The notes under the pieces: model-generated
Told to the model about the DNA's origin: nothing
The model's database searches: none
What the model saw: the letters and a program-made list of their open reading frames with translations, nothing else
Shown: positions 1 to 64,000 of the stretch, in pieces
Position numbering within the stretch: position 1 is the first letter of the stretch
Layout of the letters: every line of letters starts with the position of its first letter
Made by a program: the position numbers and the translations under genes
DNA from: Williamsia limnetica
GTDB taxonomy: Bacteria; Actinomycetota; Actinomycetes; Mycobacteriales; Mycobacteriaceae
Assembly: GCF_003217475.1 (NCBI RefSeq)
Contig: NZ_QJSP01000024.1
Span: 1 to 64,000 of the forward strand
DNA length: 64,000 nucleotides
Direction: 5' to 3'

Positions 1-427
1 AGAAAACCGTCAAGGATCAGTCGGCGGCATCTTCCCGGGAAGGGGGCATGTATCCAGATTCGTCATCATTGGGGCCGACTGAGTCCAATGGTATCTCATC
101 GAACATATGTGCGCAAGGGTCTCGTGCGGTCAATCCCCATGATCTGCAACATCTTTCGCCGCACGAACAACCTTTGCGGATCTGCCGATCACAGCTTACC
201 GAAGGCCTCTGACATCGCGAGTTTCACTCAGGACCGGGCAAGTCGAAGCGCGCGAAACTCATGGCCTCGACGTCAGTTAGGCACGATCGACGTTCAGAAG
301 AGCACGATCGACGGGTGGATTCCATGGAACGTTGCAACACCGGTTACGGGGTCGATGTTAGCAACGCTGTGAACGCCTCGCTTGGTGTGCGGAAGTCGAG
401 TGCTTTTCTGGGTCGATTGTTCAGGGC
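1..427. other. Non-coding stretch left of the IS30 remnant
   Basis: I see no convincing gene here. The short open frames lack a ribosome binding site, recognisable residues and the codon bias of the neighbours. The only structure recognised is the 21-bp repeat at 281-313. The stretch may be the eroded flank of the insertion element to its right. Confidence 0.5.
281..313. repeat. 21-bp intergenic repeat, left copy
   Basis: It holds one full 21-bp unit (289-309: GACGTTCAGAAGAGCACGATC) and parts of the units on both sides. The full unit is identical to 1211-1231, on the other side of the IS30 remnant and in the same orientation. The half GCACGNTCGACG is shared with the 21-bp tandem at 13337-13378, so this is a dispersed intergenic repeat family. 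Confidence 0.7.
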
Positions 428-1181
428 TCAGGCTACGAAAAGGAGGTCTTCGGCACTGTAGACCGAGAGGTCAGTGTCCTTGGGAAAGTACTGCCGCAGA
501 AGCCCGTTGGTGTGCTCGTTGGTTCCGCGTTCCTACGGTGAATGTGGGTTGCAATACTTTCAGGCTATGGGCGATAGCGATATCCCGATACGCCCCTCGC
601 ATTTCCGAGCCCTGGTCCCAGGTGATCGATCGTTTCATCTCAGCCGGCAAGTCACCAATGGCGGCGACCATCGCATCCCGAGTCTCCTCACCGGTACGGC
701 CGTTCGGAAGGTGCAGCAAGATCGCATAGCGAGTCATCCGGTCCACCAGCGTCCCGATCTGCGAGAGACCGTCCTTGCCGAGAATGCAGTCCCCTTCCCA
801 ATCCCCAGGCAGTGCCCGGTCCTCGATGTCGGGACGTCGATGGGTGATGAGCAATTCCTCCGGCACGATCTGGCGGCGCACGTCGGTTTGGCGATGGGGC
901 ATGCGGACCGCTCGGCCGGTCCGTAACCGTTTGACCTCGCGTTTGAGCTCACCCTTAGGCAACACGTACACACTCTGGTAGATCGTTTCAGGGCTGATGC
1001 GCATACTGAAATCATCCGGGAACTTTGACGTTGGAATCACTCCGCCAGCTTTAGTCACCAAGTACCGCCCGTAGCGCTCGGAGAAGCCCGCGCGTGTCGC
1101 TGCGACCTTCGTCGACATCCCGTCAGCCTTGAACTGCCAAAACGTCCGAACCTTCATCACCGGAACAGGCGGTGTGCCCAT
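428..1181 (-). pseudogene. IS30-family transposase remnant (internally deleted, frameshifted)
   Basis: The frame from 1181 begins with an IS30-type N-terminal helix-turn-helix (TRAGFSERYGRYLVTKAGG). It then jumps straight to the SPETIYQSVY region, so the second DNA-binding part seems deleted. The DDE core follows: LPGDWEGDCILGKD, IGTLVDRMTRYAILLHLP and ITWDQGSEM. After SLKV the frame is broken. The expected tail (CNPHSP, then [20 protein letters not shown] and AEDLLFVA) is readable in another frame down to 428, with a stop where IS30 proteins have WQ. The rest of the C-terminus, including the last catalytic Glu, is missing. This is a dead element with no functional transposase. Identical 21-bp repeats flank it at 281-313 and 1211-1256. 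Confidence 0.85.
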
Positions 1182-1210
1182 CGAATCACCCTTTTTTGTC
1201 AGGGTGTTGC

Positions 1211-1256
1211 GACGTTCAGAAGAGCACGATCGACGCTCAGAAGGGCACGGTCGACG
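1211..1256. repeat. 21-bp intergenic repeat, right copy (two tandem units)
   Basis: Two tandem 21-bp units lie at 1211-1231 and 1232-1252, differing at three positions, followed by the start of a third. The first unit is identical to 289-309. The position between the IS30 remnant and a gene end is typical of short intergenic repeats. Confidence 0.7.
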
Positions 1257-1280
1257 TCGGTCAGGCGCCCTCGGAACCCC

Positions 1281-1310
1281 CGCGACGACCCAGCGAGCGA
1301 GCGAGCAAAT
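1281..1310. repeat. 30-bp gene-end repeat (half of a stem-loop family)
   Basis: These 30 bp are identical to 13536-13565; the similarity continues into the next bases with one mismatch. The unit contains CCAGCGAGCGAGCGAGCAAA. Both copies sit at the 3' end of a minus-strand gene. At 13.5 kb the unit is the right part of a long hairpin repeat (13382-13565). Here only the right part remains. Confidence 0.7.
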
Positions 1311-2099
1311 TCAACGCCGCGCCAACTCCTCCGTGCGTCTGCGGACCACCTCGGTCTGTTCGGGTGATCCGATCAAGTCTCGGATGGCCACTTGTTCGGC
1401 ATCGAATCCCTCGGCCAAGGTTGCGTGACCGGCGAGGTCGAGCAAGTGCTTTGCGTGGACGAGGGCATTGCGTGAATTGCCGGCTATTTCTGTGGCCAGC
1501 GCGGTCGCGGCCGCCAGCGGGTCGTTGTCGACGCGTGTGACCAAACCCAGCGCAGCAGCTTCGGTTCCGCTGATCCGGCGTCCGGTGAAGACCAGCTCCT
1601 TGGCCACGTCTCGTCCGACCAGCTCGGGCAGCAATTGGGTGCCTGTCATGTCCGGGATCAGGCCCCACACGATCTCCATCACAGACAGCTTCGTGTCGGG
1701 TGCCGCGATCCTGATGTCGGCTCCGAGCGCCACCTGCAGGCCGCCGCCGAAAGCGACGCCGTGCAGCGCAGCGATCACCGGCACCGGCACCAGCGACCAG
1801 ATGTGCGCAGCCTGCTGTCCGAGCGCCTTCGCTGCGCCGATGCGTTCGGTCTCCACCACGATGTCGTCTGCGCCATCCGCCATTTTCGCGAACTGCCCCA
1901 TGTCCAGACCGGCGCAGAACGCACGGCCCTCGCCGGCGAGGACAACGGCTGACACATCTGTGCGGTCGATCAGACCCGAGCCCACCGACACGAGCGCTTC
2001 GAACAGCGCCGGATCGAGGGCGTTCATCTTGTCGGGACGGTTGAGGCGTACCTGCGCCACGCCGTCTTCGACGTCGCACGTCACTCGATTGGTGTTCAC
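1311..2099 (-). CDS. Enoyl-CoA hydratase/isomerase (crotonase) family protein
   Basis: A 262-residue crotonase-fold enzyme, the usual length for the family; it should hydrate or isomerise an enoyl-CoA in the cytosol. The oxyanion-hole segments are visible: AGEGRAFCAGLDM near residue 60 and HGVAFGGGLQVALGADIRIA near 115-135. VMEIVWGLIPDMTGTQLLP carries the region of the catalytic acid. The ATG start is at 2099. The gene stands alone between the IS30 remnant and the ferritin gene. Its stop lies right at the edge of the 30-bp gene-end repeat. The exact substrate cannot be read from sequence, because crotonases differ subtly. Confidence 0.9.
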   Translation of the reverse strand: MNTNRVTCDVEDGVAQVRLNRPDKMNALDPALFEALVSVGSGLIDRTDVSAVVLAGEGRAFCAGLDMGQFAKMADGADDIVVETERIGAAKALGQQAAHIWSLVPVPVIAALHGVAFGGGLQVALGADIRIAAPDTKLSVMEIVWGLIPDMTGTQLLPELVGRDVAKELVFTGRRISGTEAAALGLVTRVDNDPLAAATALATEIAGNSRNALVHAKHLLDLAGHATLAEGFDAEQVAIRDLIGSPEQTEVVRRRTEELARR

Positions 2100-2133
2100 A
2101 CGAGACTTCCTATCAGACTCGGACGTCGCGCGG

Positions 2134-2673
2134 TCAGAGTTTGCCGCCCGCAGCGGCAGGCGCCGTCGTATCGGCTCCGGTCACGGGTGCCATCTCCCTC
2201 GAGACGAAGTCCTCGAGATCAAACAGGGTTCCGCCGTTGCGGGTCGCGACCGTTCGCAGAGTATTCATCGCCGCGACCTCTTCGACCTGCTCTTTGAGGA
2301 ACCACTGCATGAATTGCTCGCCGAGGTAATCGCCTTCGTCACGAGCACTTTTCGCCAGTGCCACAATCTGGTCGGTGACCTTCTTCTCGTGTCCCAGCGC
2401 CAAGGTGAGCGGTGCGATGTAGTCGTCGAAATCACTGACCGGTTCGTCGATCGCCGGAATCGGCGCCACCACGTCGCGATCCAGGAAGTGCTGGACGATC
2501 ATCATCGCGTGGTTCCGCTCTTCGACGGCCTGGGCGTAGAAGTGTCTGGCCAGCTGGGGCAGCTTCTGGCTGTCATAGTAGATCGCGATCACGATGTACT
2601 GCTGCGACGCGTACAGCTCATTACCGATCTGTTCGCGTAACAGCTGACCGAACTCGCTCTGTGAAGACATCAT
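2134..2673 (-). CDS. bfrB: Ferritin (BfrB-type, non-haem)
   Basis: 179 residues, the usual length for actinobacterial ferritin, and strongly like M. tuberculosis BfrB (Rv3841) as I recall it: EQIGNELYASQQY, LPQLARHFYAQAVEERNHAMM, DEGDYLGEQFMQWFLKEQVEE and a C-terminus ending AAGGKL. The di-iron ferroxidase ligands (Glu in GNELYAS, Glu and His in EERNHAMM, Glu in KEQVEE) are present. It stores iron as a cytosolic 24-mer. Two ATG codons lie back to back at the start. No Shine-Dalgarno is seen, and a -10-like hexamer lies 3 bp upstream, so the mRNA may be leaderless. Confidence 0.93.
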   Translation of the reverse strand: MMSSQSEFGQLLREQIGNELYASQQYIVIAIYYDSQKLPQLARHFYAQAVEERNHAMMIVQHFLDRDVVAPIPAIDEPVSDFDDYIAPLTLALGHEKKVTDQIVALAKSARDEGDYLGEQFMQWFLKEQVEEVAAMNTLRTVATRNGGTLFDLEDFVSREMAPVTGADTTAPAAAGGKL

Positions 2674-2676
2674 GCG

Positions 2677-2706
2677 AGTGTAAGCGTGCCCTTACTGGTC
2701 TGTCGA
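2677..2706 (-). promoter_or_regulatory. Candidate leaderless promoter of the ferritin gene
   Basis: Reading the minus strand, TCGACA (2706-2701) and TACACT (2682-2677) are 18 bp apart. The -10-like hexamer ends 3 bp before the double ATG, so transcription would start at or next to the start codon. It overlaps the 3' end of the ArsR gene. This is inferred from spacing and resemblance only. Confidence 0.4.
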
Positions 2707-3033
2707 AGGAGCTGCGCTCTCTGCCTGCGCCTTGATGGAGCTCAGGCGCCGGTCCCAGCCGCCGGCGATGGTCTCGAGTTCGCGCCCGATCATGCTCAGG
2801 GTCGCACCCACTGCGGTGAACCGAACCTCCCGCCCCGCTTTCTCCGCGGTCACCAAACCCGTCTCCTGCAGCACAGCAAGGTGTTTCGCGATCGCCTGCC
2901 GTGACACCGGGAACTCCGCCGCCAACGCTGATGCCGACGCGGGTGCGCTGCCAAGCCGGACGAGCAAACCCCAGCGCGTGTCGTCGGCAAGGGCCGCGAA
3001 GACCACGGGCAGCGCTACGTCAGCTCCGGACAT
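2692..3033 (-). CDS. ArsR-family winged-helix regulator
   Basis: 113 residues from the ATG at 3033. The winged helix-turn-helix is clear: VFAALADDTRWGLLVRLG, ASALAAEFPVSRQAIAKHL, AVLQETGLVTAEKAGREVRF. No metal-binding cysteines typical of ArsR/SmtB sensors are seen, so it is probably one of the ArsR proteins paired with an SRPBCC protein. The start was chosen because it removes a non-homologous N-terminal extension. It overlaps the upstream SRPBCC gene by 14 bp, which suggests translational coupling. It probably regulates its own operon through the inverted repeat at 3506-3563. Confidence 0.85.
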   Translation of the reverse strand: MSGADVALPVVFAALADDTRWGLLVRLGSAPASASALAAEFPVSRQAIAKHLAVLQETGLVTAEKAGREVRFTAVGATLSMIGRELETIAGGWDRRLSSIKAQAESAAPSTDQ

Positions 3034-3478
3034 CGACCTGGGCATCTTCGAGATGGGATTTCGCGACCCCGAGTTCGATCGTCCATCCCTCGGTGTTGTC
3101 GTCGAACTTCTTCCGACGTTCTGCTGCGTCGCCGGGAAGTGATGCGAATCCGCTCTCCACCACCTTGAGAACGACGGAGTTCGAGCCGGTTTCATCGATC
3201 CAGAACTCGACCAGCGTGGACGGCCCGTCTGTCTTATCCGGATCGGCAATCCAGCGGAAGGCAGCGTATTTCGGCGGATCAAGCGTCACCGTCCGGAACG
3301 CGAACGCCCCGTGAACCGGGTCGTGGACGATGTCGACATCGCCGGACCGCTCGATTCGATGTTCGGTGATGGTCTTGTCGTTGATGTACCAGCCCGGCTC
3401 GCTGATCAGGGACCAGACCCGTTCTGCGCCGGCGTCGATGTCGATCTGCTTCTCGATGCGATCAAAAGTTTCGGTCAT
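3020..3478 (-). CDS. SRPBCC (AHSA1-like) protein
   Basis: 152 residues with the START/AHSA1-like helix-grip fold signature: IEKQIDIDAGAERVWSLISEPG at the N-terminus, FRWIADPD in the middle, and a C-terminal helix (AAERRKKFDDNTEGWTIELG). Such proteins bind hydrophobic ligands. AHSA1-type members are commonly encoded with an ArsR regulator, as here. A good Shine-Dalgarno (CTGGAGGAC) precedes the ATG. The ligand is unknown. Confidence 0.85.
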   Translation of the reverse strand: MTETFDRIEKQIDIDAGAERVWSLISEPGWYINDKTITEHRIERSGDVDIVHDPVHGAFAFRTVTLDPPKYAAFRWIADPDKTDGPSTLVEFWIDETGSNSVVLKVVESGFASLPGDAAERRKKFDDNTEGWTIELGVAKSHLEDAQVDVRS

Positions 3479-3505
3479 GGTGTCCTCCAGCCAGGTGAAA
3501 TGTCA

Positions 3506-3563
3506 TTGTGCAACCAGAGCATTGCACATACACCACCCGACATGCAACCCTTAGGTTGCACAA
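3506..3563. promoter_or_regulatory. Nested inverted repeats, candidate ArsR operator
   Basis: TGCAACC-CTTA-GGTTGCA (3543-3560) is a perfect 7-4-7 palindrome. A further TTGTGCAACC at 3506-3515 is the exact inverse of GGTTGCACAA at 3554-3563. The element lies 28-85 bp upstream of the SRPBCC-arsR operon, where an ArsR protein would repress. It also follows the stop of the tetR gene at 3567, so a terminator role is possible, although no T-run follows. Confidence 0.55.
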
Positions 3564-3566
3564 CAA

Positions 3567-4160
3567 TCAACTCAGCGAGATTTTCAACTGCTCGGCCCAC
3601 GCCGCGACCACTTGTTCACGGCGCGCCGAATCGTCGGACAGCGTGTCGGCAAGTCCGAGACCACGAGCGAAATCCAGGGTCGCCTGCACCAGGCGATGCA
3701 CCCGCGGATCGGAATCGTCAACGCCGAGCATGCGGACGGTCATCTGATGCGCGGCCGCACCGAAACGACCCTCCAGCGGAAGAATCAGCTTCTTGAGCGC
3801 TTCGTCAGACGCCGCCGCGGACCAGACCTGAAGCGCTGCCTTGAATTCCGAACCGGTGTAAAAGGCCACGGCGCGCGCCACTGCGACTTCGATTCGGTTT
3901 GCGCCGGGTGGCAGCCGGTCCGTCTCGTCCGTCGCCATGTTCGTGAGTCGTTCGAAGATGTTCTCCAGCGACGCGGTGATCAGATCTTCGCGCGTGGGGA
4001 AGTGATGTTGCGCCGCGCCCCGCGACACACCGGCCCGCCCGGCGACCACACCTACGCTGCACGCCGCCCACCCGTCGACAGCGAGCACATCGATCGTCGC
4101 ATCGAGGAGTCGCTGCCGGGTGACCCGACTGCGATCCTGTTGGGGCACACGGGTCGTCAT
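3567..4160 (-). CDS. TetR-family regulator, last gene of the Atu-like operon
   Basis: 197 residues from the ATG at 4160, which overlaps the upstream crotonase stop as ATGA. The N-terminal TetR helix-turn-helix is visible at residues ~10-60: TRQRLLDATIDVLAVDGWAA, VAGRAGVSRGAAQHHFPTRE, DLITASLENIF. The C-terminal ligand-binding domain is ordinary in length. As the last gene of a catabolic operon it is a plausible pathway repressor that senses a CoA intermediate, as AtuR does in Pseudomonas. A likely operator is the palindrome 13295-13310 at the operon's promoter. Confidence 0.87.
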   Translation of the reverse strand: MTTRVPQQDRSRVTRQRLLDATIDVLAVDGWAACSVGVVAGRAGVSRGAAQHHFPTREDLITASLENIFERLTNMATDETDRLPPGANRIEVAVARAVAFYTGSEFKAALQVWSAAASDEALKKLILPLEGRFGAAAHQMTVRMLGVDDSDPRVHRLVQATLDFARGLGLADTLSDDSARREQVVAAWAEQLKISLS

Positions 4161-4912
4161 TCCGACGCCCACGGAGGCGGCTGCCTGGTCAGGAACGCCG
4201 TCATACCTTCCCGGGCCTCGTCGGAGGCGAACAGCACCGCGGATTCCGATGCCAACCGCGCCGCGTCCCGATCGAACTCGCGGAGCACGTGCGCGGTGGT
4301 CAGCGCCTTGCTGGCTGCCAGCCCCTGAGGCGAACCCTTGCGCAGGTTGTCGCACCAACCGGCGACGACGGAATCCAGATCGGCTGCGTCCGCCACCGCG
4401 GTGGTGATCAACCCGATGTCCTGGGCGATGTCGGCACCAAACTTCTCTCCGGTCAAGAAGTACCGCGACGCCGCCCGTGAACTGAGCCGCGGCAACACCG
4501 TCAGTGAGATCATCGACGGTGCGACCCCGATCCGCGCTTCCGTCAGCGCGAAGGTACTCGAGGCGCCGGCAGCAACAAGGTCGCAGGCCCCGAGGAATCC
4601 GAAGCCACCCGCCCGCACATGACCGTCGACCCGGCCGATCACCGGCTTCGGGAGCTCGAGGATCATCCGCATGAGGTCGATCATCACCTCGGGTCGAGAC
4701 TTCCCCGCCTCACTGAGATCGGCTCCTGCACAGAAGGTTCCCCCGGTATGCGTCAAGACCACTGCGCGTACCGCAGTGTCCTGGCGCGCTGAGCCCAGAT
4801 GAGCGATGAGCTGCTCGACGAGCGCCGCGGAGATGGCGTTGCGGTTGTCAGGGGAATCGAGCGTGATGGTCGCGATGCCTGCGTCGACGTCGAACCGGAC
4901 GAGTTCGGGCAT
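4157..4912 (-). CDS. Enoyl-CoA hydratase family protein (AtuE-like position)
   Basis: 251 residues, crotonase fold. THTGGTFCAGADLSEAGK (residues ~55-72) and VDGHVRAGGFGFLGACDLVAA (~95-115) form the oxyanion-hole loops. ALTEARIGVAPSMISLTVLP carries the active-site helix. It sits 1 bp downstream of an acyl-CoA dehydrogenase and overlaps the tetR start, so it is co-transcribed. In an Atu- or leucine-type pathway this position is the hydratase acting on the carboxylated enoyl-CoA. That assignment is from context. Confidence 0.88.
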   Translation of the reverse strand: MPELVRFDVDAGIATITLDSPDNRNAISAALVEQLIAHLGSARQDTAVRAVVLTHTGGTFCAGADLSEAGKSRPEVMIDLMRMILELPKPVIGRVDGHVRAGGFGFLGACDLVAAGASSTFALTEARIGVAPSMISLTVLPRLSSRAASRYFLTGEKFGADIAQDIGLITTAVADAADLDSVVAGWCDNLRKGSPQGLAASKALTTAHVLREFDRDAARLASESAVLFASDEAREGMTAFLTRQPPPWASE

Positions 4913-4913
4913 G

Positions 4914-6071
4914 TCAGTACGACTTTGGCAGGCCGAGGCTGTTCTGCGCGACGAAGTTGAGAATCATCTCGCGACTGACCGGTGCAACCCGCGCAATGCG
5001 GCACAGGTTGAGCAAGGGTGCCAACCCGTATTCGGTGGACAGCCCGTTACCGCCGAGAGAGTGCACAGCCTGGTCGACGATCTTGACACAGGCCTCTGCC
5101 GCGGCGTATTTCGCCATGTTGGCCGGTTCGGCAGCGCCCCAGTCGTCGCCGGCGTCGTACAGCGTCGCGGCCTTCTGCATCATGAGCTTGGCGAGTTCCA
5201 TCTCGATTTTGCCGACGGCCAGCGGATGGGCGATCGCCTGGTGCGCGCCGATCGGCGTCTTCCACACGGTCCGGTTGTTGACGTACTCAACTGCTCGACC
5301 GAGCGCGTACCGACCCATACCGACCGCCGACGCGGCGGCCATGATCCGTTCGGGATTCAGGCCGGCGAAGAGCTGGCTCAGCGCCGCGTCCTCTGACCCC
5401 ACCAGGGCATCACCCGGGAGCCTGACATCGTCGAGGAACAGCAGGAACTGCTTCTCCGGGTTGAGCAGTTCCATCTCGATCTTCTGGAACTCGAAGTTCG
5501 GGGCGTCGGTCGGGACGATGAACAGTGCGGGCTTGAGCCGGCCGGTTTTTGCGTCCTCTGTGCGTGCCACGATCAGGACGGCCTGCGCCTGATCGACACC
5601 CGACACGTAGATCTTGCGGCCGGTCAGCAGCCAATCGCTGCCGTCCCGCCGAGCGGTGGTCGTGATGTTGTGCGAGTTCGAGCCTGCGTCGGGTTCGGTG
5701 ATGCCGAAGGCCATGGTGATCGTGCCGTCAGCGAGACCGGGCAACCAGGTCTGCTTCTGCTCATCGGTGCCGAAGCGCGCGATGACGTTGCCACAGATGG
5801 CCGGGGAGACGACCATCATGAGCAGTCCGCTGCCGATGGCGGCCAATTCCTCCATGACGATGGCCAACTCGTACATCCCGGCCCCGCCGCCGCCGTATTC
5901 CTCCGGCAGGTTGACGCCGATGAATCCGAGTTTGCCCGCCTCGGACCACAACTCATCGGTCTTGCGGCCGGCACGTGCACATTCTTGGAAGTACTCGTGC
6001 CCGAACCTGCCACCGAGTCCGGCAACTGATTTCCGCAGGGCTTGCTGCTCTTCGGTCTCCACAAAGCTCAT
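4914..6071 (-). CDS. Acyl-CoA dehydrogenase
   Basis: 385 residues, full length. The FAD/substrate signature is FGITEPDAGSNSHN (~residue 122). The usual C-terminal catalytic Glu position reads VAPVSREM, not YEGTSEI. Instead a Glu stands in AGLNPERIMAA (residue ~241), the position used by isovaleryl-CoA and long-chain dehydrogenases, which suggests a branched or long acyl-CoA. It should oxidise acyl-CoA at the alpha-beta bond and pass electrons to ETF. It lies between the carboxylase alpha gene and the crotonase with gaps of 9 bp and 1 bp. Confidence 0.9.
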   Translation of the reverse strand: MSFVETEEQQALRKSVAGLGGRFGHEYFQECARAGRKTDELWSEAGKLGFIGVNLPEEYGGGGAGMYELAIVMEELAAIGSGLLMMVVSPAICGNVIARFGTDEQKQTWLPGLADGTITMAFGITEPDAGSNSHNITTTARRDGSDWLLTGRKIYVSGVDQAQAVLIVARTEDAKTGRLKPALFIVPTDAPNFEFQKIEMELLNPEKQFLLFLDDVRLPGDALVGSEDAALSQLFAGLNPERIMAAASAVGMGRYALGRAVEYVNNRTVWKTPIGAHQAIAHPLAVGKIEMELAKLMMQKAATLYDAGDDWGAAEPANMAKYAAAEACVKIVDQAVHSLGGNGLSTEYGLAPLLNLCRIARVAPVSREMILNFVAQNSLGLPKSY

Positions 6072-6080
6072 GTTCGTTCC

Positions 6081-8042
6081 TCAGTCCTGTTCTGTGATCA
6101 CGGCGAGGATCTCTCCGACCGCCACCTGCTGTCCTGCCACCACCGGTAGCGCCCCGACGACCCCGTCGGCCGATGCTGCGATCGTGTGTTCCATCTTCAT
6201 CGCTTCGAGCCACATCAACGGATCGCCACGTTTGATGGTCTGCCCTTCGACCACCGCGATCCGGATGACCGACCCCGGCATCGGCGCGAGGAGAGAGCCG
6301 GGCGCGCTGACGTCGGATGGATCGACGAATCTCGGCAGACGTTGCAAGGCAACCGATCCACCGGCGAAGTCAATCCACAGGCTCGCACCACTGCGCTCGA
6401 CCCGGTAGGCGCGGTCGACACCTCCGACGGTCAGGATCACCTCGTGCGGCGTGATCGCGCCGACCGTCACATCCGGGTCATCGGGCAGCGCCACGCCGTC
6501 GCGGGTGAGCCGGTACCGGACCGCGATCTCGGTGTCGCCATGGGTGTAGCCCTTCGTCTGCGGCCCCGACGCAATGTTGCGCCACCCGGAGGGCAAACTC
6601 GCACCGATCTTCGCGTGACCGCGATTTGCCGCGGCGTCGGCCAACGCGGCGGCGATGGTCGCTCGGCGTACCTGCCGCTCATCGGCCAGCGGAGCCGCAA
6701 GCACATCGAGGCCGACTTCGTCGATGAACTTCGTGGTGGTGTTGCCATTACGAAACTGGCCGTGCCGCAGCATGTTGACCAACATGTCGCGGTTCGTCCG
6801 GGGGCCGTGCAGGCGTGCCGACGTGAGAGCACCTGCGAGCAGGTTGATCGCGGTGTCGCGATCGGGGGCCCAGCTGATCACCTTGGCCAGCATCGGATCG
6901 TAGAAGGTGGAGATCTCACTGCCGTCGACGACGCCGGAATCCAGGCGTACCCCCGCCTCGGCAAGCCTGCCGAACGTGGTGTCGGCGTCGATGCCGACGT
7001 GGTGGATCCGGCCGGACTGCGGTTGCCAGTCCGCAGCCGGGTCCTCGGCATAAAGTCGCACCTCGATCGAATGGCCTTGCGGGGGTGTCGGCACCGCCGC
7101 GAGTTCGTCGCCGCGGGCAATCCGCAACTGCCAGGCGACGAGGTCGAGTTTGCTCGTCTCCTCGGTCACCGGATGCTCGACCTGCAGCCGCGTGTTCATC
7201 TCCAGGAAGTAGAACCGGCCGTCGTCGTCGGCCAGGAACTCCACGGTCCCCGCCCCCGTGTAGTCGATCGCCGATGCGGCCGCCCGAGCGGCGTCGAACA
7301 GTTTGTCGCGCAGCCCCTGTCCGAGCCTCTCGACCAGTGGTGAGGGCGCTTCCTCGATCACCTTCTGGTGTCGGCGCTGGATGGAGCACTCGCGTTCGCC
7401 GACCGCCCACACTGCGCCGGCGCTGTCACCGAGAACCTGCACTTCGATGTGATGACCCCGCTCGATGTACGGCTCGCAGAACACTGTGTCGTCGCCGAAC
7501 GCAGAGGCCGCTTCCCGGCGTGCGCCGGCCACCTGCTCCGGTAGGTCCGCAAGGCTGCGCACGATGCGCATGCCGCGGCCACCGCCACCGGATGACGCCT
7601 TGATCAGCACGGGCAGCTGTTCGTCGGTGATGGTCGCGGGGTCTAGGCTGCCCAGGACCGGGACACCCGCCCGTTCCATGATCGCCTTCGCGTTGACTTT
7701 TGAACCCATCGACTCGATCGCCTCGGGCGAAGGTCCGATCCACGTGAGGCCCGTTGTGAGCACCGCTCGGGCGAAACCTGCATTCTCCGAGAGGAACCCA
7801 TAGCCCGGGTGGATGGCATCCGCGCCGGCTGCCACCGCCGCGCCGATGATGCGCTCGACGTCGAGGTAGGTCTTCGCCGAGGTGTCTCCCGGAAGGCGCA
7901 CCGCGACGTCGGCCGCACGAACGTGTGGAGCGCCGGCGTCCGGGTCCGAATACACCGCAACCGTGCCGATGCCCAGGCGACGGCACGTCGCGAAGACGCG
8001 CAGCGCGATCTCGCCGCGGTTGGCTACCAATACTGTGTGCAT
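6081..8042 (-). CDS. Biotin-dependent acyl-CoA carboxylase, alpha subunit (BC + BCCP)
   Basis: 653 residues from the ATG at 8042. Biotin carboxylase comes first (MHTVLVANRGEIALRVF; ATP-grasp loop SSGGGGRGMRIV; QRRHQKVIEEAPSP; FLEMNTRLQVEHPVTEE). The C-terminal carrier domain has the biotin site LEAMKMEH (Lys ~616). Together with the adjacent carboxyltransferase it forms a two-subunit carboxylase of the methylcrotonyl-CoA, geranyl-CoA or related type. The AtuA-like and dehydrogenase genes in the same operon make geranyl-CoA-like substrates (AtuF role) attractive. A methylcrotonyl-CoA role cannot be excluded. Confidence 0.92.
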   Translation of the reverse strand: MHTVLVANRGEIALRVFATCRRLGIGTVAVYSDPDAGAPHVRAADVAVRLPGDTSAKTYLDVERIIGAAVAAGADAIHPGYGFLSENAGFARAVLTTGLTWIGPSPEAIESMGSKVNAKAIMERAGVPVLGSLDPATITDEQLPVLIKASSGGGGRGMRIVRSLADLPEQVAGARREAASAFGDDTVFCEPYIERGHHIEVQVLGDSAGAVWAVGERECSIQRRHQKVIEEAPSPLVERLGQGLRDKLFDAARAAASAIDYTGAGTVEFLADDDGRFYFLEMNTRLQVEHPVTEETSKLDLVAWQLRIARGDELAAVPTPPQGHSIEVRLYAEDPAADWQPQSGRIHHVGIDADTTFGRLAEAGVRLDSGVVDGSEISTFYDPMLAKVISWAPDRDTAINLLAGALTSARLHGPRTNRDMLVNMLRHGQFRNGNTTTKFIDEVGLDVLAAPLADERQVRRATIAAALADAAANRGHAKIGASLPSGWRNIASGPQTKGYTHGDTEIAVRYRLTRDGVALPDDPDVTVGAITPHEVILTVGGVDRAYRVERSGASLWIDFAGGSVALQRLPRFVDPSDVSAPGSLLAPMPGSVIRIAVVEGQTIKRGDPLMWLEAMKMEHTIAASADGVVGALPVVAGQQVAVGEILAVITEQD

Positions 8043-8050
8043 GTTCCCCC

Positions 8051-9622
8051 TCACATCCGGAAGACGCCGAAGTTGGACGTACCTTGGACCGGTCCGTTGT
8101 CGATCGCCGAAAGGCATAGCCCGAGAACGGTTCTGCTGTCTCGCGGGTCGATGATTCCGTCGTCGTACATCATCCCGGACAGAAAAGCGGGCATGGACTC
8201 CTTTTCGATCTGCGCTTCGATCATTGCGCGCATCCCGGCGTCGGCCTCCTCGTCGACGGTGCCACCGCGCGCTTCGGTTGCCGCCCGCGACACCAGCGAG
8301 ATCACGCCTGCGAGCTGCGCAGCTCCCATCACTGCCGACTTGGCGCTCGGCCAGCTGAACAGGAACCGAGGGTTGTACGCACGTCCACACATGCCGTAGT
8401 GCCCCGCGCCGTAGCTGGCGCCGATCAGCATGGAAATGTGCGGCACGGTGGAGTTCGACACGGCATTGATCATCATCGACCCGTGTTTGATGATGCCGCC
8501 ACGCTCGTATTCCTGACCCACCATGTATCCGGTGGTGTTGTGCAAGAACAACAGTGGTGTATTCGAACGGTTCGCCAGCTGGATGAACTGTGTCGCCTTC
8601 TGCGCCTCGGCGCTGAACAACACGCCCTGCGCATTCGCAAGAATCCCGATTGGATACCCGTGGATGCGAGCCCATCCGGTGCACAGAGACGAGCCATATT
8701 CGGGCTTGAACTCGTCGAACAGGCTGCCGTCGACAAGGCGGACGATCACTTCGCGAGGGTCGAACGGGATCCTCAGATCTCCTGGCACGATTCCGAGCAG
8801 GTCGCTCGCCAGGTGGTGCGGATCGACGGACTCGGCGACCGGCCCCGGCCCCTGTTTGCGCCAATTGAGGCGGGCCACGATCCGTCGGCCTATTCGGATG
8901 GCGTCCTGCTCGTCGGTCGCATAGTAATCGGCGAGACCCGAGACTCGCGCATGCATCTGGGCGCCACCGAGCGACTCGTCGTCACTGATCTCACCGGTCG
9001 CCATCTTCACCAGTGGCGGACCACCGAGGAACACCTTGGACTGACCCTCGATCATCACGGTGTGGTCTGACATCCCTGGCAGATAGGCACCGCCTGCGGT
9101 CGAGTTACCGAACACCAGGGAGAGCGTCGGTATGCCGGCTGCACTGAGACGGGTGAGGTCGCGGAACATCGCTCCGCCGGGGATGAAGACCTCCTTCTGC
9201 GTCGGCAGGTCTGCGCCGCCGGACTCCACCAGGTTGATCAGCGGCAGCCTGTTCTCGAGCGCGATCTGATTGGCACGCAGGCCTTTGCGCAGGGTCCAGG
9301 GGTTCGAGGTGCCGCCGCGCACGGTCGGATCGTTGGCGATGAGCACACACTCGACGCCTTCGACAACGCCGATACCTGTGACGATCGAGGCGCCGACCGG
9401 GAAGTCCGAGCCGTAGGCGGCGATCGGTGAGAGTTCGAGAAATGCACTGTCCTCGTCGATGAGCAGTTCGATGCGTTCGCGGGGCAGCAGTTTGCCGCGC
9501 TGGCGATGCTTGGCGACCTTCTTCTCACCACCGCCCGCGAGGGCCTGGGCGAAGAGTTCTTCCAGTTCGGCGATCTTGCCGAGCATCGACGCTTCGGCGT
9601 CGGTGCGCTCCGGTGCGCTCAC
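8051..9622 (-). CDS. Acyl-CoA carboxylase carboxyltransferase (beta) subunit
   Basis: 523 residues if it starts at the GTG 9622, which overlaps the upstream stop as GTGA. Carboxyltransferase signatures: KHRQRGKLLPRERIELLID near the N-terminus; the N-domain oxyanion region IANDPTVRGGTSNPWTLRKG; LPLINLVESGGADLPTQ; and a C-domain with GASYGAGHYGMCGRAYNPRF. These are typical of methylcrotonyl-/geranyl-CoA carboxylase beta subunits (MccB/AtuC type). It transfers carboxyl from carboxybiotin on the alpha subunit, encoded 8 bp downstream. Upstream extension of the frame is not homologous, which decides the start. Confidence 0.92.
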   Translation of the reverse strand: MSAPERTDAEASMLGKIAELEELFAQALAGGGEKKVAKHRQRGKLLPRERIELLIDEDSAFLELSPIAAYGSDFPVGASIVTGIGVVEGVECVLIANDPTVRGGTSNPWTLRKGLRANQIALENRLPLINLVESGGADLPTQKEVFIPGGAMFRDLTRLSAAGIPTLSLVFGNSTAGGAYLPGMSDHTVMIEGQSKVFLGGPPLVKMATGEISDDESLGGAQMHARVSGLADYYATDEQDAIRIGRRIVARLNWRKQGPGPVAESVDPHHLASDLLGIVPGDLRIPFDPREVIVRLVDGSLFDEFKPEYGSSLCTGWARIHGYPIGILANAQGVLFSAEAQKATQFIQLANRSNTPLLFLHNTTGYMVGQEYERGGIIKHGSMMINAVSNSTVPHISMLIGASYGAGHYGMCGRAYNPRFLFSWPSAKSAVMGAAQLAGVISLVSRAATEARGGTVDEEADAGMRAMIEAQIEKESMPAFLSGMMYDDGIIDPRDSRTVLGLCLSAIDNGPVQGTSNFGVFRM

Positions 9623-10782
9623 GGGTGGTATCCCAATCGTTTGCCGGCCAAGCCGGTGAGTATCTCGGTGGTGCCGCCGCCGATGCCGATGATCCGCATA
9701 TCGCGGTACTGCCGTTCGACTTCGGTGCCCGTCATGTATCCGGCGCCACCGAAGAGCTGAACGGCCTTGTCGGCCACCCACTCCCCTGCTTCGACAGAGG
9801 TGTTCTTGGCGAAGCACACTTCTGCGATGAGGTCGGTCTCGCCGGCCATCGCGGCGTTGACGACCGCGTGGGTGTAGGTGCGGGCGACGTCGATCTTGCG
9901 GGCCATCTCGGTCACCGTCTCTTGCACCGACTGCCGGGCGATGAGGGGCTTACCGAACGTCTGGCGTTCGCGCACCCAGGCCAGCGTGAGGTCGAGACAT
10001 CGCTGCGCGCTCGCGTATGCCTGTACCGACAACCCGACGCGCTCGGTGACGAAGGCCTGCGCGATCTGGAAGAATCCCGAGTTCTCGGCGCCGACGAGGT
10101 TCGCAACGGGAACGCGGGCATCGACATACGACAGTTCAGCGGTATCGGATGCGCGCCAACCCATCTTGTCGAGTTTTCGGGTCACGGTGAACCCCGGCGT
10201 GCCCTTCTCGACCACGACTAACGACACTCCACCCGCCCCGGCACCGCCCGTGCGTACGGCGGTGACGACGAAGTCCGCGCGCACCCCGGAGGTGATGTAG
10301 GTTTTTGCGCCGTTGACGATGTAATCGTCACCGTCACGGACCGCGGCGGTGGTGAGATGCCCGACGTCGCTGCCGCCGCCCGGCTCGGTGATCGCCAGGC
10401 TGCCGATCTTCTCACCTGACAGGGTGGGTTGCACCCAGCGTTCGATCTGCGCTCTGTCGTTGGCGGCGATGAGATGGGGCAGTGCGATCCCGCACGTGAG
10501 CAGTGAGGAGAACACCCCTCCCGCGACACCGACGTAGTGGAGTTCTTCACCGAGGATGGTCGCGTCGATCAGATCGCCACCAGAACCCCCTGCCTCTTCA
10601 GCGAAGCCCAGACCGAGGAGACCGACGTCTGCGGCCTGCTTGTGCAGATCAAGCGGTAGCTCGCCCTCGCGCTCCCAGTCGTCCTGGTAGGGCAGGATGT
10701 GGCGCTCCGCGAATGCCCGCACAGTGCTGCGTAACTGAGCTCGTTCAGGGGTGTTCCAGGCCGGCGCTTCAAGGTTCTTCAC
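9619..10782 (-). CDS. Acyl-CoA dehydrogenase
   Basis: 387 residues, with a GTG start directly after the AtuA-like stop (TGAGTG). SLAITEPGGGSDVGHL is the FAD/substrate loop. The C-terminal motif reads IIGIGGGTTEILTGLAGKRLG, so the usual catalytic Glu is Gly. A Glu in AFVTERVGL (residue ~247) takes the isovaleryl/long-chain-type position. This is the pattern of AtuD/citronellyl-CoA and isovaleryl-CoA dehydrogenases. It is the dehydrogenase expected to act before the carboxylase. Confidence 0.9.
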   Translation of the reverse strand: MKNLEAPAWNTPERAQLRSTVRAFAERHILPYQDDWEREGELPLDLHKQAADVGLLGLGFAEEAGGSGGDLIDATILGEELHYVGVAGGVFSSLLTCGIALPHLIAANDRAQIERWVQPTLSGEKIGSLAITEPGGGSDVGHLTTAAVRDGDDYIVNGAKTYITSGVRADFVVTAVRTGGAGAGGVSLVVVEKGTPGFTVTRKLDKMGWRASDTAELSYVDARVPVANLVGAENSGFFQIAQAFVTERVGLSVQAYASAQRCLDLTLAWVRERQTFGKPLIARQSVQETVTEMARKIDVARTYTHAVVNAAMAGETDLIAEVCFAKNTSVEAGEWVADKAVQLFGGAGYMTGTEVERQYRDMRIIGIGGGTTEILTGLAGKRLGYHP

Positions 10783-12492
10783 TCATTCTCCAAACTCGAC
10801 AGGTATGGCGACGTGGCGCGAACGCAGCCACTCCCCCAGCCCTTTTGCCTGTGGATCGAATCGGACGTTGTCTGCGACGCCGCGGCCGAGGATGCCCTCG
10901 ACGACGAAGTTGATGGCCGACAGATTCGGTAGTAGATGTCGCTGCACCTCGAGTCCGGACGCTTCCGGGATCAAGGTCTTGAACGATTCCACGGTCAGAG
11001 TTGCCGTCAGCCAATCGAAATGGGAGGGATCGCGCACCCACACACCGACGTTGGCGTTGCCGCCTTTGTCGCCGCTGCGGGCGCCCACGAGCTCACCGAG
11101 CGGCGCCCGGCGGGTGGGCCCCCAAGTCGATTCCGGCAACCGCGGGTCGCCGGCGAGATCGTCGGATCCGGGGCTGTCTCGGCGGGCCCGAGGACTCGGC
11201 TCGATGATGTGCTCTGAACCGTCGGCGAGGTGAACCCGATGCGACACCGACGCGGCCGGAACGTACCCGGCCTCGAACACCGCGAAGGGCGCGCCCGCGC
11301 CCGGTGGTGCGGTCATCGTGAATCCAGGGTAACTCGCGAGCGCCAGTTCGACTGCAACAGAGGAGAACTGTCGACCGACGTTCTTCTGATCAGCGTCTTT
11401 CGCGACACACTGCAGTAGCGCACTCGCTTGCTGCTGCGTCGGCGCGTCCGATCGATCGAGCCGCGTCAGCGTCCAGGCGATGTCCGCCGGCCGGGGGTCG
11501 AGGGCGGACTCGAACTGGCCACGAACCAGCTCTGCCTTGGCTTCGATGTCCAGCCCGGTGAGCACCATGGTGATCTCGTTGCGGAATCCTGCCAGGTGGT
11601 TGAGCGACACCTTGAGAGTGTCCGGCGGAGCTTCGCCGCGAACCCCGGAAACCTGCACGCGATCGGGACCCGCGTCGGTCAACACCACCGAGTCCATGCG
11701 CGTCGTGACGTCGGGGCCGAGATACCGCGGGCCGGCGATCTCATACAGCAGCTGCGCGGTCACGGTCTCCACCGTCACCGCGCCCCCGGTGTTCTCGTGC
11801 TTGGTGATGATCGAACTGCCGTCGATCGAGATCTCGGCGATCGGGAACCCCGGATGCCGCAGATCGTCGATCTCTGTGAAGAAGGAATAGTTGCCACCGG
11901 TGGCCTGCGTGCCGCATTCGATGATGTGTCCGGCGACAACCGCGCCGGCGAGCTGGTCGAGATCGTCTGGGCTCCAGCCGAAATGCGCCACGGCGGGTCC
12001 GACGGTCAAGGATGCGTCGGTGACGCGCCCGGTGACGACGATATCGGCGCCCGATTGCAGCGCCGCGGCGATTCCGAACCCACCGAGGTAGGCGTTGGCG
12101 GTCAGCGGCGACCCCAGCCCGAGGTCGGCGGCGTCGGCGATGAGGTCGTCTCCGTCGACGAAGGCAATGGTCGCCGGGAGGCCGAGCTTCTCCGCGAGTG
12201 CGGTCAACGCGGCGGCGAGACCTGCGGGGTTGACGCCTCCGGCATTGCTTACGATCTTGACGCCCCGGTCAAGCGCGACGCCGAGATTACTCTCCATCTG
12301 CCGCAAGAATGTCTTGGCATAGCCGAGCTTTGGATCTTTGAGACGGTCACGCCCGAGGATCAGCATGGTCAGTTCCGCGAGATAGTCGCCGGTCAGGTAG
12401 TCGAGATCGCCACCGGTGAGCATCTCTTCGACGGCCGAGAAGCGGTCGCCGTAGAACCCCGACGCGTTGCCGATCCGGACGGCCGCGGTCAT
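10783..12492 (-). CDS. atuA: AtuA-like protein (DUF1446, acyclic terpene utilisation family)
   Basis: 569 residues. It opens with the conserved RIGNASGFYGDRFSAVEEM and continues with LDYLTGDYLAELTM, KIVSNAGGVNP, ADIVVTGRVTDASLTVGPA and ECGTQATGGN, all hallmarks of the AtuA/DUF1446 family. The C-terminal ~100 residues form the separate AtuA-like ferredoxin-fold domain (GARSGDKGGNANVGVWV). AtuA is essential for citronellol/geraniol use in Pseudomonas, but its reaction is unknown. The ATG start (12492) overlaps the upstream stop as ATGA. It is the marker gene that gives this operon its Atu-like identity. Confidence 0.88.
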   Translation of the reverse strand: MTAAVRIGNASGFYGDRFSAVEEMLTGGDLDYLTGDYLAELTMLILGRDRLKDPKLGYAKTFLRQMESNLGVALDRGVKIVSNAGGVNPAGLAAALTALAEKLGLPATIAFVDGDDLIADAADLGLGSPLTANAYLGGFGIAAALQSGADIVVTGRVTDASLTVGPAVAHFGWSPDDLDQLAGAVVAGHIIECGTQATGGNYSFFTEIDDLRHPGFPIAEISIDGSSIITKHENTGGAVTVETVTAQLLYEIAGPRYLGPDVTTRMDSVVLTDAGPDRVQVSGVRGEAPPDTLKVSLNHLAGFRNEITMVLTGLDIEAKAELVRGQFESALDPRPADIAWTLTRLDRSDAPTQQQASALLQCVAKDADQKNVGRQFSSVAVELALASYPGFTMTAPPGAGAPFAVFEAGYVPAASVSHRVHLADGSEHIIEPSPRARRDSPGSDDLAGDPRLPESTWGPTRRAPLGELVGARSGDKGGNANVGVWVRDPSHFDWLTATLTVESFKTLIPEASGLEVQRHLLPNLSAINFVVEGILGRGVADNVRFDPQAKGLGEWLRSRHVAIPVEFGE

Positions 12493-13262
12493 CGGCCTCC
12501 TCCCGGAGGTCCCGCGAAGCACTGCGCAATCGTCACCCAGTGGGCGGCGTCGGAGCCGATTGTGTCGATGTCCAGCTCATTTCTGTTTCGTCGCTGCGTG
12601 ACCAGCAAGCAGAAGTCCAGGGCCGATCCGGTCACGCGCTGGTGGGCATCTTCGGGGCCCCAGCTCCAGGTGGAGCCATCCGGCGCCTTCAACTCGATTC
12701 GAAAAGCGTCGGAGGGCGGGATCTGCCCATTGACCTGATAAGCGAAGTCGCGGGTCCGAACACCGAGGTGGGCAATCGCTTTGAGCCGGTCGGTCGGTTC
12801 CAGCTCGACCCCTAGCGCGTCGGCGATGTCGAGCCCGTGCGCCCACACCTCCATCAAGCGGGCTGTGGCCATCGACGCCGCGGACATCGGCGGCCCGAAC
12901 CACGGCAGCTTCACGCCCTCCGGGGCGGCGATCAATGCAGCTGCGAGTGCATCGCGGCGTTCGCGCCACTGCCCGAGCAGCAGACTTGTCGGCTTCGCGG
13001 CCTCGTCGCGGGCGCCGTCGTCCACGAAGCCGGTCGGGTTCTGCCAGGCGACCTTGAGGATGTCGTCAAAAGCGGTCGGGTCGGTGGCTGCGATACGGGC
13101 CTGTTCGTCGGTCCAGGACAGATGCGCGATCTGGTCTCTGACCCTCCATCCGACAGCCGGAGTCGCTGAGTCCCAACCCTCTTCGGACAAGTCGGCCACC
13201 AGACCGTCGACGACGTCGGTCTCGGCAGACAGGTCTGCCACCAATGTGCGAACGATGCTCAC
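12489..13262 (-). CDS. DinB/maleylpyruvate isomerase-fold protein (TIGR03084 type)
   Basis: 257 residues, first gene of the Atu-like operon, from the GTG at 13262. The DinB-like four-helix metal-binding fold is indicated by GWRVRDQIAHLSWTDE (a His ligand in the DQIAHL helix) and LMEVWAHGLDIADALG (the AHGxD motif holding the other His). Such proteins are related to mycothiol-dependent maleylpyruvate isomerases. This subfamily is frequently encoded next to AtuA-like genes in actinobacteria, but has no known reaction. The upstream frame extension is made of intergenic repeats and was discarded. Confidence 0.83.
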   Translation of the reverse strand: MSIVRTLVADLSAETDVVDGLVADLSEEGWDSATPAVGWRVRDQIAHLSWTDEQARIAATDPTAFDDILKVAWQNPTGFVDDGARDEAAKPTSLLLGQWRERRDALAAALIAAPEGVKLPWFGPPMSAASMATARLMEVWAHGLDIADALGVELEPTDRLKAIAHLGVRTRDFAYQVNGQIPPSDAFRIELKAPDGSTWSWGPEDAHQRVTGSALDFCLLVTQRRNRNELDIDTIGSDAAHWVTIAQCFAGPPGGGR

Positions 13263-13294
13263 GCCGCCAGCATCACACGGCCGACTCCCAAAAG

Positions 13295-13310
13295 CAAGCA
13301 CTGGTGCTTG
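13295..13310. promoter_or_regulatory. Perfect palindrome, candidate operator of the Atu-like operon
   Basis: CAAGCAC-TG-GTGCTTG is a perfect 7-2-7 inverted repeat, 33 bp upstream of the operon's first start codon. On the minus strand a -10-like CATAAA lies immediately upstream of it, so a bound repressor would cover the start of transcription. The most likely ligand is the TetR protein encoded at the operon's end (3567-4160). Confidence 0.55.
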
Positions 13311-13336
13311 TTTATGGAAGTGGGCCACATCCCGGC

Positions 13337-13378
13337 GCGAGTTTCGGCACGCTCGACGCGAGTTTCGGCACGCTCGAC
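13337..13378. repeat. Two perfect tandem copies of a 21-bp intergenic repeat
   Basis: GCGAGTTTCGGCACGCTCGAC occurs twice in a row (13337-13357, 13358-13378). The half GCACGCTCGACG resembles the 21-bp repeats at 0.28 and 1.2 kb (GCACGATCGACG). No coding role is seen. Confidence 0.75.
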
Positions 13379-13381
13379 GGA

Positions 13382-13565
13382 ACCACCACGGTCTCGCGGC
13401 CCCGCACGTTCTGGACTGAGGAGGAGCGAGCGGAGCGATACAGAACCACCACGGTCTCGCGGCCCCGCGTTGTCTGGACAGACGAGGAGCGAGCGCAGCG
13501 ATGCGACCGACGAGGGAAGAACGTGCGATCAGGGCCGCGACGACCCAGCGAGCGAGCGAGCAAAT
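13382..13565. repeat. Long stem-loop repeat with a duplicated left half
   Basis: Two imperfect 63-bp tandem copies (13382-13444, 13445-13507) are followed by a right arm. The left arm 13390-13411 pairs with 13519-13545 through 22 base pairs (GGTC, TCGCGGCCC and CGCACGTTC blocks), leaving a 4-nt bulge and a 1-nt bulge. The loop-like segment GACAGACGAGGAGCGAGCG recurs in the hairpin at 58458-58545. The right end is identical over 30 bp to 1281-1310. The element runs into the 3' end of the thioesterase gene. Confidence 0.7.
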
Positions 13566-14443
13566 CCAACACCATCGGCTGATGCTTGGGTGAGTAGTTT
13601 TCCGTCTGAATCGGTCATCGTCGCGATGACTGAACTGATCCGTCGGCCCGACTTCACCTGGCTGACGGTGATGGTGAGGTCGCCGGCGTCGAGGGCCGGT
13701 GAGCGGAGGAAGCTTGCGGTGATGTCGCTGATCCGGTAGCGACCGCCGGCGGGAGCGGACAGTTCTGCAGCCAGTGAGCACGCCTCGGACATCATGGCGA
13801 TCACGATCCCGCCGTGCATCGTCCCCATCTGATTTGCCATGGCGGCACTCGGGGTTGCCCGGACCTCGATGTCCGTCTCACCGACTGACGACACTGCAAT
13901 CCCGAGGACTTGCGCGATCGGCCCCGGCGCCACTGTCCCGTCGATCAGTCCGAGCAGTATTCCCCTGCCCGTCAGGTCGGGATCGAGCGTCACCGGCGCC
14001 GGGGATGTCGCCGAGTCGGTCGCCGAAGCCACTGCATCGCGGCGCGGTATCTCACCGGTCGCCCTGCTCACCACCACCGCGCGGGCTGTTGCCACACAGA
14101 CCACCGCGCCGCTCGCGTCGTCCACGAGCTCGGCGTAGGTGGTGCCGTGACCTTCGACTGCGCCGACCACGCGGCCTCTCCCGATGACATGTGCACCTGC
14201 CGTCACCGGGATCGTCGCGGACAGGGACAGCCGCGACTGGACGCAGGCCGTTCCCGGGGGTTGTGAGTGGTAGAAGCTCGAGCCGCCGACGATTTCTGCG
14301 AGCGTCGCGATCGCTGACAGGCCGATGTCACCGCGATGGTCCGCCAGGTCGGCGCCGACGGTTTGTCGCAGCACCGTTCCGTAGGGCTCTCCGGGCATGG
14401 ACGTGATGGCCAGGGTTGCCATGGGGTCAGGTGCTTCAGTCAT
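13529..14443 (-). CDS. PaaI-type thioesterase, tandem hotdog
   Basis: 304 residues, about twice a single hotdog domain. The C-terminal half has the PaaI-like active-site helix MGTMHGGIVIAMMSEACSLA (residues ~206-225). The N-terminal half carries the equivalent DIGLSAIATLAEIVGGSS. It probably hydrolyses an acyl-CoA in the cytosol. The last ~15 residues (ARSLAGSSRP region) are encoded by the dispersed gene-end repeat, so the repeat supplied a new C-terminus. It starts 30 bp after the SDR stop and is probably the last gene of the CYP51 operon. Confidence 0.87.
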   Translation of the reverse strand: MTEAPDPMATLAITSMPGEPYGTVLRQTVGADLADHRGDIGLSAIATLAEIVGGSSFYHSQPPGTACVQSRLSLSATIPVTAGAHVIGRGRVVGAVEGHGTTYAELVDDASGAVVCVATARAVVVSRATGEIPRRDAVASATDSATSPAPVTLDPDLTGRGILLGLIDGTVAPGPIAQVLGIAVSSVGETDIEVRATPSAAMANQMGTMHGGIVIAMMSEACSLAAELSAPAGGRYRISDITASFLRSPALDAGDLTITVSQVKSGRRISSVIATMTDSDGKLLTQASADGVGFARSLAGSSRP

Positions 14444-14473
14444 GACTGAACTCCTACCACGTGGCGGATGAAC

Positions 14474-15346
14474 TCATTCGGTGACGAGCGTTGCCAGCTC
14501 CGCGAGGGTGTAGGGAGGTTCGTCGTCGTGGCCGCGATACGCCACGAACGAGGGCTCGAAGGCCGGGTATCGACCGATGAATCCGCCGGCGGCGCTGTAG
14601 ATCTGGCCGGTGATACCGGCGGCGAGGTCACTCGCCAGATAGGTGTAGAGCGGAGCCACGTATTCGGGCGGCGCCGGATCGAGCGCGGCGTCGCGGGTGC
14701 CGGCATCGAGCAGACCCCGCTCGAACAGCTCGTTGATGTGAGCCTCGTACTCGGGTCCCGTCGACAGTCGTGTCTTGCCGCCCGGGCCCACCACGTTCAC
14801 TCTCACGCCGTGTGGCTTCAGGTCGGCGGCAAGCGCCACCGAGAGGCTGTTGACGCCGCCCTTCCCCGCTGGATATCCGGTGCCGCCGAAACTCCCGCCA
14901 GACGCAGCGGAGCCCGTGGTGACGATTGCACCCGATCCCTGCCGCACAAGAGTGGGGGCGGCAGCTTTCGCCAGCTCGAAGGTGCTGACCAGGTGGGCAT
15001 CGAGTTGGGCGAAGAACTCGTACGTGCTCATCGTGAGGATCGATGAACCCTCGGGCTCCGCCACCCCTGCACAGTTGATGACGACATCGAGGCCACCGAA
15101 CTCGCCGACCGACGTCTCCATCAGTTGGTGCGCCACGTCTTCGTCGGCGACATTTCCCACGACGGGGACGGCCCGCCCGCCTGCGCCGACCACCTCATGC
15201 GCGGCCGCTGTGGTGGTCGCATCGTCGCGTCCGTTGACGACCACCGACGCACCCTCGGCAGCAAGCGCTTTCGCAACGGCAAGACCGATACCGCGACTCG
15301 AACCAGCCACCACTGCGCGTTTGCCGAGCAGATGCTGTGTGCTCAC
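14474..15346 (-). CDS. Short-chain dehydrogenase/reductase
   Basis: 290 residues from the GTG at 15346, five bases after the preceding stop. Classical SDR: cofactor motif GSSRGIGLAVAKALA, VINCAGVAE, active-site Ser in TTGSAASGGS and YPAGKGG (YxxxK). The tail past the usual SDR end (GRYPAFEPSFVAYRG onward, ~40 residues) is unusual. It belongs to the CYP51 operon by spacing. It probably oxidises a hydroxyl or hydroxyacyl-CoA with NAD(P). Confidence 0.88.
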   Translation of the reverse strand: MSTQHLLGKRAVVAGSSRGIGLAVAKALAAEGASVVVNGRDDATTTAAAHEVVGAGGRAVPVVGNVADEDVAHQLMETSVGEFGGLDVVINCAGVAEPEGSSILTMSTYEFFAQLDAHLVSTFELAKAAAPTLVRQGSGAIVTTGSAASGGSFGGTGYPAGKGGVNSLSVALAADLKPHGVRVNVVGPGGKTRLSTGPEYEAHINELFERGLLDAGTRDAALDPAPPEYVAPLYTYLASDLAAGITGQIYSAAGGFIGRYPAFEPSFVAYRGHDDEPPYTLAELATLVTE

Positions 15347-15351
15347 GCCGC

Positions 15352-16617
15352 TCAGGTACCTGCCGTCACCGGAGTGATCGACAGAGGAATTCCGCGGCCA
15401 CGGTCCTCGAACTCGAACGTTGCGCCGCCACTGAAACGGGCTATCGCAACTTCCCCGAGTTCTTTCGCCAGCGGTTCGCCGTGGGCGATCTCGATCACCA
15501 GGTCTTCGCCGTCCGCGTAGCCGGATACCCCGGACCAACTGGGGTCGACGGCAGTCGCCATCGCCAACACGGGCTCGAGGTGCCCGGGGTCGAGGTGTGC
15601 CAACCATCCGTCATCCACGACGGCGTCGGAGTTACGGGGCAACCTCACCCTCACGATGGCGTCTTTGCCCGAGCCGACCGTCTCGACCTCGACTCCGCTG
15701 TACTGCACAGGTCCCAGAATCGGATGCAGTCGCAACACCGTCGCCAGATCCTCGGCCTCTCGGTCGAGACCGAGGCTCTGACGCAGCCGATCAGCGGTCA
15801 GCCCGCTGATGCCGGTGAGCTGTTTCCGGAAGATCTCGATGGCGCCGTCCTCGTCGGTCTTGCCGCGTACCGACATCAGGAACCCGAGGGCGAGTAACTG
15901 ATGTTGCAGCGCAACCTCTTCTGCGATGCGCACCAGCGCCGAATGCGACCAGTCCTCGAACCTCAGGTCCTCCCAGACCGGGCCCAGGTAGTCATCATGG
16001 CCCTCGCCACCGGGTTCGATCGCGGACAACTCGGCGGCGGCGGCCCGAGTGCCCGACATGATGATCGATTCCGGGGGCAGCGGCAACTCATCCCGGTCGG
16101 GTTCGATCGTCACCGTCCAGGCGCAGTGCGGATGCTGATCCTGCGGCCTGCGCGGTGGCCGGTGGATCGGGCGGATCCGGGCGCGCCGATTGGTGGCGAT
16201 GGCGGTGGCGTCGAACGTCGGGTCTTCGATGTCGTGGCACATCGAGGTGACGTAGTCGTCCCCCATCGGCTCGACATCCATCAGTGCGCCACAGTGATTG
16301 AGTACGAACTCGCCGTGGTACTCATCGAAGATCGTGTAGCGGAAGTCCATGAACTGCGGTGGCGCGCCGATGTCGAGTTGCAGACATTTGAACATGTCCG
16401 CCACCCCGTCTCCGTCGATCTTCAAGGCGGTACGCATCCGCTTGGTGTAGACGGGGCTTGCTGCCATCCATTCCTCGATGGCGATCTGGGCCATTGTCTC
16501 GCGCCCGAAAGCTGCGATGCAGTGCGCCATTCCGGATCGATCGATCAACTGTCCCGACAACAGGAGTTCGGGTACCAGCTTGGCCAGGGTCATGCGATCA
16601 AGGGCTGCGTACGACAT
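15352..16617 (-). CDS. Conserved protein of unknown function in the CYP51 operon
   Basis: 421 residues from the ATG at 16617. I do not recognise a family with certainty. No signal peptide or membrane segment is seen. A cysteine/acid-rich part stands near the middle of the N-terminal half (FVLNHCGALMDVEPMGDDYV, then SMCHDIEDPTFDATAIATN). It is followed by a proline/arginine stretch and a region with WEDLRFEDWSHSALVRIAEE. The N-terminal helical part recalls proteins of the L-2-amino-thiazoline-4-carboxylate hydrolase type, but that is a weak impression. It lies 7 bp after the NTF2-like gene and 5 bp before an SDR, so it is firmly in the operon and may handle a CYP51-related substrate. Confidence 0.8.
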   Translation of the reverse strand: MSYAALDRMTLAKLVPELLLSGQLIDRSGMAHCIAAFGRETMAQIAIEEWMAASPVYTKRMRTALKIDGDGVADMFKCLQLDIGAPPQFMDFRYTIFDEYHGEFVLNHCGALMDVEPMGDDYVTSMCHDIEDPTFDATAIATNRRARIRPIHRPPRRPQDQHPHCAWTVTIEPDRDELPLPPESIIMSGTRAAAAELSAIEPGGEGHDDYLGPVWEDLRFEDWSHSALVRIAEEVALQHQLLALGFLMSVRGKTDEDGAIEIFRKQLTGISGLTADRLRQSLGLDREAEDLATVLRLHPILGPVQYSGVEVETVGSGKDAIVRVRLPRNSDAVVDDGWLAHLDPGHLEPVLAMATAVDPSWSGVSGYADGEDLVIEIAHGEPLAKELGEVAIARFSGGATFEFEDRGRGIPLSITPVTAGT

Positions 16618-16624
16618 TCTCAGA

Positions 16625-17176
16625 TCACCACATCGGGACCGGTGATTTGCCGAGTGGGTACCAACCCGGCAGCAGCTCGGTGGCATTGACGACGCGGTCG
16701 ATCCGGCCCTGCATGCCTTTGCTCATCACACCGTCGGTCATCATCTCCATGAACAGCGCGGTGACGTTGCCGTAGTCGAAGAAATCACGCTGCCAACCCC
16801 ATTTGAAGTCGCCGGCATACTTGAACCAGCTGCCCTGGATGCCCTCCAGACCGTAGTGCGATCCGTCTGGGCGGGTTGCCTCGAAGATCTGCTTCCAAAG
16901 TCCGAGCATGTCGCCGGTCTTCTCGTCGATCACCCACGACTGATAGGGGTAGGTCCAACCGTCGAGCCCGTCCATCTCGTACCCGATGGCGTAGTCACGG
17001 ATCTGATCGCGACCGATGGCCATGAAGTCGTGCTTTGCGCCGTAGTTCCAGCCATAGGTTGCGTCTTCGGTGTAGAACTCGGCCAGCGGACGCCAATCAC
17101 CGGCCTTCTCGCAATCGCTGTTTCCCTGCAACCAGCGCTCGACCATCTCATCGAGTTCCGCACGATCAAAAGCCAT
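16625..17176 (-). CDS. NTF2/SnoaL-like protein (Rv0762c-like)
   Basis: 183 residues from the ATG at 17176. A TTG 12 bases upstream is in frame but its spacing to the GAAAG Shine-Dalgarno is poor. It is an NTF2-like cone-fold protein: WRPLAEFYTEDATYGWNYGAKHDF and IGRDQIRDYAIG, then aromatic-rich strands. The length and place after the ferredoxin gene match Rv0762c of M. tuberculosis. NTF2-like proteins include steroid isomerases and hydratases, so a role on a terpenoid or sterol substrate is possible, but no catalytic residues can be assigned. Confidence 0.83.
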   Translation of the reverse strand: MAFDRAELDEMVERWLQGNSDCEKAGDWRPLAEFYTEDATYGWNYGAKHDFMAIGRDQIRDYAIGYEMDGLDGWTYPYQSWVIDEKTGDMLGLWKQIFEATRPDGSHYGLEGIQGSWFKYAGDFKWGWQRDFFDYGNVTALFMEMMTDGVMSKGMQGRIDRVVNATELLPGWYPLGKSPVPMW

Positions 17177-17191
17177 GACAATGACCAACTT

Positions 17192-17383
17192 TCATTCTTC
17201 GACAATTCTGAGGGCTTGCGTCGGACAGTAGCGCACGGCGCGCTCCACGTCCGCCAAATGACTGCTATCAGGTTGTGAATCAAGCAGTTTCACAGATTCA
17301 CGCTCTGCTTCGAACAGGTCCGGGGCTTCCATCTCGCACATTCCGTGCCCCTGACACAAATCGAGATCCACTTCGATCTTCAT
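17192..17383 (-). CDS. 3Fe-4S ferredoxin of the CYP51 locus (Rv0763c-like)
   Basis: 63 residues from the ATG at 17383, preceded by GGAGG at 8-nt spacing. Cluster ligands Cys10, Cys16 and Cys53 stand in CQGHGMC and YCPTQ. His replaces the second cysteine of the CxxC pattern, the signature of single 3Fe-4S P450 ferredoxins. It should carry electrons from a reductase to CYP51, encoded 31 bp upstream, and possibly to CYP123. FprB in this window is a possible reductase. Confidence 0.92.
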   Translation of the reverse strand: MKIEVDLDLCQGHGMCEMEAPDLFEAERESVKLLDSQPDSSHLADVERAVRYCPTQALRIVEE

Positions 17384-17414
17384 TCCGAACACCTCCACCA
17401 GAGCTCGGCGCCGA

Positions 17415-18767
17415 CTACTTGGAACGTTTGCGATACTTGACCTTGCACGGCTGCGCGAGCTGCACCACCATCTTCGAGTGGTCGTTCTTGTACGACTCCG
17501 AGGGCTGGGCCATCTCGAACTCGTAATTCTGCAGGAGCACCGAGAAGATCGCCTTGAGCTGCATGATCGCGAACTGTGCGCCGACACAGCGGTGGCGGCC
17601 CGCGCCGAACGGGATCCAGGTCCAGCGGTTGACGAGATCCTCCTGGCGCGGCTCGAGATAGCGATCGGGGTCGAACGCGTCAGGGTTGGGGAAGTCCTCG
17701 GGCAAACGGTTGGAGATCGCCGGAGACACCGCGATCGACTGGCCGGGTTCGAGGTGGAAATCTTCGACTTCGAAGTCGTTCTGAACCACCCGCATCAAGA
17801 CGATCAACGGTGGGTGCAACCGGAGCGCTTCTTTCAGCGCAGACTCGAGCTTCGGTATCTGGCGCATCGCACCGAAGCTGTATTCCGCACCGTCCGAATA
17901 GATCTCGTCCAGCTCGGCGGTCACCTGCGTCATATACTCCGGATGCCGCAGCAACTCGATCAACGTCCACGCGGCGGTACCCGATGTGGTGTGGTGGCCC
18001 GCGAACATCATCGAGATGAACATGCCGGTGATGGTGTCCGCAGTGAATCGAAGGTTGCCCTCGTCATCCCGGATCGAGATGAGGACATCGAGGAGGTCTT
18101 TGTCCTCATCGGTGGCAGGCTCTCCGGCGATTCTGGTGTCCATGATCTCTTGGACCAGCTCCACCAGCCCTTTCCGGGCGGCATCGCGCTTGCGGAAGCT
18201 CTCGATGTCGGCGTAGGCGTCGACGTACGCGATCGGGTCGGTGCCCTTTTCCAGGTCGTGGTAGAGATGCGCGAAACGCCCGTCGAGTTGCTCACGGAAC
18301 TTCTTGCCCACCAGGCATGCCGACGAGGTGTAGATGGTCAGCTCCGCAAAGAACTCGAGCAGATCGATTTCGCCCTCATCACCCCAGTTGGCGATGATGC
18401 GCTCGGTCTCCAGAGGAATCGTGATCGCGTGCTGTTTCATGTGGGCGCCTTTGAGCGCCTGGTTGTGCAACATCTCCGACCGGCGCTCGGGGCTGGCATC
18501 GAACACGACGCCCTCGCCGAAGATCGGGGTCATGAACGGATAGGCAGCCGCCTGGTCGAGATCCTCCTCGGAGGCGCGGAAGAAGGCTTCGTTGGCGGCC
18601 GCTCCTGACACGAGCGCCACCTCGCGGTCGGCGAGCTGGAAGACACCGACGTCGCCGCACTCTTCACGGACCCGCCAGAACAGGCCGATCGGATCGGTCG
18701 AAAGTTCTTCGAGGTGTCCGTGTTCGCCTTCGCCACCGGATACGCGCTTCGGCTTCGTGAGGGTCAT
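17415..18767 (-). CDS. cyp51: Cytochrome P450 CYP51 (sterol 14alpha-demethylase family)
   Basis: 450 residues, close throughout to M. tuberculosis CYP51 (Rv0764c): RVSGGEGEHGHLEE, ECGDVGVFQL, YPFMTPIFGEGVVFDASPER, the I-helix SMMFAGHHTTSGTA, ExxR in ESALKEALRLHPPL, and haem-binding FGAGRHRCVGAQFA with Cys394. CYP51s oxidatively remove the 14alpha-methyl of sterols. The natural bacterial substrate here is unknown, since no sterol synthesis gene is in view. The start overlaps the upstream SDR stop (ATGA). The gene order around it matches Rv0762c-Rv0771. Confidence 0.96.
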   Translation of the reverse strand: MTLTKPKRVSGGEGEHGHLEELSTDPIGLFWRVREECGDVGVFQLADREVALVSGAAANEAFFRASEEDLDQAAAYPFMTPIFGEGVVFDASPERRSEMLHNQALKGAHMKQHAITIPLETERIIANWGDEGEIDLLEFFAELTIYTSSACLVGKKFREQLDGRFAHLYHDLEKGTDPIAYVDAYADIESFRKRDAARKGLVELVQEIMDTRIAGEPATDEDKDLLDVLISIRDDEGNLRFTADTITGMFISMMFAGHHTTSGTAAWTLIELLRHPEYMTQVTAELDEIYSDGAEYSFGAMRQIPKLESALKEALRLHPPLIVLMRVVQNDFEVEDFHLEPGQSIAVSPAISNRLPEDFPNPDAFDPDRYLEPRQEDLVNRWTWIPFGAGRHRCVGAQFAIMQLKAIFSVLLQNYEFEMAQPSESYKNDHSKMVVQLAQPCKVKYRKRSK

Positions 18768-19561
18768 TTCTTCTTGTCTCCTTCGATGCGTGGGACCGGG
18801 GCTTCGGCCTCGACCTCGACCAGGCGCATGTGCGCTCCTCGAGGCATGGAAACGATCGTCAAGATTGCTGTGGCCAGATGTTCTGGTTTGAGGAAGTTGC
18901 TGTGGCGGGCCAGCCCGAAAGGAATCCAGTCATTGAGCACGGACTCGGCGACCTCCGGTGTGAAGTTCATACCCATACCCGTCATCACCTGACCGGGGCG
19001 AACGAGACTGGCGCGCACACCGGTGCCTTCGAGTTCCATCTGCGCCACCTCGGCGAGCCCCTCGACTCCGCGTTTGGCGGCTACGTAGGCGCCCATCTGC
19101 GGGCGGGGACGCATCACGACGTCTGAGCTGATGAACACGAAGTCGCCTCGACGCCTGGAGATCATCTCGGGTGCGACGCGCCGGTACAGGCGCTGCGCCC
19201 CGAGCAGGTGGACGTTGACCTGAGCGGCGAAATCGTCGTTGGTGATCTCGTGCGAACGGCCCGGATCGAGGTCGCCGGCACCCGATACCACGATCTCGGC
19301 CGGGCCCAGTTGCGCTTCGGCCTTGGTGACGAACTCATCGATCGATGCGGTGTCAGTGATGTCCAGTGGTAACGCAACCGCCTCGCCGCCGGCCTCGTTG
19401 ATCTGGTCGACGAACTCCTGGGATTTGTGAACTCGCCGGGCGCCCAGCGCAACCGGGTGTCCGGCGGCACCGAGCATGACGGCGGTCGCCGCACCGATGC
19501 CGGACGACGCGCCGGCCACGAGCACGGGTCGCCGGGTGGGCTGGGGTTCGAAACGCGGCAT
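18764..19561 (-). CDS. SDR oxidoreductase of the CYP51 locus (Rv0765c-like)
   Basis: 265 residues from the ATG at 19561, overlapping the CYP123 stop by one base. SDR motifs: GASSGIGAATAVMLG for the cofactor, SGAGDLD, Ser in VFISSDVVM and YVAAKRG (YxxxK). It stands between CYP123 and CYP51 exactly as Rv0765c does in M. tuberculosis. It may oxidise the alcohol formed by one of the P450s, which is inference from its neighbours. Confidence 0.92.
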   Translation of the reverse strand: MPRFEPQPTRRPVLVAGASSGIGAATAVMLGAAGHPVALGARRVHKSQEFVDQINEAGGEAVALPLDITDTASIDEFVTKAEAQLGPAEIVVSGAGDLDPGRSHEITNDDFAAQVNVHLLGAQRLYRRVAPEMISRRRGDFVFISSDVVMRPRPQMGAYVAAKRGVEGLAEVAQMELEGTGVRASLVRPGQVMTGMGMNFTPEVAESVLNDWIPFGLARHSNFLKPEHLATAILTIVSMPRGAHMRLVEVEAEAPVPRIEGDKKK

Positions 19562-20799
19562 CAGCGGGCCTTCACTTTCATGGGTAGTGATGCGAATCCA
19601 CGGACGTTCACCGAATGCACGCGCTCGGCGTTGGCGATGTCGATATCGACCTGATTGATCGACTCGACGATCTGACCGAGCGCAACGTTCGATTCGAGCC
19701 TGGCCAGATGGGCGCCGAGGCAGAAATGCGTTCCCAGACCGAAGCTGGTGAGCGTCTGCGAACTGTCCCTGCCGATCTCGTAGCGGTCGGCGTTCTCGAA
19801 GACGTCGTCGTCGCGATTGGCCGAACCCAGGAGCAGCAGTACGCGTTGGCCCGCCGGGATGGTGTACCCGCCGTACTCGACATCCTCCATGACCCTGCGC
19901 ACCACGATCTGGGTCGAGTTGTCGTAGCGCAGTGTCTCCTCGGTCCATGCCGGGACCGCTTCGGGATCGGCCATGGGGATTGCGAGCTGGTCGGGGTATC
20001 GCCAGCCCCAATACACGGCATTGGCAAGCAGTTTGGTGGTCGTCTCGTTGCCCGCGACGATCATGAGGATCATGAAGCCGATGATCTCGTCATCGGTGAG
20101 TCTGGTCTTCTCACCCGTCTCGTCGTCGAGGATCTCTGCGTCGAGCAGCGCCGAGACGAGATCGGTGCCGGGGTTCTTGCGGCGATCGACGAGCAATTCG
20201 CTGTAATAGCGGGTCAGTTCGAAGTAGGCGTAGACGGCCGCTTCCGGGACGTCGAACACGCCCTCCTCGCGGTGGATCAGCAGGTCCGACTGGGTACGCA
20301 GGTGGGCCCGGTCGGCGACCGGCACATCGAGCAGTTCCGACACGACATCCATCGGTAGCAGGCCCGCGAACTCGGTCACATAGTCGAACTCGCCCATCTC
20401 GAGGCAGCGATCCCAGTGCTGGTGGGTGAGTTCGGCGATCCGCTCTGCCAGCTCGCCGATCCGTTTCGGTGTGAAACCTTTCGACACCAGTTTGCGGATA
20501 CGCATGTGCTTCGGATCGTCCAGTGCCAGAAAGGACATCGACTTGTGAGCGTCAGGTCCGTAGGCGGCAGGGTCCATCGACACGCCCCAGCTGTTGGACA
20601 GCCGGGTCGCATCTCGGAAACCGTTGCGCACGTCTTCATGCTTCGCGAACGCCCAGAAGTCCATGTCGGCGTTGTGATAGACCGGCGCCTCGGCACGGAG
20701 CCGGGCATAGGTCGGGTAAGGATCTTCGTGAAAGTTGTAGTCATACGGGTCGAACGGGAGCGGTTCACGAAGGTTCGGGGTCTGCATTCCTGCGGTCAT
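19561..20799 (-). CDS. cyp123: Cytochrome P450, CYP123-like
   Basis: 412 residues, similar along its length to CYP123 (Rv0766c): FDPYDYNFHEDPYPTYARLR, LDDPKHMRIRKLVSKGFTP, the I-helix LMIVAGNETTTKLLANAVYW, ExxR in EETLRYD, and FGLGTHFCLGAHLA with haem Cys360. The substrate is unknown. It lies between the TetR gene and the SDR with overlapping start and stop codons on both sides, so all three are translated together. Cytosolic; electrons probably come from the operon's ferredoxin. Confidence 0.93.
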   Translation of the reverse strand: MTAGMQTPNLREPLPFDPYDYNFHEDPYPTYARLRAEAPVYHNADMDFWAFAKHEDVRNGFRDATRLSNSWGVSMDPAAYGPDAHKSMSFLALDDPKHMRIRKLVSKGFTPKRIGELAERIAELTHQHWDRCLEMGEFDYVTEFAGLLPMDVVSELLDVPVADRAHLRTQSDLLIHREEGVFDVPEAAVYAYFELTRYYSELLVDRRKNPGTDLVSALLDAEILDDETGEKTRLTDDEIIGFMILMIVAGNETTTKLLANAVYWGWRYPDQLAIPMADPEAVPAWTEETLRYDNSTQIVVRRVMEDVEYGGYTIPAGQRVLLLLGSANRDDDVFENADRYEIGRDSSQTLTSFGLGTHFCLGAHLARLESNVALGQIVESINQVDIDIANAERVHSVNVRGFASLPMKVKAR

Positions 20800-21386
20800 C
20801 GGTTCTCCAGCAGTAGGTTTGCCGCGGCGACAAGCCGATCGGCGATGGCGGAATAAGTTTCGTAGCCCATCCCGGCGCGGACGAGCGCGCCGGAGTACAG
20901 CATTTCGAGTGCTTCGAGGAGACTTTCATCGGCCGGCGCCCCGGTGTCGGCGACCAGAGCCGACGAGAGTCGTTGGCGGATCAGCACGCCGATACGAACC
21001 CGCAGATGCTCGACGTCGGGGTCCGATCCCAGTAGAGATGCCGTGACCGCGCGTGCGAGTTGATTGTCATCCTCCACCGCGAGCGATACCGAGCGCAGCA
21101 CCACCGCTACCCGCTCGGCGCGGGGCAGCGTCGGATCGGGCTCGACGATCTCCTCGGCCAGCCGCCGCCAGAACAGCTCGGCGACCACATGGCCTTTCGA
21201 ACTGAAGTAGGTGTAGGCGGTCGCGGGCGCGACTCCGGCACGCTTGGCCACCGACCGCACCGTCAGCGCGTCGTAGCCGACGTCGCGGAGTACCTCGACC
21301 GCGGCCTCGGTGAGCTTGTTCACCGTGTCCGCCTGCGCGGTGGTGAGCCTGCGGCGAGTGGATTCGAAAGAAACCGGACTGGACAT
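20796..21386 (-). CDS. TetR-family regulator of the CYP51 locus (Rv0767c-like)
   Basis: 196 residues from the ATG at 21386. I chose this start because it aligns the N-terminus with the paralogue at 41691-42263: both have 14 residues up to RRRL. An upstream ATG (21398) is possible. The helix-turn-helix reads VRSVAKRAGVAPATAYTYFSSK (split over the turn). The recognition helix PATAYTYFSSK is nearly the same as RATAYIYFSSK in the paralogue. It is the first gene of the minus-strand operon and should bind the AGAC-N3-TGTC site at 21421-21436, controlling both divergent operons. Confidence 0.88.
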   Translation of the reverse strand: MSSPVSFESTRRRLTTAQADTVNKLTEAAVEVLRDVGYDALTVRSVAKRAGVAPATAYTYFSSKGHVVAELFWRRLAEEIVEPDPTLPRAERVAVVLRSVSLAVEDDNQLARAVTASLLGSDPDVEHLRVRIGVLIRQRLSSALVADTGAPADESLLEALEMLYSGALVRAGMGYETYSAIADRLVAAANLLLENR

Positions 21387-21420
21387 GGACACTGACATTA
21401 CACTAGGTTCAAACGCGAGT

Positions 21421-21436
21421 CCAGACACCTGTCCAG
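21421..21436. promoter_or_regulatory. AGAC-N3-TGTC operator, CYP51 divergent promoter
   Basis: CCAGACACCTGTCCAG, core GACA-CC-TGTC. It lies between tetR and the aldehyde dehydrogenase gene, ending one base before the latter's AAGGAGG. Sixteen of 18 bases (GTCCAGACA, NN, TGTCCAG) match 48363-48380. On the minus strand a TAGTGT hexamer downstream could be the -10 of the tetR operon. A bound regulator would affect both directions. Confidence 0.65.
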
Positions 21437-21452
21437 AAGGAGGCGATCGGCG

Positions 21453-22919
21453 ATGACGCTGAAGCCAGAAAACAGCTCCGAGCTGTTGATAGACGGTAAA
21501 TTGGTCCCGGGATCCGGCGGCACCTTCGACATCATCAACCCCGCCACCGAGGAGGTGATCGGACAGGCCGCCGATGGCACCGCCGCTGACATGGACGCGG
21601 CGATCGCGGCTGCGCGCACCGCCTTCGACACCACCACGTGGTCACGTGATCCGGCTTTCCGCGCCAAGTGCCTACGCCAACTGCGCGATGCGTTGCAGGG
21701 CCACGTCGACGAACTCCGTGAGATCACGATCGCAGAGGTCGGCGCACCACACTTCCTCACCTCGGGCCCACAGCTCGAGGGCCCCATCGCAGACCTGGGC
21801 TACTTCGCCGATCTCGCCGAGAACTACGAGTGGAGTTCCGATCTCGGCCGGGCGAAGCCGATGGGCATCAAAAACGATCGGGTCGTGCAACGCGAGGCCG
21901 CAGGTGTCGTCGGCGCGATCACGCCGTGGAACTTCCCGCACCAGATCAATTTCGCCAAGATCGGCCCTGCACTGGCGGCCGGGTGCACCGTCGTCCTCAA
22001 GCCGGCACCCGACACCCCGTGGTGTGCGGCGCTGGTGGGCAAGATCATCGCCGAGGAAACCGACATGCCGGCGGGAGTCATCAACATCGTCACCTCGAGC
22101 GACCACAGCGTGGGAGCGCTCTTGTCGACCGATCCCCGTGTCGACATCGTCTCGTTCACCGGTTCCACTGCCACCGGCAAGAAGGTGATGATCGCCGCGG
22201 CCGAGTCACTCAAGCGGGTGTTCCTCGAACTGGGCGGCAAGTCGGCGTTCATCGTCCTCGACGACGCCGACCTCGCCTCGGCCTGCTCGATGGCCGGATT
22301 CTCCGTGGTCACACACGCCGGTCAAGGATGCGCCATCACCACCCGACTGCTCGTGCCACGCGAAAAATATTCCGAGGCAATCGGTTACGTGCGCGACAGC
22401 ATGGCCGGCCTCCCAGCAGGCGATCCGGCCGACCCCGGGACCATTTGCGGACCGGTGATCTCTGCAGTGCAACGTGACCGCGTCGAGAGCTACATCCAGC
22501 TCGCTCGCGACGAAGGCGGCACCATCGAGATCGGCGGCGGACGGCCCACGAACAAGGACAAGGGCTACTTCATCGAGCCGACGCTGATCTCCGGTGTCGA
22601 GAACTCCGCCCGGGTCGCACAGGAAGAGATCTTCGGTCCCGTCCTCGTCATCATCCCGCACGATGGCGACGACGACGCGATCCGGATCGCCAACGACTCC
22701 CCCTACGGGCTGTCCGGCGCGGTGTGGGGTACCGACCCCGACCGGATCAAGAAGGTGGTCGACGGCGTCCGCACCGGAACCATGAGCATCAACGGCGGTA
22801 TCTGGTACTCCGCCGACATCCCCTTCGGCGGCTACAAGCAGTCCGGGATCGGTCGCGAGATGGGCGTGGCCGGCTTCGAGGAATACCTGGAAACCAAAGC
22901 CATCGCGACACCAGCATAG
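21453..22919 (+). CDS. aldA: Aldehyde dehydrogenase (Rv0768 AldA-like)
   Basis: 488 residues, full-length NAD(P)-dependent aldehyde dehydrogenase: GVVGAITPWNFPHQINFAKI, FTGSTATGKKVM, FLELGGKSAFIVLDD with the general-base Glu, HAGQGCAITTR with the catalytic Cys near residue 290, and EEIFGPVLVI. A strong AGAAGGAGG precedes the ATG. It is the first plus-strand gene of the divergent CYP51 locus, as in M. tuberculosis. It probably oxidises an aldehyde made by the SDR/P450 enzymes to an acid. Confidence 0.95.
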   Translation: MTLKPENSSELLIDGKLVPGSGGTFDIINPATEEVIGQAADGTAADMDAAIAAARTAFDTTTWSRDPAFRAKCLRQLRDALQGHVDELREITIAEVGAPHFLTSGPQLEGPIADLGYFADLAENYEWSSDLGRAKPMGIKNDRVVQREAAGVVGAITPWNFPHQINFAKIGPALAAGCTVVLKPAPDTPWCAALVGKIIAEETDMPAGVINIVTSSDHSVGALLSTDPRVDIVSFTGSTATGKKVMIAAAESLKRVFLELGGKSAFIVLDDADLASACSMAGFSVVTHAGQGCAITTRLLVPREKYSEAIGYVRDSMAGLPAGDPADPGTICGPVISAVQRDRVESYIQLARDEGGTIEIGGGRPTNKDKGYFIEPTLISGVENSARVAQEEIFGPVLVIIPHDGDDDAIRIANDSPYGLSGAVWGTDPDRIKKVVDGVRTGTMSINGGIWYSADIPFGGYKQSGIGREMGVAGFEEYLETKAIATPA

Positions 22920-22932
22920 GGAGCAGAACACA

Positions 22933-23670
22933 GTGAGCAACAATCGATTCGAAGGCAAGACAGCCATCGTCACCGGAGCGGCCGGCGGCATCGGCGAGGT
23001 CTACGCACGCCGACTGGCCGCCGAGGGTGCCAACGTCGTGGTCGCCGACCTCAACGACGAGGCGGGCAAGCAGGTCGCAGCAGACCTCGGTGGGCTCTAC
23101 GTCAACACCGACGTCGCCGACCCGGGGTCCGCGCAGGCCCTGGCCACCGCGACCCTCGATGCATACGGACAGATCGACTACCTGGTCAACAACGCCGCGA
23201 TCTACGGCGGAATGCAGCTCGACTTCCTCATCACCGTGCCCTGGGACTACTACAAGAAGTTCATGAGCGTGAACCTCGACGGCGCACTCAACGTGACCCG
23301 CGCCGTATACGGGCACATGAAGCCCGGCAGTGCGATCGTCAACCAGTCCTCTACCGCGGCGTGGCTCTACAGCGGTTTCTACGGACTCGCGAAGGTCGGC
23401 GTGAACGGATTGACCCAGCAGCTGGCCACCGAACTCGGCGGATCCGGCATTCGCGTCAACGCGATCGCACCGGGGCCGATCGACACCGAGGCCACCAAGT
23501 CGACCACCCCGGGCAACATGGTCAAGGACATGGTCGCCAAATTGCCGCTGTCCCGCATGGGAACTCCGGACGATCTGGTCGGCATGCTGCTGTTCCTCCT
23601 CTCCGACGAGGCGAGCTGGGTCACCGGCCAGATCTTCAATGTCGACGGCGGACAGATCATCCGGTCATGA
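22933..23670 (+). CDS. SDR oxidoreductase (Rv0769-like)
   Basis: 245 residues, GTG start. Classical SDR: TGAAGGIGEVYARRLA, VNNAAIYGG, Ser in NQSSTAAWLY, YGLAKVG (YxxxK), and the C-terminal FNVDGGQIIRS. It lies 13 bp after the aldehyde dehydrogenase. Its stop overlaps the next start (ATGA). Its place corresponds to Rv0769. The substrate is not known. Confidence 0.92.
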   Translation: MSNNRFEGKTAIVTGAAGGIGEVYARRLAAEGANVVVADLNDEAGKQVAADLGGLYVNTDVADPGSAQALATATLDAYGQIDYLVNNAAIYGGMQLDFLITVPWDYYKKFMSVNLDGALNVTRAVYGHMKPGSAIVNQSSTAAWLYSGFYGLAKVGVNGLTQQLATELGGSGIRVNAIAPGPIDTEATKSTTPGNMVKDMVAKLPLSRMGTPDDLVGMLLFLLSDEASWVTGQIFNVDGGQIIRS

Positions 23671-24518
23671 GCGAGCAGACTGCGGTCGGGTTCATCGGGC
23701 TCGGCAACATGGGTTTGCCGATGGCGCAGAAACTCGCCGCGTGGCCCGGCGGATTGGTGTTCGCCGACCTGAATCCGGACGTCGATGTGCCGGGTGCAAC
23801 GCGAGCAGGTTCCGCCGCGGAAGTCGCCAAGGCAGCGAGCGTCATCGGCGTCACGGTGCTCAACGACGAGCAGGTCGTGTCGGTGGTGCGCGGGCCGAAC
23901 GGCATCCTCGAGACTGCGGCGCCCGGCACCGTGATCGCGATCCACTCGACGATCAGTCCCCAGACGGCGGTCGACCTGGAGAAGCACTGTGCCGAGCAGG
24001 GTGTTGCCCTGGTCGACGCACCGGTGTCCGGTGGTGCAGACGGAGCGAAACAGGGCCGCCTCGCCATCATGGTCGGTGGCGATCGCGAGGCATATCTGAA
24101 GCTCAAGGAGCCCTACGGGCTCATGTCCGACATGATGATCCACGCCGGACCCGTAGGTGCCGGGACCAAGATGAAACTGGCCCGAAACCTCTTGCACTTC
24201 ATCGCTTTCACAGCGACGACCGAGGCCTCCCGACTTGCCGAAGCCGCAGGGGTCGACATCGTCAAACTCGGCAAGGTCGTGCGCCACACGGACGCGATCA
24301 CCGGCGGCGCCGGGGCCATCATGCTGCGCGACAGCACTGCACCGATCGAACCGGACGACTTCTGGTACGACATCTTCACGCACGTGCGAGGCCTGGGAGA
24401 GAAGGATCTCGGACTGGCGCTGCAACTCGGCGCCGAGTTGGGGGTCGAACTCCCACTCGGTGAAATCTCTCTGCAACGGTTCGCCGACGGCTTGGGTGTA
24501 GGAAAGGACAACACATGA
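23667..24518 (+). CDS. NAD(P)-dependent beta-hydroxyacid dehydrogenase family (Rv0770-like)
   Basis: 283 residues from the ATG at 23667. Hydroxyisobutyrate-dehydrogenase type: FIGLGNMGLPMAQKLA (Rossmann GxGxMG), DAPVSGGADGAKQGRLAIMVGG (substrate loop), and the catalytic Lys in GAGTKMKLARNLL. It should oxidise a beta-hydroxyacid or reduce a semialdehyde. It overlaps the genes on either side by ATGA, showing tight coupling in the plus-strand operon. Confidence 0.92.
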   Translation: MSEQTAVGFIGLGNMGLPMAQKLAAWPGGLVFADLNPDVDVPGATRAGSAAEVAKAASVIGVTVLNDEQVVSVVRGPNGILETAAPGTVIAIHSTISPQTAVDLEKHCAEQGVALVDAPVSGGADGAKQGRLAIMVGGDREAYLKLKEPYGLMSDMMIHAGPVGAGTKMKLARNLLHFIAFTATTEASRLAEAAGVDIVKLGKVVRHTDAITGGAGAIMLRDSTAPIEPDDFWYDIFTHVRGLGEKDLGLALQLGAELGVELPLGEISLQRFADGLGVGKDNT

Positions 24519-24928
24519 CGACAGAGGAAACATCTGAGCAGCGCCAGAAGGGTCTGGACATGATGTCCAGGGTCTACGGCTGGGAGATGAAGGACGGGCC
24601 GGGAGACTTCTTCGCGCACACCGCCGACCATCTCTTCGGTGAGGTGTGGACGCGGGAGGGACTCTCGATCCGGGATCGTCGGCTACTGCTGCTGGGCGCA
24701 TTGGCGGCGACCGGCCAGACCGACGTCGCGGAGATCCAGGCCGGGGCGGCCCTGGGCAACGGAGAGCTCGACGGCGACCAACTACGCGAGATCGCACTCT
24801 TCCTCTGCTACTACATCGGGTGGCCACAGGGCACCCGACTGAACTTCATGTTCGGCGATGTCATCGGCAAGTACGAGAAGGCACAGCGAAAAGAGGCCGA
24901 AGGCAACGGGGCTCGGCCGAGTTCATGA
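24515..24928 (+). CDS. Carboxymuconolactone decarboxylase family protein (Rv0771-like)
   Basis: 137 residues, CMD/AhpD fold: FGEVWTREGLSIRDRRLL, then DQLREIALFLCYYIGWP. A cysteine stands in the FLCYY helix, but there is no CxxC, so it is not an AhpD peroxidase. The start and stop overlap the neighbours (ATGA on both sides). The equivalent gene is Rv0771. The role is unknown; CMD proteins include lactone decarboxylases and small regulators. Confidence 0.88.
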   Translation: MTTEETSEQRQKGLDMMSRVYGWEMKDGPGDFFAHTADHLFGEVWTREGLSIRDRRLLLLGALAATGQTDVAEIQAGAALGNGELDGDQLREIALFLCYYIGWPQGTRLNFMFGDVIGKYEKAQRKEAEGNGARPSS

Positions 24929-25908
24929 CGTTCTTCGCGACGCGGTACGACTTCCGGGCGCCGGGCGCGTCGCCGACCGCACGAGCAGAACTCTTCGCTC
25001 GTGCGGTCGAGCAGGTCAAATACCTAGATACGCACGGTCAGGACGTCGTGATGCTCTCGGAACATCACGGCTCTCCTGACGGATATCTCCCGAATCCCTT
25101 GATGGTGGCCTCGGCGTTCGCGGCCGCCACCTCGCGGATCATGCTCACCGTCTCGGCCGTCGTCGTCAACCTCCATCACCCGTTGCGTCTCGCCGAGGAC
25201 ATTGCGCTGCTCGACCACCTCAGTGGCGGCCGGGTCTCGTACACGCTGGGTCTGGGTTATCTACCACAGGAATATGCTCAGCTCGGTGCCCCGTGGCGGA
25301 CCAGAGGCGCCGACATCGAGCGGGCGATCACGGTTCTTCGACAAGCCTGGACAGGCGAGGAGTTCGAGTTCGAAGGCCGCACCGTCAGGGTCACACCCAC
25401 TCCCCTCACCCAGCCCCATCCCATGCTCTTCTACGGCGGCGGCTCCCGCGCCGCGGCGCTACGCGCAGCCAGACTCGACCTCGGTTTCCAGCCCCAGGTC
25501 GCCGATCCCGAACTGCGTGAGATGTACGACGCAGAATGCCGGGCACACGGCCGAGAGCCGGGCTTCATGATGACCCCACCCCAGGGGCCGTCGACGGTTT
25601 TCTGCGCAGCGGATCCGGACCGCTTCTGGAGTGAGTACGGCGAGTACCTCCTCGCCGACGCCAAGGCCTACGATGCCTGGCACGGCGACCACGCGTCCCA
25701 CGTCCGCGACAGCTCGTCGACGGTGAGCGAATTACGCAGCGGCACAGGTTACGTGGTGTGCACCCCGGATGAGCTCATCGAACGGTGCCGGAGCAGAGAG
25801 TTCCGCCTCGTCACCAGTCATCCACTCTGCGGAGGGATGCCGGCGACGCCTTCATGGGAAAGCGTCAACCTCATCGGCGAGAAGGTGATCCCCGCCCTGG
25901 TGCCCTAA
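24925..25908 (+). CDS. Luciferase-like (LLM) flavin/F420 oxidoreductase
   Basis: 327 residues from the ATG at 24925, TIM-barrel LLM family: DVVMLSEHHGSPDGYLPNPL, TSRIMLTVSAVVVNLHHPLRLAEDIALLDHLSGGR split over strands, and LGLGYLPQEYAQLG. FMN or F420 could be the cofactor, and sequence alone does not decide. It overlaps the CMD gene and ends the plus-strand operon. The M. tuberculosis locus has no such gene at this place as I recall, so it is an addition. Its stop overlaps that of the convergent hydrolase by 4 bp. Confidence 0.9.
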   Translation: MTFFATRYDFRAPGASPTARAELFARAVEQVKYLDTHGQDVVMLSEHHGSPDGYLPNPLMVASAFAAATSRIMLTVSAVVVNLHHPLRLAEDIALLDHLSGGRVSYTLGLGYLPQEYAQLGAPWRTRGADIERAITVLRQAWTGEEFEFEGRTVRVTPTPLTQPHPMLFYGGGSRAAALRAARLDLGFQPQVADPELREMYDAECRAHGREPGFMMTPPQGPSTVFCAADPDRFWSEYGEYLLADAKAYDAWHGDHASHVRDSSSTVSELRSGTGYVVCTPDELIERCRSREFRLVTSHPLCGGMPATPSWESVNLIGEKVIPALVP

Positions 25909-26687
25909 CGCCGTGACGCTCTGGTGCTCTCGTGTTCGGATGCCACGAGCGACGCCGCGAATGCCGCGATGGCGGCGCCCGTGACGTTCGGCTGGATGAG
26001 GGGGAACAAGTGGCTTGCACGGGGTATCACCGTGAGGTTGGCATTCGGTGAGACGGCCGTGAATCGGCGTTCGTTCACCCGGAACTGATCCCAGCCGCCG
26101 TTGACGAACTCGATCGGCCCCGGATAGTGCGCCAATTCGCCAAGGGCGTCGAACCGGGATACCTCGGCGACAACATCCTTGATCGAGGCCAACGCCAGTC
26201 CGCCGATCTCCATGTCGTCGGATACCTGTCGTCCGACGGCTGCACGGGTCAGCCACCGACTCATGGTTGCGGCTTGTTCGGGCAAGTACGCGGTCGCAGC
26301 CCCGAAGGCACGAAACGGTGTGGCGAGAAGCCGGCTGGGCTGGGCCGTCGAGCACATGGCGACCAGACCCGCCACGAGTTCGGGACGCCTACCCGCTGTC
26401 GCCATCGAGACATACCCGCCCATCGACATCCCGGCCACCACCGCAGGCTGACCGAGAGTCTCGATGGCTGCGACAACAGTGTCCACGGCGCCAGCGAGGG
26501 TGAAAGTCTCGTCCCGACGCGAACCATGACCGGGTAAGTCGGGGAACACCACCTGTCGGTCGGGTATCGCCGCGGCGATCCGGTGCAGTGATGCACCGCT
26601 GACGCGAATCCCATGGACAAGGACCACCGGCGTAGGTGCGGGCACAGACACGTCGTCAGTATGCCCGGACTGCGGATCTGCAGGCAT
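25905..26687 (-). CDS. Alpha/beta hydrolase
   Basis: 260 residues from the ATG at 26687. Alpha/beta-hydrolase fold: VVLVHGIRVSG (oxyanion HG), VFPDLPGHGSR, nucleophile elbow GMSMGGYVS (Ser), Asp in FVNGGWDQFRV and His in PRASHLFPL. It could be an esterase, lactonase or C-C hydrolase. An upstream extension of the frame overlaps the divergent amidohydrolase and was discarded. Its 3' end overlaps the convergent LLM gene by 4 bp. Confidence 0.88.
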   Translation of the reverse strand: MPADPQSGHTDDVSVPAPTPVVLVHGIRVSGASLHRIAAAIPDRQVVFPDLPGHGSRRDETFTLAGAVDTVVAAIETLGQPAVVAGMSMGGYVSMATAGRRPELVAGLVAMCSTAQPSRLLATPFRAFGAATAYLPEQAATMSRWLTRAAVGRQVSDDMEIGGLALASIKDVVAEVSRFDALGELAHYPGPIEFVNGGWDQFRVNERRFTAVSPNANLTVIPRASHLFPLIQPNVTGAAIAAFAASLVASEHESTRASRR

Positions 26688-26720
26688 CTTCAGCGTGAAC
26701 AGCAGCAATGGGTAACGTGA

Positions 26721-26734
26721 AGAACTGTGTCTGA
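26721..26734. promoter_or_regulatory. Weak AGAC-N3-TGTC-like site over the amidohydrolase start
   Basis: AGAACTGTGTCTGA matches the operator consensus with one core mismatch (AGAA for AGAC). It overlaps the GTG start codon at 26727, as the better site at 42256-42271 overlaps the start of the second TetR gene. A chance match is quite possible. Confidence 0.2.
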
Positions 26735-27626
26735 ACCCGAAGCGCTGACCCTCGCCGAGGCAGGTGCCGTTCGCACTGTCTGGCAGCAACTCGACCTGCC
26801 GGGGCTTGTCGACGTGCACACCCACTTCATGCCGAAATCGGTCATGGACAAGGTCTGGGCGTACTTCGATTCGGTGGGTCCGATGGTGGGCCGCGAATGG
26901 CCGATCACCTACCGCGCCGATGAGACCCGGCGCGTCGAAGTACTGCGCGACTTCGGCGTCCGGGCGTTCACGTCCATGATCTATCCGCACAAGGCGGAGA
27001 TGGCGACCTGGCTCAACAGCTGGGCGGCCGATTTCGCAGCACATACCCCCGAATGCCTGCACACGGCGACGTTCTACCCGGAACCCTCTGCACCGGACTA
27101 TGTGGTCGCCGCCATCGAATCCGGCGCGAAGATCTTCAAGTCCCACATCCAGGTCGGCAATTACAGCCCCGTGGATCCATTGCTCGACGGTGTCTGGGCC
27201 GCCATCTCCGACGCCGAGGTTCCCGTGGTGATCCATTGCGGATCCGGTCCGGCACCTGGAGAGTTCACCGGGCCGCAGCCGATCGGCGACCTGCTACGCG
27301 CGTTCCCGCGGCTCCCGCTCATCATCGCCCACATGGGGATGCCCGAGTACGACGACTTCCTCGATCTGGCGGCCACGTACGAGAACGTGCACCTCGACAC
27401 CACCATGGCGTTCACCGACTTCGCCGAGGAGGACGCCCCGTTCCCCGTGAACTCGAGGCAGAAGCTTCGTGATCTCGGTGACCGGATCCTGTGGGGCAGC
27501 GACTTCCCCAACATTCCGTACACCTACACCAGCGCACTCGATGCCGTGATCCGGCTCGACCTCGGCGACGACTGGGTTCGTGGGGTACTGCACAACAACG
27601 CCGCCCGGCTGTTCGACATCGCCTGA
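26727..27626 (+). CDS. Amidohydrolase family protein (metal-dependent)
   Basis: 299 residues, GTG start. Amidohydrolase-2 type TIM barrel: LVDVHTHFMP (HxH metal site, residues ~29-33), VIHCGSGPAP and IIAHMGMPEY (His ligands), and ILWGSDFPNIPYT with the conserved Asp. Members include decarboxylases (ACMSD, gamma-resorcylate) and hydrolases of ring or lactone substrates. It is divergent from the alpha/beta hydrolase with 39 bp between starts, so the two may share a promoter. Confidence 0.9.
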   Translation: MSEPEALTLAEAGAVRTVWQQLDLPGLVDVHTHFMPKSVMDKVWAYFDSVGPMVGREWPITYRADETRRVEVLRDFGVRAFTSMIYPHKAEMATWLNSWAADFAAHTPECLHTATFYPEPSAPDYVVAAIESGAKIFKSHIQVGNYSPVDPLLDGVWAAISDAEVPVVIHCGSGPAPGEFTGPQPIGDLLRAFPRLPLIIAHMGMPEYDDFLDLAATYENVHLDTTMAFTDFAEEDAPFPVNSRQKLRDLGDRILWGSDFPNIPYTYTSALDAVIRLDLGDDWVRGVLHNNAARLFDIA

Positions 27627-27636
27627 CCCCGCAGAA

Positions 27637-27694
27637 CCACATGTTCCAGGCAAAACCACACGTTGCAACGTGTGGTTTTGCCTGAAACATGTGG
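27637..27694. terminator. 58-bp near-perfect palindrome, bidirectional terminator
   Basis: A perfect 38-bp palindrome (27647-27684; each arm 19 bases with TGG/CCA cores) has no loop. It is extended by 9-bp outer arms CCACATGTT / AACATGTGG, with one mismatched pair between. It sits between two convergent genes, 10 bp from one stop and 14 bp from the other. The arms carry AGGCAAAACCACA, similar to the array at 41580-41636. Confidence 0.75.
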
Positions 27695-27708
27695 ATTTGC
27701 AAGGGGTT

Positions 27709-27990
27709 TCAGGTCTGAGCGGCCGCCCGCGCCGCAATCCGCGCCTGCACCTCGGGCCGACGCAGCGGAGGCACCGTCTTGGGTGGCTGGCGCCGGGCAG
27801 GCAGCGCCTGCAGCAACTCCGTGGTCGCCGCGGTCACCCGCTGCACCGCGAGTTCGAACGCGTCGACGCTGGCCGCTGATGGCTTCTGCACGCCACTGAC
27901 CTTGCGCACGTACTGACGCGCCGCCGCTTCGATCTCGACGCCGGTCGCAGGCGGTTCCAGTCCACGCAGTTCAGTTATGTTGCGGCACAT
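27709..27990 (-). CDS. DUF2277 family protein
   Basis: 93 residues, beginning MCRNITELRGLEPPAT and continuing AARQYVRKVSGVQKPS, the conserved start and core of DUF2277. The C-terminus is basic and proline-rich (ARRQPPKTVPP). Function unknown. It lies 15 bp upstream of the quinone-oxidoreductase-like gene's stop on the same strand. Confidence 0.85.
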   Translation of the reverse strand: MCRNITELRGLEPPATGVEIEAAARQYVRKVSGVQKPSAASVDAFELAVQRVTAATTELLQALPARRQPPKTVPPLRRPEVQARIAARAAAQT

Positions 27991-28005
27991 GACTCTCCTT
28001 CGATC

Positions 28006-28974
28006 TCACTCCGAAATCTTGACTACCGCCTTGCCGAAGATCTTGCCATTGGCGAGGTCGTCGAGCGCCTGGGGCAGCTGGTCCAGCGTGTAGGTGACGT
28101 TGACCGGGGGACGCATCCCATCGGCGACCATGGCGGTCAGGTCTTCATGCAACTGCGCAGGCAACGCCGGATGGGTGCGCACGTACTCACCCCAGGCCGC
28201 GCCTGTCACGGAGATGTTGCGGAACAGGACGCGGTTGAGCTTCACGGTCGGGATTCCGCCTGCGGCGAAGCCGATGACCACGAATCGGCCATCCGGTGCG
28301 ACCTGACGCAGCGCCTCGTCGAACACCTCGCCGCCGACCGGATCGATGAGCACATCGACGCCGCTGCCGGTGAGCTCCTTGATCTTTGCGCCCCACCCCT
28401 CTTCGAGCTGAACGACCTCGTCGGCACCGACAGAACGGAGCAGTTCCTCGGCGCCCTTCCGGTGCACGATGGCGATGACCCTCGCACCCATCGCTTTTGC
28501 GACCTGGATGGTCGCGACCCCGACGCCGCCCGCGCTGCCCAGCACCCCGACGGTCTCCCCCGGCTGCAGGTTCGCTCGTGTCTTGAGCGCGAAGATCGCG
28601 GTCTGCAGATTGATGCCCATCGCAGCACCCTCGTCGAAGCTCAGTTCTGGTGGGATCCGCAGCAGCTGGTCCGGGGCAGCAACCACCTTTTCCGCGAAAC
28701 CGCCGACGATGGACATCACCTGGACGCGGTCGCCGACGGAGAACCCCGACCCTGCCGGCGCCTGCGCGACGACGCCGGCGACCTCGGTGCCCGGCGTGAA
28801 CGGCACCGGCACCTTGAGTTGATACTTGCCCTGGCTCATCAACAGGTCGGGAAAACACACGCCGCACGATTTGACGTCGACCAGGACCTGATCGTCGTTC
28901 GGTACCGGGTCAGGGACCTCGCCAAGGGTCAGTCCACTCGGGCCGGTTTCTTCGTTGAGTATCTGCGCCTTCAT
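28006..28974 (-). CDS. NADPH:quinone oxidoreductase-like (zinc-free MDR) protein
   Basis: 322 residues from the ATG at 28974; the in-frame TTG nine bases upstream has no good ribosome binding site. Medium-chain dehydrogenase/reductase fold: CGVCFPDLLMSQGKYQ, PFTPGTEVAGVV, then the nucleotide site GVLGSAGGVGVATIQVAKAMG and DPVGGEVFDEALR. Zinc ligands are absent, as in quinone and enoyl-CoA reductases. It should use NADPH to reduce a quinone or enone. The gene downstream encodes a DUF2277 protein. Confidence 0.9.
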   Translation of the reverse strand: MKAQILNEETGPSGLTLGEVPDPVPNDDQVLVDVKSCGVCFPDLLMSQGKYQLKVPVPFTPGTEVAGVVAQAPAGSGFSVGDRVQVMSIVGGFAEKVVAAPDQLLRIPPELSFDEGAAMGINLQTAIFALKTRANLQPGETVGVLGSAGGVGVATIQVAKAMGARVIAIVHRKGAEELLRSVGADEVVQLEEGWGAKIKELTGSGVDVLIDPVGGEVFDEALRQVAPDGRFVVIGFAAGGIPTVKLNRVLFRNISVTGAAWGEYVRTHPALPAQLHEDLTAMVADGMRPPVNVTYTLDQLPQALDDLANGKIFGKAVVKISE

Positions 28975-28976
28975 AA

Positions 28977-30182
<1,206 letters not shown>

Positions 30183-30205
<23 letters not shown>

Positions 30206-30932
30206 TGGTCGAATTTAGCTTGCGGGCGCCCAGATAGGCACCCTCGACCAGCGATGGATCGCGACGTAGAACCGCGGCAGCTTCTTCGAGCGCAATCTCA
30301 CCATGGACCAGGATCACGGCACGATCGGCCACCTCGAGTGCCAGATGAACATGCTGTTCCACCAACACCACGGCCGTCCCCCGTTGCTCGGCGACCGTTC
30401 GCAAGATCGGCAGAATCGACTCGACGACGACGGGCGCCAACCCCATGCTCAGTTCGTCGATCAACAGCACCTTGGGCTGCTGGATCAGTGCGCGCCCGAT
30501 GGCCAGCATCTGCTGCTCGCCCCCGGAGAGTTGCCCGGCGTCGACCTTCAGTCGCGCTGCGAGGGCGGGAAAGTACTCGAGGACCTCGCCGAGGGCCTGC
30601 TTGCCACGCGTCCGGCCGTGGGTGGCCAGCTGCAGGTTCTTCCGGACGCTCAGCCCGCGGAACAGGGCGCGGTCGTCAGGCACGAGCACCAGGCCCGAAC
30701 GTACTGCAGCGCGCGGACTTCCACTCTTCACGGCAGAGTCACCCACGGTCACACTGCCGGCAGAACTCGTGAGCAGCCCTGCCAGTGTCAACAGCAGCGT
30801 GGTCTTCCCGGCACCGTTGGGCCCCAGCAGACAAACCACTTCCCCGGCGTCGAGCGTCAGGTCGACGTTCCGCACGCAGGGGCTGCGCTTGAAATACCCG
30901 GCTTCGAGGCCAGCGCACACGAGGGCACTCAT
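30183..30932 (-). CDS. livF: LivF-like ABC transporter ATPase
   Basis: 249 residues. ABC motifs: Walker A LLGPNGAGKTTLLLTLAG, Q-loop region VPDDRALFRGLSVRKN, signature LSGGEQQMLAIGRALIQ, Walker B VLLIDELSMGLAP, and VLVEQHVHLALEVADR (switch His). The short form and the ELSMGLAP sequence are typical of LivF of branched-chain amino-acid-type importers. Its start overlaps the stop of the fused permease/ATPase gene (ATGA). Confidence 0.92.
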
Positions 30933-33679
30933 GACGTCACTCCCGGCTTGGTGAGTTCGATACTCGGCGGCGGCTCCCCAGCACCTTTCGGTACACCGAG
31001 GTAGGCGCGGATGACCTCTTGATCCGCGCGGATGTCATCGGGCGTGCCCGATGCGATGACCTTGCCCAGATCGAGCACGATGATCCGATCGCAGACCGAC
31101 AGAACGAGTTCCATGTCGTGGTCGACCAACAGCATGGTCACACCGGTGTCCCGGACTGCGCGCATGCGCGCACCCAGCCATCGACTTTCGGTGCTGTCCA
31201 GGCCCGCCGCGGGTTCGTCGAGCATTGCCACCGAGGGATTGCCTGCGAGCACCCGGGCCACCGACACCAGTTGCCGTTGTCCCTGCGACAGCGAGGCGAC
31301 GGTGACGTCGGCGACGCCGCGCAGGCCCAGTCGCTGCAGCACCGCTTCCACGCTGTCCCCACGGGCCCCGACCGTGACGTTCTCCTTCACCGACAGGTCG
31401 TCGTACAGTTCGACATCCTGGAACGTGCGGCCGAGTCCGCGGCGACTGCGCAGGTGCGGTGAGACACCATCGAGGGTGTGCCCACCCAGAGTCACCGTGC
31501 CAACGGATTCGGCGAACCCACTGACCGCGTCGATGAGTGTGGTCTTGCCTGCTCCGTTGGGCCCGATCAGACCGACGATCTCGCCCTCGAACACTTCGAA
31601 GGACACATCGCTGACCGCAGCCACCGCGCCATACCGAACACCGACTCCGGTTACGGCCAGCAGCGGAACATCCGACGTGGGCACGCGCGGGGCGGTGTCG
31701 GACTCGTCGATCGGCCCAGCCGCTTCTGATCCCGTCGGTGCCGCGGTGGCGGGCTGTCGGCGGGCGGCGATCGCGCGCTGGATCCGTCCGGCGATACCGT
31801 CCGGGTTGATCATCACCGTGACGATCAACAACACCCCGCTGACCAAGGCGTAGTAGTCGCCGGAGTCGAAGGCGCGGTCGAGGACGACGAACAACAGTGC
31901 GCCCGGTGCCAGCACCCCGGCGAGCAAGCCGCCGGACACCGAGGTGATCCCGGCGGTGTAGATGACGGCGAAGATCGCAATACCCGCGAACACACTGTAT
32001 GACCCGGCCGTGGCCAACGTCTGCTGGTACGCCAGCAGGGTGCCGCTGATCCCGGCCAGGAACGATCCGATCGCAAACGCTGCCAACTTGGTTCGTGACA
32101 CGTTGATCCCGGCTGCGGCTGCGGCTCGTTCGTTTGCTCGCACCGCGAGCATCGCCGAGCCCAATCGGCTCCGACGCAGCAGGGCCACGCCCACTGCAGC
32201 CGCGACGACGATTATCAAACACATGAGTCCGAATGAGATCCTCGGGTAGTTCTCCCCCGCACCGATTCCCAGATCGACACCGAAGATCTCGGGTGCGTCG
32301 AAGTTCGCACCTTCGATACCGCCGTTGAACGACGGATTGCGGAACCAGAAGGCCTCCAGGAACACCGCGAGCGCCAAAGTGACGACCATGAACGGTAACC
32401 CGCGGATCCGCAGAGCCGGCAGCCCGACCACCACGCCGATCACGGTGGCCATCAACGCGGCCAGGATGGGCGCGAAGGGGAACGGGATACCGAGTTGGGT
32501 GTTCACCACACTAAGTCCGAACGCGCCCGCCCCGGCGAGGGTCAACTGAGCGAGCGACACCTGCCCGGCGAACCCGGTGATCACCACCTGCGAGAGTCCG
32601 AGGATCGCGAAGATGAACGTCGCGATGATCGCCCCCCGATAGCTGCCGGAGGTCAGACACACCGCCACGAGCGCAACGCCCGTGACCACGATCGAGGGAA
32701 GCAGAACCCGTTTCGGGCGGGGCGCACGACCCAGGTTCTGATGCACGATGGCACCACGACTGGGCAGCGGGCGGCCTTTCACCACCAGGAAAACCAGAAT
32801 CAGGATCAGCGGAATGGCCTCGGAGACACCCGAATCGGGCACCCAGTCATACAGACTCTGAAAGTGGGTTCCCTCGGACTGCAGGATGCCGATACCCAGT
32901 CCGGCCGCCACCGCCAATGCCATCGACGAGAAGTTCCCGACCAGGGCTGCGGCCAGCGCCGGCACGATGAACATCGTGTAGGCAATCGGGCTGAGTGGGA
33001 CGATCGGCGCGATCAGGATGCCGCCCAGTCCGGCGATCACCGATGACAGGGCCCAGTTGCTGATCGCGATGCGATCGGGAGACAGACCGGTGACGAATGC
33101 GCCCTTCTCCGATTCGGCCGCGGCCTCGGTCGCGACGCCGAACCTCGAGAAGTGATAGGCAAGCGCCACAACAGTTGCCAGCGCGACGATCACGACCGCC
33201 AGCCAGATGCGGTCCGTGGGCACCTGGCTCTCCCCGATCGAGATCGTCCCCGGTTCGAAGATCGGCGCGACCGGCACCGACGAGGTGCCGAGCCGCAGTG
33301 CGAGCAGAGCCTGGATCGTGAGCATCAGCCCGATCGACGCCACCGCCTTGGCAACCACCGGTGCCGACCGCATCGGACGGAAGATCGCCAGGTACAGCAC
33401 GGCTCCGAGCACCGCCGCGATGACCAGGGAGATGGCCACCGCCGGAACCAGTCCCAACTCGCCTCCGAGTTCGATCGACGAAGGGAAGCCGGGAATCGGG
33501 TTGAGCAGTTCACCCTGGCGCAGCATGCCGTAGGTGTACGTGGTGTACAGCGCCACAGCACCTGTCGCGAAGTTCACCACCCCCGAACTCTTGAAGGTCA
33601 TCACCAACGCGAGTCCGAGGGCGGCGTACACCGCACCGTTGCCCAGGCCGAGGAACAGATAGGCAAAGTGTTCGGTCAT
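30929..33679 (-). CDS. Fused LivH-LivM-LivG ABC transporter subunit
   Basis: 916 residues joining three subunits that are usually separate. Residues ~1-300 are a LivH-type permease (MTFKSSGVVNFATGAVALY; many hydrophobic helices). Residues ~325-640 are a LivM-type permease (GLSQVVITGFAGQVSLAQ; AGISGTLLAYQQTLA). Residues ~670-905 are a LivG-type ATPase (Walker A LIGPNGAGKTTLIDAVSG, signature LSQGQRQ, Walker B VAMLDEPAAGLDS). A flexible Ala/Pro-rich linker precedes the ATPase. With LivF and the lipoprotein encoded next to it, this makes a complete importer. The neighbouring acyl-CoA ligases suggest import of a carboxylate rather than amino acids. Confidence 0.93.
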   Translation of the reverse strand: MTEHFAYLFLGLGNGAVYAALGLALVMTFKSSGVVNFATGAVALYTTYTYGMLRQGELLNPIPGFPSSIELGGELGLVPAVAISLVIAAVLGAVLYLAIFRPMRSAPVVAKAVASIGLMLTIQALLALRLGTSSVPVAPIFEPGTISIGESQVPTDRIWLAVVIVALATVVALAYHFSRFGVATEAAAESEKGAFVTGLSPDRIAISNWALSSVIAGLGGILIAPIVPLSPIAYTMFIVPALAAALVGNFSSMALAVAAGLGIGILQSEGTHFQSLYDWVPDSGVSEAIPLILILVFLVVKGRPLPSRGAIVHQNLGRAPRPKRVLLPSIVVTGVALVAVCLTSGSYRGAIIATFIFAILGLSQVVITGFAGQVSLAQLTLAGAGAFGLSVVNTQLGIPFPFAPILAALMATVIGVVVGLPALRIRGLPFMVVTLALAVFLEAFWFRNPSFNGGIEGANFDAPEIFGVDLGIGAGENYPRISFGLMCLIIVVAAAVGVALLRRSRLGSAMLAVRANERAAAAAGINVSRTKLAAFAIGSFLAGISGTLLAYQQTLATAGSYSVFAGIAIFAVIYTAGITSVSGGLLAGVLAPGALLFVVLDRAFDSGDYYALVSGVLLIVTVMINPDGIAGRIQRAIAARRQPATAAPTGSEAAGPIDESDTAPRVPTSDVPLLAVTGVGVRYGAVAAVSDVSFEVFEGEIVGLIGPNGAGKTTLIDAVSGFAESVGTVTLGGHTLDGVSPHLRSRRGLGRTFQDVELYDDLSVKENVTVGARGDSVEAVLQRLGLRGVADVTVASLSQGQRQLVSVARVLAGNPSVAMLDEPAAGLDSTESRWLGARMRAVRDTGVTMLLVDHDMELVLSVCDRIIVLDLGKVIASGTPDDIRADQEVIRAYLGVPKGAGEPPPSIELTKPGVTS

Positions 33680-33733
33680 CTACTTCATTCCCAACTTCTT
33701 CTTCGTCACAACCGATTGCGGCCCACTCCGGAT

Positions 33734-34984
33734 CTAGCCGACAGGGGTGAGATTCTGTGGACGGCCCTGGCTGTCCACCTCACCGATCAGCAGGGACTTG
33801 CTGCAGATCGACTTCAGTTGCGGGATCGCGGTTCCGTCGCAGGTGAAGGTCAAACCGGTGCCGAGTGGCAGCGGAATGTTCTTCGCGGTCCGTAGTGCTT
33901 CCGTCACCGCCGCAGGCGTCACGTCGCCGGTCAGATTCTGGATGACGCGGTACAGGCCCATGACTCCCTGGTAGCCGGTGTATCCGTAGCCGCGGATGTC
34001 GGTGTCGGGTGCATACTGCGCCATGACCGACCGGTACAGCACCGAATCGGGCTCCTCCGAGTACAGGTCAACCGTGGTGAAGTCCATGATGCCTTCGATG
34101 ACAGAGCCGCCGACTGCTTCGACCACCTCGGGCGCGACACACGTGGGCACCACGAATCGCTCTTTTCCGGGAGCCACGGTCTGGATCGTCTTCAGCACCG
34201 TGATGCACATGTTCGCGTCGCCGACGATCGCTACCGCATCCGGGTTGTCAGACAGGCCGGCGGTCACCTGCGGTGTCGGATCCGGCACCCCCGAGGGGAT
34301 CGGGACCACCTTCAGTTCGAGGCCCGCAGCCTGGAAGATCGGCGTGCCGATCGCCGAGATCGCAGCTGGGGTCCCGCCTCCGTCTCCGGACAACAGGGCG
34401 ATTTTTTTGATGCCGTTCTTCGCGGAATACTCTGCCATCCCGGACAACACGCCCGGGAGGCCTGCGGTGTACATGTACGAATCCGGTGACGTCAGTTCGA
34501 TGGGGGTGACGCCCACGGGACCGGTGTACGGGATACCGGCGCCCGAGAGGATCGGCAACATGGCCGCACCCTGCGCGCCGCCCGGCACGACGACCGCGGA
34601 CACCTTCTGCTCGACCATCTGGTTGGCGCAGCTCGTCGCCGACGCCGGTTCCTCCTGCTGCTTGCACACGACGAGATCGATGGGCCGCCCACCTATCCCG
34701 CCCAGGTTGGCGTTGATGTACTCGGTCGCGGCCTCCGCGTTCTCCCGATTGGCCGGGAACGACGCGAACGAGCCACCCTCACTGTTGATGAACCCGATCT
34801 TGATCGGGGCTCCGGTGGCTTCGTTCGCCGGAAGCGCAGTGGTCGCCAGTGAGGACTCGGCGTTGTCACCACTGCTGTCCGACCCGTCACTGCACGCAGT
34901 GACTCCCAGCGACGCGACCAGCAGCGAGATGCCGACCCCGACAAGTGCCTTATGCCTTCGACAACTCACGTTGCGTGCCTTCAT
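33734..34984 (-). CDS. LIV-type substrate-binding lipoprotein
   Basis: 416 residues from the ATG at 34984. An arginine/lysine-rich start and the hydrophobic LVGVGISLLVASLGVTAC form a lipoprotein signal peptide. The lipobox is VTAC, with the lipidated Cys around residue 31. The mature part is a periplasmic-binding-protein-like type I receptor: IKIGFINSEGGSFASFPANR, GNLGGIGGRPIDLVVC (approximately) and SYMYTAGLP. It captures substrate outside the membrane for the fused permease 54 bp downstream. The ligand is unknown; small acids are common for this group near CoA ligases. Confidence 0.9.
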   Translation of the reverse strand: MKARNVSCRRHKALVGVGISLLVASLGVTACSDGSDSSGDNAESSLATTALPANEATGAPIKIGFINSEGGSFASFPANRENAEAATEYINANLGGIGGRPIDLVVCKQQEEPASATSCANQMVEQKVSAVVVPGGAQGAAMLPILSGAGIPYTGPVGVTPIELTSPDSYMYTAGLPGVLSGMAEYSAKNGIKKIALLSGDGGGTPAAISAIGTPIFQAAGLELKVVPIPSGVPDPTPQVTAGLSDNPDAVAIVGDANMCITVLKTIQTVAPGKERFVVPTCVAPEVVEAVGGSVIEGIMDFTTVDLYSEEPDSVLYRSVMAQYAPDTDIRGYGYTGYQGVMGLYRVIQNLTGDVTPAAVTEALRTAKNIPLPLGTGLTFTCDGTAIPQLKSICSKSLLIGEVDSQGRPQNLTPVG

Positions 34985-35129
34985 ATGTGGTGTCCTTTTC
35001 AGTCCGTGGTGAGGCGAACGAGATGTGCAACGCCGATACACCTCCGCGGTGGGACTGTTCGGCCGGCGAATCCGGCACGCGAGGGTGAAGGACGAAGCGA
35101 CGGTGATACAGATCACTTCTGTTGTGGAA

Positions 35130-35145
35130 CGTAAGGGACATTACG
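35130..35145. promoter_or_regulatory. CGTAA-N6-TTACG inverted repeat upstream of the transporter operon
   Basis: A perfect 5-6-5 inverted repeat about 145 bp upstream of the binding-protein gene, inside the 280-bp non-coding stretch 34985-35264. It could be an operator. The rest of that stretch shows no gene. Confidence 0.3.
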
Positions 35146-35264
35146 CATAGACCTACGTATCGTCAACCGTATCGACACTCGTCCAGTTTTCGTAATCGTC
35201 TCTCGCGCAGCACAAAAGGACACGTCGCAGCTCAGTCGCCCGACGTGAGGGGTGCGGGTCGCAC

Positions 35265-36965
35265 TCAGCCCGGATAGGCTTCGCGCACCTTCCGCTTGAG
35301 GATCTTCCCTGTCGCATTGCGCGGCAGTGGGCCGAGGTCGAAAACCACGTTTGTCGGGATCTTGTACTCGGCCAGGGTCTCTCGGACGATGTCCTGGACC
35401 TCGGCGGTCGTCATCTCCCGTCCGTCGCGGGTGTTCACGACGGCGACCACCGTCTCCCCGAGTCGCTCGTGAGGTACCCCGAACACCGCAACCTCGACAA
35501 AGAGGCCCGAGGCCATGAGCGCATACTCGACCTCGGCGCAGTAGACGTTCTCGCCGGCCGAGATGACGATGTCCTTCTTGCGATCGACAACGAAGACGAG
35601 TCCATTGGTATCGACGTATCCGAGATCGCCCGTGCGATACCAGGACCCGTCGAACACCGCGCTCGTCTCGTCCGGGCGGTCGAGGTATCCGGCCATGATC
35701 AGGGGCCCGCGGGCCTGGAGTTCACCGATCTCACCCTGCGACAGGGCAATGCCGGCCGGGTCCACCACTCTCACATCCATGACCGGACTCACCGGCCCCG
35801 ACGAATCCGGATGCGCAGCCAGCAGATCCCCGCCCGCCGTGCAGATACTGCCGGTGGCCTCGGTCATCCCCCATCCGACGCTACGGCCGGCAGACGGCAG
35901 CACCGCACCGATTCTCGCCACCAGGTCCGGCGGGGTCGCCTGCCCCGCCGGTGAGATGTTCACCAGACTGGATACGGCCTCGGCCGGGGGGTTCACCGAC
36001 AACAGGTCGGTGATGACCATGGGCGGGCCTGCGAGCATCGCCAGTTTGTGTCGGGAGATCATCTCGATCGCCGCCGCAGGATCCCATCGCCGCAAGATCA
36101 CCACGAAGCCGCCCGACGTCATCGTCGTGAGCAACGAAACCAGCCCCGACGTGTGGAACAGCGGAAATATCAGCAGCGCCGACAGTTTCGGCATCAAGTC
36201 GCGCAGAGCGTCGACTTCCATCCCGTACTTCCGGGCATTCACCGCGATGTTCATCTCTTTGATCAGCCGCAGGTTCATGATCATCGTGCAGACGTTGCGC
36301 TGCGTGAGGACCACGCCTTTGCTCCGTCCCGACGTTCCGGAGGTGAACAGGATCAGGCACGGGGAGTCGGCGGTCACGGCCGCCGGTTCACCGCTTACCG
36401 ATCCGGTCGCGACGAGGTCGGCATAGGCCCGCGCCGGGCCTGCAGGCAACTCCTCGCCGACCACGATCAACTCGGCCAGCACGTCGCTCTCCCTGACGAG
36501 GGCGGCGCGCGTCTGGTCTGCGATCACCACGACGCATGAGGCGTCGGCCACTGCCGCACCGATCTGACCGGGGGTCTCGCGACTGTTGAACAGCACCGCC
36601 ACCGCACCCCGCCGCGCGATGGCCATCACTGAAACCACAAAGGCAAGTTGGTTTCTCATGATCACACCGACTCGCTGGCCGGCTTCGATCCGATAGTCCG
36701 AACTCAGCGCCGCAGCCAGTCGCTCCGCCATCTCGGCGACGTCACGATAGGTGTACTCGACCCCTTCCTCGATGAGAAGGACGCTGTCGGCGTAGGTATC
36801 GGTCAGACCGCGCAAGACGTCGTCGAGACTGGCCGGGGTCTCGCGGTACACCCTCATGGGCTCGCCCGCGACGTCGATCGTCGTCAGCGCGAACGGCCCC
36901 TGCGGACCTGTCAGCTCCGACTCGAGTTCGCGATACAGGGACACCGAATCTACAGCGGCGGTCAT
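35265..36965 (-). CDS. Acyl-CoA ligase (AMP-forming), in frame with an upstream TetR domain
   Basis: 566 residues from the ATG at 36965, which has a good AGAGGAG eight bases upstream. ANL-superfamily motifs: LILFTSGTSGRSKGVVLTQ (P-loop), SVGWGMTEATG, SWYRTGDLGYVD, VVDRKKDIVISAGENVYC, and LPRNATGKILKR with the catalytic Lys. It should activate a carboxylic acid to its CoA ester. It is a paralogue of 37922-39649, with the same N-terminal layout. The reading frame has no stop between the TetR domain (from 37763) and this gene. A KstR-like box at 37064-37077 and the good ribosome site argue for separate expression. Confidence 0.85.
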   Translation of the reverse strand: MTAAVDSVSLYRELESELTGPQGPFALTTIDVAGEPMRVYRETPASLDDVLRGLTDTYADSVLLIEEGVEYTYRDVAEMAERLAAALSSDYRIEAGQRVGVIMRNQLAFVVSVMAIARRGAVAVLFNSRETPGQIGAAVADASCVVVIADQTRAALVRESDVLAELIVVGEELPAGPARAYADLVATGSVSGEPAAVTADSPCLILFTSGTSGRSKGVVLTQRNVCTMIMNLRLIKEMNIAVNARKYGMEVDALRDLMPKLSALLIFPLFHTSGLVSLLTTMTSGGFVVILRRWDPAAAIEMISRHKLAMLAGPPMVITDLLSVNPPAEAVSSLVNISPAGQATPPDLVARIGAVLPSAGRSVGWGMTEATGSICTAGGDLLAAHPDSSGPVSPVMDVRVVDPAGIALSQGEIGELQARGPLIMAGYLDRPDETSAVFDGSWYRTGDLGYVDTNGLVFVVDRKKDIVISAGENVYCAEVEYALMASGLFVEVAVFGVPHERLGETVVAVVNTRDGREMTTAEVQDIVRETLAEYKIPTNVVFDLGPLPRNATGKILKRKVREAYPG

Positions 36966-37763
36966 GCGTTCATCTCCTCTGCGGTTTTCGGTCTGGGGTT
37001 TTTCGGTCTGGGGTTTTCGGTCTGGGGTTTTTCGGTCTGGGGGCACGTCACGCGCACTCGAAAGAGAACACGTTCTAGTCGAAGATAGACCACCAGCGGT
37101 GTCCGATTCAGCAGAATCAACCTGGGAGTTGTCCGTGGTCAGGTAAATGGCGACGGCTTCGACCAGACCACGGCGACCCTCGGACTCGTCGGCGTAGGTA
37201 CTCATCTCGAACTCCTCGCGTAGTCCACGCAGCGCTCCGGGCAGAAAGATCCGCACCCGGCGCAGCCGATCGGAGTTCAGCGGCAACCCCGCAAAAGCAC
37301 CCTCATACGAGGCGGTCCACACCCGGTCCCAGTCAGCGATCGCGGCTGCGGTCCGCGGATAGGCCGACTCGAGTTCCGACCGATCACCCGGCAGCAGTGT
37401 TCGGAGATTGTTGACCGCCCGGGCCCGTGGTGTTCCGAGCAGGTTCCAGAATCGGTCGATTACGGCGGCAACACGATCCGCCGTGGCCTCCGGCGCATCA
37501 CGCGGTGACGGGTCGGACGGCGCGGGGAGCAGTTCCCATTCGTCCAGGATGAGCCCCAGTACGGCCGCCCAGAGTCCGTCCACGTCGCCGAACTGGTGCT
37601 GGACCGTCCCCCACGTGACTCCGGCTTCCCGCGCGATCTGATTTGCGCTGGCCGGGTCGGCAGCATCATGGGCGGCCAGACACACGATCGCCACCTCGAG
37701 CAGCTGACGACGCGTCTGCAGACCACGACGGTTGAGCCGGGTTCCCTTGGCGCTGATGACCAT
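36966..37763 (-). CDS. TetR-family regulator whose frame runs into the ligase
   Basis: From the ATG at 37763, a TetR helix-turn-helix is clear: GLQTRRQLLEVAIVCLAAHD, then NQIAREAGVTWGTVQHQFGD, followed by a normal ligand-binding domain to about residue 215. No stop codon follows. A low-complexity linker (PDRKTPDRKPQTEKPQTE) coded by 14/15-bp tandem repeats leads in frame to the ligase. Translated whole, the product would be 832 residues. TGA codons in another frame just after the TetR domain suggest that a small indel removed the original stop, or a sequencing error. It probably regulates the divergent ligase at 37922, via TTTGCRCAGTGCRAA. Confidence 0.65.
36985..37042. repeat. Four tandem 14/15-bp units between TetR domain and ligase
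   Basis: Units of TTTTCGGTCTGGGG (14 bp) alternate with 15-bp units carrying one more T: 36985-36998, 36999-37013, 37014-37027, 37028-37042, giving a 29-bp period. Gain or loss of one 14-bp unit, or of a 29-bp pair, would change the reading frame through this region, and so whether the TetR and ligase frames are joined. Confidence 0.8.
37064..37077. promoter_or_regulatory. KstR-like box upstream of the ligase at 35265
   Basis: GAGAACACGTTCTA, on the other strand TAGAACGTGTTCTC, matches the KstR consensus TnnAACnnGTTnnA at all but one fixed position. It lies ~100 bp upstream of the ligase ATG and inside the open frame that links it to the TetR domain, which supports an independent ligase promoter. 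Confidence 0.45.
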
Positions 37764-37862
37764 CGGTGCACAGTAGCGACTCCCGGGCCACTCCGTGGCG
37801 ATTGACACATAAAGGCCTCTATGACTAAATGAGCACAGCAAACTGTGATCTAGGTCTCATTG

Positions 37863-37877
37863 TTTGCACAGTGCAAA
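37863..37877. promoter_or_regulatory. TTTGCACAGTGCAAA palindrome, candidate operator of the ligase
   Basis: A perfect 7-1-7 palindrome, 45-59 bp upstream of the GTG start of the plus-strand ligase. It lies between that gene and the divergent TetR gene. The same pattern (TTTGCGCAGTGCGAA, reversed) occurs at 39704-39718, before the ADH gene. The adjacent TetR protein is the natural candidate to bind both. Confidence 0.55.
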
Positions 37878-37921
37878 TCGCCGCGTGGTCCACCGTGGAC
37901 CCCGCATCAAGGAGCAGGCGT

Positions 37922-39649
37922 GTGAGTCAGGGAACCGTGGATACCCAGTCCGTCGTCGAGACGTATCGCGAGATCGAGCAGTCGCTGACTGCGCCGGGCG
38001 CACCATTCGAGATGACGTCGACGATCGTGCGCGGCGAGCCGGTCCGGACGTATCGCAACGCCGAATCGAGCCTGTACGACGTCTTTGCAGCGCTCGGCCG
38101 CAGCGGTGGCGACAACCTCCTGGTGGCCGACGGTGACACCGGCTACTCCTACGCCGAGGTGTTCGCCGACGCCGACCGTCTCGCCGCCGCACTCGCCCAC
38201 GACTACGGCATCACCACCGGCGATCACGTCGGCGTCGTGATGAGCAACCAGTACGCCTATCTGGTAACACTTTTCGCGGTCCTGCGCGCCGGCGGCGTCG
38301 GCGTGCTCTACAACGCACGGAGCTCAACCGCGGAACTGACCGCCGCGATGGCGGATGTCCCGTCGTCGGTGACCGTGGTGGATCCGCGCCGGATCGAACT
38401 CGTCCGGAACGCTGATCAGAACACCAGGCTGATCGTGACGCAACCCTGTCTCGACGACCTGCCAGACCTCCCCGAAATCCTGACCCGAGACCATCCCGAC
38501 CTCCCGGACCCGTCTGCTGATCCGGACTCGACTGCACTCATCCTGTTCACGTCCGGCACTTCCGGTGCTCCCAAAGGTGTTGAGCTCACCCATCGCAACA
38601 TGTGCAATGTGGTGCTCAACATGCGATTCGTCGCCGACACCAACATCGCCTTCGCCGCCAACACCTACGGGCTGTCGGTCGACGAAGTCCGCGGTTTCAT
38701 GCCGCAGATCAGTGCACTGCTGATCTTCCCGCTGTTCCACGTCTCAGGGCTGGCCGCCTTGTCGTCGGCCATGGGTTCGGGTGGTCTCATCGTCACCATG
38801 GACCGCTGGGATCCGGACCGGGCCGCGGACCTGATCAAACAGCACGCGATCACCCTGATGTCCGGTCCGCCCATGGTCGTCAGCGACCTCATGGCGATCG
38901 ACGGCGCCGAGGACAAACTCGGCACACTGGTGAATGTGGTGCCCGGCGGGCAGGCGACGCCACCCAACATCACTGCCCAGATAGTTTCTCGCCTACCGAA
39001 TTCGCGCCGCAGTTCCGGATGGGGCATGACCGAGGTGGGCGGGAGTGTGTGTACCGCGGGCGGCGACATCCTCGGCGCCTTCCCGGAGACCGCGGGGCCG
39101 ATGAGTCCGACCATGGATGTCCGCGTGATCGGCGCCGACGGACATGAAGTCCCGGCAGGTAGCGCCGGAGAGCTGTATTTGCGCGGCGGGCTGATCATGA
39201 AGGGCTACTTCGGGCGCCCCGACGACACCGAGGCCGCATTCGACGGATCCTGGCTGCGCACCGGAGACATCGGTTATGTGGACGAGTACGGCCTGGTCTA
39301 TCTGGTGGACCGCAAGAAAGATCTGGTCATCACCAGAGGCGAGAACATCTCGTGTGTGGAAGTCGAATCTGTTCTTGCAGCGTCGGATCGATTCACCGAG
39401 GTGGCGGTGTTCGGAGTACCGGATCCACGGCTGGGCGAACGTCTGATCGCGGCCGTTCGCCCGCGGACAGACGAAGCCGACATCAGCGGTGACGAGGTCA
39501 AGGCCATCGTCGGAGCAACCCTGAACTCGCAGAAGATTCCTGACGACGTCGTGATCGCCACGGCACCCCTTCCGCGCAACGCCACCGGCAAGTTGCTCAA
39601 ACGAGTGCTGCGTCAGTCATATCTGGATACTCACGCCGGCAATCGCTGA
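37922..39649 (+). CDS. Acyl-CoA ligase (AMP-forming)
   Basis: 575 residues from the GTG at 37922, chosen for the AAGGAG seven bases upstream and for N-terminal match with the paralogue (YREIEQSLTAPGAPFEMT versus YRELESELTGPQGPFALT). Motifs: LILFTSGTSGAPKGVELTH, GWGMTEVGGS, SWLRTGDIGYVDE, VDRKKDLVITRGENIS and LPRNATGKLLKR (catalytic Lys). It activates an unknown carboxylate for the pathway encoded downstream (ADH, SDR). Flanking palindromes of the same type suggest joint control with the ADH-SDR pair. Confidence 0.9.
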   Translation: MSQGTVDTQSVVETYREIEQSLTAPGAPFEMTSTIVRGEPVRTYRNAESSLYDVFAALGRSGGDNLLVADGDTGYSYAEVFADADRLAAALAHDYGITTGDHVGVVMSNQYAYLVTLFAVLRAGGVGVLYNARSSTAELTAAMADVPSSVTVVDPRRIELVRNADQNTRLIVTQPCLDDLPDLPEILTRDHPDLPDPSADPDSTALILFTSGTSGAPKGVELTHRNMCNVVLNMRFVADTNIAFAANTYGLSVDEVRGFMPQISALLIFPLFHVSGLAALSSAMGSGGLIVTMDRWDPDRAADLIKQHAITLMSGPPMVVSDLMAIDGAEDKLGTLVNVVPGGQATPPNITAQIVSRLPNSRRSSGWGMTEVGGSVCTAGGDILGAFPETAGPMSPTMDVRVIGADGHEVPAGSAGELYLRGGLIMKGYFGRPDDTEAAFDGSWLRTGDIGYVDEYGLVYLVDRKKDLVITRGENISCVEVESVLAASDRFTEVAVFGVPDPRLGERLIAAVRPRTDEADISGDEVKAIVGATLNSQKIPDDVVIATAPLPRNATGKLLKRVLRQSYLDTHAGNR

Positions 39650-39703
39650 ACCGGCGTACCGAGCACCTGGCGAATATTCGCGCTGGTCGTCTTGCGCAAC
39701 ATG

Positions 39704-39718
39704 TTCGCACTGCGCAAA
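39704..39718. promoter_or_regulatory. Second TTTGCRCAGTGCRAA-type palindrome, before the ADH gene
   Basis: TTCGCACTGCGCAAA, which reads TTTGCGCAGTGCGAA on the other strand. Fourteen of its bases mirror 37863-37877 apart from two A/G changes that keep the symmetry. A further half-like TTGCGCA is at 39692-39698. It lies 84 bp upstream of the ADH start. Confidence 0.5.
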
Positions 39719-39801
39719 CCATGCCCGAATGTGATTGGGCGCCAAGCCATCAGCGTCCGAGAACATTGACACACCTTCGAGCTCGTGAGCTAATCGATCC
39801 C

Positions 39802-40800
39802 ATGAGGGCAGCAGTGATCGAGAGTGGGCAGTTCACCGTTCGCGAGGTCCCTGACCCGCAGCCGGGCCCGGACGAATTGATCCTGCGCGTCCACGGTTGC
39901 GGAGTGTGCGGTTCGGATCTCAAGACCTACCCGCTGCTGCCCGACGGGACGATCATGGGTCATGAGTTCGCCGGCGAGGTCGTGGCGACCGGTCGGGACG
40001 TGGCCGCGCACTGGCCGCTGGGCACACCTGCTGCCGCTCTGCCGGTGGTCGGTTGCGGAGCTTGCCGCCGCTGCAGGGCGGGTGATCCGGCGCGTTGCGT
40101 GACCCCGCAACCCTTGGGGCTGGGTATCCGCCCTGGAGGCTTTGCCGAGTACGTGGCCGTCGCGGCGTCGGAATCGGTGGTGCTCGATCCGTCGATCGAC
40201 CTGCGGACCGGCGCCCTCGTCGAACCGCTCGCGGTCGGATTGCACGCTCTCGATCGCGCTGACGCCCACGTCGGCGACCGGCTGTTGGTCATCGGTGCCG
40301 GACCCGTCGGATTGTCGATCGTGGTCTGGGCCCGCCATCGCGGTATCACCGACATCACTGTCGCCGACCCGATTCCCTGGCGTCGCGAGGGCGCCATCGC
40401 CTTGGGGGCCGCGCGGGCGGTCGACCCTGCCGCGGGGCCTCCCGGTACAGATTTCGACGTGGTGATCGAGTGCGTGGGCAAGAGCGGGATGGTCGCTGCG
40501 TGCGTCGACGCGGTCGCCCCCGGCGGCCATGTCGTCATCGCGGGAGTGTGCATGACCGAGGACACGTTCATGCCCGTCGGCGCGGTGGTCAAAGACATCA
40601 CCATGAGCTTCGTCAGCTACTACACACGCGATGAGTTCCGCTCTGCTGCCCAAGCTTTGGGCAGCGGACACCTCCGGCTCGATGGCCTCGTCAGCGCCTT
40701 CGCCACGCTCGAGGAACTGCAAGAGGTCGTCGAGAACCTCAGCGATCCCACTGATCAGCAGAAGATCATCATCACGCCCCAATCGAGGAGTATCCCGTGA
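39802..40800 (+). CDS. Zinc-dependent alcohol dehydrogenase (MDR family)
   Basis: 332 residues from the ATG at 39802. Catalytic zinc: Cys in HGCGVCGSD, and GHEFAGEV. Structural zinc: the four-cysteine lobe CGACRRCRAGDPARC. Rossmann motif: VIGAGPVGLSIVVWA. It oxidises an alcohol or polyol with NAD(P). No convincing Shine-Dalgarno is seen. The end overlaps the SDR start (GTGA), so both form a two-gene unit controlled from the palindrome at 39704. Confidence 0.9.
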   Translation: MRAAVIESGQFTVREVPDPQPGPDELILRVHGCGVCGSDLKTYPLLPDGTIMGHEFAGEVVATGRDVAAHWPLGTPAAALPVVGCGACRRCRAGDPARCVTPQPLGLGIRPGGFAEYVAVAASESVVLDPSIDLRTGALVEPLAVGLHALDRADAHVGDRLLVIGAGPVGLSIVVWARHRGITDITVADPIPWRREGAIALGAARAVDPAAGPPGTDFDVVIECVGKSGMVAACVDAVAPGGHVVIAGVCMTEDTFMPVGAVVKDITMSFVSYYTRDEFRSAAQALGSGHLRLDGLVSAFATLEELQEVVENLSDPTDQQKIIITPQSRSIP

Positions 40801-41564
40801 GCTCATCCCCCATATCGATCATCATCGGTGGCGCATCCGGCATCGGCCTCGCCACGGCACAGGACCTCAGTGGCACCGGCCATCGCGTCGTCATCGCCGA
40901 CGTGAACGCCACCGCCGCTGCCGAGCGTGCAGGCGAACTCGGCGACCAGGCCTACTCCGCGGAGGTCGACGTCACGAAGGAAGAGTCGGTGAGTGCGCTG
41001 TTCGACCACGTCATCGAGACATACGGGCAGCCGCGGTCCGTGGTGAACTGCGCGGGCCTGACCATCCCCGGCGCCATCGCCGATCTGAGCCTCGCCGATT
41101 GGAACACGACCATCGCGGTCTGTCAGACGGGCACCTTCCTCACCCTCAAGTACGCGTCGCGGCACATCTTGGACGGTGGTTCGATCGTCACGATCGCTTC
41201 TCTGAACGGCCGTCAGCCCGCCAAGGGCATGGCCGCGTACTGCGCCGCCAAAGCTGCGGTACTCATGCTGACCGAGGTTGCTGCGCTCGAACTCGGCGAA
41301 CGGGGCATTCGGGTCAATGCCATCTCGCCGGGGCTGGTCGACACGCCACTGGTGGCTGGTTTGTCTCTGGTACCCGGGATGCTCGAGGACTACCACGAGA
41401 ACACCCCACTCGGACGCAGCGGAAGACCGGAAGAGATCGCCGCGATGGTCGCATTCCTTTTGTCTGACAAGGCCGCCTGGATCACCGGTGCCGCATTCGA
41501 CGTCAACGGTGGAGCCCACACCCGGCGATACCCTGATCTACTCAAACATCTTGCCGCGATGTGA
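40797..41564 (+). CDS. Short-chain dehydrogenase/reductase
   Basis: 255 residues, GTG start overlapping the ADH stop. SDR motifs: GGASGIGLATAQDLSG, VVNCAGLTI, Ser in TIASLNGRQ, YCAAKAA (YxxxK) and FDVNGGAHTRRYPDL at the C-terminus. It probably acts on the same pathway intermediates as the ADH. A tandem/inverted repeat terminator follows. Confidence 0.92.
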   Translation: MSSSPISIIIGGASGIGLATAQDLSGTGHRVVIADVNATAAAERAGELGDQAYSAEVDVTKEESVSALFDHVIETYGQPRSVVNCAGLTIPGAIADLSLADWNTTIAVCQTGTFLTLKYASRHILDGGSIVTIASLNGRQPAKGMAAYCAAKAAVLMLTEVAALELGERGIRVNAISPGLVDTPLVAGLSLVPGMLEDYHENTPLGRSGRPEEIAAMVAFLLSDKAAWITGAAFDVNGGAHTRRYPDLLKHLAAM

Positions 41565-41579
41565 AATTCGCAACCACCC

Positions 41580-41670
41580 GTCCAGGCAAACCCACCCGGT
41601 GCAGGCAAACCCACCCGGTGCAGGCAATCCCAGCCGCTGCAGCAACTGGGTGTGCCCGAAACGCCTGGTT
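41580..41670. terminator. Three 19-bp direct repeats plus inverse, between convergent genes
   Basis: GTCCAGGCAAACCCACCCG (41580-41598), GTGCAGGCAAACCCACCCG (41599-41617) and GTGCAGGCAATCCCAGCCG (41618-41636) are followed by CTGGGTGTGCCCGAAACGCC, which can pair with any of them. The place between an SDR and a convergent tetR gene fits a bidirectional terminator. AGGCAAACCCAC resembles the arm of the palindrome at 27637-27694. Confidence 0.6.
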
Positions 41671-41690
41671 CTGTTGGACGTCAGAAGCGT

Positions 41691-42263
41691 TCAGGCCAGG
41701 ATCCGGCGCGCGGCCGACTCCATCTGGTCAGCCACCTCGTCGTAGGAGAAGTGACCCGACCCGGCTCGCACCATGGCGCCCGTGTAGATCAGCTCGATCA
41801 GTTCTACCGTCTGGGCGTCACCGGCGGTACCGACCGCCGCGGCGATCAGCTTGTGGATCACCCTGCTCACCTGCGTCCGCAGCTCGACAACATCCGAATC
41901 GTCGCTGAACAGCGACTTCGTCACCGCACCTGCGAACTGGGGCTCGTCCGCGACGAGCAAAGCGAGTTGGCGCAGTACCGCGACCACTCGGTCGGCGACA
42001 TCTGGAGCGTCGTTGTCGGGCGGCGAGATGCCGGCCAGTCGCCGCCAGTAGACCTCCGCGACGAGGTGCTCTTTCGAAGAGAAGTAGATGTATGCGGTGG
42101 CCCTGGCCAAGCCGGCGTGGGCGGCGACCATCGGGACCGTCATCTCCGAGTAGCTCACCTGACGCAGGACTTCGATCGTGGCGTCGCCGAGCCGCAGGAC
42201 CGTGTCCGCCCGCTTACCGGTCAGACGGCGTCGGGTCGCTTCAACTGCAGTCGGTTCAGACAC
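41691..42263 (-). CDS. TetR-family regulator, paralogue of the CYP51-locus TetR
   Basis: 190 residues from the GTG at 42263; an in-frame GTG at 42275 is possible. It resembles 20796-21386 from end to end: SEPTAVEATRRRL / SSPVSFESTRRRL, RATAYIYFSSKEHLVAEVYW / PATAYTYFSSKGHVVAELFW, and LIYTGAMVRAGSG / MLYSGALVRAGMG. The near-identical recognition helix predicts the same operator. An AGAC-N3-TGTC site lies over its own start (42256-42271), so it is probably autoregulated. Likely targets are the other such sites at 21.4, 43.4, 48.4 and 52.3 kb. Confidence 0.88.
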   Translation of the reverse strand: MSEPTAVEATRRRLTGKRADTVLRLGDATIEVLRQVSYSEMTVPMVAAHAGLARATAYIYFSSKEHLVAEVYWRRLAGISPPDNDAPDVADRVVAVLRQLALLVADEPQFAGAVTKSLFSDDSDVVELRTQVSRVIHKLIAAAVGTAGDAQTVELIELIYTGAMVRAGSGHFSYDEVADQMESAARRILA

Positions 42264-42271
42264 GCGTCTAG
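42256..42271. promoter_or_regulatory. AGAC-N3-TGTC operator over the second TetR gene's start
   Basis: CTAGACGCGTGTCTGA on the minus strand. It overlaps the GTG start at 42263, which suits repression of a leaderless or near-leaderless message. It shares CTAGAC and TGTC with the site at 52324-52339. Confidence 0.65.
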
Positions 42272-42308
42272 ACACTACGGGAGCGCGTAGGGCCTGACAA
42301 ACGGTCCG

Positions 42309-43379
42309 TCAGCCGTTCCCGAAGCCGTAGTGGCTGCGAACAAGCGGGAGGTCGGCCATGGTGGCGAGCCCGGGCGGGGCCGCGCACACGGCATCGATGG
42401 CGTTGAGGATCTGCATGGCTGTGGCGACACTGGCGGCATGGACGTGGTCGGCGATCGGCAGCTCGCGGGTGAAGCTGGCCAGGGAGATGAAGTGCGCCTG
42501 CATCGATGGCTCACCCTCGATGGTCAGGGTCCATCCATGCCTGGGTCTCGGCCAGTGCGGAGGGTCTTCGCCACCTACGGTCCACAACGCCTCGATCTCG
42601 ATGAGTTCGTCGTCGCCGCGCCTGCCCACCCACCGCCAGCGCTGCCCGGCAGTGGTCCCGGCTCGCAACAGGTGATCGAAGATCAGGTGATCGGTCACCG
42701 CGGCAACGGCTTCGACCTCAGCGGTGACCGTATCGATGTCAGCATTCAACGCATCGGCAAGAAACCACACCTGTTCGACGAACAGTGAACTGTTGAAGGC
42801 AAGGAACTCGCTACCCGTCGGGCTGATCATGTCGAGCGGTTCGCCAAAAGCCATGTTGTCGAATGTGATCGACGTGCTCTCGTACACCGACCAGTCGGCG
42901 CGCTCCTGCAGGGTGATCTTATCGATGCGTTTGCTCATCCCGGACAACGCCAGCGGGAGGACGCCAGACAGATTGCCCGGGTTGAGGCCGCTTCCGTGCA
43001 CGCTTGTCCCGCCGGCCTTGCACGCCGCTATGACGCGATCGCGATCGGTCGGATCGACTCGGCGGGGGTGGAACAAGAACGCCGTTGTGCACACGTTCTT
43101 GCCGGACGCGAGGAGCTGACAGACCTCCGTGACCGACGCGGTACGTGGCGTGTAGATCACGAGATCCGCCTCCAGTGCCAGGATCTCGGCCGAGTCACTC
43201 GTCGCGACCACACCTTGACCAGGCCTGTCGACGAGATCACCGACATCGACACCGGCCTTCTGCTCGGAATACACTCGGACGCCGACGATGTGGAGATCGT
43301 CCCGCGTGTCGATGATGGACTGCAACGCCTCCGCCCCGACCGCTCCGGTACCCCAGACGATGACGCGGCGCTTGTTCAC
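42309..43379 (-). CDS. NAD(P)-binding DHDP-reductase-like oxidoreductase
   Basis: 356 residues from the GTG at 43379. N-terminal Rossmann fold KRRVIVWGTGAVGAEALQ, then DLVIYTPR and GSGLNPGNLSGVLPLALSG. This is the pattern of the DHDPR-like/amine-dehydrogenase-type oxidoreductases that mycobacteria encode in many catabolic clusters. Their substrates are mostly unknown; they may reduce or oxidise an imine or carbonyl with NAD(P)H. No Shine-Dalgarno is visible. An AGAC-N3-TGTC site stands 34-49 bp upstream. Confidence 0.85.
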   Translation of the reverse strand: MNKRRVIVWGTGAVGAEALQSIIDTRDDLHIVGVRVYSEQKAGVDVGDLVDRPGQGVVATSDSAEILALEADLVIYTPRTASVTEVCQLLASGKNVCTTAFLFHPRRVDPTDRDRVIAACKAGGTSVHGSGLNPGNLSGVLPLALSGMSKRIDKITLQERADWSVYESTSITFDNMAFGEPLDMISPTGSEFLAFNSSLFVEQVWFLADALNADIDTVTAEVEAVAAVTDHLIFDHLLRAGTTAGQRWRWVGRRGDDELIEIEALWTVGGEDPPHWPRPRHGWTLTIEGEPSMQAHFISLASFTRELPIADHVHAASVATAMQILNAIDAVCAAPPGLATMADLPLVRSHYGFGNG

Positions 43380-43412
43380 ACGCCAACGGTACAACAAGAA
43401 AGAGACACGAAT

Positions 43413-43428
43413 CCAGACAGTGGTCTAA
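43413..43428. promoter_or_regulatory. AGAC-N3-TGTC operator upstream of the DHDPR-like gene
   Basis: TTAGACCACTGTCTGG on the minus strand. It lies between the end of the iclR gene (43451) and the DHDPR-like gene, so it should control the latter. It fits the consensus YAGAC-N3-TGTCY at every fixed base. Confidence 0.65.
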
Positions 43429-43450
43429 TTTGCCTACAGAAGGACAATCG

Positions 43451-44365
43451 TCAACCACCCGCGCGACGGTACGGCGCCCGCCCGCCCAGTCGAGACGTGA
43501 CGTCGTCGGCGACCGAGCTCACCAGTTCGCCCAGTTCGACCAGTTGCGACCCGGTGATGGGTGCAGACGCGTCGAGCGCACACAGTGCACCAACCGGTCT
43601 GCCTCCCGCACCGAAGATCGGGGCGTTGACAGACAACGGGCGGTAGCGAGCGTGATCGTCGATCGCCCCGACAAGGATGTCGGCACCCAGTCTGCTCTGC
43701 TGCCCTTCGGTGAAACGCGAGGTCCGCCGGGAACCGTAGGAGTTCGGTCCCGTTGCGGACGCAGCCATATCGTTGAAACCTGCGACCGCCGAAGGATATT
43801 GCTCGACGGCGTAGTGCCTGCGCCGTACTGCGACCAATATGTCGCGGTACCGCGAGTGATGTTCGGCCAGTTGTGGATTGCGCTCCAGCCACGCATCGAC
43901 GGACGCCGCGGACGACCACGCGACCAGCACCGCACCGAGTGGTGGGCTGAATCCGACGCGGTCACCGGGTCGCAACTGGAGGCCGCCGGTGTCGTCCGCG
44001 ATCGCGGACTGCACCTTCGCGACGACCAGATCGCCGCCCGAGGGCACCACCACACAGCACTGCTTGCCGGTCGACTCCGCCAACGACGACAGTGCATCCG
44101 CGGTCGGCGCCAACTCTGCGATGCCCGCCTCCGCGGCTCCCCCGATCCGGGCCAGGGCGGGGCCGAGTTGATAGGTCTTCGCGCTCGGGTGTTTGACCAC
44201 CCATCCCACCCTGGTCAACTCTGTGAGCATCGGGTAAAGCGTCGTCTTGTCGATGTCGAGTGCAGCGGCGAGGTCGGTCAGGCTCTCACTCCGGCCAGGC
44301 GGAGCCGAGAGCAACTCGATGACGTCGACGAGTCGCTCGGTCTGGGGGGACCGTCTGGCACTCAC
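43451..44365 (-). CDS. IclR-family regulator
   Basis: 304 residues. The N-terminal winged helix is visible at ~5-65: QTERLVDVIELLSAPPGRSE, LTDLAAALDIDKTTLYPMLT, ELTRVGWVVKHP. The C-terminal GAF-like effector domain follows (SLAESTGKQCCVVV, LGAVLVAWSS, NAPIFGAGGRPVGALCALD). IclR proteins commonly sense pathway acids. It is the third gene of the FMO-hydrolase-iclR unit, overlapping the hydrolase stop by ATGA. Confidence 0.9.
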   Translation of the reverse strand: MSARRSPQTERLVDVIELLSAPPGRSESLTDLAAALDIDKTTLYPMLTELTRVGWVVKHPSAKTYQLGPALARIGGAAEAGIAELAPTADALSSLAESTGKQCCVVVPSGGDLVVAKVQSAIADDTGGLQLRPGDRVGFSPPLGAVLVAWSSAASVDAWLERNPQLAEHHSRYRDILVAVRRRHYAVEQYPSAVAGFNDMAASATGPNSYGSRRTSRFTEGQQSRLGADILVGAIDDHARYRPLSVNAPIFGAGGRPVGALCALDASAPITGSQLVELGELVSSVADDVTSRLGGRAPYRRAGG

Positions 44366-45327
44366 GCGCCCGGCGAGTGATCGGATGCCGGCCGGGGCGC
44401 GAGATGGCGGACCAAGAACTGGATCTGGTGCGCCACTGCGCGCTCGAACCAGGCCTGCCCGTGATAGACACCGAAATGGTCACACGGGTAGTGCCGCACC
44501 TCGGCCCGCGCTTTCACCGCCGCATTGGCAGCCGAATGCGTTGGTGCGCTCCGATCGAAGTCGGCGATCTGCATCAACACCGGAGCGGTGATGCCGGCGG
44601 CGTCGCGGTCGGCACGGTAGCTGCCGATCTCCTGCCCGATGGCAGCGTCGATGGTGTTCTGCCACGTCGGCCCGGCGATCGCCAGGTAGTCATCGCGATA
44701 CCCCGGCAGGGTCAGCGCACCCACCTCACCGGGCCCGGCGACGATCGGCATCATGATCGGGGCACGGCCCATCCGCTTTCGAACGCGGCTCCGCATACCC
44801 AGGCCTGTCGATCGGGCGATGGATGACGCCGGAACGTGTCCGAGGGCGAGCCGGCCCGCGGCCAGACCGTTGACCAACGGGGTCATGGCAATGATGGCTG
44901 CCACATCCCCTCTCCCGGAGCCGACTGACAGCACGTGCCCGCCCGACAGCGAGACGCCCCACAGGACAACCCGCTTCGCATCAACACCTTCGATCGCGGT
45001 CGCGGCGGACACCGCCGCCCGATAGTCCTCGAGCTGACCGGAGATCGAGACCGATTGACGATCGACGCCACCCGAGGCGCCGAAGCCCCGATAATCGAAC
45101 GCGAACACGTCCAGGCCTGCTGCCGCAAGACGCTCGGCATAGGGCACAAGTCCTGAATCCTTCGTGCCACCGAGCCCGTGTGCCATCACCACGATCGGCC
45201 GGCCGGCCGGCCGGGTGAGGGTGTCGTTCCCGGCGACGAAATGCCACGCCTCGCAGCGCGTTCCGCCACTGCGGAAACTGATCGTGGCGAAATCGGGAAC
45301 CCGAGGTGCATCCACCTGCGCGGTCAT
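44362..45327 (-). CDS. Alpha/beta hydrolase (dienelactone hydrolase/BAAT-like)
   Basis: 321 residues. IVVMAHGLGGTKDSGL (oxyanion HG), VFAFDYRGFGASGG, nucleophile elbow VVLWGVSLSGGHVLSV (Ser), Asp near QIADFDRSAP, and His in PCDHFGVYHG. The layout resembles Peptidase_S15/DLH-type hydrolases. It is encoded between the flavin monooxygenase and IclR with overlapping codons. A monooxygenase plus hydrolase pair suggests Baeyer-Villiger oxidation followed by lactone or ester hydrolysis, which is inference. Confidence 0.9.
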   Translation of the reverse strand: MTAQVDAPRVPDFATISFRSGGTRCEAWHFVAGNDTLTRPAGRPIVVMAHGLGGTKDSGLVPYAERLAAAGLDVFAFDYRGFGASGGVDRQSVSISGQLEDYRAAVSAATAIEGVDAKRVVLWGVSLSGGHVLSVGSGRGDVAAIIAMTPLVNGLAAGRLALGHVPASSIARSTGLGMRSRVRKRMGRAPIMMPIVAGPGEVGALTLPGYRDDYLAIAGPTWQNTIDAAIGQEIGSYRADRDAAGITAPVLMQIADFDRSAPTHSAANAAVKARAEVRHYPCDHFGVYHGQAWFERAVAHQIQFLVRHLAPRPASDHSPGA

Positions 45328-46670
45328 GCCGGCACCGCCCAGCTCGGAGCGCCGAGTTCTGCTGCGCGCGCCATGCCGGCCGCCAGTTCTCTCGTTCGCA
45401 GATCGTGTTCATAGATGAAGTAGTCGACCTGCTGAGTGTGCCGAGGCCGGTCCAGCATGTGCCCGGTGTACTTCTGTTGATCTGCCACGATCACCTCTTC
45501 CATCACCTCGTCCGACGGCAGTCGGTACCGCCCTGCCGCATAGGCGCCGAGGAGCCTCGACTGACATTCCACAAACGGGAACAGCGTTGGCGTCGACTGT
45601 GCGAAGCCGATGAACACCAGGTCGTCGATACCCGGTTTGAACATTCGCTTGTAGAGCGGGATGTGGTTGTCCGGCGCGCTGATGAAGTCTTCGTCGAAGA
45701 ACGGGAACGTGATGTTGTAGCCGGTCGCGTAGACGATCACGTCGAACTCACTGCTCGTGCCGTCGTCGAAGTGCACCGTCGAGCCGTCGAGTCGAGAAAC
45801 ATTCGGTTTCGGGATCACATCGCCAGATCCGAGCCGCAGCGGTAGCTCCACAGACTGCGTCGGATGTGCTTCGAAGAACTTGTGGTTCGGGGTCGGGAGG
45901 CCGAAGTTCTCCGGACGTCCGGCCGAGATCGGTTGCCCCCATTGAGCAACCTTGCGCTGCCACGACAACGGGATATGGGGCGAGGTCTTGAAGTACTTGT
46001 CGGCCGGACGCCCCGCGATGTACTTCGGGACGATCCAGGCGCCCGATCGCGTCGATAGGGTCACGTGGTTGCCATAGGCCTTGGACGAGAGTTCGACAGC
46101 GATGTCGGCCGCACTGTTGCCGATGCCGACGATCAAGATCCGTTTGTCGGCAAGCGGGAGTGGATCCTGCGGGTCGATGTAGTTGTGCGCGTGGATCGAA
46201 TCGCCCGTGAACGTGCCGGGAAAGGTCGCGGTCCGCGGATCCCAGTGGTGTCCGTTACCGACGACCAGCAGGTCGAAGTGGCGCTGCTGTCCGGATTGCG
46301 TCTGCAGTTCCCAGCCACCTGATTCGAGGCGGCGGGCGTGCGTCACGCCGTTCTGGAATTCGATGTTCGACTTGAGATCGAATGCCTCCGCGTAGTCCTC
46401 GAGATAAGACTTGATCTGGGTGTGGTGGGGAAAATCCGGGTAGCTCTCGGGCATCGGAAAGTCCTTGAAGGAGAGCCGGTGTTTTGACGTGTCGATATGC
46501 AGGGACCGGTATGCGCTGCTGTAGCCGTTCGGGTTGCCGAACGCCCAGTTACCGCCGATTCTGTCCGAGACCTCGAAGCAGGTGTAGGGGATGCCGTAGT
46601 CGTTGAGCATCTTTCCGGCCGTCAACCCGCTGATGCCGGCGCCGATGATTGCTGTGGTGGGTCCGGGCAT
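45324..46670 (-). CDS. Flavin-containing monooxygenase (FMO/Baeyer-Villiger group)
   Basis: 448 residues from the ATG at 46670, with AGGAG five bases upstream. FAD site AIIGAGISGLTAGKML, FMO fingerprint FPGTFTGDSIHAHNY (cf. FxGxxxHxxx), NADP site ILIVGIGNSAADIAVEL, and the YATGYNITFPFFDE signature. It should insert oxygen into a ketone or oxidise N/S with NADPH. Subtype is undecided, since the fingerprint is nearer to FMO than to classical type I BVMO. It is the first gene of a unit with hydrolase and iclR. A KstR-like box and a palindrome lie upstream. Confidence 0.91.
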   Translation of the reverse strand: MPGPTTAIIGAGISGLTAGKMLNDYGIPYTCFEVSDRIGGNWAFGNPNGYSSAYRSLHIDTSKHRLSFKDFPMPESYPDFPHHTQIKSYLEDYAEAFDLKSNIEFQNGVTHARRLESGGWELQTQSGQQRHFDLLVVGNGHHWDPRTATFPGTFTGDSIHAHNYIDPQDPLPLADKRILIVGIGNSAADIAVELSSKAYGNHVTLSTRSGAWIVPKYIAGRPADKYFKTSPHIPLSWQRKVAQWGQPISAGRPENFGLPTPNHKFFEAHPTQSVELPLRLGSGDVIPKPNVSRLDGSTVHFDDGTSSEFDVIVYATGYNITFPFFDEDFISAPDNHIPLYKRMFKPGIDDLVFIGFAQSTPTLFPFVECQSRLLGAYAAGRYRLPSDEVMEEVIVADQQKYTGHMLDRPRHTQQVDYFIYEHDLRTRELAAGMARAAELGAPSWAVPA

Positions 46671-46701
46671 CGCAGCTCCTCGTGGCAGAGTAGACAAAAA
46701 G

Positions 46702-46715
46702 TAGAACTTGTTCAC
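46702..46715. promoter_or_regulatory. KstR-like box upstream of the FMO gene
   Basis: TAGAACTTGTTCAC matches TnnAACnnGTTnnA except for the last base. It lies 32-45 bp upstream of the FMO start. The half GAACTTGTTC is only partly symmetric, so the evidence is weak. Confidence 0.3.
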
Positions 46716-46726
46716 CCGCAGAGTAC

Positions 46727-46744
46727 ACAGATCTCAGAATCTGT
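46727..46744. promoter_or_regulatory. ACAGAT-N6-ATCTGT palindrome in the FMO/tetR divergent region
   Basis: A perfect 6-6-6 inverted repeat midway between the divergent FMO and tetR genes. This is where the adjacent TetR protein (46812-47408) would act on both. Confidence 0.5.
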
Positions 46745-46811
46745 CTATTGGTTTTGCTATGTTTGGGCCATCCCCGCGGGTGCGGTGAGTGAGAACAGGC
46801 AAGGATGTCGA

Positions 46812-47408
46812 GTGACCGAGACCGCAAGCGTGCAGGACCGATTGCTCGACGCGGCGGAGCAATGTCTGGGAGCGAAAGGGATCAGGGCGACCACAGTCCT
46901 CGAGGTCGCGGAGGCGGCCGGCGTGTCCCGGGCATGGCTGTACCGGCATTTCCCGGACAAGGCGACCTTGCTCGGGGCGGCGATCGTCCGGTTGAACGAG
47001 GCCTTCTGGGCCGGATCGCATGCCGCCCTCGCCGAGATCGACACCTTCGACGCCCAGCTTGCTGCCGGCGTCGCGATCGGTCGCACCGCCTACGATCAAC
47101 CCGGCGCGCTCTTGATGAAACTCCGGGTCACCGAACCGGAAGAGTTCGCCGCCTGCGCGGGCGCCGGCGTGCAAGGCCTCGTACCGGACCTCGCAGCATT
47201 CTGGCATCCGTATGTGGTCGAAGCCCGCGCGCGCGGCGAGATCCATCCGGACATCGACACCGTCGAGGCGTCCGAATGGGTGGCTCGCCTACTCATCAGC
47301 CTGGCGACGGTCCCGGGGAACACCCTGGACCCAGATGACCGAATCGCAGTGCTGCGCCACATCAGGCGCTACGTTCTACCCGGGCTGCAAGCTGCACCTG
47401 GACAATAG
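46812..47408 (+). CDS. TetR-family regulator, divergent from the FMO gene
   Basis: 198 residues from the GTG at 46812, with AAGGA upstream. Helix-turn-helix: QDRLLDAAEQCLGAKGIRAT, VLEVAEAAGVSRAWLYRHFP, DKATLLGAAIVRL. The remainder is a usual ligand-binding domain. It probably controls the FMO-hydrolase-iclR unit through 46727-46744. An earlier in-frame start would extend over the FMO gene and is rejected. Confidence 0.88.
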   Translation: MTETASVQDRLLDAAEQCLGAKGIRATTVLEVAEAAGVSRAWLYRHFPDKATLLGAAIVRLNEAFWAGSHAALAEIDTFDAQLAAGVAIGRTAYDQPGALLMKLRVTEPEEFAACAGAGVQGLVPDLAAFWHPYVVEARARGEIHPDIDTVEASEWVARLLISLATVPGNTLDPDDRIAVLRHIRRYVLPGLQAAPGQ

Positions 47409-47451
47409 TTTTCACACCGCCTCACGTCCGGCGGTCGGCGAGAGGTGAGTC

Positions 47452-48306
47452 ATGACCGGATCCGTTCTGGTGGTCATCGGTGTCGGTGGCATGGGCGAGG
47501 CGATCGCGCGGCGTCTGGGCTCGGGTAGGCCGACTCTCATCGCCGATCACAATGCCGAGCGAGTCGAGGGGTTGCGGGAGCAGCTGCGCCACAGCGGCTA
47601 CGACGTGCACGCCCAACGGGTCGATGTTGCCTGCCGGGACTCACTGCGCGCCTTGGCGGCGACCGCCGGCGGGCTCGGCGACATCACGTCCGTCGTGCAC
47701 ACGGCAGGCGTCTCCCCCGCTCAGGCGCCGGCACACAGGATCATCGAGGTCGACCTCATCGGCACCGCGCTCTCACTCGAGGTGTTCGGTTCCGTGATCG
47801 CCCCCGGCGGCGCCGGTGTGTACATCGCGAGCGTCGCAGGCCACATCCTCGGCGCAGCCGTCGACGAGGCCTCAGCCGCGGTACTCGCCGGTGGCACCCC
47901 CGACGAGCTGGCCGACGCAGCACTCTTCGACATGCCAGATGTGCCGGACGATTTGGCCAGGGCCCTGACCTACGGATACTGCAAGCGGGGCAACCAACTT
48001 CGGGTGCAGTCGGCAGCACCTCTGTGGGGCGACCGCGGAGCGCGGGTCAACAGTGTGAGCCCAGGGGTGGTGGCCACCGAGATGGGCTGGGAGGAGTTCA
48101 ACGCCGACTTCGCGCACGACGCCTACGAAGCGATGATCAGCGACTCTGCCGCCGGACGCTTCGGCACCGCCGAGGACGTCGCCGCCGCCACCGAGTTCCT
48201 GCTGGACAACACCAAGTCGAGCTTCATCACCGGCACCGATCTTCTCGTCGACGGTGGTGTCGTCGCCGGACTGCGCTCCGGCCGGGTCGGTATGGCTGGG
48301 GCCTGA
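47452..48306 (+). CDS. Short-chain dehydrogenase/reductase, divergent subtype
   Basis: 284 residues. The cofactor loop is unusual, VVIGVGGMGEAIARRL, lacking the classical TGxxxGIG spacing. VHTAGVSPAQ and Ser in YIASVAGHI follow, then YGYCKRGNQ (YxxxK) and GTDLLVDGGVVAG. An inserted stretch before the active site (AAVDEASAAVLAGGTPDELA) is typical of a subgroup of actinobacterial SDRs. It lies 43 bp after tetR on the same strand. Substrate unknown. Confidence 0.87.
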   Translation: MTGSVLVVIGVGGMGEAIARRLGSGRPTLIADHNAERVEGLREQLRHSGYDVHAQRVDVACRDSLRALAATAGGLGDITSVVHTAGVSPAQAPAHRIIEVDLIGTALSLEVFGSVIAPGGAGVYIASVAGHILGAAVDEASAAVLAGGTPDELADAALFDMPDVPDDLARALTYGYCKRGNQLRVQSAAPLWGDRGARVNSVSPGVVATEMGWEEFNADFAHDAYEAMISDSAAGRFGTAEDVAAATEFLLDNTKSSFITGTDLLVDGGVVAGLRSGRVGMAGA

Positions 48307-48362
48307 CCACATTCGTCGGACAGTGGACACCTGGTGCGTCGTAACCTAGTGTGCATACATAG

Positions 48363-48380
48363 GTCCAGACAGATGTCCAG
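48363..48380. promoter_or_regulatory. AGAC-N3-TGTC operator upstream of the mycofactocin-type SDR
   Basis: GTCCAGACAGATGTCCAG, equal to 21419-21436 except for the two central bases. It lies 75-92 bp upstream of the GTG start. A TAGTGT hexamer stands just upstream (48348-48353), the same hexamer as beside the 21.4-kb site. A second small palindrome, CTGTCTGACAG, is at 48392-48402. Confidence 0.68.
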
Positions 48381-48454
48381 CTCGAATCGATCTGTCTGAC
48401 AGGTCAATCGCAGACCATCCGGCGCTGCGCTCGAACGAACTGGGGAGAATCACC

Positions 48455-49273
48455 GTGGGCAAGCTCGACGGAAAAGTCGCTTTCATCACCGGTGCTGCGC
48501 GAGGCCAAGGCCGCAGTCACGCCATCAGGCTCGCCCAGGAGGGCGCGGACATCATCGCCGTCGACCTCTGCGCCGACATCGCAACGGTGCCCTACCCACT
48601 CGGTACCCCTGAAGAGCTCGCCGAGACCGTGAAACAGGTAGAAGCGCTGGACCGACGGATCATTGCCACCAAGGCCGACGTGCGCGACCTGGCTGCGATG
48701 CGCACCGCGGTCGAAGAAGGCGAAGCGCAGCTCGGCAAGATCAACATCGTCCTCGCGAACGCCGGTATCTCGGTGTTCGGCGAAGACGGCTCCGACATCG
48801 AGACGCCGTGGAATGACGTCATCGGCGTCAACCTCACCGGCGTGTACAACACCGTCATGGCCGCCGTTCCAAGCCTGATCGCGGCGAGCGCCGGTTCTAT
48901 CGTGCTCACCAGTTCATCTCAGGGCCTCAAAGGTACCGGCGGTGTCGGCGCTCCGGGCAACACCGGATACGTCGCGGCGAAACACGCACTCGTCGGACTC
49001 ATGCGTACCTGGGCCAATTGGCTGGGACCCCACAACATCCGGGTGAACACCATTCACCCCACCGGTGTGAACACGCCGATGATCCGCAACAAGTTGATGG
49101 AAGAGATCTTCGAAGCCTTCCCCGAGGCGATCGAGGCGACTCGCAATCTGATCCCGGTGCCCTGGGTGGAGCCCGAAGACATCTCGAACGCGATTGCTTT
49201 CCTCGTCAGCGACGAGGGACGGTACATCACCGGCGTGGCGTTGCCCGTCGATGCCGGGTTTGCTGCCCGCTGA
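48455..49273 (+). CDS. Mycofactocin-dependent-type SDR
   Basis: 272 residues, GTG start with GGGGAG eight bases upstream. It has the fingerprint of mycofactocin-coupled SDRs (TIGR03971): LDGKVAFITGAARGQGRSHA, AVDLC with a following insertion (YPLGTPEELAETVKQVEALD), VLANAGIS, Ser in SSSQGLKG, YVAAKHA (YxxxK) and ITGVALPVDAGF. Such enzymes hold NAD tightly and need mycofactocin to recycle it, usually in alcohol oxidation. It is convergent with the LLM-kinase operon, and both carry the same operator type. Confidence 0.92.
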   Translation: MGKLDGKVAFITGAARGQGRSHAIRLAQEGADIIAVDLCADIATVPYPLGTPEELAETVKQVEALDRRIIATKADVRDLAAMRTAVEEGEAQLGKINIVLANAGISVFGEDGSDIETPWNDVIGVNLTGVYNTVMAAVPSLIAASAGSIVLTSSSQGLKGTGGVGAPGNTGYVAAKHALVGLMRTWANWLGPHNIRVNTIHPTGVNTPMIRNKLMEEIFEAFPEAIEATRNLIPVPWVEPEDISNAIAFLVSDEGRYITGVALPVDAGFAAR

Positions 49274-49274
49274 C

Positions 49275-50330
49275 TCAGACGGCGGTGGCAGAACCCGCCA
49301 GATCGATGGTCCCGAGGTCGCGGATGGCTGCACACGAGCGGGCGACCATGGCGGCGAACATCCTGTCTCCGCGTTCGGTGCGCGTGCCGTAGGCGCATCC
49401 GAACACCGCCACCAACGGCCCCTGGATCATTGCGAAACAGTAGTCTTCCCAGCAGTTCTCGAGGCCATAGTCGAGTGCACCGTGAGATTGCAGAGCCCGG
49501 TGGTAGTGCGCCACCAGATCCCGTTCGTGCGCGCGACGTTCTTCCGGCGAGAGGCTGGTGCCGAGGAAGTACGCGAGGTCGCGCGCCGGCAGGGCCAGGC
49601 TCAACGTCTGCCAGTCGATGGCGGTCACCCCTGGGCCGCCATCCGGCGGGAACAGCAGATTGTCGAGCCGGTAGTCGCCATGGACCAGACCGAATCGTTC
49701 CGGATGTGCGAGCGCCCATTTCTCGGCCACACCCACGCATTCCCAGAGTGTCTCGCGGTCCTCGGCGGCGACCAGTTCACCGAGACCGTCGATGAAGATC
49801 TCCGTCGCGGGGCCGTACATCTCGGCGAGAAGTTTGGCGTCGTCGGGTCCGTTCACCGCCAGTCCGTCGACGTCGAGCAGAGCAGGGTCGCACCAGCGGG
49901 GTCCGTGCAGACCGGCCAGATTTTCCACCGCATCCCGGGCCTGCGCAACCGTGCACCCCGCGAGCTGATCACCCTGTTGCGCAGGGCTCATGTCCTGTAG
50001 CAGCAACGTGAAATCCGCACCGCTGGAGGAGATGTCGGCGTAGTAACATCTCGGGACCCGGATCGCGACCGTGGCAGCGATCTCGCCGTAGAACCGGACC
50101 TCCGACCGATACACCCCGGCGAGCATCTCGCGCGTCGCGGGATCGATCGCAGGCAGTTTCGCAAGCATGGTGGTCGGCTCGCCGACACCGGTCAGCTCCA
50201 GGCGGAAGCAGGTTCCGATCTGCCCGGTGCCGACCGCCTCGGCCCGCACGGACTCGACATCCTTGCCGAGGGTGTCCGAAAGCCACTCGGCGGTCAGTTG
50301 ATCGGCGGACGTCACGATAGGTGCGGTCAC
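49275..50330 (-). CDS. Phosphotransferase (APH/ecdysteroid-kinase-like)
   Basis: 351 residues, GTG start overlapping the upstream LLM stop. Kinase-like fold: LTAEWLSDTLGKDVESVRAE, TTMLAKLPAI with the ATP-binding Lys, FGLVHGDYRLDNLLFPPD (catalytic loop HGDxxxxN) and VTAIDWQTLSLALPARDLAY (metal-binding D). Such proteins phosphorylate small hydroxylated molecules. In actinobacteria this type is common in sterol/terpenoid clusters, but the substrate is unknown. It is the last gene of the LLM-LLM-kinase operon. Confidence 0.9.
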   Translation of the reverse strand: MTAPIVTSADQLTAEWLSDTLGKDVESVRAEAVGTGQIGTCFRLELTGVGEPTTMLAKLPAIDPATREMLAGVYRSEVRFYGEIAATVAIRVPRCYYADISSSGADFTLLLQDMSPAQQGDQLAGCTVAQARDAVENLAGLHGPRWCDPALLDVDGLAVNGPDDAKLLAEMYGPATEIFIDGLGELVAAEDRETLWECVGVAEKWALAHPERFGLVHGDYRLDNLLFPPDGGPGVTAIDWQTLSLALPARDLAYFLGTSLSPEERRAHERDLVAHYHRALQSHGALDYGLENCWEDYCFAMIQGPLVAVFGCAYGTRTERGDRMFAAMVARSCAAIRDLGTIDLAGSATAV

Positions 50331-51418
50331 GACGTGAACCTTCCTGGATTGGCGGCCAGCTGATCGAAGCGACCCCGCGGCCGCACGGTGCGCCAGGCGT
50401 CGAGGACCGGCGCGAGTTCGGTGGGGGTCGCACCATGCAGGATGACTCCGTCAGCGCCGCAGCTGAACTGGTCGGCAACGCGTTCCGCGCAGCGCGCCGC
50501 AGATCCGGTCGCCGACGCGGCAAGCCAGTGGGCAGGTAGCAAGTCGGCCACCCGCGTGAGGTCGTCGACGGTGCCGATCGCGTCGAACGCGCCGGGGAAG
50601 TTCTGCACGAACTCGTCGTTTCGGAACCGTGCGAGGTCGGCGGTATCCCAGCCGTTCACCTCGACCAGCACCTGGCCGTACCCCTGCAGATACGTGGCCA
50701 TCCGACCGACCAGCTTTCGCAGTCTCAGTTCTTCGGAAATCGAGTCCTCGATCGTCGCCAGCACCGACCAGATCCGAACCGATTCCGGGTCGCGGCCGGC
50801 TTCTTGCGCTGCGGTCCTGATCGTCCGGACCGCACGATCGAGGGTCTCGTCACTGAAGAACGTATGCAAGACAACACCATCGGCGATCCGACCGGCAAGC
50901 CTCAGTGTCTTCTCCCCGATTGCGACCATCATGATCGGGATGTCTTCGTCGAACGACGGGTCCTGCATCAGGAACGGGTACTTGCCTGCCGGGCCGTCGT
51001 GCCCGGCCACGCTCCCACCGGACCACAGGGTGCGGTAGATACCGACGGCATCCTCGATCTGCGCAGAGGTGACGCGAGGCAGGCCCATCACATCGAAGAG
51101 CATGTCGAAGCCACGGCCGAGGCCGAGCGAGTACCGTCCGCCCGTCAGTCGATGCATCGTGGTGGCCAGAGTCGCGGTGACCAAGGGATGGCGGGTGTTG
51201 TGATTGGTTGCCGCCGAGGCGATCCCGATCTGTTCGGTCACCGCGCCGACAGCACCGGCGAGTACACCGGCGTCCTTGGTGTTGAACCGCTCTGACAAGA
51301 AGATCGAACCGATGCCCAACTGCTCGGCCAGCCTGGCCTCGTCCACCAGGTCTCGAGGGCTGTTCGAATGTCCCGCCAGCCCGTAACAACCCAGCTCAGG
51401 GAGGGGTGAGAGGTCCAC
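50327..51418 (-). CDS. Luciferase-like F420-type oxidoreductase
   Basis: 363 residues, GTG start. LLM TIM barrel with F420-type features: GCYGLAGHSNSPRDLVDEAR, GSIFLSERFNTKDAG, GIASAATNHNTRHPLVTATL and LTGGRYSLGLGRGFDM. The C-terminal part has CAERVADQFSCGADGVILHG. It should be an F420-dependent dehydrogenase or reductase. It starts 2 bp after the stop of another LLM gene. Confidence 0.9.
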   Translation of the reverse strand: MDLSPLPELGCYGLAGHSNSPRDLVDEARLAEQLGIGSIFLSERFNTKDAGVLAGAVGAVTEQIGIASAATNHNTRHPLVTATLATTMHRLTGGRYSLGLGRGFDMLFDVMGLPRVTSAQIEDAVGIYRTLWSGGSVAGHDGPAGKYPFLMQDPSFDEDIPIMMVAIGEKTLRLAGRIADGVVLHTFFSDETLDRAVRTIRTAAQEAGRDPESVRIWSVLATIEDSISEELRLRKLVGRMATYLQGYGQVLVEVNGWDTADLARFRNDEFVQNFPGAFDAIGTVDDLTRVADLLPAHWLAASATGSAARCAERVADQFSCGADGVILHGATPTELAPVLDAWRTVRPRGRFDQLAANPGRFTS

Positions 51419-51420
51419 TG

Positions 51421-52281
51421 TCAGACCGTGGCCGGGCTCAGACCCAATTTGCCCGAGAGTTTCGTGAGGTAGGCGCCGGCTCGTTCCTCACTGTCGTCTG
51501 GCACGCCGTACAGCACCGTGGTGACCCCGAGTTCGCGCCACTGGTCCAGCTTCTCCTGGACGGGTTTGAAGTCGAGCACCACGATCTGGGGATGGCCTTC
51601 GCGTCCCGCGTCGGCCCAGATCTGCTTGAGAAGCCCTACCGAGCCCTCGATGTCCTGCTCACCCGGCGTGGTGATCCAGCCCGCTGCACTGCGCGCGATC
51701 CACTTGAAGTTCTTCTCGTTGCCCGCCGCACCGACGAGCACCGGTGGACCAGGCTGCTGCACGGTCTTCGGCCATGCCCAGCTCGGACCGAAGTTGACGA
51801 ACTCTCCCGAGTATTCCGCTTCTTCCTGCGACCACAGCGCAGTCATCGCCTCGAGGTACTCCCGCAGCATCGTGCGCCGGCGTTTCGGCGGCACGTGGTG
51901 GTCACCCAATTCGTCGAGGTTCCAGCCGAAGCCGACCCCGAGGGTCACCCTGCCGCCCGACAGGTGATCGAGGGTGGCAATGGCTTTGGCCAGTGTGATC
52001 GGGTCGGACTGCACGGGCAGCGCAACCGCGGTGGCCAGCCGGATCCGGGTGGTGACCGCCGCGGCCATGCTCAGCGAGACCCATGGGTCGAGGGTCCGCA
52101 TATAGCGGTCGTCGGGCAGCGAGGAATCCCCTGTTTGCGGATGAGCGGCGTCTCGCCGAGTAGGGATGTGACCGTGTTCGGGCACGTAGTACGCGTCGAA
52201 TCCGGCCTGCTCGATCAGGGGGGCCAGGATCGCCGGCGCCAGTCCGCGATCACTGGTGAATTGGACGATTCCGTAGTCCAT
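51421..52281 (-). CDS. Luciferase-like F420-type oxidoreductase
   Basis: 286 residues, ATG with AGGAG upstream. LLM motifs: FDAYYVPEHGHIPTRRDAAH, RTLDPWVSLSMAAAVTTRIR, ATLDHLSGGRVTLGVGFGW and KTVQQPGPPVLVGAAG. It is typical of TIGR03619-like F420 oxidoreductases. It is the first gene of the LLM-LLM-kinase operon, whose promoter carries three stacked palindromic sites (52302-52363). Confidence 0.9.
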   Translation of the reverse strand: MDYGIVQFTSDRGLAPAILAPLIEQAGFDAYYVPEHGHIPTRRDAAHPQTGDSSLPDDRYMRTLDPWVSLSMAAAVTTRIRLATAVALPVQSDPITLAKAIATLDHLSGGRVTLGVGFGWNLDELGDHHVPPKRRRTMLREYLEAMTALWSQEEAEYSGEFVNFGPSWAWPKTVQQPGPPVLVGAAGNEKNFKWIARSAAGWITTPGEQDIEGSVGLLKQIWADAGREGHPQIVVLDFKPVQEKLDQWRELGVTTVLYGVPDDSEERAGAYLTKLSGKLGLSPATV

Positions 52282-52301
52282 CGTGTCTCCTGCTCTTCGA
52301 T

Positions 52302-52320
52302 CCGGTCCGATACGGACCGG
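52302..52320. promoter_or_regulatory. CCGGTCCG-ATA-CGGACCGG perfect palindrome
   Basis: A perfect 8-3-8 inverted repeat, 21-39 bp upstream of the LLM start. It lies downstream of the AGAC-N3-TGTC site on the transcribed strand, so in the 5' leader or at the transcription start. It may be an operator, or form a stem in the mRNA just before the ribosome site. Confidence 0.55.
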
Positions 52321-52323
52321 TGA

Positions 52324-52339
52324 CTGGACACCAGTCTAG
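52324..52339. promoter_or_regulatory. AGAC-N3-TGTC operator of the LLM-kinase operon
   Basis: CTAGACTGGTGTCCAG on the minus strand. It fits the shared motif and also contains TAGACT, a good -10 hexamer, so binding there would block RNA polymerase. Confidence 0.65.
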
Positions 52340-52349
52340 GTCGAAGAAC

Positions 52350-52363
52350 AGTAACACGTTCTA
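52350..52363. promoter_or_regulatory. KstR-like box at the LLM-kinase promoter
   Basis: TAGAACGTGTTACT on the minus strand, 13 bases like TnnAACnnGTTnnA with one fixed mismatch at the end. Its first 11 bases equal those of the box at 37064-37077. Its TAG is at the same time the stop codon of the gene at 52361. Confidence 0.4.
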
Positions 52364-53443
52364 AATTGCGCGGATTTCTCTGCCCGTGAACAGCTCAGCC
52401 TGCGGATCGGCGTCGCGGAAGATGCCGTTGCCCGGGGTCGTCCGGCTCAACGCGTCGACCGCGAGCACCACCGCTGCCGATGTCCAGCAGCTCTTCTCGA
52501 CGGGCCAGCGCTTACCGTCGGCGAAGACCAATCCGGTCCAGTACGAGCCATCGGGATCACGCAGATGCTGCATGTCGCCGAGCAACTCGAGGGCATCCGC
52601 GGTGTCGCCGAGCGCATCGAGCGCCAACACCAGCTCGCACGTCTCCGCCCCGGTCACCCAGGGCCGATGATCGACACACCGGATACCGAGGTCGGTCACG
52701 ACGAAGTCATCCCAGCGCTGGGCGATGAGCTCTTGCCCTGCCCTGCCACGGATCGCACCGCCGAGTACCGGGTAGTACCAGTCCATCGAGTACTCGGACT
52801 TCGGCTCGAACAGTTGCGGCCGGTTTCGCAAGGCGTCGCCGAGCAGTGCCAACGAGTGCCGCCACTGTTCACACGGCTGATCCAGCTCCGCCGCGATCGC
52901 GACCGCGCATCCCAGCGCCTGGTGGATACTCGAGTTGCCCGTGACCAGCGCCGAGTGATAAATCCCCGGGAACGAGCCGGACGACTGGTCCGGCATCGGA
53001 TATGTTGCCCCCCAATAGATCTGTCCACCGGGAGCTTGCATGGCCACGACCAGATCGATGGCCGCACAGACCGTCGGCCACATCCTCTCCAGGAACCGCA
53101 CGTCGGAGGTGATCAGGTAGTGATGCCACACCCCGACCGCGATGTATGCGCAGAAGTTGCTGTCGGTGTTGGGGTCGGTGACGTCGCCGACCACCATGCG
53201 GATCGGCCACGACCCGTCATCGCGCTGTTCGCGCCGAGACCACTCGTAGGCGGCCTCGGCCTCCGCGATCAGACCGGTCGCGCTCAGCGCCATCGCGGAC
53301 TCGATGTGATCCCACGGGTCGGTCTGCCCGCCGGGGAACCACGGCATGGCCCCGGAGGGTTCCTGCATGGCTGCGATCGCGCGGCCGGTGGCCAGCGTCT
53401 CGTCGGCGGTGATCAGGTCATCGAGTTCGGGGATGGCCGCCAT
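52361..53443 (-). CDS. Prenyltransferase/squalene-cyclase-like toroid protein
   Basis: 360 residues. Alpha/alpha-toroid repeats of the terpenoid cyclase/protein prenyltransferase superfamily are suggested by GRAIAAMQEPSGAMPWFPGG, EQRDDGSWPIRMVVGD, QHLRDPDGSYWTGLVF and SCWTSAAVVLAVDALS. No DxDD or DCTAE cyclase motif is seen, so cyclase activity is doubtful. It follows a glycosyltransferase and a methyltransferase on the same strand (3-bp gap), which suggests a role with a lipid or glycolipid. The function remains unknown. Confidence 0.85.
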   Translation of the reverse strand: MAAIPELDDLITADETLATGRAIAAMQEPSGAMPWFPGGQTDPWDHIESAMALSATGLIAEAEAAYEWSRREQRDDGSWPIRMVVGDVTDPNTDSNFCAYIAVGVWHHYLITSDVRFLERMWPTVCAAIDLVVAMQAPGGQIYWGATYPMPDQSSGSFPGIYHSALVTGNSSIHQALGCAVAIAAELDQPCEQWRHSLALLGDALRNRPQLFEPKSEYSMDWYYPVLGGAIRGRAGQELIAQRWDDFVVTDLGIRCVDHRPWVTGAETCELVLALDALGDTADALELLGDMQHLRDPDGSYWTGLVFADGKRWPVEKSCWTSAAVVLAVDALSRTTPGNGIFRDADPQAELFTGREIRAI

Positions 53444-53446
53444 TGC

Positions 53447-54160
53447 CTATGCCGGCTTGTGCAGGTAGAGGATCACGCTCTTGCCGATGACCGGGTTGAG
53501 CACCTGCTCGCCGACGCGCGTCAGTTTGGGCGCGCTCATCATGTCCCAGACCAGCAGTTTGTGATACGCCTTCACCAGCGGGTTGTCGTTCTTTTCCACG
53601 CCCACAGCACATTTGAGCCACCAGTACGGCGAATGCAGCGCATGGGCATGACCGGTACCGGTGACCTCGAGTCCCGCGCCCCGGAGTTTGTCGGCCAGCT
53701 CGGACGCCTTGTAGATGCGTACGTGCCCGCCCTCGTTCGCGTGATATTCGTCGGAGAAGGTCCAGCACACCTTCTCGGGCCAGTAGCGCGGCACGGTGAC
53801 CGCGGCCAGTCCGCCCGGCGCCAGGATGCGTGCCATCTCGGCGATCGCATCGGTGTCGTCGGGGATGTGTTCGAGGATTTCCGACATGAGCACGACATCG
53901 AACTCTCCGTCGCCGTAGGGCAACCGAAGTGCGTCGCCGACCTCCGCGCGAGCCTTCGCCGACGCCGGCACCTCACCTTCGGCGATCATGGCGTCGAACA
54001 TCTCGGCCACCTCGGCCATGTCGCTCTCGGACTGATCGAAAGCGATCACGTCGGCGCCACGACGGAACATCTCGAACGAGTGCCTGCCCTGGCCTGCTCC
54101 GATGTCGATGACCTTGCTTCCTGCACTGACGCCGAGCCGGTCAAAATCAACGGTTAGCAA
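53447..54160 (-). CDS. Class I SAM-dependent methyltransferase
   Basis: 237 residues from the TTG at 54160. This start has GAGGAGG five bases upstream and begins directly with LTVDFDRLGVSAGSKVID. Alternatives further upstream would overlap the glycosyltransferase by 74 bp. SAM motifs: VIDIGAGQGRHSFEMFRRG and VLMSEILEHIPDDTDAIAEM. The C-terminal part is probably membrane-near (SPYWWLKCAVG). It overlaps the glycosyltransferase gene by 14 bp. The substrate may be a lipid-linked compound, judging from its neighbours. Confidence 0.87.
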   Translation of the reverse strand: MLTVDFDRLGVSAGSKVIDIGAGQGRHSFEMFRRGADVIAFDQSESDMAEVAEMFDAMIAEGEVPASAKARAEVGDALRLPYGDGEFDVVLMSEILEHIPDDTDAIAEMARILAPGGLAAVTVPRYWPEKVCWTFSDEYHANEGGHVRIYKASELADKLRGAGLEVTGTGHAHALHSPYWWLKCAVGVEKNDNPLVKAYHKLLVWDMMSAPKLTRVGEQVLNPVIGKSVILYLHKPA

Positions 54161-55448
54161 CGCTGCCTCCTCGGGCGAGATCTTCTGACTGTACGAATTT
54201 GGTGGTGCCGGCGAACTCATCGATCGCCGCTTGGTAGTTCTGCGCGGTCTTCGCTGCGACGGCTGCCCAGCTGTACCGCTCCTCGACCCTCTCGCGACCG
54301 CCGGCGCCCAGCCGGGCACGCAACGTCGCATCGTCCAGCAGACGTCCGAGTGCCGCGGCGAGTGCGCCGGAGTCCCTCGGCGGCACCAGGATGGCCGCCT
54401 CTTCTGCTTCACCGACCACCTCGGGGATAGCGCCGGCCCTGGTCGCGACGAGGGGCGTACCGCAACTCATCGCCTCGACGGCAGGCAACGAGAACCCCTC
54501 GTACAGCGACGGCACACACGCAACCTCCGCCGATGCGAGCAGCGCCGCCAGTTCGTCGTCGTCGAGCCCCGAGACGACACGAACCGAATCCCTGATCGAC
54601 AGTTCGTCGATACGGGTATCCGACGGCCCACCTGACACCAGCTTCGACACCAGCACCAGCTCCACCTGACGCTCGGCACGCAGCTTGGCCACCGCTTCGA
54701 GCAGGTACGAGACGCCTTTGAGCGGTGCATCAGCGCTGGCGACGCAGACGATCCTGCCCGCGACCCGATCGATCGATGGCCGGAACTGTTCGGTGTTGAC
54801 GCCCAGTGGGATGGTGGTCAGGCGGCCTTCCGGGATACCGAAGGCCTTGCGGATGTCCACTTCGCTGCTCTTCGAGACGGTGAGCAACCGCGGGATCTTC
54901 CGGGCGACCTTGCCCTGCATGCGAAGGAAACTGTGCCAGCGGCGGGCGGTGATCTTGTGCAGGCCTTTCGCAGCCTTCACCGCGAGTTCGCGGTCGCGGG
55001 TGATCGGGTGGTGGATCGTGGCGACCACCGGCAGTCCATCGCGTTCGATCTGCAACAACCCGTAGCCGAGGCACTGATTGTCGTGCACCACGTCGAAGTC
55101 AGCAGTGCGCTTCTTGAGAAGCTTTGCCGCCCGAAGACTGAAAGTGAGCGGCTCGGGGAAGCCGGCCGTCCACATCGTCAGCACCTCTAGAGCATCGATC
55201 CAGCTCTTGATCTCCCACGGCCACGGTGTCCGGAAAGGGTTCTCGTCGTTGTAGAGGTCGAGGCTCGGGACCTTGGTGAGCGTGACACCGGCGGCGATGG
55301 CCGTCTCGTCGAGATCGGGGTACGGCTGACCGGAGAAGACCTCGACCTGATGACCGAGCAGAGCCAGCTCCCGCGACAGGTGACGAACATAAACGCCCTG
55401 TCCACCGCAGTGAGGCTTACTTCGGTACGACAGCAGTGCTATGCGCAT
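54147..55448 (-). CDS. GT4-family glycosyltransferase
   Basis: 433 residues, GT-B fold: MRIALLSYRSKPHCGGQGVY at the N-terminus, VVATIHHPITRDRELA, IVCVASADAPLKGVSYLLEA in the donor domain, and the EX7E-type PSLYEGFSLPAVEAMSCGTP. It transfers a sugar from an NDP donor to an acceptor, possibly the lipid handled by the two downstream genes. It is the first gene of the three-gene unit. Confidence 0.92.
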   Translation of the reverse strand: MRIALLSYRSKPHCGGQGVYVRHLSRELALLGHQVEVFSGQPYPDLDETAIAAGVTLTKVPSLDLYNDENPFRTPWPWEIKSWIDALEVLTMWTAGFPEPLTFSLRAAKLLKKRTADFDVVHDNQCLGYGLLQIERDGLPVVATIHHPITRDRELAVKAAKGLHKITARRWHSFLRMQGKVARKIPRLLTVSKSSEVDIRKAFGIPEGRLTTIPLGVNTEQFRPSIDRVAGRIVCVASADAPLKGVSYLLEAVAKLRAERQVELVLVSKLVSGGPSDTRIDELSIRDSVRVVSGLDDDELAALLASAEVACVPSLYEGFSLPAVEAMSCGTPLVATRAGAIPEVVGEAEEAAILVPPRDSGALAAALGRLLDDATLRARLGAGGRERVEERYSWAAVAAKTAQNYQAAIDEFAGTTKFVQSEDLARGGSVANR

Positions 55449-55555
55449 TGTGACCTTTCGTACGGGCCTTGGGTGGCCGTAACCTTATCCGCCCAGCGAT
55501 GTCCTCGCTGTTCGGCCGAACTCCCTCACGACTACCCGCCGTCGCGGGTCGGCGG

Positions 55556-57274
55556 TCAGGCCCGCGCGGCGGCTTCCATCGCTTCGATACTGACGAACTT
55601 GACGCGTCGACGCCCGGCTTCCTTGCCCGCAGTGCGTTCGGCCAGATCGATCTTCTTCCAGCCGTCGCCCGCGATCCGCCCGGCGCCGCGTTCGGCGATC
55701 AGATCCGGGATCTGCTCGCGGGACTTGGCCGGTTCGGGAACTCTGCCCTCTGTGAAGTCTGCGATCACGGCCATCGCCGTCTCCTGACCGCACAACCGGT
55801 TCATGCCGATACCGCCCGTCGCGCCGCGCTTGATCCACCCGGTCACGTACACACCCTCGACCCGCTCACCGCCCGGCGCATCGAGCACCCGGCCACCGGC
55901 GTTGGGGACCACACCTTGCCCACCATCGAACGGCACACCATCGAGCGGCAGACCGGTGTACCCGATCGCCCGCATCACGATCCCGGCCGGCAGGTCGAAC
56001 TCCTCGCCGGTCGGGCGGATTGCCACCCGCCCCGACGTCGGCCGCGGGCTGTCGCCGGGATTGTCCGGCGACTCATCGGGCGCGTCGACGAACTCATTGC
56101 GCGCACACCGAATCGTTTCCACCCCCTGATCACTGCCCTTGATCGACAGCGGCGAGACCAGATAACGGAACACCACCCGCTTGTTCCCGTCGGTCGGGGT
56201 GCGCTGCGCGAAATCCTTCGCGATCCGGACCTTCGTGGCGATCGTCGAATCGAGCGTCCCCGCATCGGCAGCCGCCTGGTTCGCGGCGTCGAGCACCAAC
56301 TCATCAGGATCGACGATCACATCGACACCCTCCATGTCACCCATCGCCAGGAACTCGGAGTTCGTGTACGCCGCCTGCGCGATCCCACGCCGGCCCAGCA
56401 ACACCACTTCCTGAACGTTCGACGTGCGCAGCTTCTCGAGCGCATGGTCGGCGATGTCGGTCTTACCCAGATGATCGGGATCGTCGAGCAGGATCCGCGC
56501 CACATCCAGGGCGACGTTGCCGTTGCCCACCACCACTGCCCGCTCGGCGCTGAGGTCGAAGTCGCGGTCGGCGAAGTCGGGGTGGCCGTTGTACCAGGCC
56601 ACGAAATCGGTCGCAGCGATGGAACCGGGCAGATCTTCCCCCTCGATCCCCAGGTGCTTGTCGGTCGAGGCGCCGTGGGCGTAAATGACAGCACCGTAGT
56701 GATCGAGCAACTCGTCGTGGTTGATGTGCTTGCCCACCTCGACGTTGAGGAAGTACTCGAACGTCCGCTTGGCAGCGGTCGCCGCGAACGTCTTCTCCAC
56801 ACCCTTGGTCGAGGGATGATCCGGTGCCACACCGGCGCGGACCAGCCCGTACGGCGTGGGCAGCCGATCGAACATGTCGACGCGGATCGCCGAATGCTTC
56901 ACCAGCTCCTCAGCGGCGTAGAACGCCGCGGGGCCGGCACCGACGATCGCCACATGCAGTTCTTTGCCCGCAGGCAGCGGAGGCTTCTTGCGCGGCGGGA
57001 CCAACCCGCCCGACACATCGTGGTCGGTGTAGTAATCGGCGTTGATCTGCAGATACCGCTCCTGACCCTCATCGAGCGAATCGTCGGGGAAGATGGCCTC
57101 CACCGGACACTCGTCGATACAGGCACCACAATCGATGCAGGTATCGGGATCGATGTACAACATTTCCGCGCTGGCGAACTCCGGCTCATCCGGCGTCGGA
57201 TGAATACAGTTCACCGGGCAGACACTGATGCAACTGGCATCGTTGCAGCAAGGCTGCGTGATCACGTGCGCCAT
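55556..57274 (-). CDS. fprB: Ferredoxin/ferredoxin-NADP reductase, FprB-type
   Basis: 572 residues from the ATG at 57274. The N-terminal ~100 residues are a 7Fe-type ferredoxin: CCNDASCISVCPVNCIHP and CIDCGACIDECPVEAIFP. The rest is an adrenodoxin-reductase-like flavoprotein: VAIVGAGPAAFYAAEELV (FAD), TPYGLVRAGVAPDHP, VVGNGNVALDVARILL (NADP) and GWIKRGATGGIGMNR. It matches M. tuberculosis FprB in layout. It passes NADPH electrons to ferredoxins and could serve the P450/3Fe-4S ferredoxin pair at 17-20 kb. A perfect KstR-like box lies upstream. Confidence 0.94.
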   Translation of the reverse strand: MAHVITQPCCNDASCISVCPVNCIHPTPDEPEFASAEMLYIDPDTCIDCGACIDECPVEAIFPDDSLDEGQERYLQINADYYTDHDVSGGLVPPRKKPPLPAGKELHVAIVGAGPAAFYAAEELVKHSAIRVDMFDRLPTPYGLVRAGVAPDHPSTKGVEKTFAATAAKRTFEYFLNVEVGKHINHDELLDHYGAVIYAHGASTDKHLGIEGEDLPGSIAATDFVAWYNGHPDFADRDFDLSAERAVVVGNGNVALDVARILLDDPDHLGKTDIADHALEKLRTSNVQEVVLLGRRGIAQAAYTNSEFLAMGDMEGVDVIVDPDELVLDAANQAAADAGTLDSTIATKVRIAKDFAQRTPTDGNKRVVFRYLVSPLSIKGSDQGVETIRCARNEFVDAPDESPDNPGDSPRPTSGRVAIRPTGEEFDLPAGIVMRAIGYTGLPLDGVPFDGGQGVVPNAGGRVLDAPGGERVEGVYVTGWIKRGATGGIGMNRLCGQETAMAVIADFTEGRVPEPAKSREQIPDLIAERGAGRIAGDGWKKIDLAERTAGKEAGRRRVKFVSIEAMEAAARA

Positions 57275-57585
57275 ACGGCCTCTACCTCGGATATCGTCGT
57301 CGTCCCTGGAATGGAACGTGTTCCAATTTTTACTCGATTTTTCCCCAATGGCCAAGGGCCGGGCCATCGGGGGCAGTCAGTTGTCCAGATCAGTGTCCAT
57401 CTTGGGCCCCGATCCAGACGAACGCCAAAAGCTCTCCCACTCACCCGACCGGGGAGACACTTTTCGACGTCAGTCCCATAACGGTAGTGGCAGACCTCAC
57501 TCTGCGCTAAGGCACCTATGCTGCCAGCGAGTGTCACGACCGCGTCCGGTCTCGACCCGGGCTCATCGAATGAGAGGATCTGCTG
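57275..57585. other. 311-bp divergent promoter region, fprB/FatA-type thioesterase
   Basis: It holds the KstR-like box (57312-57325) and a weak AGAC-N3-TGTC-like site, CCAGATCAGTGTCCAT (57385-57400; AGAT for AGAC). No gene was found in this stretch. Confidence 0.5.
57312..57325. promoter_or_regulatory. KstR-like box, perfect palindrome, upstream of fprB
   Basis: TGGAAC-GT-GTTCCA is a perfect palindrome that satisfies TnnAACnnGTTnnA at every fixed base. It lies 38-51 bp upstream of the fprB start, a position fit for repression. Confidence 0.5.
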
Positions 57586-58398
57586 ATGTCTGACAAGCCG
57601 ACCACGGACGCGCTGACCCCGATTGATCTGCCCGAACGCCTCGAGCAAGCCCGGTTCTACGAGGCCGCCTATCGCGTGCGCACCGGCGACATCGATCAGG
57701 AGATGCGGCTGCGTCTGGACGGACTGAGCCGCTACCTCCAAGACATCGCCAACGACAACATCGAGGCGACCGACTTCCACACCAGCGATCCGTACTGGAT
57801 CGTCCGTCGCACCGTGATCGATGTGATCAGGCCGATCTCTTGGCCCGGCGATGTGACGCTGCAGCGCTGGTGCGGCGCCTTGTCGACGCGGTGGACCAAC
57901 ATGCGGGTGCGGGTCACCTCGACCCATCAGACGAACCGGTTCAATCCGGAACCGCGGGAAGACGGTCTGATCGAAACCGAGGCGTTCTGGATCAATGTCA
58001 ACGACAAAGGCCTGCCGACCAGGCTGAGCGACAACGCGTTCGACATGCTCAGCCAGAGCGCGCAGGAGCATCGCCTCAAGTGGAAGTCGATGAACACCGC
58101 GCCCGTGCCCGAGTCGACGGATTCCGATCGCAACCATGTCCTGCGCGCGACAGACTTCGACCCCTTCAAACATCTGAACAACGCCGCTTACTGGGCAGCG
58201 GTCGAGGACGAGTTGCTCGACCATCCCGACCTCGTCGAGGGGCCGCACCGCGCCGTCATCGAGTACCTGAGGGCAATCGGGCCCGAGTCGACGGTGACCA
58301 TCAAGCGGGAACGAGTCGGCGACCAGCTACGCATGTGGCTGATCGTCGAGGAGAAGGTCGCGGCGACGGTCACGATCACAAAGCGTCCCCCAGCCTGA
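57586..58398 (+). CDS. Acyl-ACP thioesterase (FatA-like, Rv2001-like)
   Basis: 270 residues, two hotdog domains. The first has RFYEAAYRVRTGDIDQEMRL and GLSRYLQDIANDNIEATDF. The second has LRATDFDPFKHLNNAAYWAA, in which Asp/Asn/His of the acyl-ACP thioesterase active site can be seen (HLNN). Proteins of this type occur widely in mycolate-producing bacteria (Rv2001 in M. tuberculosis). It should release fatty acids from ACP or CoA. It is divergent from fprB. Confidence 0.9.
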   Translation: MSDKPTTDALTPIDLPERLEQARFYEAAYRVRTGDIDQEMRLRLDGLSRYLQDIANDNIEATDFHTSDPYWIVRRTVIDVIRPISWPGDVTLQRWCGALSTRWTNMRVRVTSTHQTNRFNPEPREDGLIETEAFWINVNDKGLPTRLSDNAFDMLSQSAQEHRLKWKSMNTAPVPESTDSDRNHVLRATDFDPFKHLNNAAYWAAVEDELLDHPDLVEGPHRAVIEYLRAIGPESTVTIKRERVGDQLRMWLIVEEKVAATVTITKRPPA

Positions 58399-58457
58399 GC
58401 TACCCACCCACCGGGCCGTTTTCGTGCGGCGGTGAGCAAGGCGAACTCGCCCCGCCC

Positions 58458-58545
58458 GGCAGGCGGCCCGCGTCGTCTGGACAGACGAGGAGCGAGCGAA
58501 GCGATGCGAGGAGGAAGGAAGACGACGCGATGACGGCCGCCTGCC
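58458..58545. repeat. Stem-loop repeat, second full copy
   Basis: The left arm GGCAGGCGGCC-CGCGTCGTC (58458-58477) pairs with GACGACGCG and GGCCGCCTGCC (58521-58545) through 20 base pairs with a 5-nt bulge. The loop (58475-58510) matches 13472-13507 at 34 of 36 bases. The arms differ from those at 13.4 kb, but pairing is kept. It lies between convergent genes and may also end transcription. Confidence 0.7.
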
Positions 58546-58629
58546 CCCGCGTAGCGAAGCGGAGCGAAAAAACACAGCCGGCGACCCGAACTCGATCCTC
58601 CTCACAGCAACCGCGAGCCGAAGGCCCAG

Positions 58630-59184
58630 CTACTGCCCGCCGCCCAGCAACAATTCCATCAGCTTGGTCGGGGCTGCGCAGGGATCGCCGATCGGTGTCG
58701 TGGTCCGCGGCTCGACCCACCACGTGTAGACCCCGCGGTCGGGCGACCTCGCCGTCACGCCGCACGAGGCGGGCCGTGCGGGGTTGCGCTGGGTGAACGC
58801 GGTGACGCTGGCGACCTTGATGTTCTCGGTGGTGTAGCCGAGCTCTTTGGCTGTGCTCTTCTCGACCTCGATGTCGCCCCACTCGAACCAGTTGAAGGTC
58901 ACGTCGGTGATGACCGGCCCGTTGACCACCCATCGGCAGATCGCACCGTAGAAACCCGGTTCCGCGATCGTCCCGCCGACGGTCTTCGCGATCACGGCGG
59001 GCTGCAGCATCTCGCACTCGTACATGAGGCCGTCATAGCGGTCGGTGTCGACATTGCCGTCGGACGAGCCGTCGCCGCCACCGATCGAGGTGGCGTCTCC
59101 GTCGACCGCCCGGGTGCACCCGGCCAACAGGGTCAGGACGGCGAGCATCGCCAGCACGACGCCGAAGGCGCTGCGGCGCGTCAT
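58630..59184 (-). CDS. DUF3558 lipoprotein
   Basis: 184 residues from the ATG at 59184. The signal peptide GVVLAMLAVLTLLAGC ends in a lipobox (LAGC, Cys ~23). The mature part has paired cysteines (YECEML, AICRWVV, SCGV, DPCAAP) and the FNWFEWGD segment typical of the DUF3558 family. It is anchored on the outer face of the membrane. Function unknown. The start overlaps the stop of the paralogous lipoprotein gene upstream (ATGA). Confidence 0.87.
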   Translation of the reverse strand: MTRRSAFGVVLAMLAVLTLLAGCTRAVDGDATSIGGGDGSSDGNVDTDRYDGLMYECEMLQPAVIAKTVGGTIAEPGFYGAICRWVVNGPVITDVTFNWFEWGDIEVEKSTAKELGYTTENIKVASVTAFTQRNPARPASCGVTARSPDRGVYTWWVEPRTTTPIGDPCAAPTKLMELLLGGGQ

Positions 59185-59744
59185 GTGGCGTTCGCGATCG
59201 ACTGTGTGGCGAGAGTCTTGGCGGTGGCACAGATCTCGGCGACCGACGGCGTTGGTACCCCTTCGACGGCGAGACCGTAGGACACCGACCACTCGAAGAA
59301 GTCGGCGCCGAACGCGATGCCGATCTCGCAGATTCCCTCGCTCGAGCCGATGAAGCCTGCGTGGCCGTCGATGGTGACGTCTTCGACGGTGTCGCGGGAG
59401 AGCTGGATGGTGGCCCGCTCACGTCCGATGGGGCTACCGCGGTACCAGTTGAACGACAGCTGCGGTCCGAGCTGTTCCTGCGCCGTCACCCATTCGCACA
59501 CCGACGGGTTGTTGACCGTGTTCGTGAGTCCGGGAATCTTGCTGGCCCGGGCGACATCGTCGACGGTGACTCCGCCGCATTCCCCGAAGAACGGGCCGTC
59601 GCCCGCTTTTCCTGGTGCTGCCTCTGTGGTCGCGGCAGGTCCGGCATCGGCGGAATCGTCGTCGGAGCATCCCGTCAGCGCCAGGACGGCGGCGACCAGA
59701 ACAGCCAGCGATCCGAGCCACTTGTTACCCGCCGAGGTGTTCAC
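59181..59744 (-). CDS. DUF3558 lipoprotein
   Basis: 187 residues, GTG start. The signal peptide LAVLVAAVLALTGC carries a lipobox (LTGC, Cys ~26), followed by an acidic/Ala-rich linker. DUF3558 features: FGECGGVTVDDVARAS, VCEWVTAQEQ, LSFNWYRGSPIGRER, and GICEIGIAFG. It is a paralogue of the gene directly downstream. Both are probably extracytoplasmic partners of unknown role. Confidence 0.88.
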   Translation of the reverse strand: MNTSAGNKWLGSLAVLVAAVLALTGCSDDDSADAGPAATTEAAPGKAGDGPFFGECGGVTVDDVARASKIPGLTNTVNNPSVCEWVTAQEQLGPQLSFNWYRGSPIGRERATIQLSRDTVEDVTIDGHAGFIGSSEGICEIGIAFGADFFEWSVSYGLAVEGVPTPSVAEICATAKTLATQSIANAT

Positions 59745-59804
59745 ACGTTGCAGTGTAGAGAAGGTGGACGCCGCAATCAGGGGTGCTTGCGGAAGCCGCA
59801 GGTC

Positions 59805-60173
59805 TCACCGCCCACGGAGCCGATCTGTGTCTCGGCGTTCCCGCTTGGTCGGCCTGCCGGCGCCACGATCGCGCAGCGGCAGGGCGGCCACCACCTCCTT
59901 GGGCGGGGGCGGTGGGCTGCGGTCGATCAGACACTCGGCAGCAACTGCCGGCCCCACTCTCTTGGCCACCACCCGGGCGACTTCGACGATGCGGTCTCGA
60001 CCACCGACCCGAAGGCGGATCTCATCGCCGATGGCAACGTGCTGAGCGGGTTTGGCAGGTGTGCCGTTGACCTTCACGTGACCGCCGCGGCATGCGGACG
60101 CTGCCGCAGAACGTGTCTTGAGGAGCCGGACAGACCAGATCCAGCTGTCGACTCGTGCTGAGGGTTCAGCCAT
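59805..60173 (-). CDS. S4-domain RNA-binding protein (Hsp15-like)
   Basis: 122 residues. The S4 domain spans ~7-65: RVDSWIWSVRLLKTRSAAAS, ACRGGHVKVNGTPAKPAQHV, IGDEIRLRVGGRDRIVEV. A basic tail follows (GRPTKRERRDTDRLRGR). It is like Hsp15 (HslR), which binds stalled 50S subunits carrying peptidyl-tRNA. It probably acts in ribosome rescue. Confidence 0.9.
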   Translation of the reverse strand: MAEPSARVDSWIWSVRLLKTRSAAASACRGGHVKVNGTPAKPAQHVAIGDEIRLRVGGRDRIVEVARVVAKRVGPAVAAECLIDRSPPPPPKEVVAALPLRDRGAGRPTKRERRDTDRLRGR

Positions 60174-60188
60174 GGACGCGTGTGACCG

Positions 60189-60386
60189 CTACCGGCGCAA
60201 CAGTGCCCAGACGGCACCGCCACCGACGACCACCCCGACGAGCAGCGCGAGCCAGAAGTTGGTGACAAGCCACAACACACCGAACACGACGACGGCAGGG
60301 GCCAGCGCGAACGCAACCATTCCGGGGTGCGCGGCGACCGTCTGCTTCATTGCCTGGGTGCGGGCTCTGTTGATCTCTTTGGCCAT
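60189..60386 (-). CDS. Small two-helix membrane protein
   Basis: 65 residues from the ATG at 60386, preceded by CAGGAGGAA. A short basic N-terminus (AKEINRARTQAMKQTVAAHP) is followed by two hydrophobic segments (MVAFALAPAVVVFGVLWLV and FWLALLVGVVVGGGAVWALL) and ends in LLRR. I do not recognise a family. A longer upstream frame lacks coding character. Confidence 0.75.
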   Translation of the reverse strand: MAKEINRARTQAMKQTVAAHPGMVAFALAPAVVVFGVLWLVTNFWLALLVGVVVGGGAVWALLRR

Positions 60387-60430
60387 GATTCCTCCTGGAC
60401 CGTTGTGACCGGTTCGGTCACCACGCCAGT

Positions 60431-61231
60431 CTACGGAGACGGGGCTCGACCAGAGTTCACGGAGCTCCGATTCGGCGTGAGGATGTCGATGTCGTCGAGT
60501 GGGTAGGGCGGCCGGCCCACACCGGTGATGCGGACGCTTCCCCACGGCGTGATGTCTGTCAGGCGCGCGGGCACCGGGTCTCCGTCACCGACCGCCACCT
60601 CGACCGAGGCCACGCGCCTGTCTTTGAGATCGCGCACCTGGTCGCCGAATGCGATTCCGGCCCAGTGGAAGTGTCCGTCGAGCGGGTCGAAGTAGCCTTG
60701 GACCCGCATCCGTGTGGTGATCGCGTCGTCGTCGTGAGCGATCACCACCGGACCGTCGTAGACGTCCTCGTCTCGCGTCGACGCGCAGGTGTAGTCGAAG
60801 TCGTCTGCGTCGAATCGTTTGAGCTTGCGCGCCAGTTTGCGCGTACCGCCGGTGGCGCGCACATATCCGAGCCATGACCGTTCGATCGGATGACGCACCT
60901 GCACCCGGCTTGCGCCGGCCAAGGCGAGCTCCTCGATGGCTGCGCCGAGATACCCGGCGACCGCGCGCGGCCACGATGTCGGTGCGCCGGCGTAGAACAA
61001 ATTGGGGTGCCGGTGGGCGGCCAGTCCCAGATAGTTGTCGGCAGGTGGCGGAGCCGAGGTCACCAACACGTGGCTGCGTGCTTCGTCGTCCCAGCAGTCC
61101 GATGCAGTGTCGAAGTATCCGACCGTGGCCTGTTGCGTGACTTCGATGTCCAGCACCGAATCGCGCAATCGGGTCCGAATCGCCTCGATGGTCGGGCCGC
61201 CACCCACCACACCGACGCGTAGCGGGCTCAT
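60431..61231 (-). CDS. DUF4873 protein with N-terminal Rossmann-like part
   Basis: 266 residues from the ATG at 61231, overlapping the diiron-protein stop as ATGA. The N-terminus, LRVGVVGGGPTIEAIRTRL, looks like a nucleotide-binding fold. The C-terminal ~100 residues are DUF4873 (YDGPVVIAHDDDAITTRMRV, FDPLDGHFHWAGIAFGDQ). DUF4873 is often fused to flavin monooxygenases in actinobacteria. Here only a short Rossmann-like part precedes it. It is probably an accessory protein of the AurF-like oxygenase. Confidence 0.83.
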   Translation of the reverse strand: MSPLRVGVVGGGPTIEAIRTRLRDSVLDIEVTQQATVGYFDTASDCWDDEARSHVLVTSAPPPADNYLGLAAHRHPNLFYAGAPTSWPRAVAGYLGAAIEELALAGASRVQVRHPIERSWLGYVRATGGTRKLARKLKRFDADDFDYTCASTRDEDVYDGPVVIAHDDDAITTRMRVQGYFDPLDGHFHWAGIAFGDQVRDLKDRRVASVEVAVGDGDPVPARLTDITPWGSVRITGVGRPPYPLDDIDILTPNRSSVNSGRAPSP

Positions 61232-62115
61232 TCGAGGAACCCTGCCCGCCGCCACTGGCTGCGCGCGAACCGGCTCATCAGTCCGTTGTCGTCGAGGAAC
61301 TTGCCCAGACTCGAGAACCCGAGCACCTGCATCCGGTGAAAATTCGGATTGCTGCGGGCGGCCTTGGTGGCTTCATTCCTGTCCAGGCCGGCGCGGGCGT
61401 ACATGGCCGGATTGGTGAACAGGTACTTGAAGCGAAGAGCGCTCAGCCCGTGGACATTTGCAGCGATCATCGACTCCCAGCGACCACGGATGGGACGCCG
61501 GCGGACGACACCGTCCCTGGCGAATCCGATGTGCCGGGCTTCCTCGGTGACATGGATTCGCATCAGTCGCGACACCAACGGCTGCAGTTCGGGGTCGTCG
61601 AGCATCTCACGCTGCAGGGCGTCGAAGATCTCCTCCCCGACCAGCGCCGCGACCCAGAGCAACGTGCCACGCAGCCCGAAGGGCAGCAGCAGCATGATGA
61701 TTCGTTCCGGCAGCGACATGCCGTACGGCCGCGCGCCGCTGCGTTCGATGGCCCGCCCGAACATCACCATGTGCCTGCACTCGTCACCCATCTCGGTGAG
61801 TGCGTAGTGGCTGCTGGCCGACGCCGGATCCTCGGTCATGAGCCGTTGCAACAGCGCACGATTGAGCAGGTTCTCGAACCAGATCCCGATGGACAGGATG
61901 TTGGCCATCTCCTGCCGGGACACCTCGATGCGCTGCTCTTCGGACAGTCCGTTCCACAGATCGGTGCCGTAAAGGCTGCACACCCGCGGTGGCAGGAAGT
62001 ACTTGCCCTCCTCGAGTGGCGCGTCCCAATCGAGGTCTACGACGGGCGAATACGACCGTTTGACCGAGCCACCCAGTAATCGGGTGGCAATGGCTTCACG
62101 TGCTGGTGCCGACAT
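61228..62115 (-). CDS. AurF-like diiron oxygenase
   Basis: 295 residues from the ATG at 62115, with GAGGAGAG upstream. Diiron ligand motifs: SRQEMANILSIGIWFENLLN, ALTEMGDECRHMVMFGRAIE (ExxxH-type), VGEEIFDALQREML, and RIHVTEEARHIGFARD (EEARH). These are typical of the p-aminobenzoate N-oxygenase AurF/DUF-type ferritin-like oxygenases. It probably oxidises an amine or hydrophobic substrate with O2. It is encoded in one unit with the DUF4873 protein and is divergent from the MarR gene. Confidence 0.88.
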   Translation of the reverse strand: MSAPAREAIATRLLGGSVKRSYSPVVDLDWDAPLEEGKYFLPPRVCSLYGTDLWNGLSEEQRIEVSRQEMANILSIGIWFENLLNRALLQRLMTEDPASASSHYALTEMGDECRHMVMFGRAIERSGARPYGMSLPERIIMLLLPFGLRGTLLWVAALVGEEIFDALQREMLDDPELQPLVSRLMRIHVTEEARHIGFARDGVVRRRPIRGRWESMIAANVHGLSALRFKYLFTNPAMYARAGLDRNEATKAARSNPNFHRMQVLGFSSLGKFLDDNGLMSRFARSQWRRAGFLE

Positions 62116-62243
62116 CTGTTCTCTCCTCAAAGCCTGGTCCTTCTGACGCTAGGCTCCGGTATCTAATGTGTCAATGATCACTGTTCCATCCGAAAGTGAT
62201 GCACCGCTGTCACCGTGGAGAAGAGGAGTACGCCGGGCACCTG

Positions 62244-62759
62244 ATGTTCAATAGGGAGATGCCCAGCGATTTCAGAGCCGACCCGATCGCCGAAGCCCGG
62301 AAGAACTGGGAAGACGCCGGCTGGGGCGATGTTGCCGGAGGCATGCAAGCGGTGACGTCCGTGATGCGGGTGCACCAGATATTGCTCGCCCGCGTCGAGG
62401 CCGTCCTCAAGCCCTGGGAGTTGAGCTTCTCCCGCTTCGAGTTGTTGCGCCTGCTCGCCTTCAGCCGCCGCGGTTCATTGCCCATCACCAAGGCCAGCGA
62501 TCGCCTGCAGGTCCACGTCACGTCGGTGACCCACGCGATCCGCAGGCTCGAGGAAGCCGGCCTGGTCCGAAGGGTTCCTCACCCCACCGACGGGCGGACA
62601 ACGCTGGTGGAGATCACCGACACCGGGCGCATCACCGTGGACGAGGCGACAATCGCGCTCAACAATGAGGTCTTCGGGGACGTCGGCATGACCGAATCCC
62701 AGTCGAATGCGCTGGTGAAGTCGATCAACGCCGTCCGCAAGCACTCGGGCGACATCTGA
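62244..62759 (+). CDS. MarR-family regulator
   Basis: 171 residues if it starts at the ATG 62244. ATGs at 62196 and 62259 are in frame, and no start has a well-spaced ribosome site. Winged helix: EAVLKPWELSFSRFELLRLL, ITKASDRLQVHVTSVTHAIR, RLEEAGLVRRVPHPTDGRTT. It is divergent from the diiron-oxygenase gene and probably regulates it. Confidence 0.85.
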   Translation: MFNREMPSDFRADPIAEARKNWEDAGWGDVAGGMQAVTSVMRVHQILLARVEAVLKPWELSFSRFELLRLLAFSRRGSLPITKASDRLQVHVTSVTHAIRRLEEAGLVRRVPHPTDGRTTLVEITDTGRITVDEATIALNNEVFGDVGMTESQSNALVKSINAVRKHSGDI

Positions 62760-62850
62760 CCGTGCAGATGGTCACCACATTCGGCCCCCTGCCGGACTAC
62801 CGAGGGAAGATTTCCCCCGGCGACGCCCCACGGGGCTGAATGTGGTGGGC

Positions 62851-64000
62851 TCAGATCATCGACCGCATCATGCCTTCGGGTTCACCACCGAGCTGGGTGA
62901 GCGCCGACGCGTGGAAGATCGAACCCGGGACATGGATCGCGTGCGCGAGACCCGCGTGCGCATCGCGAAAGAACCTCTGCATCGGGAACTTTCGATGCAG
63001 CGCTCCCCCACCGGAGCGCGCGAAGATCTCATCGACGGCACGTACCGCGCGCCAAGCGGCCGCGGTCTGGGTGCGTCGGCCGATCGCGCGCTCGTCGAAT
63101 GAGATCTCTTTGCCGGCTTCGGTTTTGTCGTAGAAACGGTCGACCGTCTCGAGCAGCGCCGCCCGCGACGCCGCGATCTCAGCCGCAGATTCGCCGATGG
63201 CGTACAGGACGTACGGATCCTCTTTGATCTTCTGGCCGGTGATGGCGACCCGATCCTTCTGTGCCGCAATGTGACAGGCCAGAGCCCCTTCGGCGATACC
63301 GATCACCGCCGAGGTGATGCCGAGGGGGAACATGCAACTGAACGGCATCAGGTACGTCGATTCGGTGCGGCCCGCGTTGCGCGGCGCGCTGCCGTCCATG
63401 ACGTCGGCCGAGTCGAGCGTCCGGTAGTCGGGGATGAATGCGCCGTCGACGATCACGTCCTTGGATCCGGTGCCGCGAAGTCCGACGACGTCCCAGGAAT
63501 CGTCGACGATCGTGTAGTCGGCCCGGGGCAGGAAGACGTGCAGGATGGTGGGCGGCATGATCGGCTTACCGTGCTGGTCGCCGAGGATCGCCCCGAGCAC
63601 GATCCACTTGCAATGGTCGGTGCCCGACGAGAACTGCCAGCGTCCCTTGAGGATGTAGCCGCCGTCCACCGGCGTGGCCACGCCCATCGGTGCGTACGGG
63701 GAGGCAAGCCAGGTGTCCGGGTCGTCGCCCCAGATCTCGTCCTGCAGTTTCGGGTCGGCAAAGGCGAGTTCCCACGGGTGCACGCCCACGATGCCCGACA
63801 CCCAGCCGGTGGCGCCGTCCATAGCCGCGACACCCATCACCGTTTCGGCGAACTCTCGAGGATGGGCAGCGAGCCCACCGTGCTCGACCGGTTGCAGGAG
63901 CCGGATGACGCCGGCATCGCGTAGCCGCTGCGCCGAGGTGTCCGGTAGCCGCATCAGTTCGTCACCTTCGACGCCGGCCGCGCGAATTTCTTCGGCATGC
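62851..64000 (-). CDS. HsaA-like acyl-CoA-dehydrogenase-fold flavin monooxygenase (5' end outside window)
   Basis: About 382 residues are visible; the frame is still open at the right edge (EEIRAAGVEGDELMRLPDTS), so the start lies beyond 64000. It resembles 3-HSA hydroxylase HsaA and other class D flavin hydroxylases: GATGWVSGIVGVHPWELAF, SSGTDHCKWIVLG, DDSWDVVGLRGTGSKDVIV, and QRFFRDAHAGLAHAIHVPG with the conserved DAHAG. Such enzymes hydroxylate phenols with reduced flavin from a separate reductase. Whether it acts on a steroid or another ring is undecided. The 91 bases to the MarR gene hold nothing notable. Confidence 0.9.
   Translation of the reverse strand, partial: HAEEIRAAGVEGDELMRLPDTSAQRLRDAGVIRLLQPVEHGGLAAHPREFAETVMGVAAMDGATGWVSGIVGVHPWELAFADPKLQDEIWGDDPDTWLASPYAPMGVATPVDGGYILKGRWQFSSGTDHCKWIVLGAILGDQHGKPIMPPTILHVFLPRADYTIVDDSWDVVGLRGTGSKDVIVDGAFIPDYRTLDSADVMDGSAPRNAGRTESTYLMPFSCMFPLGITSAVIGIAEGALACHIAAQKDRVAITGQKIKEDPYVLYAIGESAAEIAASRAALLETVDRFYDKTEAGKEISFDERAIGRRTQTAAAWRAVRAVDEIFARSGGGALHRKFPMQRFFRDAHAGLAHAIHVPGSIFHASALTQLGGEPEGMMRSMI

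Follow-up and report, generated by a model that had tools for sequence, protein, structure and literature searches.

Sterol catabolism in related bacteria is controlled by KstR. A second system has been described in Mycobacterium sp. VKM Ac-1817D, in which a "motif X" belongs to the Rv0767c orthologue G155_05115; it was assigned to 14 operons, 12 of which were upregulated more than 3-fold on phytosterol, and it was distinct from the KstR and KstR2 motifs of the same study (PMC6593523). For the Rv0767c locus itself, a motif was reported at a MEME E of 1.2e-14, below the authors' significance cut-off (PMC4482099), and ChIP binding regions of Rv0767c were enriched in GAC and GTC (PMC10312376). 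Why CYP51 is retained in actinobacteria that make no sterols is treated as an open question in the discussion of PMC13277303.

We analyzed a stretch of 64,000 nucleotides from Williamsia limnetica (contig NZ_QJSP01000024.1, positions 1 to 64,000; hereafter "the window"). When gene order was compared, one TetR gene of the window was found to be adjoined by CYP51, P450, SDR, and Rv0768-type aldehyde dehydrogenase genes, as in the Rv0767c locus. Judging from sequence, five sites in this window are probably operators of an Rv0767c-type TetR repressor; TetR A and probably TetR B would use them, and an inducer would release the repressor (Table 1).

Results

A 16-bp palindrome at five intergenic sites

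A preliminary description of this DNA had placed AGAC-N3-TGTC at five promoters and joined them into a proposed regulon. The pattern AGACNNNTGTC had exactly five matches in the window, all at the places proposed. The centers of all five lay between called genes (intergenic fraction, 0.17; five of five, P ~1.4e-4, with gene calls from a simple gene caller that puts the TetR B start downstream of its site). The motif as first given was part of the operator, but only a slice of it: the full signal was a 16-bp palindrome, CYRGACANNTGTCYRG.

The 8-base core was weak in the window (2.46 matches expected; five or more in 12 of 100 shuffles) and not enriched genome-wide (143 matches, 78 + 65, vs. 127, 54 + 73, in the reversed control), and for lack of enrichment it was dropped as a genome-wide marker. 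Outside the window, 21 of the first 30 core matches listed fell within genes, with a best matrix score of 12.8. Equal frequency inside genes had been named in advance as an objection to the motif, and it applies only to the 8-base core, genome-wide. The symmetrized 16-mer had three exact sites in the 6.35-Mb genome, two of them within the window. With one mismatch allowed, 17 sites were found genome-wide vs. 30 in the control; because this count is below control, mismatched sites require other evidence. Excluding the three exact sites and 52324, the one-mismatch genome sites (scores 4.3–17.1; at least nine of the 11 best listed within genes) were dropped.

An external matrix was derived from sites that precede TetR A homologues outside Williamsia; these sites had been picked with the consensus of the preliminary description, one nonmatching row (L104) being included. 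All five sites were within the top six matrix matches of the window, all of them intergenic; the remaining match, at 21409 (14.9), overlaps the site at 21421. Four window matches scored at least 17, and seven scored at least 12; a set of 200 first-order Markov sequences gave means of 0.055 and 0.84, respectively, with a maximum of 4 at the lower threshold. The weaker matches suggested at 26721 and 57385 scored 6.6 and 3.8, which is background level in the host genome, and were discarded.

Separately, the 57385 position scored 15.5 in three of three close relatives, with no site in G092, and upstream sites of 15.5–19.8 were observed at the orthologue of 26727 in G010, G040, G092, and G121.

The five sites are very probably operators. 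That the 8-base matches arose by chance is exceedingly improbable: the unremarkable count in shuffles and the absence of genome-wide core enrichment are what chance would give, but the external matrix, the intergenic placement, the link to the regulator, and the recurrence in relatives described below all argue against it. Chance is refuted for 21421, 48365, and 52324, and is possible for 43413 alone.

Table 1 Predicted operators, promoters, and genes of the window (operator scores are from the external matrix)
Feature	Position	Strand	Description
Predicted operator 1, CCAGACACCTGTCCAG	21421..21436	+	GT extension on the upstream side (21419-21420); lies between the divergent genes for TetR A and Rv0768-type aldehyde dehydrogenase, abutting the ribosome-binding site of the latter; 27.0
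Predicted operator 2, CTAGACGCGTGTCTGA	42256..42271	-	TetR B promoter and start codon; 24.3
Predicted operator 3, TTAGACCACTGTCTGG	43413..43428	-	Upstream of Ord/DapB-like dehydrogenase gene; 12.75, weakest of the five
Predicted operator 4, CCAGACAGATGTCCAG	48365..48380	+	Upstream GT; precedes mycofactocin-type SDR; 18.2
Predicted operator 5, CTAGACTGGTGTCCAG	52324..52339	-	Ahead of LLM oxidoreductase, LLM oxidoreductase, and kinase genes; 17.3
TetR B promoter	42272..42300	-	TTGTCA (42295-42300), 17-base spacer, TAGTGT (42272-42277) abutting operator 2; consensus match
Candidate mycofactocin-type SDR promoter		+	TGGACA (48324-48329), N17, TAGTGT (48347-48352), upstream of operator 4
TetR A, Rv0767c-type regulator	20796..21428	-	Longest ORF; start near 21386 fits relatives better
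TetR B, second regulator of the subfamily	41691..42275	-	Relatives favor a start at 42263, within the operator
CYP123-like cytochrome P450	19561..20799	-	Overlaps TetR A end; name from Rv0762c-Rv0771 gene order
SDR oxidoreductase, Rv0765c position	18764..19561	-	NF005854, 397 bits (cut-off 260)
CYP51 sterol 14-alpha-demethylase	17415..18767	-	720 bits to Rv0764c CYP51 (1e9x), 741 to CYP51B1 (7tef)
Putative small ferredoxin adjoining CYP51	17192..17398	-	From translation
8,14-sterol reductase (8,14-Bsr)-like protein	16625..17146	-	Pocket-residue spacing
Aldehyde dehydrogenase, Rv0768 type	21453..22919	+	TIGR04284, 905 bits (cut-off 775)
Ord/DapB-like dehydrogenase	42309..43379	-	DAP_DH_C; NF040740, 96 bits, below cut-off of 400
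Mycofactocin-type SDR	48455..49273	+	TIGR03971, 377 bits (cut-off 300)
F420-type LLM oxidoreductase, first gene of operon	51421..52281	-	TIGR03619, 244 bits (cut-off 166.9)
Second LLM oxidoreductase and ecdysteroid-kinase-like/APH-type kinase	49275..51418	-	TIGR03857, 362 bits (cut-off 218.4); EcKL, APH

Association with the regulator

Among 121 genomes, the exact 16-mer was present in 73 of the 77 family genomes that encode a TetR A homologue (182 sites vs. 20 in the control) and in seven of the 44 without one (seven sites vs. 8 in the control), which leaves four regulator genomes lacking it and seven regulator-less genomes carrying it as exceptions (Fisher P = 1.5e-19, a value that is too small because the genomes are related). 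A match of 13 or 14 of 14 positions lay within -150 to +60 of the matched start of the regulator in 38 of 39 TetR A-homologue loci, a count that takes in six mycobacterial loci (L116-L121). Most distinct sites in the loci collected fell between genes (101 of 107). The Mycolicibacterium relatives were 50–54% identical and had the operator in the same place, and every CYP51-bearing genome had the regulator (70/70). The shared operator and a regulon under a TetR regulator are supported by the external matrix, the co-occurrence over these genomes, and the recurrence at orthologous promoters.

Both regulators belong to the TetR family, as does KstR, which controls sterol catabolism, was present in nine of nine Williamsia, and is the best family model for TetR A. 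It is nevertheless very unlikely that the sites belong to KstR, or to another TetR-family protein, rather than to TetR A and TetR B. The KstR scores were far below the cut-off (NF033703, 280 bits; TetR A, 50.3; TetR B, 41.5), a separate true KstR was found in the genome (C11:115330, 337 bits), and the motif tracks TetR A homologues and sits at the regulator's own start in the 38 loci mentioned; the published motif X is also unlike those of KstR and KstR2 (PMC6593523). An MftR identity was likewise rejected (TIGR03968, cut-off 224.9; TetR A, 36.1 bits; TetR B, 27.5 bits), and no close relative of TetR A was found among solved structures.

Recurrence in relatives

The sites at 21421 and 52324 recurred at the same promoter across all Williamsia examined; the other three recurred less widely, and 43413 recurred least. 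Site 1 was found in eight of eight other Williamsia genomes (29.1–29.7). Among relatives with an orthologue in the fetched regions, site 5 was found in seven of seven (12.1–17.5), and sites of its type also occurred at the LLM gene family in other genera; site 4 was found in three of three (14.3, 24.5, and 24.8). Site 3 was present in two of three close relatives (14.4) and absent in G119 and at 55%-identical homologues. Close relatives, in which TetR A is ~98% identical, carry little independent weight. A sixth site, outside the window, was found at an SDR/Ord-like pair in nine of nine genomes. The expectation of conservation upstream of orthologues largely held.

TetR A and TetR B shared 47–48% identity, the next best match in that genome being at 27%. 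The tree rejects Williamsia A and B as a single clade (p-AU 0.0045; long branch), and a recent duplication in this genus was disfavored. Site 2 was kept at the TetR B promoter in G059, G076, and G119 (23.7–28.9). In the other four relatives with TetR B (G010, G040, G092, and G121) it was absent, and a motif match sat behind TetR B, not before it; autoregulation of TetR B through the motif is therefore not general. It is possible, though somewhat unlikely, that only TetR A uses the sites and that TetR B was separately acquired and has another regulon or function. The tree and the four promoters without the motif fit this alternative, as does G106, which has no close TetR B and retains the aldehyde dehydrogenase and LLM sites; against it, operator 2 is in exact promoter register at TetR B, the motif is present there in three close relatives, and the recognition-helix region of TetR B is nearly that of TetR A.

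Position relative to promoters

A TANNNT box ending at the base that precedes the operator was observed in 45 of 152 nonredundant site orientations (background rate, 0.6% per position), and in 34 of these 45 TTG was found exactly 17 bases further upstream. The mirrored offset also had the box, in 28 of 139 cases (gene side, 48 of 139); part of the reason is that many of the sites each serve a pair of divergent genes. The geometry of the TetR B promoter matches many related promoters; within the window, operator 2 alone had the exact -10-abutting form. A consensus promoter scan of two sites gave no match, and the looser TANNNT/TTG test was then applied; no clear promoter was found in the abutting register at the window sites that precede the LLM genes and the Ord-like gene.

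An operator directly after a -35/N17/-10 promoter, as seen at many promoters, implies repression by occlusion. An activator that turns genes on from beside the promoter is improbable: three of the five window operators are outside the exact register, as an activator would allow, but the readable promoters in relatives have the site immediately past the -10 box, over the region of the start, which is the position of a repressor.

Genes predicted to be under the sites

The CYP51 match to 1e9x was full length (residues 7-449). In the 8,14-Bsr-like protein, Y25, Y31, Y66, Y68, D121, and D124 had spacing identical to Y37, Y43, Y78, Y80, D133, and D136 of 8,14-Bsr; this likeness is one of the spacing of six named residues, and the reductase activity is predicted. 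The protein had no Pfam match and no PDB match. The two PF04116 genes of the host genome had no site nearby, which weakens a sterol reading for Williamsia itself. Among genes of relatives, an SdmB-like label for L179:4540-5517 was rejected (155 bits vs. a cut-off of 600; a hopanoid-associated epimerase model scored higher), as was a ketosteroid-dehydrogenase-like label (L236), for which the one model that reached its cut-off was a generic FAD-binding one.

Discussion

The sites, the way they track the regulator across genomes, and the layout of promoters in relatives were all obtained by computation; from them we infer the following mechanism. TetR A, and probably also TetR B, would bind CYRGACANNTGTCYRG as dimers, and the bound repressor would block RNA polymerase from a position that adjoins or covers the -10 box and transcription start. 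It would be released on binding an inducer, for which a sterol-derived compound or its CoA thioester is the likeliest candidate. In one direction the operator at 21421 would control TetR A, CYP123, SDR, CYP51, ferredoxin, and the 8,14-sterol-reductase-like gene, presumably as a single operon; in the opposite direction it would control the aldehyde dehydrogenase operon. The remaining sites would add TetR B, the mycofactocin-type SDR, the F420-type LLM/kinase operon, and the Ord-like dehydrogenase.

The link of the regulon to the CYP51/8,14-sterol-reductase module suggests methyl-sterol processing, with the sterols derived from uptake. Tentatively, this may be a dedicated regulon for methyl sterols of the lanosterol type in bacteria whose CYP51 does not serve sterol synthesis. 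One type of repressor would then stand over CYP51, the 8,14-sterol reductase, and F420-type and mycofactocin-type oxidoreductases, to which relatives may add PF04116 sterol-hydroxylase-family, SdmB-like, and ketosteroid-dehydrogenase-like genes. The operator would be oriented, its upstream GT forming a third half-site completed against the -10 box. If true, such a regulon would account for why mycobacteria and related bacteria have an orphan CYP51. The conserved operator yields a candidate list of genes acting with CYP51, knock-outs and sterol feeding are simple in nonpathogenic relatives, and the sharp operator/promoter layout could be used for footprinting or for a sterol biosensor.

The Williamsia set and the motif X regulon have in common a TetR regulator with a palindromic motif near its own start and several operons with P450s, aldehyde dehydrogenase, and SDRs; the likeness is one of regulator type and placement (PMC6593523). 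The Williamsia set differs from the motif X regulon as published in having a mycofactocin-type SDR, an LLM/kinase operon, and a second TetR. With the Rv0767c data it shares the regulator type and GAC/GTC half-sites (PMC4482099, PMC10312376). The described 8,14-Bsr/CYP51/ferredoxin cluster has, as in Williamsia, CYP51, a ferredoxin, and an NTF2-like protein with six identically spaced pocket residues; the main text of that source contains neither "TetR" nor "operon" (PMC13277303), and the regulatory link is drawn in the present analysis. The regulator type and its site have already been described in mycobacteria, where a regulon of this kind was proposed; new here are the family-wide reach, the promoter geometry, and the link to the CYP51/8,14-sterol-reductase module.

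Results

Predicted operator sites and an independent matrix

The five AGACNNNTGTC sites lie where the preliminary description placed them, and the window contains exactly five. Their number alone is not sufficient support: 2.46 were expected, at least five occurred in 12 of 100 shuffles, and no genome-wide enrichment was found (143 matches vs. 127 for the reversed control). Read as a palindrome, the sequence common to the five sites, CYRGACANNTGTCYRG, had three perfect matches across the 6.35-Mb genome: the window contains two, and the third is on contig C6 (C6:197182). With one mismatch allowed, it was less frequent in the genome than the control (17 vs. 30).

Homologues of TetR A, the Rv0767c-type regulator, were collected, and 39 loci were examined (L076-L104 and L112-L121). 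In 38, all but L104, the interval from -150 to +60 around the regulator's matched start contained a match to the 16-mer at 13-14 of 14 positions. A symmetric matrix was built from the 20 distinct sites that the 32 loci outside Williamsia yielded, with L104 retained despite its poor match. All five reported sites were within the window's top six scores, each between genes (Table). Scores of 17 or more numbered four vs. a mean of 0.055 in 200 Markov sequences, with training not wholly blind because the training-locus sites were chosen using a consensus derived from the preliminary description.

Table. Predicted operators and associated features in the window
Feature	Position	Strand	Matrix rank	Matrix score	Layout or remark
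Operator 1 (aldehyde dehydrogenase/TetR A)	21421		1	27.0	TACACT, 16 bases before operator
Operator 2 (TetR B)	42256	minus	2	24.3	TTGTCA-N17-TAGTGT-operator 2, exact abutting layout
Operator 3 (Ord/DapB-like)	43413	minus	6	12.75	
Operator 4 (mycofactocin-type SDR)	48365		3	18.2	TGGACA-N17-TAGTGT, operator 13 bases further on
Operator 5 (LLM/kinase operon)	52324	minus	4	17.3	
Additional match	21409		5	14.9	Overlaps 21421 site
TetR A	20796-21428	minus			
TetR B	41691-42275	minus			
8,14-Bsr-like gene	16625-17146				
IclR-type gene	43451-44365				
Third TetR-type gene	46812-47408				
Kinase	49275-50330				Operon behind operator 5
Gene cluster	4157-12492				Adjoins CYP51 locus

Co-occurrence and recurrence

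Among 121 family genomes, the present one included, 77 encoded a TetR A homologue (E 1e-25 or better). The exact 16-mer was present in 73 of these (182 sites vs. 20 reversed-control sites; absent from G055, G085, G088, and G093) and in 7 of the 44 genomes without the regulator (7 sites vs. 8 control sites; G035, G050, G056, G057, G067, G114, and G116). The P value of this association (Fisher test, 1.5e-19) is too small because the genomes are related. CYP51 (E 1e-100 or better) was found in 70 genomes, all of which had the regulator; seven other genomes had the regulator and no CYP51.

Recurrence was compared in fetched regions of eight other Williamsia genomes. Sites were conserved upstream of orthologues at the promoters of aldehyde dehydrogenase/TetR A (8/8, scores 29.1-29.7), the LLM operon (7/7; 12.1 in G106, 17.3-17.5 in the rest), and the mycofactocin-type SDR (3/3; 14.3, 24.5, and 24.8). 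Conservation was partial at the two remaining promoters. The TetR B promoter had a site in 3 of 7 Williamsia with TetR B, the other four having none before the gene and a 15.1 site behind it instead. The Ord-like gene had one in 2 of 3 close orthologues, and none was found at its 55%-identical homologues in G010, G040, and G092. Two further matches, already described as weak, are weak by matrix in this genome: 57385 and 26721. The former position has a strong site in all three close relatives (G059, G076, and G119, with about 98% TetR A identity and small independent weight) and none in G092; the promoter of the 26727 gene has a strong site in G010, G040, G092, and G121 and a weak one in the close relatives and G106. 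In 9/9 Williamsia, a sixth operon, outside the window, carries a site upstream of an SDR gene followed by an Ord-like gene.

A further strong site in G119 (25.4, L214:4539-4554) lies near a small ferredoxin gene; its exact sequence is shared by G059 and G076 and absent from the genome of the window. Locus L110 (NZ_JNYV01000004.1), labelled Kitasatospora arboriphila, encodes an 85%-identical TetR A in a context like that of Williamsia; either the label or the assembly may be at fault.

At the sequence level, the matrix, co-occurrence with the regulator, and recurrence at orthologous promoters support the proposal of one regulon. Operators 1, 2, 4, and 5 are very likely targets of an Rv0767c-type repressor, and operator 3 is a fair candidate. 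Allowing for weak single sites, we consider this repressor a probable explanation overall, with good confidence.

Promoter layout and regulators

With a slightly looser pattern, 101 of 107 distinct sites were intergenic, at loci chosen by site or regulator. Directly outside the palindrome, GT (or AC on the opposite side) was present in 57 of 73 distinct exact sites vs. 12% at control offsets, and on one side only in 53 of the 57. The extension flanked the promoter-facing side of 34 of 55 sites with a single clear target, many of which are orthologous promoters, and the gene-facing side of 5; 4 had it on both sides and 12 on neither. Of 152 non-redundant site orientations, 45 had a TANNNT box abutting the operator upstream, 34 of them with TTG exactly 17 bases above the box; the remaining 107 orientations showed no TTG peak at 17 bases. 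Because the box ends directly at the operator, the GT extension partly represents the last bases of the -10 box. For the LLM and Ord-like genes of the window, no clear promoter could be read in this register. A repressor on the operator would likely occlude the promoter. Wherever a TetR frame passed through the operator's right half, ATG or GTG was present within that half (76/76 cases, 30 distinct N-termini), the motif itself supplying TG; this codon and the -10 spacing are only suggestive of leaderless TetR mRNAs.

TetR A shares 47% identity with TetR B, and within the genome neither has another close relative. In the tree, where TetR B has a long branch, grouping Williamsia A and B in one clade was rejected (p-AU 0.0045). 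All 18 aligned regulators have the same helix region (ATAY-YFSSK) and N-terminal TRRRL, which makes an operator common to both plausible. Both the aldehyde-dehydrogenase site and the LLM site persist in G106, a genome without a close TetR B, so TetR A may be enough by itself. A third TetR-type gene and an IclR-type gene are interspersed with the site-bearing genes.

Genes predicted to be controlled

Leftward of operator 1, on one strand and with overlaps or short gaps between neighbours, lie TetR A, a CYP123-like P450, an SDR, CYP51 (720 bits to Rv0764c), a ferredoxin, and a gene whose Y25, Y31, Y66, Y68, D121, and D124 are spaced exactly as the six pocket residues of 8,14-Bsr, an 8,14-sterol reductase. 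In PMC13277303, 8,14-Bsr co-occurs with CYP51 and CYP51's ferredoxin and acts following C-14 demethylation. Rightward, the operator faces an Rv0768-type aldehyde dehydrogenase gene together with an SDR gene. Genera other than Williamsia carry the motif at the aldehyde dehydrogenase, the P450/CYP51 operon, LLM oxidoreductases, a glycosyltransferase operon, and single PF04116, SdmB-like, thioesterase, and ketosteroid-dehydrogenase-like genes. True KstR was found in 9/9 Williamsia, so sterol use is likely. Against a sterol reading, neither of this genome's two PF04116 genes has a site nearby. Methyl-sterol processing is a plausible purpose of the regulon, about even at best.

The kinase behind operator 5 has an ecdysteroid-kinase-like (EcKL) best Pfam match. 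The cluster adjoining the CYP51 locus encodes an enoyl-CoA hydratase, acyl-CoA dehydrogenases, carboxylase-like proteins, and an AtuA protein (PF07287, 513 bits), and looks like an acyclic-terpene utilisation cluster.

Comparison with known systems

Among titles in the open-licence literature, none describing such a regulon outside mycobacteria was found. An Rv0767c motif is listed (PMC4482099), Rv0767c ChIP regions show GAC/GTC enrichment (PMC10312376), and Rv0762c-Rv0771 genes change together (0.14-0.25; PMC10470581). Bragin and colleagues (2019; PMC6593523) described a palindromic motif X near 14 operons, 12 of which were induced more than 3-fold by phytosterol; motif X also occurs near the start of the Rv0767c orthologue and resembles the predicted Rv0767c motif. 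Given this precedent, the kind of regulon is known from mycobacteria and the detail is new here; both systems have a palindromic motif near the start of an Rv0767c-type regulator.
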